IMG/VR virus record: IMGVR_UViG_3300033064_002414
Span: 1 to 30,898 of that record
From: a virus
DNA length: 30,898 nt
Direction: 5' to 3' (one strand)
The notes under the pieces are model-generated. The model was not told the DNA's origin, made no database searches, and saw nothing but the letters and a program-made list of their open reading frames with translations. Shown here in pieces: positions 1 to 30,898 of this stretch; the first letter of the stretch is position 1, and every line of letters begins with the position of its first letter. The translations under genes were made by a program, and so were the position numbers.

Positions 1-1555
1 CTACTGCGCCAACGACGTCGACGAGATGCTGCGCGTCTTCAAGGCCATGCTGCCCAAGATGCCGGCCGACGAGATGGACCTCATCGACCTTACCTGCCGC
101 ATGTTCTGCAGTCCGGTGCTGCGCGTCGACCTGCCCCGCGTCGAAGCCGAGCTCAAGCGCGAACTCGATCGCCGCGACGTGCTGATGGCCACCGTGATCA
201 ACCCGCGCCTGTACGACGACAAGACCACGCTCAAGAGCCTGGCCGAGCGCGCATTAACTGGCAAAGAGCGGGACACCCTGATCGTCAAGCGCGTCATCGG
301 CAGCAACGACACGTTTGCCGAACTCTTGAGAGCCGAGGGCATCGAGCCGCCGATGAAGATTAGCCCGGCATGGATCAAAAAACCCAAAGACCTGCGCGAC
401 GAAGATGGCAAGTGGGCCTACGCCTTTGCCAAAGACGACGCCAAGTTCATCGGCTTGCCCAACAACGTCGAAGACTGGGGCTTTGATCTCAACAACCCGG
501 CCGATGTGGCGCTGATGACTGCCAAGCAGGACCGCATCCAGACCCTGGTCGATGTCCGCATCGCCACCAAGTCCACTACCAACGTCACGCGGTCTCAGCG
601 CTTTCTGACCGCTGGCGCCAACGGCATGGCCCTGCCCTGCGCCTACGCCTACTACCGCGCGCACACCGGGCGCTGGGGCGGCCAAAACAAGATGAACATG
701 CAGAACCTGACGCGCGGCGGCGAGCTGCGGCTGTCGATTCTGGCACCCAAAGGCCAAGTCATTGCGGTGCAGGACAGCGGGCAGATCGAAGCCCGGGTCA
801 ACGGCTGGCTCTGGGGCCAGCGCGACCTGCTCGATGCGTTCAGGGCTGCAGACGCCGGCACCGGCCGCGACGCCTACTGCAATTTTGGCGATCACATCTA
901 CGGCCGGGAAATCACCAAAGCCGACACGATGGAGCGCTTCGTCGGCAAGGTCTGCGTGCTCGGCCTCGGCTTCCAGATGGGCGCACCCAAGTTCCAGATG
1001 ACGCTGGCCAAGGGCGCTCTCGGCGGCCCGCCGGTCTACTTCTCGTCCGACCGCTGCAAGGCCATTGTCAACACCTACCGGCTCAAGAACCATCGGATCG
1101 TTGCCGGCTGGGACATCTGCAAACGCATCATCGACGACATGGCCGCTGGCCGCACCGGCACCCACGGCCCGATCAACTGGGAGTTCGAGACCATCTGGCT
1201 GCCCAACGGCATGGCGCTCAAGTACCCCGACCTGCGCAAAGCCGTCGGCGAGCAGGGCTGGGACGAGTGGAGCTACCAGGCCAAAGACCAGCGCAAGAAG
1301 ATATACGGCGGCCTGCTGTGCGAGAACCTGGTGCAGGCGCTGGCCCGCATCATCGTCGCCGGCCAGAAGCTGGCGATCAGCCGCAAGTACCGCGTTGTCA
1401 TGACCACGCACGACGAGGTGGTGGCGATCGCCAAGACCGCCCAAGCCGAAGCGTGCATCAAGTTCATGGCCAAAGCCATGAGCACCGCGCCTGCTTGGTG
1501 CGCCGACATTCCGCTCAACTGCGAAGGCGGCTACGCCGAGAACTACAGCAAATGA
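1..1555 (+). CDS. Family A DNA polymerase (3' part; 5' end outside window)
   Basis: Replicative DNA polymerase of the Pol I/T7 gp5 type. The reading frame is open from base 2, so the N-terminal exonuclease domain is mostly cut off. What remains starts at a Tyr-x3-Asp Exo III motif (YCAND). Polymerase motif A reads QDSGQIEARV (about 770-800) with the catalytic Asp and the Gln-Ile-Glu core. Motif B (O-helix) runs from Arg at 935 through Lys at 947. Motif C is HDE at 1409-1417. In motif B the residue four after the Lys, equivalent to E. coli Phe762 and T7 Tyr526, is Leu (959-961), and the usual downstream Tyr (Tyr766) is Phe (971-973). Leu at 762 has been linked in viral metagenome work to temperate phages, which fits the integrase found here. 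The stop overlaps the next start (ATGA). Confidence 0.95.
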   Translation, partial: YCANDVDEMLRVFKAMLPKMPADEMDLIDLTCRMFCSPVLRVDLPRVEAELKRELDRRDVLMATVINPRLYDDKTTLKSLAERALTGKERDTLIVKRVIGSNDTFAELLRAEGIEPPMKISPAWIKKPKDLRDEDGKWAYAFAKDDAKFIGLPNNVEDWGFDLNNPADVALMTAKQDRIQTLVDVRIATKSTTNVTRSQRFLTAGANGMALPCAYAYYRAHTGRWGGQNKMNMQNLTRGGELRLSILAPKGQVIAVQDSGQIEARVNGWLWGQRDLLDAFRAADAGTGRDAYCNFGDHIYGREITKADTMERFVGKVCVLGLGFQMGAPKFQMTLAKGALGGPPVYFSSDRCKAIVNTYRLKNHRIVAGWDICKRIIDDMAAGRTGTHGPINWEFETIWLPNGMALKYPDLRKAVGEQGWDEWSYQAKDQRKKIYGGLLCENLVQALARIIVAGQKLAISRKYRVVMTTHDEVVAIAKTAQAEACIKFMAKAMSTAPAWCADIPLNCEGGYAENYSK

Positions 1556-1776
1556 GCATCTGCAGCGACGAGGCCAGTCAGTTCGAGTACGGCGTCCGAA
1601 TGGCCTGGCCAGGTGCTCGGGGCGATGTGCATATCAGCTACATCGACTACGAAGCCACCTACCGCATCAAGTTCAGCAACGGCGCGCTCATTGAAGGGCG
1701 CGTGCGCAATGACGTCATCACTGACGCGACCGCTTACGCCAAGGCCACTGAGCGCTTAACAGGAAAAACACCATGA
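1552..1776 (+). CDS. Hypothetical protein, 74 aa
   Basis: Small gene of unknown function. Its ATG overlaps the polymerase stop codon (ATGA), which suggests translational coupling; an in-frame extension further upstream would run inside the polymerase gene and is not needed. The product is acidic to neutral and mixed alpha/beta in character, with a beta-hairpin-like stretch (HISYIDYEATYRIKF). There is no signal peptide, membrane segment or cysteine motif. I do not recognise the family. Its place directly behind the polymerase suggests an early or replication-associated role, by position only. Confidence 0.7.
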   Translation: MSICSDEASQFEYGVRMAWPGARGDVHISYIDYEATYRIKFSNGALIEGRVRNDVITDATAYAKATERLTGKTP

Positions 1777-1791
1777 TGAAAGGCTTGTGAA

Positions 1792-2001
1792 ATGAAGAAC
1801 GGATACACCCCCAAAGAGTACGCGCACGCAATAGCGATCGACGCGCTAGGCATTGCCCACACGAACAAGTTTGGCGAGCTGGACGGGCTCACCCCGTCTG
1901 AGACAAGGCATGTTCAGGAGCATATCGAGCGCCTGCGCACCAGGCTGGCCGATCAGGCAAAGCTTGACCTCGGGCCCATTTATCCAAGAGCAAGCACATG
2001 A
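1792..2001 (+). CDS. Hypothetical protein, 69 aa
   Basis: Small, mostly helical and charged protein of unknown function. A weak purine-rich Shine-Dalgarno-like stretch (AAAGG) lies upstream of the ATG, after a 15-base gap from the previous gene. The C-terminal half (HVQEHIERLRTRLADQAK) looks like one amphipathic helix. Its last codons overlap the start of the next gene (CATGA junction), so it belongs to the same rightward early operon. No known domain is recognised. Confidence 0.65.
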   Translation: MKNGYTPKEYAHAIAIDALGIAHTNKFGELDGLTPSETRHVQEHIERLRTRLADQAKLDLGPIYPRAST

Positions 2002-2204
2002 CCGTACTCGTCGTCTACTCGCTGCGCAACCCGCAGTACCCCGACAACAGCCGCGACCCGTTGATTGACCACTGGGCAGCGCACGAATCTCTGGAAGACG
2101 CTACCGCGCACTACAAGCGGCTGATTGAACAGAACGACCTCTACATCGTGAACATCTGCTCCATCATCCGCAGCACCGACTACGAACCAATGGGGGCACC
2201 ATGA
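1998..2204 (+). CDS. Hypothetical protein, 68 aa
   Basis: Small protein of unknown function with overlapping junctions on both sides (ATGA with the upstream gene at 1998 and with the downstream gene at 2201). It begins with a hydrophobic beta-strand (MTVLVVYSL). A helix with an alternating charged pattern (HESLEDATAHYKRLIEQND) follows, then a second strand. That order is compatible with a small alpha/beta fold of the kind common in phage early genes. No catalytic motif is visible. The tight overlaps and maintained frame support real coding. Confidence 0.65.
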   Translation: MTVLVVYSLRNPQYPDNSRDPLIDHWAAHESLEDATAHYKRLIEQNDLYIVNICSIIRSTDYEPMGAP

Positions 2205-2524
2205 AGACTGCTGCAGAAAAAGAGACCCTGTTGGCCAGCTACAACTACGTAGTCAAACTCCGCGACCCAAGTGTCAACCCCGAGCATTCTGGCTGCTGGA
2301 TGCTAATCGACGACATTGATCCAGACGGTTACAAGATCGTCGGCGACGATCGAGACGAGCTGATCCACGAGGCGGACAGGCACATGCAGCTAGGTCCGTG
2401 CGCATGTCAGCAATGTCATGGTCGGCGTGGCGGCGTCAAGGGCAACGAAGTGATGGCGTTTGGCAAGATTTTGTGCGACTACTGCTATGCCGACTCTATC
2501 CACACTTTCAAAGAATCAGAATGA
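2201..2524 (+). CDS. Small protein with C-terminal Cys4 zinc-ribbon-like motif, 107 aa
   Basis: The first two thirds are a charged alpha/beta region with no recognised fold. The C-terminal part has a CxCxxC cluster (CACQQC), an intervening basic Gly-rich loop (HGRRGGVKG) and a CxxC pair (CDYC), which together look like a zinc ribbon/knuckle of about 35 residues. In phage early regions such modules often bind nucleic acid or a host protein, but the sequence here does not say which. The ATG overlaps the upstream stop, and the stop overlaps the ATG of the next gene (2521). Confidence 0.7.
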   Translation: MKTAAEKETLLASYNYVVKLRDPSVNPEHSGCWMLIDDIDPDGYKIVGDDRDELIHEADRHMQLGPCACQQCHGRRGGVKGNEVMAFGKILCDYCYADSIHTFKESE

Positions 2525-2835
2525 TCAAAATCGAAGACCCCGACTACTTCGCCGAGGTGATGCAGTTCGCCCTGGCCCACGGCTGCGCAGACAAGCTCAC
2601 CGAGCGGCTCGATTACCTCACCCAGTACCACGAGGGTGAAAACACCTGCCAGCTCTACAAAGACTGGGCGCCGTACAGCTTCGCCTTCCTGATGGTGCGG
2701 CCAGACGGCACGCGCTGGTTCAACGGCGGCCTGATGTACTCCGGCCCGGACCAGCCGCTTGACGGCAGCTTTCCGGCCCTGACCGTGGGCATCGGCATCG
2801 ACAGCTCTAAGCACGGGTGGTCGATTCATACTTAG
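2521..2835 (+). CDS. DUF4120-like protein, 104 aa
   Basis: The start at 2521 overlaps the TGA of the preceding gene; an in-frame extension to 2398 would lie inside that gene and was not used. The protein begins IEDPDYFAEVMQFA. It then has a conserved-looking core (LYKDWAPYSFAFLMVRPDG...WFNGGLMYSGP) and ends GWSIHT. This matches my memory of the DUF4120 family, whose members share the YKDFAPYSF core and a terminal HGWxIHT. No biochemical function is established for that family as far as I know. The TAG stop sits inside the sequence CTTAGATTGACC, which begins a regulatory-looking gap of about 80 bp. Confidence 0.7.
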   Translation: MIKIEDPDYFAEVMQFALAHGCADKLTERLDYLTQYHEGENTCQLYKDWAPYSFAFLMVRPDGTRWFNGGLMYSGPDQPLDGSFPALTVGIGIDSSKHGWSIHT

Positions 2836-2915
2836 ATTGACCCCGTACTTTGGTCGGACTTTCTAACGTCTATCTTAGATCGTATTACACTTTATTTACT
2901 CAAGGATAACGAATC
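2832..2915 (+). promoter_or_regulatory. Intergenic leader with promoter-like hexamer and TCTAA/TTAGA inverted repeat
   Basis: This is the first sizeable gap in the rightward operon. It holds a -35-like TTGACC (2837-2842) without a convincing -10 at 17-18 bp. An inverted repeat TCTAA-N8-TTAGA lies at 2862-2879. An AT-rich stretch (TATTACACTTTATTTA) follows. A purine-rich ribosome-binding site (CAAGGATAA) lies just upstream of the ATG at 2916. The same TCTAA/TTAGA halves recur upstream of other genes in this window (3343, 8277, 23169, 27518). A promoter or operator is inferred from position and repeats; no hexamer pair is good enough to fix a start point. Confidence 0.45.
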
Positions 2916-3347
2916 ATGACAGCAGCTGTAGCAACCAAACCGGCCAAGGTCGCCAAGATCAAGCCCGCCCCCGTACTGACGCTGGGCGCCACCATCGACG
3001 CGATGTGGCAGCTGCGCGAAGACAAGCGCGCTGCCGAGGCCGTCACCAAACAAATCGAGCTCAAGATCAAAGAACTGGAGACGACGATGTTCAGCCTGCT
3101 CGATGCCCAGGACACCAACAAGGCCGAGGGCCGCAAGGCGTCAGTGTCGATCAGCGAGACCGTCGTCGGCAACGTCGAGGACTGGGAAGCCTTTTGGCCT
3201 TACATCGCCAAAAACAAGTACTGGCACCTGGTCCAGAAGCGCGTGTCCGACCCCGGTCTGCGCGAGCTCTGGGAGCTCAAGAAAGTCACCCCCGGCGTTT
3301 CGCCGTTCACCAAGCGCACTTTGAATCTGCGTTCACTCTCAGTCTAA
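2916..3347 (+). CDS. Conserved phage protein upstream of the putative ssDNA-binding protein, 143 aa
   Basis: Unknown function. The N-terminus is Ala/Lys/Pro-rich and probably disordered (about residues 1-25). A long helical, likely coiled-coil segment follows (MWQLREDKRAAEAVTKQIELKIKELE split over about residues 29-57). The C-terminal domain has the signature VEDWEAFWPYIAKNKYW...QKRVSDPGLRELWE...TPGVSPF. That C-terminal pattern (a Trp/Tyr-rich unit ending in a TPGV loop) is familiar from hypothetical proteins next to phage replication genes, but I know no assigned activity. An AGGA-type ribosome-binding site precedes the ATG. The TAA stop forms half of the inverted repeat at 3343-3356. Confidence 0.8.
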   Translation: MTAAVATKPAKVAKIKPAPVLTLGATIDAMWQLREDKRAAEAVTKQIELKIKELETTMFSLLDAQDTNKAEGRKASVSISETVVGNVEDWEAFWPYIAKNKYWHLVQKRVSDPGLRELWELKKVTPGVSPFTKRTLNLRSLSV

Positions 3348-3356
3348 CCTCTTAGA
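3343..3356 (+). repeat. Inverted repeat TCTAA-CCTC-TTAGA ahead of the 3366 gene
   Basis: A perfect 5-bp inverted repeat with a 4-base centre. Its left half contains the stop codon of the upstream gene, and its right half runs into AAAGACAACC before the ATG at 3366. The leader TTAGAAAGACRAC is almost the same as the one before the gene at 8299. In RNA it would form a small stem-loop ten bases before the start codon. Confidence 0.6.
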
Positions 3357-3365
3357 AAGACAACC

Positions 3366-4154
3366 ATGGCAACCAAAGCAAAAGTCACCCCCATCAGCGA
3401 CGCACCGAGCGCTGGCAAACCTAAAGCAGCTGGCACCGCCGTCGCTGTCAAAGGCGGCACCAACGTCGTGTCCATCCAAGAGATGCTGCGCGCGCAAGCC
3501 GCTGCGATGTCTGAGCGCACGGCACCCGCTGGCGGCAACGCTATCCGCGTCACGCAAGACAAGCAGTTCATGCTGCCCGACGGCACCAAGACGCCGGGCC
3601 CGCTCGAGCTCGTGATTATCGACTTCACGTCGAAGAATTCGTTCTACGAAGGCGCTTTCGATCCGAAGGCCATCGCGCCTCCTGCGTGTTTTGCCATCGG
3701 CACCAACCCGCTCAAGATGGTGCCCAGCGACAACGCACCGCTGGCGCAAGCTACTGAATGCGCCTCCTGCCCGAACAACCAGTTCGGCTCGGCCGGCACT
3801 GGCAAGGCCTGCAAAAACAGCCGCGTGCTCGCTGTGCTGCCGCCTGACGCTGACGAGAACACACCGATGTGGATCCTGGCGACCAGCCCGACGGCCAACA
3901 AAGGCTTCGACGGCTTCGTCACCAGCGTCGCCCGCGTGTTCCAGACCCCGCCCGTCGGCGTCGTCGCTACCGTCAGCTTCGACCCCAACGAGACCTACGC
4001 CAAGCTGGTCTTCAGCGATCCGCAGCCCAACGCCAACGTGGCCGTCCACTTCGCCCGTCAGGACGAAGCGCGCGCCATGGTGGCTGCCGAGCCTGACGTG
4101 TCCAGCTTTGTCAAAGCTCCACCGGCCCGCGGCAAAGTCGCTGCCCGCCGCTAA
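3366..4154 (+). CDS. Putative single-stranded DNA-binding protein with Cys cluster, 262 aa
   Basis: The N-terminal 35 residues are low-complexity and Ala/Lys-rich. The central region (about 60-215) is a conserved-looking globular domain. It includes LELVIIDFTSKNSFYEGAFD, the sequence PPACFAIG and a cysteine cluster ECASCPNNQF...GKACKNSR that could bind one zinc ion. The tail is basic (ARGKVAARR). I recall proteins with this arrangement next to family A polymerases in short-tailed phages, and a role in binding single-stranded DNA is plausible because no other SSB candidate is visible. That function is inference: no OB-fold signature can be confirmed by eye. It has no strong Shine-Dalgarno; the leader is TTAGAAAGACAACC. 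Confidence 0.75.
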   Translation: MATKAKVTPISDAPSAGKPKAAGTAVAVKGGTNVVSIQEMLRAQAAAMSERTAPAGGNAIRVTQDKQFMLPDGTKTPGPLELVIIDFTSKNSFYEGAFDPKAIAPPACFAIGTNPLKMVPSDNAPLAQATECASCPNNQFGSAGTGKACKNSRVLAVLPPDADENTPMWILATSPTANKGFDGFVTSVARVFQTPPVGVVATVSFDPNETYAKLVFSDPQPNANVAVHFARQDEARAMVAAEPDVSSFVKAPPARGKVAARR

Positions 4155-4193
4155 CAGTTACGGGATGCCTGCGACGCAGCAGTGAGTGTGCGT

Positions 4194-4242
4194 CTGTTGT
4201 GAGATTCGGGTCGCTCACACAACAGCCCGGTATCGCCCGGGC
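4194..4242 (+). other. Two adjacent stem-loops in an intergenic leader
   Basis: The 112-bp gap between 4154 and 4267 holds two neighbouring inverted repeats. The first pairs CTGTTGTGAG (4194-4203) with CTCACACAACAG (4214-4225), apart from a two-base bulge. The second pairs GCCCGG (4225-4230) with CCGGGC (4237-4242). No T-run follows, so this is not a classical terminator. A structured mRNA leader, a processing site or a small RNA are possible. Confidence 0.5.
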
Positions 4243-4266
4243 GCATCCCACCTTTTGAAAGCCTTC

Positions 4267-4500
4267 ATGTCCGTATCCGTCCGTAAATGGTATGTCGACC
4301 AAGCGCTGCTTTCGTTCATACGACTGCACGAGGTGCTTAGCGATTTGACTGAAGCAGAAGTTCTGGCCTGCCTCGATCTTGAGGCAGCCACGCAACGCCG
4401 CCGGTCCGTTATCGACCGTCTGATTTCTCGGGCAGTTCGCCTAAAAGAGATCGAAATTAACCGTCAGCTCAAGGAAAAATATCATGGCTCGTCCAGCTAG
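4267..4500 (+). CDS. Hypothetical helical protein, 77 aa
   Basis: Small, charged, mostly alpha-helical protein. The ATG at 4267 is preferred because it follows a purine-rich stretch (TTGAAAG). An extension to 4186 would run through the two stem-loops and encode an unlikely Cys-rich start. The sequence is basic at the C-terminus (RRRSVIDRLISRAVRLKEIEINRQLKEKY), suggesting contact with nucleic acid or a partner protein. No known domain is recognised. The 3' end overlaps the next gene by 17 bp, and that gene's start lies inside this reading frame. Confidence 0.6.
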   Translation: MSVSVRKWYVDQALLSFIRLHEVLSDLTEAEVLACLDLEAATQRRRSVIDRLISRAVRLKEIEINRQLKEKYHGSSS

Positions 4501-4924
4501 CAAAATCATGTCCATCGCGGACAAAAAAGTCGCCCAGGCCGGTCTCAAGACCGCGTTGAAAGCACACAACGAGTCGGTCAAGCTGATCGGCGTGGACCTC
4601 AAGGCCGCCACAACTGCACTGGCCAATGCCAAGAAAGCCGTTGACGCTCAGGTCAAAGCTGCACAGAAGGCTTTCGAGGCCGTCACCAAAGCTGCAGACA
4701 AGACCGTGAAAGACGCGCAGAAAGCGTTCGACGCCGCAGCGGCCAAAGCCGCCAAGGCCGACGCAGCTGCTGCCAAGGGCACCGAGAAGCTGACCGGCCA
4801 GATCGCTGCGCTGGAAGCTGTCGAGGCTGTCAAGGTCGTGCCAGTCAAAGCTGTCGCTCTGGCTCAAGCGCCTGCTGCACCCCGCGCAGCCAAAGCACCA
4901 GCTCAAGAAGCTGCACTGGTCTGA
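4484..4924 (+). CDS. Ala/Lys-rich histone H1-like or coiled-coil protein, 146 aa
   Basis: Composition is dominated by Ala and Lys from about residue 10 to the end. There are heptad-like runs (KKAVDAQVKAAQKAFEAVTK, AFDAAAAKAAKADAAAAKG) and a Pro/Ala-rich tail. It resembles bacterial and phage H1-like or AlgP-like low-complexity proteins, which bind DNA non-specifically, but a long amphipathic coiled coil is an equal reading. It overlaps the preceding gene and is followed directly by a strong hairpin, so it is likely the last gene of a transcription unit. Confidence 0.75.
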   Translation: MARPASKIMSIADKKVAQAGLKTALKAHNESVKLIGVDLKAATTALANAKKAVDAQVKAAQKAFEAVTKAADKTVKDAQKAFDAAAAKAAKADAAAAKGTEKLTGQIAALEAVEAVKVVPVKAVALAQAPAAPRAAKAPAQEAALV

Positions 4925-4930
4925 CTCAGT

Positions 4931-4952
4931 CCCTCCGCCTGCGGGCGGAGGG
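4931..4952 (+). terminator. Strong GC hairpin after the H1-like gene
   Basis: CCCTCCGCC and GGCGGAGGG form a perfect 9-bp stem around a TGCG loop, seven bases after the TGA. The following sequence (CACCTTACTCTT) is only moderately T-rich, so termination may be partial. The stem is the strongest in the left arm. Confidence 0.7.
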
Positions 4953-4982
4953 CACCTTACTCTTCAAAACATGCGGGATCAG

Positions 4983-5546
4983 ATGAAACATATCATGGTG
5001 GACTTGGAAACTTTGGGCACGGTCGCTGACGCAGTGATCATGAGCATCGGCGCAGTTAAGTTCGATCTTGACTCAGATAACTACGACGACAACGGCTTTT
5101 ATGCCTCTGTATCAGTCGACTCCAATCTAATGATGAAGCGCCGCGTTCAGGAAGACACGCTGATGTGGTGGCTCAAGCAACCGGCCGAAGCGCAGCATGT
5201 CTTCCACGAGGGCAAGGACATCCTCGAAGAAGCGCTGGAAGAGTTCAGCGACTGGATCGGCACCGACGACTACTGCATGTGGAGCAACGGCGCTGACTTT
5301 GACTTGCCTATGCTCGCTCACGCATTTACTCAGCACCAGAAAGAAGTTCCTTGGAAGTTCTGGAACAGTCGCTGCTTTCGCACCTACAAGACGTTGCCGC
5401 AAGCTCGTCAAGTGTCGTACACGCCGACCGGTATCAAGCACAACGCCATGGCGGACGCCTTGAATCAAGTGCGGCACCTGCAGGCCATTCAGCGCGTTGT
5501 CAGCGGCAAAGTAGCGATGGTCGTTAACAGCATGGTGAAATCATGA
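4983..5546 (+). CDS. DEDDh-family 3'-5' exonuclease (Rv2179c/RNase T-like), 187 aa
   Basis: Metal-dependent 3'-5' exonuclease of the RNase H fold. Exo I is VDLETLG (Asp-x-Glu), just after the start. Exo II is in WSNGADFDLPML, with the conserved Asn-x2-Asp-x-Asp pattern. Exo III is HNAMADALNQ (His-x4-Asp), giving the DEDDh set. Length and motif spacing fit the Rv2179c-like or T4 DexA-like group, which trim DNA or RNA 3' ends. I chose the ATG at 4983 because MKHIMVDLETLG is the usual N-terminus in this family and GGGA precedes it; an in-frame ATG at 4971 would add four residues. It overlaps the DUF3310 gene (ATGA). A likely role is host-DNA turnover or replication processing. Confidence 0.88.
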   Translation: MKHIMVDLETLGTVADAVIMSIGAVKFDLDSDNYDDNGFYASVSVDSNLMMKRRVQEDTLMWWLKQPAEAQHVFHEGKDILEEALEEFSDWIGTDDYCMWSNGADFDLPMLAHAFTQHQKEVPWKFWNSRCFRTYKTLPQARQVSYTPTGIKHNAMADALNQVRHLQAIQRVVSGKVAMVVNSMVKS

Positions 5547-5848
5547 GCGCGCTTGATGTCCAAATCGGCGGCAGTCACTACAAAGACATGCCGATTCAGC
5601 CGATGGAGTTCAGCATGGCCAACAACATGGACGCCTGCCAGCACACCATCATCAAGTACGTTTCACGGTTTCGTGAAAAAGGCGGCATCCAGGATTTGCA
5701 GAAAGCCAAGCACGTCATCGACATGCTGATCGAGTTTGAAGGCAAAGCTCAGGAAGCTGTCCGCAAGCTGATGATGGTGGCCAAAGATGACAAGGTCGTG
5801 CCGATCGGCACGCTGAGCGACCGGAATCAGACCCGTGGCAACACCTGA
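5543..5848 (+). CDS. DUF3310 protein (T7 gp1.7-like), 101 aa
   Basis: It carries the DUF3310 hallmark: VQIGGSHYKDMPIQPMEFSMAN near the N-terminus, then HTIIKYVSRFREKGGIQDLQKAKHVIDMLIE. In T7 the related gene 1.7 product is a nucleoside monophosphate kinase active on dGMP/dTMP. Most stand-alone DUF3310 proteins are uncharacterised, so nucleotide metabolism is a family-level hint and not a visible catalytic motif. The start overlaps the exonuclease stop, and the 3' end overlaps the GTG start of the nuclease gene by 14 bp. Confidence 0.9.
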   Translation: MSALDVQIGGSHYKDMPIQPMEFSMANNMDACQHTIIKYVSRFREKGGIQDLQKAKHVIDMLIEFEGKAQEAVRKLMMVAKDDKVVPIGTLSDRNQTRGNT

Positions 5849-6254
5849 AAACACCTTCATTGGCAGCGTGCATCGGCACTTGCCAAAGGAGTTGTACCGC
5901 ATGAAGAACCACAACCAGTACAACGGCGGCATCGCCGATGTCTGGTATAGCGGAAAGTCTGACTTGTGGATCGAGTACAAGTTCATCAAGGTGCCCAAGC
6001 GAGACGACACCGTGATTGATCTGATTCACGGCTCAGCAAAGACCGGCCCTGACATCTCCGCCCTGCAGCAGGAGTGGCTTAAATGCCGCCATGCAGAAGG
6101 ACGGTGTGTCGGAGTCATAGTCGGCTCGGAGAAAGGAGGCGTGTGGTATCCGGGGCTTGCCTGGAACCGCACGTTTACCGCATCGGAGTTTCGAGCTGCC
6201 ACCCTCACGCGCCCTGACGTAGCTGCTACTATCTTTAAACATGTAAGCAACTGA
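5835..6254 (+). CDS. Putative PD-(D/E)XK nuclease (VRR-NUC or endonuclease I-like), 139 aa
   Basis: Likely nuclease acting on recombination or replication intermediates. The core reads NGGIADVWYSG followed by DLWIEYKFIK, which is the PD-(D/E)XK pattern (Asp in the first strand, Glu-x-Lys in the second). A later helix (SALQQEWLKCRH) and strand (CVGVIVGSEKGGVWYP) complete the fold. T7-type phages encode a Holliday junction resolvase of this superfamily at a similar place; VRR-NUC proteins are the alternative. The start is GTG at 5835, inside the end of the DUF3310 gene, and residue 2 onward (ATPENTF) keeps the frame open. Confidence 0.8.
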   Translation: MATPENTFIGSVHRHLPKELYRMKNHNQYNGGIADVWYSGKSDLWIEYKFIKVPKRDDTVIDLIHGSAKTGPDISALQQEWLKCRHAEGRCVGVIVGSEKGGVWYPGLAWNRTFTASEFRAATLTRPDVAATIFKHVSN

Positions 6255-6311
6255 CAGGCGTACCTGTGTAAACTGACGTCGATCTAAAAACTAGGCATAG
6301 ACTGGACAGAT

Positions 6312-6692
6312 ATGCGACAAAATGAAACCGGGCTATTTCCCGCCCTCGAAGCCGCCCTCAAGGCGGCTTCTGAGCCTCTGGACTGCCAGACTCTATTTGA
6401 CATGTCCGAGATTCGGGCTCACGCCGCCTCGGCCAACCGCGTGTCAGACTACCTTGGCGGCCTGTGGCGCAAAGGCCAGGTTGTGCGGCTGCCAGCACCA
6501 CGCACCGGCAACAACCGATCGCGTTGGGCCTACCAGTGGAAAGGCCATAAAGGCCCGGCTATGCACGGCGTCGAGTACACGCCGCGCATCCTGGCTGACC
6601 GGCCAACGCTGCTGATCACAGAAGAGGGGCGCGACGTAACGATCGAGACGCCGCATTTGTTGATTACCATCCGGCAAAAACCGCGTAGCTAA
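6312..6692 (+). CDS. Possible winged-helix protein, 126 aa
   Basis: The N-terminal 70 residues follow a winged-helix order. Helix 1 is LFPALEAALKAASEP, then LDCQTLFDMSEI, then a recognition-helix candidate (AASANRVSDYLGGLWRKGQVVRL) ending in a beta-wing with ARG/ASN-rich tip (APRTGNNRSRWAYQW). The C-terminus is beta-rich (RPTLLITEEGRDVTIETPHLLITIR) and may mediate pairing. This could be a regulator, but the operon position also fits a replication accessory protein. A 57-bp gap containing GATCTAAAAACTAGG precedes it, and a terminator-like hairpin follows nine bases after the stop. Confidence 0.65.
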   Translation: MRQNETGLFPALEAALKAASEPLDCQTLFDMSEIRAHAASANRVSDYLGGLWRKGQVVRLPAPRTGNNRSRWAYQWKGHKGPAMHGVEYTPRILADRPTLLITEEGRDVTIETPHLLITIRQKPRS

Positions 6693-6700
6693 AACACACA

Positions 6701-6725
6701 GCCGGCTGCGGGCCGGTATTTTATT
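6701..6725 (+). terminator. Rho-independent terminator candidate
   Basis: GCCGGC and the later GCCGG pair around a short TGCGG loop. After the stem comes TATTTTATTTGATTT, a T-rich tail. It lies directly after the stop of the winged-helix gene and before the gene at 6746. Confidence 0.6.
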
Positions 6726-6745
6726 TGATTTCAAATCTAAGCTCT

Positions 6746-6997
6746 ATGAACGATCTACTCTCAGAACAAGAGACTGCATTCGCAGCCCAACAGGGCTGGA
6801 TGGTCAAGGACGTGTTCTCTAACCCTCAGAACCGTTGGGTCGTTCAGGTTTTGCCGCTGCACTTCTGCGAACAGTTCCCGCATGCCGAAGCGGCAGCACT
6901 TCACGTCATCAACCTGGCTCGCAGTGGCCATCAGGTAGCAGCCAAGGCACTCGCCTTGGTCATGGCAAGCCACACCGCCAAAGGAAAAAAGAAATGA
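6746..6997 (+). CDS. Hypothetical protein, 83 aa
   Basis: Small protein of unknown function. The ATG at 6746 is chosen over an in-frame TTG at 6725 because 6725 lies in the terminator tail. The sequence has a conserved-looking beta segment (QNRWVVQVLPLHFCEQF) and two helices (AEAAALHVINLARSG, QVAAKALALVMASH) with a basic C-terminus (AKGKKK). No motif identifies a function. It overlaps the next gene (ATGA at 6994). The sequence before it contains AAATCTAAGC, a single half-site of the repeat seen elsewhere. Confidence 0.65.
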   Translation: MNDLLSEQETAFAAQQGWMVKDVFSNPQNRWVVQVLPLHFCEQFPHAEAAALHVINLARSGHQVAAKALALVMASHTAKGKKK

Positions 6998-7248
6998 TTA
7001 TTGAATTTACCCGCCCCGGTCGCTTGAGTAACTACGACAGCACCGAGATGGCGGCCTGCATCGTAGACGCGTTGAGCGGCTGCGTCGAACGCGTCGACAA
7101 CCTGGCTGCGGGCCAGAAGCCTGACATGTACAGCGTGTACTTGCACCTGAAAACCGGCGGCTGCGAATGCGTCGCTGACTTTGACAACCGCGACGACGCC
7201 TTGGCCTTTGAATACTTTTTGTTGGACCTGGTGAAGGACAACCAATGA
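6994..7248 (+). CDS. Hypothetical protein, 84 aa
   Basis: Starts at ATG 6994 with a good purine-rich leader (AAAGGAAAAAAG), overlapping the upstream stop. The order is beta-strand (MIIEFTR), helix (STEMAACIVDALSG), strand (MYSVYLHLKTGG), then a pattern with Asp-Asn-Arg-Asp-Asp and a final helix (DDALAFEYFLLDLVKDN). It is acidic overall (pI appears low) and may be a DNA mimic or a small binding partner, but nothing proves this. It overlaps the next small gene (7245). Confidence 0.65.
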   Translation: MIIEFTRPGRLSNYDSTEMAACIVDALSGCVERVDNLAAGQKPDMYSVYLHLKTGGCECVADFDNRDDALAFEYFLLDLVKDNQ

Positions 7249-7391
7249 CCGAATTCAACATCCGCCGCCGAAAAGCCGAAGACGGGCAGTCGCCTGATGA
7301 GATCGAAGACGCAATCAGGGAGATTGCCGAACAGCGCTTTGACGAGCGCCGCGACCGTGAAGCCGAAGATCTCTACAGGGAGAAATCATGA
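7245..7391 (+). CDS. Small highly charged protein, 48 aa
   Basis: A short gene bridging the 7248 stop and the ligase start. It overlaps both by 4 bases (ATGA at 7245 and at 7388), which strongly supports translation. The product is almost all charged and helical (RRRKAEDGQ, EIEDAIREIAEQRFDERRDREAEDLYREKS). It has no hydrophobic core of its own, so it likely folds on a partner or coils. No family is recognised. Confidence 0.6.
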   Translation: MTEFNIRRRKAEDGQSPDEIEDAIREIAEQRFDERRDREAEDLYREKS

Positions 7392-8281
7392 CCACATTCA
7401 AACCCACCCTCGCTGTCGCGGCCGACTTTGCCAAGATCGTCTACCCGGTGTACGCCAGCCCAAAGCTCGACGGCATCCGCTGCTCGATCGTGGGCGGCCA
7501 GGCACTGACGCGTACGCTGAAGGCAATTCCGAACAAGCACGTCTACAACGCGTTAAGCCGTAGCGCGCTCGAGGGTTTAGACGGTGAGCTGATTGTGGGG
7601 TCGCCCACGAGCAAGACGGTCTACACCGACACGGTGTCGGCGGTCATGCGGCACACGGGTGAGCCAGCGGCCACCTACTACGTGTTCGACATGCACGACG
7701 TGCCGGCAACTTTTCAAGGCCGCCATCGTCAGCTGGAACATCTCATGGCTATGTTCGATGACGAGGCTGGTCTCGACATCAAGCTGCTCAACCAGCGGCT
7801 GGTCCATGACGAAGCCGAGCTGCTGAATTACGAGGCTCACTGCGTCGAAGAAGGCTACGAGGGCATCATCTTGCGCAGCCCGAGCGCACCTTACAAGTAC
7901 GGCCGCAGCACCGTCAACGAAGGCTACCTGCTTAAGGTCAAGCGCTTTGAAGACAGTGAGGCCGAGATCATCGGTTTTGAAGAGGAGATGTTCAATGGCA
8001 ATGAAGCCCAAACCAACGAGCTTGGCCGCACCAAGCGCAGCACGGCATCCGCTGGACTTTCTGGCAAGAACACCTTGGGCGCGTTCCTCGTCCGGGACAT
8101 CGTCTCTGGCGTCGAGTTCTCCGTCGGCACCGGCCTCACCGCCCTGCAGCGCGGCGTCTTCTGGCAGCGCCAGCAGGACTACCTCGGCAAGCTGATCAAG
8201 TACAAGTTCTTCCCGGTGGGCGTCAAAGACAAGCCCCGCCACCCCGTGTACCTGGGCTTCCGAAGCACCCTCGACCTCTAA
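7388..8281 (+). CDS. ATP-dependent DNA ligase, 297 aa
   Basis: Seals nicks in phage DNA using ATP. The nucleotidyltransferase motif I is SPKLDGIR, with the AMP-accepting Lys at about residue 26. Motif III is YYVFDMHD (about 98-105), motif IV is EGYEGIILR (about 157-165) and motif V is LLKVKRF (about 182). An OB-fold domain follows from about residue 190 to the end (LGAFLVRDIVSGVEFSVGTGL...LIKYKFF). The size is near the minimal T7-type ligases, with no extra DNA-binding domains. The TAA stop forms half of the inverted repeat at 8277-8290. Together with the polymerase and exonuclease it forms a replication and repair set. Confidence 0.95.
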   Translation: MTTFKPTLAVAADFAKIVYPVYASPKLDGIRCSIVGGQALTRTLKAIPNKHVYNALSRSALEGLDGELIVGSPTSKTVYTDTVSAVMRHTGEPAATYYVFDMHDVPATFQGRHRQLEHLMAMFDDEAGLDIKLLNQRLVHDEAELLNYEAHCVEEGYEGIILRSPSAPYKYGRSTVNEGYLLKVKRFEDSEAEIIGFEEEMFNGNEAQTNELGRTKRSTASAGLSGKNTLGAFLVRDIVSGVEFSVGTGLTALQRGVFWQRQQDYLGKLIKYKFFPVGVKDKPRHPVYLGFRSTLDL

Positions 8282-8290
8282 GATCTTAGA
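8277..8290 (+). repeat. Perfect palindrome TCTAA-GATC-TTAGA after the ligase
   Basis: A 14-base perfect palindrome that includes the ligase stop codon, followed by AAGACGAC and the ATG at 8299. The leader closely matches the one before 3366 (TTAGAAAGACRAC). Confidence 0.65.
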
Positions 8291-8298
8291 AAGACGAC

Positions 8299-8619
8299 AT
8301 GACCGCACTGACCAACGAAATCGCCAAACGCCTCGGTGGCGTGCCGGCTGACCCGGACGGCATAAACGCCAAACGCAGCGGCTGGGCCGAAAACGCTATT
8401 GAACGCTTCGAGGGCGATACCGGCACCGACCGCGAAGACTCGGTCTCGGACCTGCTGGGCGACCTGATGCACTGGTGCGACCGCAACGACACCGACTTCG
8501 ACAACGAGCTGCGTCGCGCGCGGGCGCACTATGCAGCCGAGACCGACGAGGAAACGTCTGGGGTACTTGGGCGATATGCCCAAGCTGATGAACAACTTTC
8601 GCAACTTCTTGGAGATTAA
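8299..8619 (+). CDS. Hypothetical acidic protein, 106 aa
   Basis: Very acidic, helical protein of unknown function. The central part (DREDSVSDLLGDLMHWCDRNDTDFDNELRRARAHYAAE, split here over about residues 43-82) resembles the small phage proteins that follow the ligase in other genomes, but no named domain is certain. The start lies eight bases after the palindrome, with no strong Shine-Dalgarno. The next gene begins two bases after the stop. Confidence 0.7.
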   Translation: MTALTNEIAKRLGGVPADPDGINAKRSGWAENAIERFEGDTGTDREDSVSDLLGDLMHWCDRNDTDFDNELRRARAHYAAETDEETSGVLGRYAQADEQLSQLLGD

Positions 8620-8621
8620 TC

Positions 8622-8834
8622 ATGCGGCTCTATAAAACCACCTTCCTCGACGATGCACGCCCCCAGGAACGCAGCGAGTGCGCCAGCTGGGACGGCACCC
8701 TGGCCGACGCGGCAAAGACTCGCAAGCTGCTGAAAGTCGAAAGCATGCGCAACATCGACACCGCTGAGGTCGAGGTTCCTACCGACAAGGCTGGCTTGCT
8801 GGCTTTTGTCAACACCTGGTGCGTGGTGCGATGA
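8622..8834 (+). CDS. Hypothetical protein, 70 aa
   Basis: Small protein of unknown function preceded by GGAGATT, a good ribosome-binding site inside the end of the upstream gene. It starts with a strand (MRLYKTTFL) and carries a charged helix (TLADAAKTRKLLKVE). A strand-loop-helix (TAEVEVPTDKAGLLAFVNTW) follows, a mixed alpha/beta order. The stop overlaps the next ATG (8831). No catalytic residues stand out. Confidence 0.65.
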   Translation: MRLYKTTFLDDARPQERSECASWDGTLADAAKTRKLLKVESMRNIDTAEVEVPTDKAGLLAFVNTWCVVR

Positions 8835-9124
8835 GGCGGTCTACTGAAACCGCCGCTTTTGAGATGCTGGAGACCATCGAGGCGCAAGGGCCGGCAACGA
8901 TTGCCCAGCTCCTGGTGCTGATGCCCGGCGTCACCCGAGGCACGGTGCACAGCTTTTGCAAGCGCGCCGCCGCCAAAGGTTTCATCAATTACACCGGCCA
9001 GTCGCACGATAAAAGTTTCTCCGTAGTCCCAGACTGGAGAGCCTTACACGCGCAGCCCGTGGTCTACAAGCCGCGCGCGCAGCCCGTTGTTCACCATCTG
9101 CAAACTGTTTGGCGGTCCGTATGA
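8831..9124 (+). CDS. Winged-helix DNA-binding protein, 97 aa
   Basis: Residues about 8-60 read as a winged helix-turn-helix: AAFEMLETIEAQ, then the HTH QGPATIAQLLVLMPGVTRGTVHS with recognition helix VTRGTVHSFCKRAAAKG, then the wing FINYTGQSHDKSFSVV. This is the usual MarR/ArsR-like order and suggests sequence-specific DNA binding. A Pro/His/Val-rich tail repeats a short unit (AQPVVYKPRAQPVVHH). It is a candidate phage regulator near the integration module. The ATG overlaps the upstream TGA. Confidence 0.7.
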   Translation: MRRSTETAAFEMLETIEAQGPATIAQLLVLMPGVTRGTVHSFCKRAAAKGFINYTGQSHDKSFSVVPDWRALHAQPVVYKPRAQPVVHHLQTVWRSV

Positions 9125-9327
9125 CACACAAGATCAACACCGACGCCGTTGCAGTCGACCAGAATTATTTTTGGCAGGCCATGTCCACTTGTCCGCGCGC
9201 TGTCAAGGTGCAGCTGCTGAACATCGGCGGTGTAGCTATCTACGGCACGTACGACGGCAAAGACCCTGACTGGCAAGGATGGGCACCGCTGCCAAAACGG
9301 CCGCTGCAACTCGAGCTGGACCTCTGA
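9121..9327 (+). CDS. Hypothetical protein, 68 aa
   Basis: Overlaps the upstream gene (ATGA at 9121) and shares one base with the next start (TGATG at 9325-9329). The sequence is beta-rich with several Trp (FWQAM, DWQGWAPLPKRPLQLELDL). The pattern VQLLNIGGVAIYGTYDGKDPDWQGWAPLP reads like a small beta-barrel or a protein that shields a partner. Function unknown. Confidence 0.6.
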   Translation: MTHKINTDAVAVDQNYFWQAMSTCPRAVKVQLLNIGGVAIYGTYDGKDPDWQGWAPLPKRPLQLELDL

Positions 9328-9587
9328 TGACTTTCATAAAAAAAACCCTGTCTGTGCCGGAAGCGAGTGACTTGATGAACGTCCATGCCAACACGGTGTT
9401 CAAAATGATCGACGCCGGAACTCTGCCAGCAGCCAAGATAGGCCGGGCCTATGTGTTGCTGTTGGACGACGTGATGAACTACATCGAGCAGATGGTCATC
9501 AAGCAGACCAGCGCGCGCATGATGGGCTCACCCATTCGCCCTAACGGCCGATCACCACATCTTCTGGGCAAGGTTAGAGCCGCGTAA
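9327..9587 (+). CDS. xis: Excisionase/HTH-type DNA-binding protein, 86 aa
   Basis: Residues about 7-50 match the MerR-like excisionase helix-turn-helix family: LSVPEASDLMNVHANTVFKMIDAGTLPAAKIGRAYVL. That is the common order of activator helix, recognition helix (HANTVFKMIDAG) and a wing ending in Gly-Arg-Ala-Tyr. A linker helix and basic tail follow. The gene is convergent with the integrase and overlaps its 3' end by 36 bp, so the two are likely tuned against each other. The role as directionality factor is inferred from the family and position. It is the last gene of the rightward early operon. Start at 9327 shares a base with the previous stop. Confidence 0.75.
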   Translation: MTFIKKTLSVPEASDLMNVHANTVFKMIDAGTLPAAKIGRAYVLLLDDVMNYIEQMVIKQTSARMMGSPIRPNGRSPHLLGKVRAA

Positions 9588-10697
9588 ATTGGCGTACCTG
9601 AGCAGCACTTGGTGCGATTTGTGGCCGGTAATTTTCATGATCTCCGCGTCCGAAAAAGTCGTCCGTTCAAACAGGCGGCAGGTCGCCTCGTGGCGTAGAT
9701 CATGAAAGTGCAAGCCCTTGCACTTTGCTGCTTGAAAGACGCCCGGGTCGCGTTTGTTGCAAAACAGTTTGGAGATTTCCGCACTGAGTACTTGCAAATA
9801 CAAAGGCGTCATGGTGCCGTCCCACCAAGGAAACAGCGCGTTATCGTTGCCGCCTTTTGGCACAACACGTTGTTTCAAATACCCCGTAAGCACATCCACC
9901 GCCGGTGTGCTCAACGGGACCTGGCGCTTGTCGCCGTTTTTTGTCTTCTCTAAAAACACCGTGCGCTGCTTGAGCTTGACTTGATCGAGCGTCAGCGTGT
10001 ACATCTCTTGTAGGCGCATCGCCGATTCAACCGCCAAAATCACCAGCACACGCGTGGCAGCCACATGCGGCAGCTTAAAAGGCCGCTGCTTTCTCGGCAA
10101 CACGCCGCCGTCGATGACTGCCATGATTTTCTCAAACTCACCTTCTTCCAGGCGCCTGTCGCGCGAGACGTCTTCACGCGCGACGCCCGCCAAAGCGACG
10201 TCCTTGGAGCTGTACTGCGAGTAGCTGTCAGGCAATGACCTAAATGGGTTGTCAGGCATGACGAGCAATTCACGCCTGACACCCCAGTCAGTGCAGCGAG
10301 CAACAGCTCCGACTTTTGCGCGGATGGTGGCCGGTGCAAGCTTGTCGACGCGCTTCATCTCGTCGATCCACGCGTCTACCCAGGCGCAATTAAACGCTGT
10401 CAGGGGCGTCTTGCCCCAGCGCCCCAGCAGCGTGCCGACGGCCGCTTTGTCTTTTGGTGACGGGTGCGCGTTGCCCTCATATTCGCGCACCAGCCCTGCA
10501 AGGGTCATGACTCTGGTCTGAACCTGATAGTCAGGCGGGATGATGCCTTTGTCGAGCAGCGCTTCTAAACGACGGCAGTGGTCGATGCCTTCCTGCTCTT
10601 TGTCAAACGTCAGGTAAAGCGGTTTGGGCAGCAGCCCTGCACGCTTGACCGTGAACTGCCAGTTGCCCGTACTCTCGATGAATTTTTTGAATGCCAT
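9552..10697 (-). CDS. int: Tyrosine recombinase (phage integrase), 381 aa
   Basis: Site-specific recombinase for integration and excision at attP. An arm-binding region (about 1-60) and a core-binding SAM-like domain (about 65-160: LAGLVREYEGNAHPSPKDK...) precede the catalytic domain. Catalytic residues are Arg in SAMRLQEM, Lys in EKTKNGDKRQVPL, His-x2-Arg in FHDLRHEA, His in ITGHKSH and the nucleophilic Tyr in LLRYANL. The start at 10697 is the only ATG; an extended frame to a GTG at 10826 would translate two terminator-like hairpins and is rejected. The ATG lacks a clear ribosome-binding site, which suggests low basal translation. It reads in the same direction as, and directly downstream of, the tRNA-Val fragment. 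Confidence 0.93.
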   Translation of the reverse strand: MAFKKFIESTGNWQFTVKRAGLLPKPLYLTFDKEQEGIDHCRRLEALLDKGIIPPDYQVQTRVMTLAGLVREYEGNAHPSPKDKAAVGTLLGRWGKTPLTAFNCAWVDAWIDEMKRVDKLAPATIRAKVGAVARCTDWGVRRELLVMPDNPFRSLPDSYSQYSSKDVALAGVAREDVSRDRRLEEGEFEKIMAVIDGGVLPRKQRPFKLPHVAATRVLVILAVESAMRLQEMYTLTLDQVKLKQRTVFLEKTKNGDKRQVPLSTPAVDVLTGYLKQRVVPKGGNDNALFPWWDGTMTPLYLQVLSAEISKLFCNKRDPGVFQAAKCKGLHFHDLRHEATCRLFERTTFSDAEIMKITGHKSHQVLLRYANLRGSNLAQKMW

Positions 10698-10720
10698 AGG
10701 CGGCAGATCATAGCCACAAA

Positions 10721-10740
10721 AACGCCTCCAACTAGGCGTT
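10721..10740 (-). terminator. Leftward terminator in the integrase leader
   Basis: On the minus strand AACGCCT and AGGCGTT form a 7-bp stem around AGTTGG, followed by TTTTTG. It lies 24 bases before the integrase ATG, so transcripts from the tRNA side must pass it to reach int. Confidence 0.65.
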
Positions 10741-10814
10741 GCTCGGGTTGGTATGCGTGTTTTTTCGGGTGGTATACGGTGACTTAGAGTGATCTGGGGA
10801 TGGCCCCGCGGACG

Positions 10815-10846
10815 AAAAAAAACCACCTAGATTTCTCTAAATGGTT
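10815..10846 (-). terminator. Leftward T8 terminator just downstream of the tRNA fragment
   Basis: On the minus strand AACCA...TGGTT flank an inner ATTT/AAAT hairpin, followed by eight T. It sits 29 bases past the tRNA CCA end. After integration it would end the restored tRNA transcript. Confidence 0.6.
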
Positions 10847-10875
10847 GATTTCATTGAACTTTTAAGGCTAGTGGG

Positions 10876-10920
10876 TGGTGGGTGCTGACGGACTCGAACC
10901 GCCGACCTACGCCGTGTAAA
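10876..10920 (-). other. attP: attP core: 3' half of a tRNA-Val(UAC) gene
   Basis: Minus-strand reading gives, in order, a seven-base anticodon loop TTTACAC (anticodon TAC at 10916-10918), the 3' anticodon stem GGCGT and a short variable region. A complete T-arm GGCGG-TTCGAGT-CCGTC, the acceptor half AGCACCC, discriminator A and encoded CCA follow. The 5' anticodon stem that should precede (ACGCC) is absent; TCCCC is there instead. The match therefore breaks at the anticodon loop, the typical crossover place for tyrosine integrases. With int next door this is the phage attachment core that rebuilds a host tRNA-Val gene on integration. It cannot fold as a tRNA by itself. Confidence 0.85.
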
Positions 10921-11089
10921 GGGGACGAGCCCTTATATAAATCAACAACTTATAAAACCTACCAACTTCTTTACCAACTGATGATAGGTTGCCGGGAATT
11001 CTACCTCCCGGGCTGCACACAAGAACTGTCACATTTCTGTCTTAAGCTGCGTGACGAATTGAGAGAACAGTTTACCGAAAGAAGAAGCT
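10921..11089. other. attP right arm, no gene seen
   Basis: AT-rich arm (ATATAAATCAACAACTTATAAAAC) followed by an inverted repeat CCGGGA (10992-10997) with TCCCGG (11006-11011). It may hold integrase arm sites or a promoter for the gene at 11090; TATAAA at 10951 lacks a matching -35. Nothing here encodes a convincing protein. Confidence 0.4.
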
Positions 11090-11329
11090 ATGGCAGAAGA
11101 CGCAAGGTTTGACGCAGAGTTTGAAACGCTGTCCCCGCTTCCTCAAGCAGAGTTCTTGTATGCAATCGACCGCAACCTGCAGATCGAGTGCATCCTTGAT
11201 GAAAACGCACTGCTGGTAGCGTTGTCGCCGATCACCGGCGAGGGGCACTTCGCAAAGCTGGAGTTCACGAAAGGCTTTGCGACAGAACTTCGAGACTTTC
11301 TGAACAAACACATGCAAGACGACGAATGA
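11090..11329 (+). CDS. Hypothetical accessory protein, 79 aa
   Basis: First gene on the far side of attP. AGAAAGAAGAAG before the ATG serves as ribosome-binding site. The product is acidic and compact alpha/beta: FDAEFETLSPLPQAEFLYAID, then a strand-rich stretch LLVALSPITGEGHFAKLEF, then the helix ATELRDFLNKHM. No domain is recognised. Its place beside the attachment site is typical of lysogenic-conversion or superinfection genes, but this is position only. Confidence 0.65.
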   Translation: MAEDARFDAEFETLSPLPQAEFLYAIDRNLQIECILDENALLVALSPITGEGHFAKLEFTKGFATELRDFLNKHMQDDE

Positions 11330-11335
11330 CCCGTC

Positions 11336-11366
11336 GTTGGCAACGCTCAGCCAACTCGCCGTCTTT
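11336..11366 (+). terminator. Weak terminator candidate after 11329
   Basis: GTTGGC (11336-11341) pairs with GCCAAC (11350-11355), and a T5 run follows after seven bases. The distance to the T-run is longer than ideal. Confidence 0.35.
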
Positions 11367-11419
11367 TTCTTATGTCGGCGCCAGGCTGTGCAAAAATTAA
11401 ACCAAGGAGCTACGTGACT

Positions 11420-11728
11420 ATGGAAGTCTTTCGCCGGCTGTCAATTGTTTGGGTAGTATGCGGGGTCGCCCTCGGCTTGGCGACGTTGAGCGTGGCCCGC
11501 TACCCTATCTTTTCGTTTGTTGTCATGGCACTGCTGGTCGGGCCTCTCTTTGTGTCGATCCGCTGGCCTAGCAAGCTGGTGCTGATCTGGTTCGGGCTCT
11601 GGCTCGCATTCGTGATCACGACAAAACTGAGCGGCTCAGACTTCGAAACCTTGCTGGTCATCGTTCCCGGCGGCGCCCTAGTTTTCTGGGTCGCCTGCTG
11701 GGTAGTGGCCGGACTGTTCAAGAAATAA
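11420..11728 (+). CDS. Integral membrane protein, 102 aa
   Basis: About four hydrophobic segments: LSIVWVVCGVALGLATL (about 7-23), FSFVVMALLVGPLFV (about 32-46), LVLIWFGLWLAFVITT (about 53-68) and LLVIVPGGALVFWVACWVVAG (about 78-98). It ends in a short Lys tail, so it should sit in the inner membrane. A good AAGGAG lies at 11404-11409. ATG 11420 is taken as start, but a GTG at 11414 is also possible (spacing 4), and an ATG at 11372 upstream of the ribosome-binding site is unlikely. Phage membrane proteins of this kind next to att often block superinfection; function is not shown by the sequence. Confidence 0.7.
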   Translation: MEVFRRLSIVWVVCGVALGLATLSVARYPIFSFVVMALLVGPLFVSIRWPSKLVLIWFGLWLAFVITTKLSGSDFETLLVIVPGGALVFWVACWVVAGLFKK

Positions 11729-11740
11729 CCAAGGAGCCCT

Positions 11741-12016
11741 ATGTTTTCCAACTTCCTGTTGGGCTCACTACGCATTACTGAGAATGCAAAAATCAAGCTC
11801 AAGCGCGTCCCGTACGACCTGATCTGTCGCCATGCTGTCAACGAGCATGGGCAGCTCAGCCGCCGGGAACTACGGCGCAATGAGATGTCAATGAAAACCA
11901 TCGGGGAGATCACCTCGCGCTACATGGTGGACCCGACCAACCCGAGCCTGGGCTCGGTCGTGATCGTGACCACCGAGTCGTGGGATGAGACCCTTGTCAA
12001 ACTGGAGGATGAATAG
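11741..12016 (+). CDS. Hypothetical protein, 91 aa
   Basis: Preceded by CCAAGGAGCCCT, a strong ribosome-binding site like that of the gene before it. The product is basic in its first half (NAKIKLKRVPYDLICRHAVNE, LSRRELRRNE) and acidic at the end (SWDETLVKLEDE). A segment SLGSVVIVTTES looks like a beta strand. No known motif is seen. The stop abuts the next ATG directly (TAGATG), so it is co-translated with a tiny membrane peptide. Confidence 0.65.
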   Translation: MFSNFLLGSLRITENAKIKLKRVPYDLICRHAVNEHGQLSRRELRRNEMSMKTIGEITSRYMVDPTNPSLGSVVIVTTESWDETLVKLEDE

Positions 12017-12154
12017 ATGTTTGCTTTTCTTTTCGCTGCAGCCAAGCTGCTGCGTGTCGTACTCGTCGTGCTGCGTGCAGCTGCGGGTATCCTGATCGTT
12101 GGCCACGGCACCTACCGCTGGGTCAAGAACAAGCGCCAGGACATGCTCGCCTGA
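12017..12154 (+). CDS. Small membrane peptide, 45 aa
   Basis: Begins immediately after the TAG of the previous gene, with GGAGGATG as ribosome-binding site. One hydrophobic stretch (FAFLFAAAKLLRVVLVVLRAAAGILIVG) is followed by a basic tail (RWVKNKRQ), a typical single-pass inner-membrane peptide. Small-holin-like or regulatory roles are possible but unproven. The gene is followed by the strong terminator at 12182. Confidence 0.6.
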   Translation: MFAFLFAAAKLLRVVLVVLRAAAGILIVGHGTYRWVKNKRQDMLA

Positions 12155-12181
12155 CGCACAGCCACTGACGACTCACACTTC

Positions 12182-12203
12182 ACCGGCCATGCGCCGGTTT
12201 TTT
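12182..12203 (+). terminator. Rho-independent terminator of the accessory operon
   Basis: ACCGGC (12182-12187) pairs with GCCGGT (12193-12198) around CATGC, followed by TTTTTT. It ends the rightward operon before the convergence with late genes. Confidence 0.85.
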
Positions 12204-12255
12204 ATTTGCCCGCAGGGTATGGGGCGCGGGGGCTTACGTTTTCCATTCCAGACAC
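12202..12255 (-). CDS. Possible micro-ORF with perfect Shine-Dalgarno, 17 aa
   Basis: On the minus strand AAGGAGG (12261-12267) stands five bases before GTG at 12255. The ORF encodes VSGMENVSPRAPYPAGK and stops at TAA inside the T-run of the opposite terminator. No function is known. It may be a coincidence of a purine-rich strand, so confidence is low. Confidence 0.2.
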   Translation of the reverse strand: MSGMENVSPRAPYPAGK

Positions 12256-12367
12256 GTAAACCTCCTTCTCTACACTATCACTATTTATACTCTACTTATT
12301 ACTACTTATTTTTATTCTAGCTTTTAAGAATGGAATGGAATAATAGATAAGGTATAGAGGTAAAGAG
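12241..12367. other. Convergence element: G-free tract then C-free tract, flanked by inverted repeats
   Basis: Between the last rightward gene and the last leftward gene. The plus strand has no G from 12257 to 12319 (63 bases) and no C from 12322 to 12367 (46 bases). TTCCATTCCA (12241-12250) is the exact reverse complement of TGGAATGGAA (12331-12340). TTACGT (12234-12239) mirrors ACGTAA (12254-12259). This is far from random for GC-rich DNA. It may be an origin, a transcription-convergence insulator or a remnant of a mobile element; I cannot tell which. Confidence 0.6.
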
Positions 12368-12379
12368 CATTACGCTCTT
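12363..12379 (-). terminator. Hairpin just after the giant virion gene
   Basis: AAGAGC and GCTCTT form a 6-bp stem around a five-base loop four bases past the stop of the 2886-aa gene. The following minus-strand sequence (TACCTCTATACC) lacks a T-run, so termination is doubtful. Confidence 0.35.
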
Positions 12380-12382
12380 ACG

Positions 12383-15300
12383 CTATTTCAGCGCCTGGGC
12401 ATACAGGGCATGGAGAGGCAGCGCGTTAATGAGCGTTTTACCGCCCTCGTCGCGCAGACCATCCACAATCTGTTCGATCGCCGGGCCGCCCAAGCTGCTC
12501 GGATCGTGCATCGCATCCACACCAATCACGCCGACGCCGGCCAGTCCCGCGCGCTGGTAGCCGTGCATCAGCCAGTCACCGGCGTTCATGCTGGCCATGT
12601 AAGGCGGCAGGCTGCCACCACCCTGCACAAGACCCTTCATCAAGTCAGCGGTGATCATGGTCGGGATGAACATCGCCAGTGCGCCGACCGGTGCCATGTT
12701 GCCGTGCTTGAACTCGCTGACCGCGCGCTTCAAGATGGTCTGGTGGAACGAGTAGCTGAACTGCTTGAGGTGGCCGAACATCGTGAAGTTCGGGTCGCTC
12801 ATCCACGCTGGCCGTTGGCCGGCGCTCGGTGTCAGGACTGCACCCTCAACCCAGCGCCCGAGCCCCCGGTGGATCAGCTCCATCTGCGCGGTGGCCTGCT
12901 CCAAGGTGATGCCCTTGAGCTTGGCCAGCTGGTGGCGGTTGGTCACGAGCTTGCCCTCGCCGTCCAGCGTGATCATGCTGGGGTCCAGCCCGATCTCTTT
13001 GAGCCAGCGCGCGCTGTGCGTCTTGTCCGGCAGACCAGCGTGCTTCTCGACAAAACGCACTGCCCACTTGGTGGCCTGAACGCGCATGCCGCGGTTCCAG
13101 GCTTCCATGCCGTTGAACTTGAACATCTTGTCGTTGAGCTTCTTGGCACCGGGTGTCATGTAGACGCTGGCGTACTGGTCACTGGCGTGGTGGCTGAACA
13201 TGGCAATCTCGGTCGCCCCGATGTGCTCGGCCAGCTGCTGCCACTCATCGGCTGCACGTTGTGGCGGCATGTCGCGGAAGGCGTCACCCCAGGTGCGGAA
13301 CACCTCGCGCATGCCGTAGACGAAACTCTCGTACGCGGCCTGCAGCGGCGCACCGCGGGCCATGATGCCCAGCGGGTCGACGAACGAGCTGAACAGGCTC
13401 ATCGGCAGCAGGCGGATGTTTTGGTAGACCGCCATCCAGCTGTTGAACGAGCGCATGTTGGGCGACATGTCCTTGCCCAGCGTGCCCTCCATCGCGCCGG
13501 TGCTCTGGCTGATGTCGCGCATCTGGCGGGCAGACCACTCGATGCGCTGCTTCTCGCCCTTGATCTCGCCGCTCCTGAGCTTTTCGCGGGAGGCGGTGTC
13601 GATCTCTTTATCGACGCGCTTGAGCATCGAGTCGAGCAGCGTGCCGTTCTCGCCGAAGCGGCGGTGGTACTCGCTGGCCCGTGCGCCTTGGTGGAAGTAG
13701 CGCGTCAGGGTGTTGACCAGGTTCTTGTCGAGGAAGGCCTCTTTGTCGACGCCTTCGAGCCACGGCAGGGTGCGGCCCTCCTGAGACGCGAAGAACGGGG
13801 CCAGCACACCGTCGGAGCGGCCGGCGGGCAGGTGAGCATCGACGCCCTCCTTGTCGACCAGGCTCTGCCAGATGCGCTCGGCAGCAGCAGCCGGGTCCTT
13901 CTGGTTCTTGCCCGCGAACTTGGTGTCAAGGTGCTGGGGGTACTTTGTTACCAGCATGGCGATGAACTCAGGCTTCTTGGCCAGCAGCGCACCGGCGCTC
14001 CACACCGTCGGGTAGTAGTTGTCGATCTTGCCGATGTTCAGGCCGGAATCGGTCATGTGTTCGTGGAAGCGCTCGAGCAGCACGCGGATGGTCTTGACCG
14101 CTTCGCGGTGCTCGGTCAGCGGGATGGCTGCGAGCGTCGTGCCCTGCTGCAGGTACTTCTGCACCGACAGCTGGTCGCCCTCGGCCATGTCCTTGAAGGT
14201 GGACTGCGCCACGTTGTTGTACTTCATCGAGACCCGGCGCTGGGCGTTGAGCAGGCCCTCGCCCTCGGTGCCGTGGGCCTCGTCGCCCGGGTTGGTGTAG
14301 AACATCGTGCTGAGCTTGCGCGCCGCCGGGCTGGCGCTCCTGCCTAGAATCTCACCGGCCGGGAAGGTCAGCGCTGCCACGCCCTGAATCAGGCCGTCGA
14401 GCTTGCGGCGGACTTTCATCGCGTTGCCGCCAGCATCCATCGCCTTGGCAATGACCTGGCCCGCAGCTGATGGCGTGCTCATCTTGCCATTGTCAAAAGC
14501 CTGGAAGATTGCCAGCGCGCGCTCGGAGTCGCGCACCTTGCCCAGCACGGCACGGAAGAACTTGCCGATCTTCTGCAGCCACGTATTGGCCGTGGCGTCC
14601 ACCGTCAGCAGACCGGCTTTCCAGAACTGGTAGGTGTAGGCAAGCCGCTCTTCGCCGCTGGTGAGCTGGGCCTGCGCGGCAGGGTAGCCGGCGAGCAGGT
14701 CGTGGAGCTTTTTCAGGTGCTTCGGGTCGTTGATGAGGTTCTCGAACACGACCTGCAGCTTGGGGTTGCTGCGCACGTACTGGGCAAAGAACTTGTGCAG
14801 CGCCTCGTGGTACAGGGTGTTCATCGTGCCGGCAGCAGCTGTGGTGCTGAGGATGATGGTGTTGGTGGCCTCGATGAACTCGCCCGAGTGGCCGGTGATG
14901 TCCTTGAACAGCACGGTAACGCCGCCCTTGCCGAACAGTTTGTCGGCGTAGGCCACGGCCTCGTCCATCTCGGCCTGAGTAGCGACGCGGGCGTTGCCGG
15001 GGCTTTGCTGGTTGAAGTGAACGTAGTTGGTGCTGATCTTGGCGTCGTCGTAGATCACGTAGTTCGGCTCGGCGTCGTTCCTGCCGCCCTCGGCCGCGTA
15101 CTTGTGACCGAGGATGCCGAGGGACTGGAGGTAGTCGGAGACTTTGGCCTGGGAGCCCAAGTCGAAGGTCAGCCTGTTGTAGAACAGTCCTGCGTCCTGC
15201 CGAATTTTGCCCATGCCGTTGACAAACAAGTCCGCAGCATCTCGTATTTTTGCGTCAGGGGAAGACAGTAGTTTGCTCGTGGCCTTCTGCACCAGATCAC

Positions 15301-18300
15301 TCTGCTGCTCAAACGGCGCGTTCCAGTCCAGCAGCTGCTCGGCCGGGATGTCCACGGAGACTTCGTAGGTGGGGGACAGGCTTTTTTCTTTGTGCGAAAA
15401 CCGCGTCAGGTCAAGGCCTTTGACCTCGTCGATGGTGGACTCCACGTTGAGATACCCCTCGATCACAGACCGGTCGCCCGGGTCAGTAAACACCTTAAAC
15501 AGCGCTTCTTTATCGACCCGGCTTCGCGTGTCGAAGTAGTTGCCGTTTTTGTCATAAGCGCGGTTGTCCATTCCGGCAGCCACCATCAGGGCTTCTGCGT
15601 TAGCGCGTATCGCATCAGCTTCGCCGGGAGCAAAGTCCTCATCCTCCAGATAATCAAAAGCCTGCGTCATGCTCTCCGACTTGTCGTACACCATGTTCTC
15701 GAAGGCGCTGTCCGCATCCGTGATAGCGTCCTTCAGCACTGCCTGCCGGAGCGTTTCCCCCAGGAGCGACCTGTCTCGGTACATCTGTGTCAAAACACTT
15801 CGTTCAGCCAGGCTCAGCTTCTTGTATTTGGCGCTCTTGTTCCAAGGGGTAGCGACGTCTTCGCCATCTATCTCGACGGTGTTTTCGCCGCCGCCGACCT
15901 GCGCAGTGAAATCGCGCTTGTACGATTTATGCACGCCCTCGGCTGTACTCAGGTACGTCCCCGCACCGAACGCAGCGTTGCCCTCGCCCTTGCCCTGGTG
16001 TTTACGCCAGTCGAACTTCCCCTCGTGCTTGATCGGCGAGTCGTGGGTGGCAGCAAAGCCGCTGCGGCCCAGGCTGGCGTGAATCTGGTTGGCCATCGCG
16101 TTGAGCTTGCGGCCACCGGAATCGGCGAGGGAGACTTTGCCCGGCGTCCACACCCCCGGCTTCGACTCGGCGTAGCCGTTGACGGTAAGAAACTCAGCCA
16201 CCTGACGCTCGCCGACGTTGTGGTCGCGGCCATTGCGAGCCAGCGGCACGTCGGTGATGAGGGTAGCACCTGCATCGGTCGCCCGCTTGATCTCGGCAAA
16301 GTCTGGGTCGATTCGCCCACCACGCTTGCCTTCAGCACTGATGAACACAGAGTCGTCGGCAGCGTAAACACCGGTGTTGGCCCGGCTGCCCCACTTCTTG
16401 GCGTACAGGGCCGTGCTCGATGCTGCCGATCCCCGCCCGATGAACTTGTTGGCTCGGTCGCTCTTGGCCTGGTCTTTGGGTGCAAACTGAGTGGTGCCGC
16501 CGAGGTCAACTCCCCCAAGTGGCTTTCCCAAACCTGCGGCTACCTCCTTGGCGACCGGCTCCGCTTTGGCAGCGATCGGTGCCGAGGCCGGTTTCGTGGC
16601 GACGCCCACCCGTGTCTGGGTCTTGACCGGGTTGGAGTTCTTCGGCGAGACGTAGGCGTTGAGCTTGTCGATGTCGACCGGGCCGCGCTCGATCAGCAGC
16701 GCCTGCATCTTTTTCAGGTCGTTGGGCACGCCGAGCTGCGCGGTCAGCTTGTCAAGGTGAGAGCTGGAAATCTCGTTCTCACCGTTAGCCGCGCGGATCA
16801 GTACTGTCAGCGCCGCGCGCTTCATGCCGTCCACCATGTTCGGCGCTGCGCCCTGCTTGATGAACCGGGCCACGTTGCCCGGCGCAATGAGGTTGATGAT
16901 TGGCGCGATCTGGTAGGCGTCGTCCACCAGCCCTGACGGGTTGTACCTGCCCTCGTTCATCGCCATGCGCAGGTGACTCATGATGAGGTCGCGGCCCATG
17001 CGCGGGTCGTCCATCATCAGCTTGGTGATTTTCTCGGCGGTGCGCTTGGCCGCGCTCATGGCGGCCATCTTGGTCTTGGGCGGTGTGAAGCCCTGCCCCA
17101 TCTGCTCTGTCAGGTACTGCTGGTCGTCGAAGTCGCCGGCCATCTCGCCGTCTTTGCGCGGCGGAAAGAAGTCGAGTTCGGTGGCGTCATCGTCGCCGGT
17201 CTTGGCACGCGCCGAGGTTTGCCCCGACCGGTCGGCGGTCAGACGGTTGCCTGCCGAATCTGTTGACCGGGTGTTCTCGAGCTGCCTGCCGTCCTTTGAG
17301 ACATACGGTGCCTTGGCAATCCGGCTTATCTCTGCATCGAATTCGTCCGACACTACCCCGTCGGCGTCGGCGGGTAGGCGTGCGCTTTGGGTCTCCTTGG
17401 AACGTAGCTCCAAGCCTTGGCCGCCGGGCTGGCGCTCTTCTAGCGGGTCGGCCACGAACGGGTCTTCACCACGCTCCTGGTCCGCGCCCACCTTTTCTTG
17501 GTCGGCGCCCTGGAACTTCTGCAGGTCGCCCTGCCCGAACTTGGCCTGCTTCTTGGCGCGGCGCTCGGCCGTCAGCCGCTCGCCCTCGGCCTGCAAGCCC
17601 TTGGCCAGACGCAGCGACGGCGGGACGCCATCGGCAAAGCTCTCGGCCTCGCCGCCTTCGTTCAGCTTGTAGGGCCACAGTGCGCGCTTTTGCTCGTCGC
17701 TCATACCCTTGGTCGGGGCGGCGACCAGCCCGCTGTCCATGATGGCAGCCACCGCTGAAGCCACCGCCTTGCGGTAGGAGGTGTTCTTCTGCGCGTCGGA
17801 AAAGCTCTCTTCCTTGCCCGGCTTCTCCATCTTGCCTTGCTGCTGCTTGGCCCACATGACCAGCTTGCCGGCCGGGATCGCTACGTCTGGGCCGGGCTTG
17901 CCATCTTTGTCGGGCTTGCCGGCGAACACGATGACGTTGGCCGCTGAGGTCAGCTCGTCTTCCATACGCTCGTCGACCACGCCATTGACCAGCGCGTTCT
18001 TGCGCGCCCAGTCCAGCGCATCTCTGCCAGCCAGGCTCATTGTGCGCAGCTCGGTAAAGGTGATCTTTTCGGGCACCGATTCACTGAGCTTTTCGCCAAC
18101 CACCACGTAGCGGTTCTTGAAGAACTTCTCGGCAGTCTCGCGCACTTCCTTACGCTCAGCCGGCGTGGTGCGGTACGACTGGCCCTGACGGGTCTTGCCC
18201 TTGTTGTCCTGCATCTCAATCAGGTCGACGATCATCTTGCCGGCCAGCCCCGAGATGCGGGCAGCTGCGCGCTTTTCTTCAGGACTGAGTGCCGAGTCGT

Positions 18301-21043
18301 GGTAGCCGGCGTGGGCGTAGTCACGGAAAATCTGCAGCATCTTGCCCTCTTGCGCGCCCGTGGCCTTCAGCACGTCGTACGCTGAGCGCGCCTCGATCTG
18401 GTAGTTGTCGTGGTCAGGGTACTCGGAGTCTTCGGCGAGCTGCGCCTTGACGTCGGCGATCTTCTTGGCGATTGCATCGCCCTTTCCACCGAACAGCTGC
18501 TGACCCAGCTTGAACAGCCTCGGGCGACTGGCTACGCCGTTGGCATCAGGCTCGCCGGTTTCGCCGAACGGCTCGCTCTTTTCGAGACCCTCTTGGCGTA
18601 TCTTGGCCTCGCCGTGAAAGGCATACAGCTTTTCGCCGGTGCCCTTGGCGAGGTTTTTCTCGGCGGCGTTCTTCTCGAAGCGGGTGATGCCCTCGTTCTG
18701 GTCATCATCGGCGTTCGGATCTTCGCTCTCCTCGGTGACACTCTGACTACGATCATCGACTACAGAGCCGACCTGTTCGCGCTCGTCCTGGCCGTTGAGC
18801 ATGGTCATCACTGCGTCGACGCCGTCCTTGCCGAAGTACTGGTCCAGCACCTTGCGCATGGCAGTCGACCGCTCGGTGCCGATGCCGTCGGCGTAGTCTT
18901 CCAGCTGTTTGAGTACCAGGGCGGCCTGCCTCGGCTCGTGCAGGTTGATGCCCTGATCGAGCAGCTTCTTGCGCTCGGCCACACCGAGCATCCCGACCAC
19001 CTGGTCGGCCAGCGCGGCGCGGTTGTCAGCGATGTACTTGCGCCCGCCCGGAGCTACCTGTTTCTCCAGCTCAGCGACCATGTGGTTGACAGCTTCGCCG
19101 GCGTTGGGGCCGAGGATCGAGCCGAGCTGCTGCAGCACCGCAGGGGCCTTGCTGCCGTAGATGTCGTGGAAGTCCGCCACCACACGGTTCATGCGAACCA
19201 CCCGTGCGGTGATGCCGGCATTGCCCATCACCTCAGCGCCGCCGGTGTCGGTGGAGTCGATCATCTCGGCGAGGTTGAACGCCAGCTGGCGGGCCAGCTT
19301 GCCTGCGCCCGGGCTGCGCAGCTTGCCGCGCTGGGCCATGTCGGCGGCGTAGCTGCCGGCCAGATCGGCACGCTGGTTGAACTCGACGGCCTTGTTGTAC
19401 GACGCGCCTTTGTCCAGCGCTTGGTCGGCAGCTTTCTGCCCGTCGACTCCGTAGTGGTTGTCGCGCCAGGCCATGAACGACTCTTCAGCTGGCTCGTTGC
19501 TCTGCATGTTCTTCTTGCTCATGCCGTCTTTGACGCCGCTGATCACAGCCTTGCCGAAGCCCAGCGCACCCTTGCCCGCAGTCACCGCGCCCTTGCCGAC
19601 GACGGTGCCGGCCGCGCCTAAGACTTTGCCAGCGACTTCGCCGATGCCGTTGATCTTCTCGCTGCGTTCGTTGCCGCGGCCGTAGGGCATGCGCTCCATG
19701 ATGAAGTTGGCCGCCTCCTCAAACACCGGCAGCTGGTCGCCGTCGTTCTCCTGCACCGCGACAATCTTGTCGAACATGGCGTTGGCTTCGGGGTCGTCCA
19801 TGGCCTGCAGCTTGTCGATGATGAGCTTGTCGCGCTTGATGTCGTTCTGCACCATCCACTCGCCGGCCTTGATGTCGTCCAGACCTCCGGGCATGTTGGC
19901 CATCAAGATGTCTTGTTCTTCGTTCGGGGCTCGGGGCGCAGGCTTCATCAGGTCCTGCGCGCCCTCGGTCAGCTTGTCCATCAGGCTCTTGGAGTAGTCC
20001 GCGGCGCCCTGCGCCTTGAGGTCAACCACCTGGCCGCGCACGGTATCCTTGGCGCTGTCGATGTAGGGCTGGGCCGCTTTCGTGGCGCTGTCGATGTAGG
20101 GCTGGGCCGTCCTCTGGGCCAAGTCGATGACCTCGCCGGCTTTTTTACCCAGCGTCTCGGCGGTGTCGCCCACGCGGCGGTAACCGGCGTCGGCGTAAGC
20201 ACCGGCAGCGGTGAATGGGACGGCACCGGCGAAACCACCGGCGAAGCTGTTGATGTTCTCGGAGAAGTCGCCGCTGGTGTTGCGGTTCGGGTTGAGCAGG
20301 CCCTGCGTGAACTGCGAGCCCATCGACTGGCCGGTCTCGGTCAAGCCCTCGCCTGCCAAGCCCAAGATGGTCTTCGTTCCCGGACCCATGGCGCTGAGAC
20401 CCTTGCGCAGGCCAGCACCCGTCAGCTGGCGGCCGACCATGCCCGGCAGTACGGTGTCCAGCGCACCAGCACCTGCGCCGTAGAGGTTGGCCGTGTTGCG
20501 CAGCTCGGTGGGCGACGTGCGCGCCATCAGTTCGGTGTCGCGGTAGGCCTCGTTGGCGAACTCGCCCGTCATCTGGCGCTGGTTCATCAGGAAAGGCACG
20601 GCCAGTGACGCGGCCTGACCGACGGCGCCGATACCCTTGGCGATAGGGAAAGGGAGTGCGCCGACCGCGCGGCTGACACCACCGATGGCCGCGCTGGCTG
20701 CCAGTGGGTCGGTCATGGACGCCACGCCCTGCCCGATCTGGCCACCGGCCCAGCGCAGGCCGGAGCCGACACCGGTGATGTCCTCGACCTTGCCGACGGC
20801 GGGCGCATACATCTGCTGGCGCTGCCCGAGAGCGTCAACCTGTCCGCGCAGGCTGTCCGCCCGGGCGATGTCGCCAGCGGCGCGCACATTGAGCTCTTCG
20901 GCTGCCAGCGCGTTCATGTCGTTGCCGATACGGCCGGATGCAAAGCCGCGGCCGACGTCGGTCATTCCCGAGGCGTCGAGTGCCTCCAGGTCTTGCGGGG
21001 TGACTGAGGATTGGCGAAACAGGGGGTCGCGGAGGGTGGCCAT
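12383..21043 (-). CDS. Giant polyvalent virion/ejection protein, 2886 aa
   Basis: One 8.66-kb gene, nearly a third of the window. The order resembles the large polyvalent proteins of short-tailed phages, which are ejected with the DNA. The N-terminal 300 residues are helical with hydrophobic Ala/Gly-rich stretches (PFPIAKGIGAVGQAASLAVPF). A charged, likely coiled middle runs to about 1450. A conserved unknown domain starts near Phe1534 (FIGRGSAASSTALYAKKWG). An ADP-ribosyltransferase-like segment begins at His1667 (HDSPIKHEGKFDWRKH, then GKGEGNAAFGAGTYLS). A zinc-metalloprotease motif HEALH is at 2079-2083 (14795-14809). The C-terminal 700 residues are helical with hydrophobic segments (LLPMSLFSSFVDPLGIMA, ALAMFIPTMITADLMKGL), fitting membrane passage. 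AAGGA precedes the ATG. The enzyme roles are inferred from short motifs. Confidence 0.85.
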   Translation of the reverse strand: MATLRDPLFRQSSVTPQDLEALDASGMTDVGRGFASGRIGNDMNALAAEELNVRAAGDIARADSLRGQVDALGQRQQMYAPAVGKVEDITGVGSGLRWAGGQIGQGVASMTDPLAASAAIGGVSRAVGALPFPIAKGIGAVGQAASLAVPFLMNQRQMTGEFANEAYRDTELMARTSPTELRNTANLYGAGAGALDTVLPGMVGRQLTGAGLRKGLSAMGPGTKTILGLAGEGLTETGQSMGSQFTQGLLNPNRNTSGDFSENINSFAGGFAGAVPFTAAGAYADAGYRRVGDTAETLGKKAGEVIDLAQRTAQPYIDSATKAAQPYIDSAKDTVRGQVVDLKAQGAADYSKSLMDKLTEGAQDLMKPAPRAPNEEQDILMANMPGGLDDIKAGEWMVQNDIKRDKLIIDKLQAMDDPEANAMFDKIVAVQENDGDQLPVFEEAANFIMERMPYGRGNERSEKINGIGEVAGKVLGAAGTVVGKGAVTAGKGALGFGKAVISGVKDGMSKKNMQSNEPAEESFMAWRDNHYGVDGQKAADQALDKGASYNKAVEFNQRADLAGSYAADMAQRGKLRSPGAGKLARQLAFNLAEMIDSTDTGGAEVMGNAGITARVVRMNRVVADFHDIYGSKAPAVLQQLGSILGPNAGEAVNHMVAELEKQVAPGGRKYIADNRAALADQVVGMLGVAERKKLLDQGINLHEPRQAALVLKQLEDYADGIGTERSTAMRKVLDQYFGKDGVDAVMTMLNGQDEREQVGSVVDDRSQSVTEESEDPNADDDQNEGITRFEKNAAEKNLAKGTGEKLYAFHGEAKIRQEGLEKSEPFGETGEPDANGVASRPRLFKLGQQLFGGKGDAIAKKIADVKAQLAEDSEYPDHDNYQIEARSAYDVLKATGAQEGKMLQIFRDYAHAGYHDSALSPEEKRAAARISGLAGKMIVDLIEMQDNKGKTRQGQSYRTTPAERKEVRETAEKFFKNRYVVVGEKLSESVPEKITFTELRTMSLAGRDALDWARKNALVNGVVDERMEDELTSAANVIVFAGKPDKDGKPGPDVAIPAGKLVMWAKQQQGKMEKPGKEESFSDAQKNTSYRKAVASAVAAIMDSGLVAAPTKGMSDEQKRALWPYKLNEGGEAESFADGVPPSLRLAKGLQAEGERLTAERRAKKQAKFGQGDLQKFQGADQEKVGADQERGEDPFVADPLEERQPGGQGLELRSKETQSARLPADADGVVSDEFDAEISRIAKAPYVSKDGRQLENTRSTDSAGNRLTADRSGQTSARAKTGDDDATELDFFPPRKDGEMAGDFDDQQYLTEQMGQGFTPPKTKMAAMSAAKRTAEKITKLMMDDPRMGRDLIMSHLRMAMNEGRYNPSGLVDDAYQIAPIINLIAPGNVARFIKQGAAPNMVDGMKRAALTVLIRAANGENEISSSHLDKLTAQLGVPNDLKKMQALLIERGPVDIDKLNAYVSPKNSNPVKTQTRVGVATKPASAPIAAKAEPVAKEVAAGLGKPLGGVDLGGTTQFAPKDQAKSDRANKFIGRGSAASSTALYAKKWGSRANTGVYAADDSVFISAEGKRGGRIDPDFAEIKRATDAGATLITDVPLARNGRDHNVGERQVAEFLTVNGYAESKPGVWTPGKVSLADSGGRKLNAMANQIHASLGRSGFAATHDSPIKHEGKFDWRKHQGKGEGNAAFGAGTYLSTAEGVHKSYKRDFTAQVGGGENTVEIDGEDVATPWNKSAKYKKLSLAERSVLTQMYRDRSLLGETLRQAVLKDAITDADSAFENMVYDKSESMTQAFDYLEDEDFAPGEADAIRANAEALMVAAGMDNRAYDKNGNYFDTRSRVDKEALFKVFTDPGDRSVIEGYLNVESTIDEVKGLDLTRFSHKEKSLSPTYEVSVDIPAEQLLDWNAPFEQQSDLVQKATSKLLSSPDAKIRDAADLFVNGMGKIRQDAGLFYNRLTFDLGSQAKVSDYLQSLGILGHKYAAEGGRNDAEPNYVIYDDAKISTNYVHFNQQSPGNARVATQAEMDEAVAYADKLFGKGGVTVLFKDITGHSGEFIEATNTIILSTTAAAGTMNTLYHEALHKFFAQYVRSNPKLQVVFENLINDPKHLKKLHDLLAGYPAAQAQLTSGEERLAYTYQFWKAGLLTVDATANTWLQKIGKFFRAVLGKVRDSERALAIFQAFDNGKMSTPSAAGQVIAKAMDAGGNAMKVRRKLDGLIQGVAALTFPAGEILGRSASPAARKLSTMFYTNPGDEAHGTEGEGLLNAQRRVSMKYNNVAQSTFKDMAEGDQLSVQKYLQQGTTLAAIPLTEHREAVKTIRVLLERFHEHMTDSGLNIGKIDNYYPTVWSAGALLAKKPEFIAMLVTKYPQHLDTKFAGKNQKDPAAAAERIWQSLVDKEGVDAHLPAGRSDGVLAPFFASQEGRTLPWLEGVDKEAFLDKNLVNTLTRYFHQGARASEYHRRFGENGTLLDSMLKRVDKEIDTASREKLRSGEIKGEKQRIEWSARQMRDISQSTGAMEGTLGKDMSPNMRSFNSWMAVYQNIRLLPMSLFSSFVDPLGIMARGAPLQAAYESFVYGMREVFRTWGDAFRDMPPQRAADEWQQLAEHIGATEIAMFSHHASDQYASVYMTPGAKKLNDKMFKFNGMEAWNRGMRVQATKWAVRFVEKHAGLPDKTHSARWLKEIGLDPSMITLDGEGKLVTNRHQLAKLKGITLEQATAQMELIHRGLGRWVEGAVLTPSAGQRPAWMSDPNFTMFGHLKQFSYSFHQTILKRAVSEFKHGNMAPVGALAMFIPTMITADLMKGLVQGGGSLPPYMASMNAGDWLMHGYQRAGLAGVGVIGVDAMHDPSSLGGPAIEQIVDGLRDEGGKTLINALPLHALYAQALK
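20050..20109 (-). repeat. Two 27-bp direct repeats (33-bp period) in the giant gene
   Basis: Copies at 20050-20076 and 20083-20109 encode the repeated undecamer pattern AQPYIDSA near residues 312-330. In frame, so part of the protein; probably a recent local duplication in a helical linker. Confidence 0.8.
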
Positions 21044-21051
21044 GAATGTCC

Positions 21052-23154
21052 TTAGTTACTAGGGCGCAGGCGGGCGCCGTTGTTTTTCATCATTTCGAGT
21101 TCGTTCTGGCCGACGTTTGCACGCGGGATGTACTGGGTGCGCCCGTCTTTGGTCACGGCGTAGTCACCGCGGCCGATCTTGGGGCGGACAAGCCCCTCGA
21201 AGAAACCGACCTCACTGACGTCCGCCCCGTCGAAGTCCGGCAGGGTGGACGACTCAGGACTGTCTTTGCCCAGGCCGACGTAGTTCAGGTATCCGGGGTC
21301 GCGCAGCCTGTTGGCGCCATCAGTGACCTTGTAGGCCGAGAGCACCTTCTGCCACACAGAGTTTTGACCGGCCTCGTCCATCTGGTCGAAGCCGGGGGCG
21401 ATGGAATTCGTCAGAGCGCGGACCTGTTGCAGACGCGCTGGGTCTATCTTGTCGTCGACGATGGCCAGGGACTCGAGGCGGCGGGTAGCGTTCTCGCTGG
21501 ACTTAAAGCCACGCGCCTGTTCGGCGGTTTTCTCGGCGTTAGCGGCGTCGCTGCGCCCGGCTTCGAAGGTGCGGTCGGCAATGAACCGGTCTTGCTGGGT
21601 CTTCATCGCGGAAGCTCGGGCGGTGCGGTCGGCGACTTCGTTTGTGCGCTCGGCGGTGAGCAGGTCAGTGGCATTTTTCTGAGTTGCTGCAAACTCGCGC
21701 TGCAGCGTGTCGCGCCGGTCCATCAGCATCTTCCTCTCATTGAGGCTGGCCGTGCCGGCAATCTGCCGGTCGATGCCGCTGGTGTCCAACGTGCGGCCGG
21801 CAAGCTCCCGGCGCTCGACCTTCTCCTGGCGATCCTGCTCGGTCTGTGCGTAGCCGGCCTGCAGGTTTCGCTCGGCACCATCGCGCAGTGAGCGCTCTCT
21901 GTAAGCCGCGCTCTGTGTGTACGGCGTTGAGTTGCCGGGCGCGGCGGGCGCGGCGGCATTTGCGGCAGATGGGTTACCGCGCAGGTTGGAGAAGTCGCGC
22001 ACGCCGTCGGTAGTGAGCTGGGTGATGCTGCCGAAGCCCTTGCTGGCGGAGAACTTGTTAAAGACGGCGTCGTCGTCGGTGTATGGGTCGCGCAGCGCAG
22101 CTGGTTTTGCAGAGGCTGCGACAGCTTGTGCGTCACCCGGTGCCAAAGCGTCCGGCCGCCGCCCTGTACCGGCGGCCATGCCGCCAGCCACTGCGGTAGC
22201 GGTGTTGGCCATGCGGGACGCGCCGCTGCCTGCGCGCAACAGACCGCCGACAGCGCCTGTGAGCGGGCCTGTTGCATTGAGTGCGTTACCGACATTACGA
22301 CCCACCTCAGTGTCAGTAAAGGCGTTATAGGGCAGCGCCGCTGGTGCGGGGGCATAACCGTCGGTCGGGATGGCGTTGACGTTGGCGCGGTTCTCGACGC
22401 TAGTGCCTGGCGGGCCGCCATTGCCGACCTTGGACTGTACGTCGGCCGCTGCGTAACCGGCTGCGCCAGCGAAGCCGTTCTTCACCAGGTCTTTGACCAT
22501 GGGCATGGCGGATTGGCGCAGGGAGGTGGCGGCCGCAGCTGGAGGAACAGACGGAGGAACAGACGGAGTGCCCACGCCCGTCTGGAACGGCCCAGTGCGC
22601 CCGGCTTGGTAGACGCGCGCTTCAGCGGAGCCGCCGGGGCCGACATTTGGGTTGCCGCCGCGCATACGGGCGTCTGTCGCACCGGACGTGTCGAAGCGCC
22701 CAGCTGCTGGGCCTTCGCCCAGCACGTCGCCAGCACCCGGCATAGTGAAGCCCGAGCGCGTCGCCACCGCGTTGGCGGGCGTGCCACCAATACGCACGCG
22801 GTCAGGAAACTCTGGCACATCGCTGGGCATGGTGAAGCCCGAGCGCGTGGCCAACGCTCCACCGTCCGCCATGCGCAGAGTCTTGCCCCGCTGCTCAGCC
22901 ACCGGCGTGTGCGTGGCGTCCTTGATGGCGTCGAGCTTGTCGTAGCCGATCATTTCGGCGGTGTCTGCCGGCAGCACGTACTCGCCGTTGGCGTACTCAG
23001 CCTTGACGGTATCCACCGTGCCGTCGCCAGCGCCTTCGACGCGGCCGCCGCGCAGGCTGCCCTTTTGGTAGACGCCGTCGGCCCAGCGCTTCATGCCGCC
23101 GTCGGCCATGCGCAGGGTCATCTTTTTCTCGGGGTAGCTGCGCATGGAGTTCAT
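21052..23154 (-). CDS. Virion protein with N-terminal repeats (internal/structural), 700 aa
   Basis: The first 100 residues hold repeated units: LRMADGG twice and, further on, ATRSGFTMP twice (near 22742 and 22828 at the DNA level). They also include a domain reading GGRVEGAGDGTVDTVKAEYANGEYVLPAD. A similar Gly-x-Gly-Thr...GEYVLPA unit occurs in many phage structural proteins, but its role is unknown. The middle is Gly/Ala/Pro-rich. From about 420 to 580 the chain is strongly charged and coiled (EQDRQEKVERRELAGR, AEKTAEQARGF). The C-terminus ends NELEMMKNNGARLRPSN. Position between the giant protein and the 551-aa protein suggests an ejection or inner-core component. The leader TTAAGAAAGATCGTC resembles those at 3356 and 8290. 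Confidence 0.75.
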   Translation of the reverse strand: MNSMRSYPEKKMTLRMADGGMKRWADGVYQKGSLRGGRVEGAGDGTVDTVKAEYANGEYVLPADTAEMIGYDKLDAIKDATHTPVAEQRGKTLRMADGGALATRSGFTMPSDVPEFPDRVRIGGTPANAVATRSGFTMPGAGDVLGEGPAAGRFDTSGATDARMRGGNPNVGPGGSAEARVYQAGRTGPFQTGVGTPSVPPSVPPAAAATSLRQSAMPMVKDLVKNGFAGAAGYAAADVQSKVGNGGPPGTSVENRANVNAIPTDGYAPAPAALPYNAFTDTEVGRNVGNALNATGPLTGAVGGLLRAGSGASRMANTATAVAGGMAAGTGRRPDALAPGDAQAVAASAKPAALRDPYTDDDAVFNKFSASKGFGSITQLTTDGVRDFSNLRGNPSAANAAAPAAPGNSTPYTQSAAYRERSLRDGAERNLQAGYAQTEQDRQEKVERRELAGRTLDTSGIDRQIAGTASLNERKMLMDRRDTLQREFAATQKNATDLLTAERTNEVADRTARASAMKTQQDRFIADRTFEAGRSDAANAEKTAEQARGFKSSENATRRLESLAIVDDKIDPARLQQVRALTNSIAPGFDQMDEAGQNSVWQKVLSAYKVTDGANRLRDPGYLNYVGLGKDSPESSTLPDFDGADVSEVGFFEGLVRPKIGRGDYAVTKDGRTQYIPRANVGQNELEMMKNNGARLRPSN

Positions 23155-23167
23155 GACGATCTTTCTT

Positions 23168-23182
23168 AATCTAAGTTAGATT
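23168..23182 (-). repeat. 15-base perfect inverted repeat upstream of the 700-aa gene
   Basis: AATCTAA-G-TTAGATT, containing the core TCTAA-N-TTAGA, in the 43-bp gap before the gene on the minus strand. A -10-like TAAAAT (minus strand) overlaps its upstream edge, but no good -35 is seen. Confidence 0.65.
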
Positions 23183-23197
23183 TTAGACTGTAAGTGC

Positions 23198-24853
23198 TCA
23201 TACTGAGCCGGAGTAGTTTGTATTGGTCCCGACCGAGTCAGAACTGGCGACGCTGCTCGACCAGCCGTAGTTGTAGCTGTTGGTCTCGCCGCGCGACACC
23301 GACTCTGATGCGCCGCGGCTTTCTGACACGCTGCCTGACAGATTGATGGCCGAGAGTGCCGAGGCGGCCATCTGGGCCGACACCTGGGAGCCTGCCTTGG
23401 CCGAATCGACCAGCAGGGCCATCTTCTGGGTCAGGTTGGCGATGTTGGCTTTGGCCCCTTCGATGCGGACATCGGCAGCGGCCCTTAAGTACGTAACCTC
23501 AGAGCGGTAGGCCTCGGTCTCGGCTGCCATGCGCCCGGTCTGGCCCTGCACTTGAGCGTTATAAGACTGCACGTCCTTGCCGTAGACATCGGCCAGCGTG
23601 CCGTACTGCGAGCCCTTGGCGCGGAAGTACTCGCCGTAAGCGTCAACTTGGGCGGCATAGGTCTCGACGCGGTTTTTGTTGGTGGCGGCCACTACGTTGG
23701 TGGCGTCGACCTTGGCCTTGTACAGATCGACGATCTTGCCGGCAGCCTGAATCTGGGCGCTGTAGACCTGGACCGCCTGTTCGTTGATGGTGCCGGTAAG
23801 GCGCTGGCCTTCGATGTCGGCCTTGTACTGATCGAGCTTGCTCAGTTCGGCCTGCATTGCGCCCTTCCACTGGTCGATCTTTGCGGCGTAGGCCTGCACA
23901 TCGGCACTGTAGCGCGTCACCTCGCTCTGGTAGATGTCGATTGCCACTTGCTGTGCGTAACGCGCCGCATCGAATCCGCGCTGGGCAACCTGGCTGGCGT
24001 AGGCGATGAGGCCGGACTCGAGCTTGATGGCGTTGTCCATGGCGAACTGGCGATTGCCCTGCTCCATCTTGGCTTGCTCAATCGCCACCTCGCGCGACAA
24101 GGTGCTGCTGGCGTCTTGTGCAGACTGCGCTGCTCGCGCCAGCTCGACTGCCAGCATGCCCGGCGGCTTGGAGAAGCCCCGTGCAGCGAAGCTCCGCAGC
24201 GCCTGCTGGCTTTTTTGCGCAGCGTTGAGGGCCTCGCGCGCACGACCCCGGTCCCATAGCGCCTGCTCGACCGCTGGCTCAAGGCCTGTGGCGGCACCAT
24301 CGACCCAGGCTTGCAGCCGGGTGCGCAAGCTGGTCAACAGGGTCGATGTGTAGGTGGTCTCAAGAAACTCAAAGGTATCGCTGGCAACCGTAGGTCCGCC
24401 GGGCAGCACCGCACCGAAGACGGGCAAGTTGAGCAAGACGGTCAACGGTACGGTGATGGTCTTTAGCGTCGGCACGCTAGGCAACACCACATCGGTCGGC
24501 GCCACCGGTAACGCGATGGTGTCGAGTGTGGGCGAGGACGGCGCTGTCACAGTGAAGTCTGTGGTGATGGCGGTGGTGAACGCGGCGGGTCGGGTCGGCA
24601 CAGTAGGCGCTGCATAAACGCCGATAGTCTTGGTGGTTGCGGCCAGCACCTCGGCCAGCACCGGGATGGTGGACACCGTGTTGGCCGTGGTCGCCAAGGA
24701 CGTCAGAAAAGTATTTGCCGAGGTGACCGCGCTTGAGGCATATGTCTGCGCGGTGGTCCAGCCGGTGGAGACGAGGTTGCCCGCGTTGATGTTGCTGAGG
24801 GCGATCGACCCGACGGTGGCCTTTTGAGCTATCTGGGGAGTAACTGCGGGCAT
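23198..24853 (-). CDS. Virion structural protein, coiled-coil, 551 aa
   Basis: The N-terminal 200 residues are Thr/Val/Pro-rich and beta-prone, with repeated VPT/APT phrases (YAAPTVPTRPAAF, VLPSVPTLKTITVPL). From about 200 to 470 it is nearly all helix with Gln/Ala heptads (VAIDIYQSEVTRYSADVQAYAAKIDQWKG split over this region; also VYSAQIQAAGKIVDLYKAKVDATN). Repeated AYAAxIDxxKxxMQ-like units suggest a long coiled coil or a bundle. The C-terminal 60 residues are Ser/Gly/Asn-rich (SVSESRGASESVSRGETNSYNYGWSS). No fold is assigned; a neck, needle or internal virion protein is the likely class. AAGGA sits ten bases before the ATG. Confidence 0.75.
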   Translation of the reverse strand: MPAVTPQIAQKATVGSIALSNINAGNLVSTGWTTAQTYASSAVTSANTFLTSLATTANTVSTIPVLAEVLAATTKTIGVYAAPTVPTRPAAFTTAITTDFTVTAPSSPTLDTIALPVAPTDVVLPSVPTLKTITVPLTVLLNLPVFGAVLPGGPTVASDTFEFLETTYTSTLLTSLRTRLQAWVDGAATGLEPAVEQALWDRGRAREALNAAQKSQQALRSFAARGFSKPPGMLAVELARAAQSAQDASSTLSREVAIEQAKMEQGNRQFAMDNAIKLESGLIAYASQVAQRGFDAARYAQQVAIDIYQSEVTRYSADVQAYAAKIDQWKGAMQAELSKLDQYKADIEGQRLTGTINEQAVQVYSAQIQAAGKIVDLYKAKVDATNVVAATNKNRVETYAAQVDAYGEYFRAKGSQYGTLADVYGKDVQSYNAQVQGQTGRMAAETEAYRSEVTYLRAAADVRIEGAKANIANLTQKMALLVDSAKAGSQVSAQMAASALSAINLSGSVSESRGASESVSRGETNSYNYGWSSSVASSDSVGTNTNYSGSV

Positions 24854-24865
24854 GGTGGGCTGTCC

Positions 24866-25774
24866 TTATGCGGAGTATGTCAAGTAGGTGGTGATGTCTG
24901 GCTGCGGGATGCTAGGGCGCGCGAGACTCACCGTCGTAATGGGCGCAGGGATTGGGCCCGCGACCGCCGCGACTCCCCTGGCGTCGTGCCGGAACAATCT
25001 GTCGGTCGAGCTGGTGTCGGTGGTGTAGTGGCCGTTCGTGGTGTTGCTGCCCATGCCGTCCGAGCCGCCTAGGCTGGTGACCCTGGAATCCGCCGCGGTG
25101 GACGTAACCCCTAGTGGCGTCAGAGAGTAGGCGCCATAGTCCCACTGCCAGGCCCGGGCGTAGAGGGAGTAGAACGCTACGCCGCCGCCGAACGGGTCTT
25201 GTACGGGGTAGGAATACTTCATTTCTCCCCCGAACCGCTGCCCGTCGGCAGACATGGTATTGACGATGAAGCCAAACCCCGCACCCTCCCAGTCCAGATA
25301 GCGCTTGCCCGTCACGCTGCTGTTGACCCACGCGCGGTAGTGGGAGAGGTACGTCATCCGGCCGTTGACGAGGCCGACTGCTTTTTCCCTGTCGTAATCG
25401 TTTCCGATCGTTATCACCTCGTTTGCCTGCGCCAGGGGCGGCTGCGGGCGAGTGATCGCCAGAGAGATTGCCCCTGTCCTGCGCACCTCGTCCTTGAATG
25501 TTGCCTTGATGAAGTTGGCGACGCGGACGGCATCGTCATCGTGCGTGTCGGCTTCTGTGACAACGACACTAGCGAGAGGAACGTGTATGGCGACGTAATC
25601 CTGGCCGAACATACTCGCCACGGTGAGCTCTACGCCGCCGGCCATCGTGAGGTTGCGCATCATCTGCTGCAGCCCGCCCAGCGCCATATGGGTCTTCATC
25701 TCGGCCAGCCGGGACTGCGCCAGTCCGAGGTATGTAGCGGCGGCGTCGCGGTCGCCTGAGAGTTCCTTACGCAT
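24866..25774 (-). CDS. Virion protein, 302 aa
   Basis: Start at 25774 is chosen because it overlaps the upstream stop (8 bp) and begins MRKELSGDRDAAATYLGLAQ, a clean helix; a longer frame to 25906 would lie inside the upstream gene in another frame. The first 60 residues are helical; residues 60-260 are rich in Gly, Tyr, Trp and Ser (WVNSSVTGKRYLDWEGAGFGF, FYSLYARAWQWDYGAYSL), typical of a beta-structured virion protein. The tail is Pro/Thr-rich. No family recognised. It lies between the 564- and 551-aa structural genes, so a head-tail or tail component is likely. Confidence 0.7.
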   Translation of the reverse strand: MRKELSGDRDAAATYLGLAQSRLAEMKTHMALGGLQQMMRNLTMAGGVELTVASMFGQDYVAIHVPLASVVVTEADTHDDDAVRVANFIKATFKDEVRRTGAISLAITRPQPPLAQANEVITIGNDYDREKAVGLVNGRMTYLSHYRAWVNSSVTGKRYLDWEGAGFGFIVNTMSADGQRFGGEMKYSYPVQDPFGGGVAFYSLYARAWQWDYGAYSLTPLGVTSTAADSRVTSLGGSDGMGSNTTNGHYTTDTSSTDRLFRHDARGVAAVAGPIPAPITTVSLARPSIPQPDITTYLTYSA

Positions 25775-27461
25775 GGGGACGGCGCTGACGTGGAGAGGGG
25801 ACCACCTCGAGCTCGTCGAGCGAAAAATCGCCGCCCAAGGTGTTGCCCAGCTCGAAGCGCCAGTAACGTCCGGCCAGACCCTTGCCGACCTTGACCCGGC
25901 TGCCATGCAGCTGGTCGGCCGGGCGCAGTGCCGGTAGTTCGTAGAGTCGCGCGCTCTGGTCGTCCACTGCCACGCTCAGCTGCAGCGCGGTGCTGGCGCG
26001 GTAACCCAGATAGAGCCGCTCGACGCCCTTATCAAAGGACGAGCCAAAGTCGGTGTTGCCCATACTGACCGTGGCAGCGATGGCCACGCCGGCGTCGCTG
26101 TCGCCCACCAGCTCGAAGATGCCCGCAGCACTGGCACCGAGGTAGGTGCCATTGAAGGCGGCCAGGCTGTTAAACGCAAAGCCGCTGTAGCTCGTGATCC
26201 GGCTACCGGGGTCGATGGGCCGGCCCGGGCGCTGCGCCGGGGCGCTCGCGCGCAGGGCAACCGCCCCGCTCGACCACAGAGCGATGTAGCGCTCGGCCTC
26301 GGGGATGAATAAGCCGGCCCCAGTGCCCGACGCGGCAAAGTTGTAGCTGCCGCGCGTCAAGTTGTCGATCTCCAGCCCCGGCGTGCCCATGCAGATGCCC
26401 TGCGTGCTCAGCCACAGCGGGATCGGCCGTGCGCCCAGCGAGCCGTCGCCGATGGACACGCCCTCGGCGTAGGCCAGCGTACCGGGAATGGCGCCGTAAC
26501 CGGTCTTGGCCACGTACTGGAAGTCGTCGGGCCCGCTGCCGGCCAGAATGCCGCAGCCGGCGCTGGTGCCGACAAACAGCCCGCCTGCGCCGCCTTTGTC
26601 TTCCAGCGGAGCCAGCAGCGTGATGGGCGCACCCAGGTCAATGTAGTTGCGGAGGTCGAACAGTTCGGGCGCAAACGGCTCGGACATGTAGAGCACGTTG
26701 CCGGCAGCCACGAGCATGTAGCCCTTGTAGTACGCGACCAACTGTCCGGCCGGAGCCGGCTGCAGGAACTGCGTAGCCAACTGAAAAGTCAACGCCGCCA
26801 CAGTTGATGCGGTGAGGTCCGAGGTAAGTGTGGTGCGCGGCAGCGTGGCGGCCAGGTAGAGCAGCTCGCCGTTCGGCGTCGTCATGTAGATGTTGCGCGA
26901 GGCCACGCTGGTGTCGGCAAGCGTCGGCAATGTAATTCGGATGCTCTGGTTGCCGGCGACGATCACTTCGGTGGCCAGACCTGCACCCGACTCCTGCCCG
27001 TCCGTGCGCACGCTGGTGATCGCGCACTGGTAGCGGCCGGCCATCAGGCTGCCAGTGACGAGCGCAGCGCCGGGGGCAGCTGGCACGGCCAGGCCCCACG
27101 ACCGCGTTACGCCGGATTCGAACACGCCTGAGATGGCGGCATCGGAGAAATAAACCCGCTCGCCTGCCTGGCAGTAGCTCATGGTGGCACCACTGACTGA
27201 GGACAGCGCGCTGGTGGTGAAGTCGGCGTTGAGGCGCATCAGCTGCGTGCCGGACACAAACAGCGCCTGTGTGCCGCTGGCCCAGAGCGAGTGCGCCGCC
27301 GTGGCGTTGCGCCGGGTAAAACCCTGTCGCCGTGCCAGCCGTCCAGACTTGTCGATATCGACGTTGTCGGCGATCAGCAAGTCAGCGGGCGTGAACCGCT
27401 CGGACTCGACGTTGTTGCGCAGCCCCGAGAACGCCTTGTATTTAACGCCGTCGCTCGCCAT
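25767..27461 (-). CDS. Beta-rich tail/stabilisation protein, 564 aa
   Basis: First gene after the promoter region at 27535-27563, with a strong GGAGG ribosome-binding site before the ATG. The N-terminus reads YKAFSGLRNNVESERFTPADLLIADNVDIDKSGRLARRQGF, an opening I associate with podovirus tail proteins that fold as beta-propellers and cap or stabilise packaged DNA. The rest is beta-strand and Gly/Ala-rich, with repeats of the type ALFVSGTQLMRL and LLYLAATLPRTTL. P22 gp10-like or T7 gp12-like roles are possible; similarity is only by pattern, so the class is more certain than the name. Confidence 0.75.
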   Translation of the reverse strand: MASDGVKYKAFSGLRNNVESERFTPADLLIADNVDIDKSGRLARRQGFTRRNATAAHSLWASGTQALFVSGTQLMRLNADFTTSALSSVSGATMSYCQAGERVYFSDAAISGVFESGVTRSWGLAVPAAPGAALVTGSLMAGRYQCAITSVRTDGQESGAGLATEVIVAGNQSIRITLPTLADTSVASRNIYMTTPNGELLYLAATLPRTTLTSDLTASTVAALTFQLATQFLQPAPAGQLVAYYKGYMLVAAGNVLYMSEPFAPELFDLRNYIDLGAPITLLAPLEDKGGAGGLFVGTSAGCGILAGSGPDDFQYVAKTGYGAIPGTLAYAEGVSIGDGSLGARPIPLWLSTQGICMGTPGLEIDNLTRGSYNFAASGTGAGLFIPEAERYIALWSSGAVALRASAPAQRPGRPIDPGSRITSYSGFAFNSLAAFNGTYLGASAAGIFELVGDSDAGVAIAATVSMGNTDFGSSFDKGVERLYLGYRASTALQLSVAVDDQSARLYELPALRPADQLHGSRVKVGKGLAGRYWRFELGNTLGGDFSLDELEVVPSPRQRRPHA

Positions 27462-27517
27462 AGCACCTCCCGGGTTTGCGCCGCAGCGCGGTGTAAATAA
27501 GCCAATGGGCTCGCCAT

Positions 27518-27528
27518 TCTAACTTAGA
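27518..27528 (-). repeat. TCTAA-C-TTAGA palindrome at the predicted start of late transcription
   Basis: An 11-base palindrome seven bases past the -10 of the promoter at 27535-27563, which is where transcription would begin. This is the best evidence that the recurrent motif is an operator or a 5'-end structure. Confidence 0.6.
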
Positions 27529-27534
27529 TGACAG

Positions 27535-27563
27535 ATTATAAGGTGTGCCGCGAACGGTCCCAA
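27535..27563 (-). promoter_or_regulatory. Sigma-70-like leftward promoter for the virion genes
   Basis: On the minus strand TTGGGA (27558-27563), 17 bases, then a perfect TATAAT (27535-27540). It is the best promoter I can see in the late arm. It would drive the 564-aa gene and the structural genes to its left. The -35 lies in the loop of the large inverted repeat at 27545-27582. Confidence 0.6.
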
Positions 27564-27582
27564 GGCGGACTATTCGCGGCAC
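27545..27582 (-). other. Large stem-loop with symmetric internal loop
   Basis: GTGCCGCGAA (27545-27554) and TTCGCGGCAC (27573-27582) pair perfectly over 10 bp. After a 2x2 mismatch, GTCC (27557-27560) and GGAC (27567-27570) pair around six bases. No T-run follows. It could be a protein-binding operator around the -35, or an RNA processing hairpin. Confidence 0.6.
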
Positions 27583-27603
27583 TGCAGGGGTTGGGTAGGG
27601 CAT

Positions 27604-27640
27604 GAAAAACCCGAATGACGCCCACCCCTGCTGGGGCTGG
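27604..27640 (-). terminator. Terminator after the lysis genes
   Basis: On the minus strand CCA-g-CCCC pairs with GGGG-TGG around AGCA, with a TTTTT run downstream (27604-27608 on plus as AAAAA). Spacing from stem to T-run is about 13 bases, so it may be imperfect. It separates the lysis cassette from the virion promoter. Confidence 0.45.
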
Positions 27641-27703
27641 TGCCACTGTTCTTTTTTAACTATCTGACGCTGTCTTCGTCGCTTGCATTTGTTTGTCCGT
27701 TCG

Positions 27704-27928
27704 TTAATTTGCCAGCGCGGCAGACCGGCAATCCCGGTACTGGTTCGCTGTCTCCACTAGCTTGACTACCGTAGCACCAAAGCTGTCATCAAGGAGTGGC
27801 GACAGCTCTGGGCAACTTGAAACCACCAACGGTGTCGGCTGACTGGCCGGTGAGCGCGGCGTTGATGCGAGACAGCCCGCCAGCAGTGTTGACGCAATCA
27901 CGATAGACAGGGTTGTTTTCAACTTCAC
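27704..27928 (-). CDS. Rz1: Outer-membrane spanin subunit (Rz1-like lipoprotein), 74 aa
   Basis: The GTG at 27928 is chosen because AGAGG stands seven bases before it (AGAGGTACGCCGTG on the minus strand). It gives a classic lipoprotein signal: VKLKTTLSIVIASTLLAGC with the lipobox LAGC and acceptor Cys at residue 19. A longer frame to 28051 would bury this signal. After the Cys comes a Pro/Ser/Thr-rich tail (LASTPRSPASQPTPL), as usual for Rz1. It overlaps the Rz gene in another frame and extends past its end. With Rz it would bridge inner and outer membranes and fuse them in the last step of lysis. Confidence 0.85.
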   Translation of the reverse strand: MKLKTTLSIVIASTLLAGCLASTPRSPASQPTPLVVSSCPELSPLLDDSFGATVVKLVETANQYRDCRSAALAN

Positions 27929-28148
27929 GGCGTACCTCTTGGACGATGGTGGTGTTCTTGGGTCGATTCCCGGCAATGGCTTTGGCAGCACCTTGCTGAG
28001 CTGCCTCTCTGGTTTCACGAACAATGGCGTCGGCCTTGGCATTGAAAGCAACTACGCTGTCTGCGCCCGAGTTGTAGGAGAAGTAAGACGCACTGCCTAC
28101 GGAGGCTAGCCACCCTGCGGCGATGACGGACAGCAGGTAGGGGTTCAT
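27789..28148 (-). CDS. Rz: Inner-membrane spanin subunit (Rz-like), 119 aa
   Basis: One N-terminal membrane anchor (YLLSVIAAGWLASVGSASYF, about 4-23) followed by a periplasmic helix (ADAIVRETREAAQQGAAKAIA, then TTIVQEVRREVEN). A C-terminal region rich in Gly/Pro follows. This is the layout of Rz i-spanins, which pair with the Rz1 lipoprotein. It follows the endolysin gene by 13 bases. Only moderate sequence likeness to lambda Rz is visible, but the overlapping lipoprotein gene in another frame makes the call strong. Confidence 0.85.
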   Translation of the reverse strand: MNPYLLSVIAAGWLASVGSASYFSYNSGADSVVAFNAKADAIVRETREAAQQGAAKAIAGNRPKNTTIVQEVRREVENNPVYRDCVNTAGGLSRINAALTGQSADTVGGFKLPRAVATP

Positions 28149-28161
28149 TGATGGATCCAGT

Positions 28162-28689
28162 TCACGCCAACACCTCTGTGGCTACCGCGTACCGTGCTTG
28201 CCTGTCGGCCAGCCCGTTTATGCCGCCGTTGATTCGTTTCGTTGCTTTGAGGAAGTCACCTGCGTCGGCAATCTCATTAAGCCCGTGCTTCTTCCACCAC
28301 CAGGCTGCGCTCAGGGCTGCATAACCTGGCTTTCCGAGTAACTCGGGGGTAGATATGAAGTCGATGCCCAAGGCATCAGACAGCTCTTGGTAGTTATGCC
28401 GTCCAGTGATCTGGATCAAACCCCGACCACGGAAACGAGCGCCGTCACCTGTTTTGTTATTGCCCAAGTCAGCCCTGCCTTCGTAGCGCGACTGAGCTGG
28501 AGTTGGCCCCCAGATCTCTACGGCGTACTTGAAGCCGCCACTTTCATGGCCTACTTGTGCCAGGAACATGGCTTGTCTTGCTGAAGTATTTATGTCGTAC
28601 TCCAGCATGGACGCCTCGATGTACGGATGCCATTCCTCAGCACGGTCGATCCGAGCACCAGAAGCCAGAGCTAGTTGCTTTGGGGTCAT
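28162..28689 (-). CDS. GH19-family endolysin (chitinase-like muramidase), 175 aa
   Basis: Peptidoglycan hydrolase of glycoside hydrolase family 19. The catalytic Glu pair is Glu49 in GHESGG and Glu58 in AVEIWG, spaced as in the family. The signature FRGRGLIQITGRHNY (about 86-100) and the later WWWKKHGLNEIAD and KRINGGINGLADR blocks are all present. No signal peptide is seen, so export depends on a holin. The ATG overlaps the stop of the upstream membrane gene (ATGA at 28686-28689). About 175 residues is a normal length for phage GH19 lysins. Confidence 0.95.
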   Translation of the reverse strand: MTPKQLALASGARIDRAEEWHPYIEASMLEYDINTSARQAMFLAQVGHESGGFKYAVEIWGPTPAQSRYEGRADLGNNKTGDGARFRGRGLIQITGRHNYQELSDALGIDFISTPELLGKPGYAALSAAWWWKKHGLNEIADAGDFLKATKRINGGINGLADRQARYAVATEVLA

Positions 28690-29039
28690 ACGGGCGGCCA
28701 GCCGTCCATGATGGGCATAACAAGCCCTGGCTGTTGGTGAATAAAGGACTCGAGCTGGTAAATACGGCGGCGATACAGCGCCAGTTCCGCGGCCTGCTCC
28801 TGCTTTAACGTCAGCAACTCTGCGGCCCGCTCCTGCTTAAGCGACAGCAGTTCTGCTCGGAGGCTGGAGATTTCCTGTTGCAGTCTCGAGTTGAGCTCGT
28901 CTCTGGCCTCGGATTCACGCAACGCCGAAGCAGTGTCCTTGGCATCCAGATGAGCCAGCAACCACTTACCACCCCCACCGATTACCAGCAGGAAGCTGCC
29001 CAGCGAACCTATAAGTAAGGTGAGTGATTCGGCGCTCAT
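28686..29039 (-). CDS. Membrane protein with coiled coil, holin-like, 117 aa
   Basis: A single hydrophobic segment near the N-terminus (LTLLIGSLGSFLLVIGGGGKWLL, with the first 23 residues membrane-spanning). A long charged coiled coil follows, with a repeated phrase LSLKQERAAELLTLKQEQAAEL, then a short tail. Position directly before the endolysin, with a 4-base overlap, fits a holin or holin partner, but most holins lack such a coil, so the name is tentative. It could also tether a lysis or virion protein to the membrane. It begins by overlapping the upstream mini-ORF. Confidence 0.65.
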   Translation of the reverse strand: MSAESLTLLIGSLGSFLLVIGGGGKWLLAHLDAKDTASALRESEARDELNSRLQQEISSLRAELLSLKQERAAELLTLKQEQAAELALYRRRIYQLESFIHQQPGLVMPIMDGWPPV

Positions 29040-29119
29040 GAGCCGGCCCAGTCCGTGAAAATAACATGAGCGGTAGCTGCGCCTGCGAGTAGTTTGTCGA
29101 GCTTCATGAAAAGGTTCAT
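29036..29119 (-). CDS. Possible 27-aa small lysis-region peptide
   Basis: Reads MNLFMKLDKLLAGAATAHVIFTDWAGS and its TGA overlaps the next ATG (ATGA), the junction style of this operon. There is no clear ribosome-binding site. The mildly hydrophobic middle could be a weak membrane helix. Real coding is uncertain; it may be the remains of a larger membrane gene. Confidence 0.3.
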   Translation of the reverse strand: MNLFMKLDKLLAGAATAHVIFTDWAGS

Positions 29120-29146
29120 AGTAGTAAAGCCAGCTAGAGTTTTGGG

Positions 29147-30898
29147 TTAAAAGTTACAGCCGAAGAACAAGCTCGACTTGGGACGTTGGACCACAACAAG
29201 GCCAACCGACAACGACGCTGACGCCGAGGCCGCCGCGTACATCGTTGCGGCCAGCACGGAGGCTGTCGCCACTGCGGCAGTTATTGTCGAACTGGCGGTC
29301 AGGGCCGAAGCCAGCCGAGCGTTTTTAGATATGGCGGCGACCACCGCTGCCGCTGCCGCCATTGAAGTCGCAAGAGGCTTGCTAACAGATAAGCCCGCCG
29401 ACATGGTGGCCGTCACGGAAGCAGTAGCTGCCAGCGGCTTTGACCCTGACGTGGCGGCTAATATGTCCGCCGTCACAGCGGCTACTGCGGAAGCAGTAGC
29501 TGCCAGTGGCTTTGCGACTGACGTGGCAGCCGTCACAGCGGCTACTGCGGAAGCGCTAGAAGCTAGCGGCTTTGACACTAGCGTGGCGACTGATATGTCC
29601 GCCGTCACAGCGGCTACTGCGGAAGCAGTAGCTGCCAGTGGCTTTGCGACTGACGTGGCAGCCGTCACAGCGGCTACTGCGGAAGCGCTAGAAGCTAGCG
29701 GCTTTGGCCCCGACGTGGTGCCTGAACTAGCAACCGTGTATGTGATGACTACAAGCCCTGATGAGCCTGCGCCTGCGCTGATACTTCCTGCGCCGCCGCC
29801 TGCGCCGTAACCGCCGCCTGCGCCGCCTTTGCCGCCCAGTGTCGTATTTGCGCCTGCGCCGCCGCCGCCAGCGCCGGGGCCGTAATTAACGCCGTTGACT
29901 TGCCAGCCGGGGACGACGTCAAATTGGCTACCCGCAGCGCCGTCTCGCCTGGTTGTGACTGTGGTCGACGAATTGTTGCCGGCGCCGCCGCCAGAGCCGA
30001 GCGTGCCAGCAGCTGCAAGTAGCGACGATGTGGACCCGAGGCCGCCCGAGGTACCGCCCGAAGACTTACCTCCGGCACCGCCCACTGTTGACGCTCCAAT
30101 TGAACCCGCTGTGGCCAGCAGGCCGTTAGAGCCGCCGCCGCCGCCGCCGCTACCAGACGTACCAGTTGCATATGCGCTGCCGCCAGCCATGCCGACCCCG
30201 TCACGGCCCGCTGCGCCGCCGCCGCCGCCGCCCTTGAGCTTGACAGTTGTAGCCGTGGTCAGAACGGACAAACCGCCAGCACCGCCTGCGAACATCTTGG
30301 CGGGGGTGCCGACACTGGCAGCAACCGAACCGCCCACACCACTACTCGCACCAGCGGCCGAAACACCTTGATCGGCAGCGGTCGGTGCTGACGGAGCTGC
30401 GGGGATGGAGGTGTTGGAGAACCTGAACCAAGACTTGTCAGTCGAGCCGTAGGCTAACGCTGCGGGTACGTACGCATACCCGGCGGTAGACCCCTCAATA
30501 GTAGTGGTCGTGCCTGCGGCATACGCGCCGCCGCCACCGCCGAAGTTTGATGCAGCACCGCCGAAGTACCCGCTAGAACCCGGCCCGATAGCTTCAGCAG
30601 TCAGGGACGTAATACCGGCAGGGAGGTAGACATCTTGGGATGATGTAAATACCTGCGTGTACTGACCGGCTACTGGCTGCGGCGTGTACGTGATGATGAT
30701 CATGCCCTGGCCTAGCGTGCCCAAGCCGCCGCCGCCTGGGCCACCGGCTAAAGCGACACCGCCAGAACTGCCGCCGCCATTACCGCCGCCAACGCCGTGC
30801 GATACATTCAGGTAATCAGTCCAGATACCGGCGTCTAAGCTTCCGTTACCGCCGACACTGTAATACTCTTGACTGCCGCCGCCGCCGCCGCCGCCAAC
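29147..30898 (-). CDS. Glycine-rich tail fibre/adhesin-like protein (5' end outside window)
   Basis: The frame stays open to the right edge, so 583 residues of the C-terminal part are visible; a TTG at 30724 is an internal codon, not the start. The visible N-terminal half is full of poly-glycine blocks (GGGGGG, FGGGGGAY, GGGGGAAG, GSGGGGGG). Such runs form polyglycine-II sandwiches in T4-like gp38 adhesins and occur in phage Gly-rich tail domains. From about residue 390 the chain is made of repeats of KPLA-[AS]-[ST]-ASAVAAVTA, built on a 114-bp DNA duplication. It ends RPKSSLFFGCNF. Host receptor binding is the likely role; inference from composition and position next to lysis genes. Confidence 0.75.
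   Translation of the reverse strand, partial: VGGGGGGGSQEYYSVGGNGSLDAGIWTDYLNVSHGVGGGNGGGSSGGVALAGGPGGGGLGTLGQGMIIITYTPQPVAGQYTQVFTSSQDVYLPAGITSLTAEAIGPGSSGYFGGAASNFGGGGGAYAAGTTTTIEGSTAGYAYVPAALAYGSTDKSWFRFSNTSIPAAPSAPTAADQGVSAAGASSGVGGSVAASVGTPAKMFAGGAGGLSVLTTATTVKLKGGGGGGAAGRDGVGMAGGSAYATGTSGSGGGGGGSNGLLATAGSIGASTVGGAGGKSSGGTSGGLGSTSSLLAAAGTLGSGGGAGNNSSTTVTTRRDGAAGSQFDVVPGWQVNGVNYGPGAGGGGAGANTTLGGKGGAGGGYGAGGGAGSISAGAGSSGLVVITYTVASSGTTSGPKPLASSASAVAAVTAATSVAKPLAATASAVAAVTADISVATLVSKPLASSASAVAAVTAATSVAKPLAATASAVAAVTADILAATSGSKPLAATASVTATMSAGLSVSKPLATSMAAAAAVVAAISKNARLASALTASSTITAAVATASVLAATMYAAASASASLSVGLVVVQRPKSSLFFGCNF
29461..29706 (-). repeat. 114-bp exact direct repeat (132-bp period) in the tail fibre gene
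   Basis: Bases 29461-29574 recur at 29593-29706 without a difference. Each copy itself contains two diverged units of about 60 bp, and further degenerate units extend left to about 29410. The repeats are in frame and encode the Ala/Val-rich KPLA...AVAAVTA blocks. Copy number could vary by slippage or recombination. Confidence 0.9.

Follow-up and report, generated by a model that had tools for sequence, protein, structure and literature searches.

The locus and its relatives

The window, by which we mean the whole stretch of DNA analysed here, comprises an entire IMG/VR virus record (30,898 bp). Its rightward arm is devoted to replication, with genes for a DNA polymerase, an exonuclease, a ligase and an SSB-like protein (the latter assigned by context). 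The leftward arm is structural and codes for a giant virion protein of 2886 residues, together with tail and lysis proteins. The gene at 2916-3347 matches a PHROG family of minor head proteins (phrog_13900) and the Pfam family Pam3 gp33-like DUF7307; the PHROG label looks doubtful because the gene sits among replication genes.

The phages that carry the element described below are podovirus-like, distant kin of Pseudomonas phage KPP25, and some contigs of the group have been binned with Rhodoferax and Polaromonas genomes. They are metagenomic fragments, retrieved first via the ligase and then via the motif, with genes called by a home-made caller. As a strong copy of the motif was used to find five of them (G027, G028, G031, G032 and G033), that copy is not independent, while their other copies and common gene order remain so.

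Table 1. Features of the window, with the six copies of the element and their surroundings.
Feature	Position	Strand	Sequence	Relation to genes and signals
Copy 1	2862..2879	+	TCTAACGTCTATCTTAGA	ATG 2916 36 nt downstream, SD-like AAGGA in between
Copy 2	3343..3360	+	TCTAACCTCTTAGAAAGA	ends 5 nt before ATG 3366, without SD
Winged-helix protein gene	6312..6692	+		126 aa
Terminator-like hairpin with T-rich tail	6701..6727	+		immediately 5′ of copy 3
Copy 3	6736..6753	+	TCTAAGCTCTATGAACGA	ATG 6746 internal to the element
Copy 4	8277..8294	+	TCTAAGATCTTAGAAAGA	ends 4 nt before ATG 8299, without SD
11-bp hairpin, then eight T	10821-10846	-		5′ edge of integrase gene
Giant virion protein gene	12383-21043	-		2886 aa
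Copy 5	23170..23187	-	TCTAAAATCTAACTTAGA	ATG 23154 15 nt downstream
Copy 6	27518..27535	-	TCTGTCATCTAAGTTAGA	ATG 27461 56 nt downstream
Sigma-70-like match	27535..27563	-	TTGGGA-N17-TATAAT	predicted start point inside copy 6
Spanin-like pair	27704-28148	-		28148-27789, inner-membrane type; 28051-27704, other frame, lipobox LLAGC

A directional signal of 18 bp

An earlier note on this DNA had singled out five inverted repeats of the form TCTAA-N-TTAGA, with centres of variable length. The sites exist, at 2862-2879, 3343-3356, 8277-8290, 23170-23180 and 27518-27528; the fourth had been placed at 23169-23181, and its extended form AATCTAAGTTAGATT covers 23168-23182. Gene positions confirm that all five lie in gaps or across a stop codon, and that they occur both in the rightward replication arm and in the leftward structural arm. 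Indeed, in copies 2 and 4 the TAA of the first TCTAA is itself the stop codon, of the gene at 2916-3347 and of the ligase gene (7388-8281) respectively. When centres of 0 to 12 nt are allowed, the window holds five exact matches for 0.03 expected, a number reached in 0 of 100 dinucleotide shuffles, and the pattern read backwards has no copy there.

What does not hold is the inverted repeat with a variable centre. All five sites fall in a single fixed 18-bp register, each matching TCTAACATCTAAG(TT/AA)AGA at 15-16 of 18 positions, and the centre only appears to vary because different half-boxes of one 18-mer get paired. The sixth site, copy 3, had been overlooked because its second arm is imperfect. 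The TCTAA...TTAGA sites are thus an 18-bp one-directional signal, not a palindrome of variable size.

Among the related phages the unit recurs as TCTAACATCTAAGTTAGA or TCTAACATCTAAGAAAGA, with the consensus TCTAACATCTAAG(T/A)(T/A)AGA. Its layout, TCTAANM-TCTAANN-WAGA, comprises a direct repeat of the TCTAA box with a 7-bp offset (positions 1-5 and 8-12) followed by WAGA, of which AGA occupies positions 16-18; positions 6, 7 and 13-15 are variable, 14-15 being frequently AA in place of TT. A G is present at position 13 in 58% of the copies, the sole invariant G is that of the terminal AGA (position 17), and no G is strictly conserved within positions 1-16. The flanks display weak preferences only, conservation being limited to the 18 bp. 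In a close relative (L011:433-461 and L026:2559-2587) the element before the 2916-type gene is apparently split by an 11-nt insertion, TCTAAGATCTAA-CTTCGTTTTGA-GTTAGA.

The exact inverted repeats of the window, and the fact that positions 8-18 read TCTAANTTAGA in many copies, would fit a palindromic operator bound by a dimer, or a 5′ stem-loop with variable centre, but we consider both most improbable: the register is fixed, the first TCTAA box is conserved, the 3′ end is asymmetric with its frequent AA, the element is oriented with the sense strand, and a hairpin on an N1 centre, which would need 5 bp closing a 1-nt loop, cannot form, while the folds predicted for the six sites of the window are weak and inconsistent and have no structure in common.

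Distribution, orientation and conservation

A weight matrix built from the directional unit seen in the relatives, with score thresholds set on reversed-sequence controls, was scanned over 461.6 kb from 13 carriers. It gave 89 copies, against 1 in the reversed sequences. Almost all (87 of 89) are sense to the gene that they precede or occupy, whether in gaps (66/68) or within genes (21/21), and the arms, transcribed in opposite directions, carry the element in opposite orientations. As anticipated in the earlier note, copies are rarer in genes than in gaps: 76% are not fully inside genes where 11% would be expected, and 24% are inside, against a random expectation of 89%. Loci fetched by the ligase only and left out of the matrix (115 kb) have 20 copies versus 0, each of them on the coding strand; since some of the loci are almost identical to one another, the number of independent copies is below 20.

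The element is also retained at orthologous genes. Copy 1 is conserved 5′ of its gene in seven relatives (G013, G018, G020, G024, G031, G033 and L119), and copy 2 has an equivalent position in six (G013, G015, G018, G031, G033 and L119) as well as in the held-out L011 and L026. In G013, G020, G027, G031, G032 and G033 an orthologue of copy 6 is found near the beginning of the corresponding gene, and the late arm of G032 holds, at 12704, a copy similar to copy 5. Gap enrichment and conservation in relatives thus support the core of the earlier proposal, namely a regulatory element of the phage that recurs in both arms; neither of the two outcomes named in the note as refuting it was observed.

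De novo motif search recovered the element in the window and in G024, and nothing equivalent in the lytic phage KPP25, which has no copy. Among further isolated phages, Acidovorax AP1, ctwe8250, ctUtU524 and Rhizobium phage RHph_TM3_14A, each scanned in part, gave no convincing copies. Chance, or the AT-rich composition of gaps, can be dismissed as the source of the sites in view of the shuffles, the reversed controls, KPP25 and the held-out loci. A host element is not supported: a strict-pattern search of two MAGs gives one copy, in the phage contig, the L120 MAG having none outside that contig and the L119 MAG none at all. The idea that the early region is devoid of elements is only suggestive, as G024 has two copies there.

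Gene starts and copies within genes

The distance from the end of the element to the start codon, measured for 67 gap copies, is 4-15 nt in 32 of them and 16-40 nt in 15; others are further away, as at the major capsid gene, where it amounts to 115-134 nt. Where the element lies within 15 nt of the start, a Shine-Dalgarno (SD) sequence is present in 13% of cases, as against 62% in orthologues devoid of the element (p=0.001), while it is present in 69% when the element is 16-40 nt away. Median SD pairing energy follows the same trend, -1.3 with the element at 4-15 nt versus -5.7 for genes without it. The element takes the place of the SD sequence at many starts, although the deficit could in part be plain crowding, since the element sits where the SD would be.

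Two families of start codons fall within the element, at position 5, 11 or 12. For the family of the gene starting at 6746 in the window, the position depends on the lineage: 11 in G018, G024 and G031, 5 in G015, L119 and L006-L014. If translation starts inside the element, the mRNA would have to begin at or before its first half.

Copies within genes are under selection at the nucleotide level: 21 are observed versus 0.3 after genome-wide synonymous shuffling (antisense, 1), and this selection on synonymous codons shows the element to be important enough to override codon choice. Examples are found in terL of G031, G033, G024, G027 and G028, where the rare codons CTA and TTA are used. Several in-gene copies are located 60-425 nt from the end of their gene, and three strong ones (G020 23455 and 23728; G033 5020) lie mid-way in the giant gene that closes the late arm. 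We observed besides that the terL copies (G031 32535, G033 38448, G027 16924, G028 13188, G024 53008) have an in-frame ATG 5 nt further on; an internal start yielding a C-terminal TerL fragment is conceivable.

Transcription signals and the capsid leader

At the major capsid gene of six relatives, conservation starts at the element and runs into the leader, which begins just 3′ of it, the sequence further 5′ being unalignable. The leader contains two hairpins backed by covariation (12 pairs, 8 with changes on both sides). This structured RNA of about 120 nt is found before the major capsid gene at L122:6501-6622 (minus), L034:9174-9307, L037:6344-6466, L132:8141-8260, L126:10217-10350 and L129:12145-12259; in several members a CACCTCC stretch could pair with the SD.

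In the capsid leaders of G020, G031 and G033, TATAGT or TATATT follows the element after 5-7 nt and precedes the conserved start of the leader by 6 nt; with this spacing the element would lie at about -36 to -19. A sigma-70 promoter with the element as accessory box fits these three leaders but not most copies, and was rejected as a general explanation: fixed -35/-10 hexamers were not found alongside the element, a -10-like hexamer 5-7 nt downstream being present in a minority only. The sigma-70-like match next to copy 6 (1 found for 2.3 expected) may be a chance occurrence. Terminators are not enriched 5′ of the element (3/68 versus 16/466), and a terminator-element tandem, striking at 6701-6753 in the window and at G020 11428, is not significant overall.

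A promoter-like reading and its rivals

The best reading of these patterns, to which we give a probability of about 0.45, is that of a phage-specific, promoter-like start element producing mRNAs with short leaders. The element would set mRNA 5′ ends at or adjoining itself. With an ATG within about 15 nt, the message would have a short leader or none and the SD would be unneeded; with an ATG at least 16 nt away, an ordinary leader with its SD would be made. The reader might be a phage factor that works with the RNA polymerase of the host, or else a phage polymerase that has escaped recognition. Such a promoter would account for direction, SD replacement, the leaders and most in-gene copies, several of which, being 60-425 nt before a gene end, are positioned like promoters for the gene that follows. 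Sense-only occurrence, the selection on in-gene copies, the SD pattern, the onset of conservation at the capsid leader, the arm orientations and absence from KPP25 and, outside the phage contig, from the MAGs argue for it. Against it stand the start codons inside the element and the copies amid the giant gene, where a promoter would have no complete gene to serve, as well as the lack of an identified polymerase or sigma factor, of fixed -10/-35 boxes and of upstream terminator enrichment.

Those copies amid the giant gene would be accounted for if the element were an orientation-dependent site of a phage DNA-binding regulator, whose bound protein halts RNA polymerase. Stoperators of the L5 type are asymmetric, number 20-30 per genome, are aligned with transcription and lie in short intergenic gaps (PMC6550527, PMC9283540). 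The anatomy of our element matches closely that of the sites of L5-clade (cluster A) mycobacteriophages: many short asymmetric sites, located in gaps and oriented with transcription in both arms. It differs in being 18 bp long rather than 13, with two direct boxes, in replacing the SD at starts, in having selected in-gene copies, and in belonging to other phages and hosts. An integrase gene in the window, G024, G031 and G033, and a conserved winged-helix protein, would suit a regulator of this kind. No integrase was found in G013, G020 or G027 (a short fragment), yet G013 and G020 keep strong copies although both contain the ligase-to-giant-gene interval, the site of the integrase elsewhere; no HTH_3 repressor was matched in seven carriers, and an operator leaves the SD loss at adjacent starts unexplained. 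We regard this roadblock as rather unlikely.

The SD loss would come naturally to a signal acting in the mRNA, where an RNA-binding phage protein or a sequence-specific RNase would read UCUAANNUCUAANNWAGA near starts and control translation or decay. An RNA signal is necessarily confined to the sense strand; roughly half of the gap copies are at most 15 nt from a start, where they replace the SD, and a translational operator might naturally have start codons within it. The 29 gap copies at least 16 nt from a start, mostly with an SD, and the 21 in-gene copies, without obvious translational role, make this explanation doubtful as well. More speculative, and in our view improbable, is the replacement of the SD at many genes by an 18-nt signal in the sense strand, recognised by a phage factor of a so far unrecognised kind; such a system, dedicated to gene starts, would mark sites inside long genes as well.

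Candidate reading factors

With reference to the reading factor, the earlier note had put forward the proteins encoded at 6312, 8831 and 9327 for binding tests. The first is a winged-helix protein that recurs in carriers (8 of the 9 with that region; absent from G013, KPP25 and G023), while for the other two no DNA-binding relatives recur in the clusters of the other carriers. The model of the winged-helix protein (AlphaFold pLDDT 77) has a Zur/Fur-type protein as best, though weak, Foldseek match (E 0.025), with weak similarity to MarR winged helices as well; the protein is a weak candidate for reader of the element. Fur/Zur-type boxes have two direct half-sites and one inverted, as does our element, but sequence and spacing differ and no metal-binding domain is seen in the candidate.

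No polymerase or sigma factor was identified; the search for a single-subunit RNA polymerase (PF00940) had no match and is uninformative, its controls being silent too. A polymerase concealed in the giant virion protein has no support, since this protein matches virion families only, through its C-terminal part, and no polymerase of the PDB. An HExxH motif (H2079, E2080, H2083) of this protein is invariant in six relatives.

Comparison with known systems and significance

Phage-specific promoters, such as those of T7-type polymerases or of T4 late and middle genes, are short, directional, conserved motifs repeated 5′ of genes and absent from the host. Our element is alike in these respects. 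It differs in that neither a polymerase nor a sigma factor was found to go with it, in having no second conserved box and no strict G at the start position of the T7 type, in lying very near start codons deprived of an SD, and in its copies within long genes. Other phages whose messages are leaderless or have short leaders (jumbo phages such as phiKZ, Thermus phages) also have SD-less starts beside a start-site motif, as observed here; these phages encode multisubunit polymerases or live in hosts with many leaderless genes.

No description of the motif was found in the literature searched, and the element is apparently undescribed so far. It provides a clear, testable regulatory code for the almost uncharacterised KPP25-like group. 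If it is a promoter, a polymerase or a polymerase-modifying factor awaits discovery; a roadblock site would mean that control of the L5 type also exists far from actinobacteria, and an RNA signal would amount to an SD-independent start system.

Other features of these genomes

Three further features were noticed. G031 (37968-38003, minus; 63988-64023, plus) and G013 (4849, minus; 31045, plus) each carry two oppositely oriented copies of an AT-rich sequence some 36 nt long, one close to the primase gene and one where the arms meet before the giant gene, to be compared with 12284-12320 in the window; these repeats are perhaps replication origins. The hairpin at 10821-10846, with its run of eight T beside the integrase gene, is a possible terminator or attachment-site feature. 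Finally, overlapping frames in the leftward arm of the window resemble a spanin pair (Table 1).
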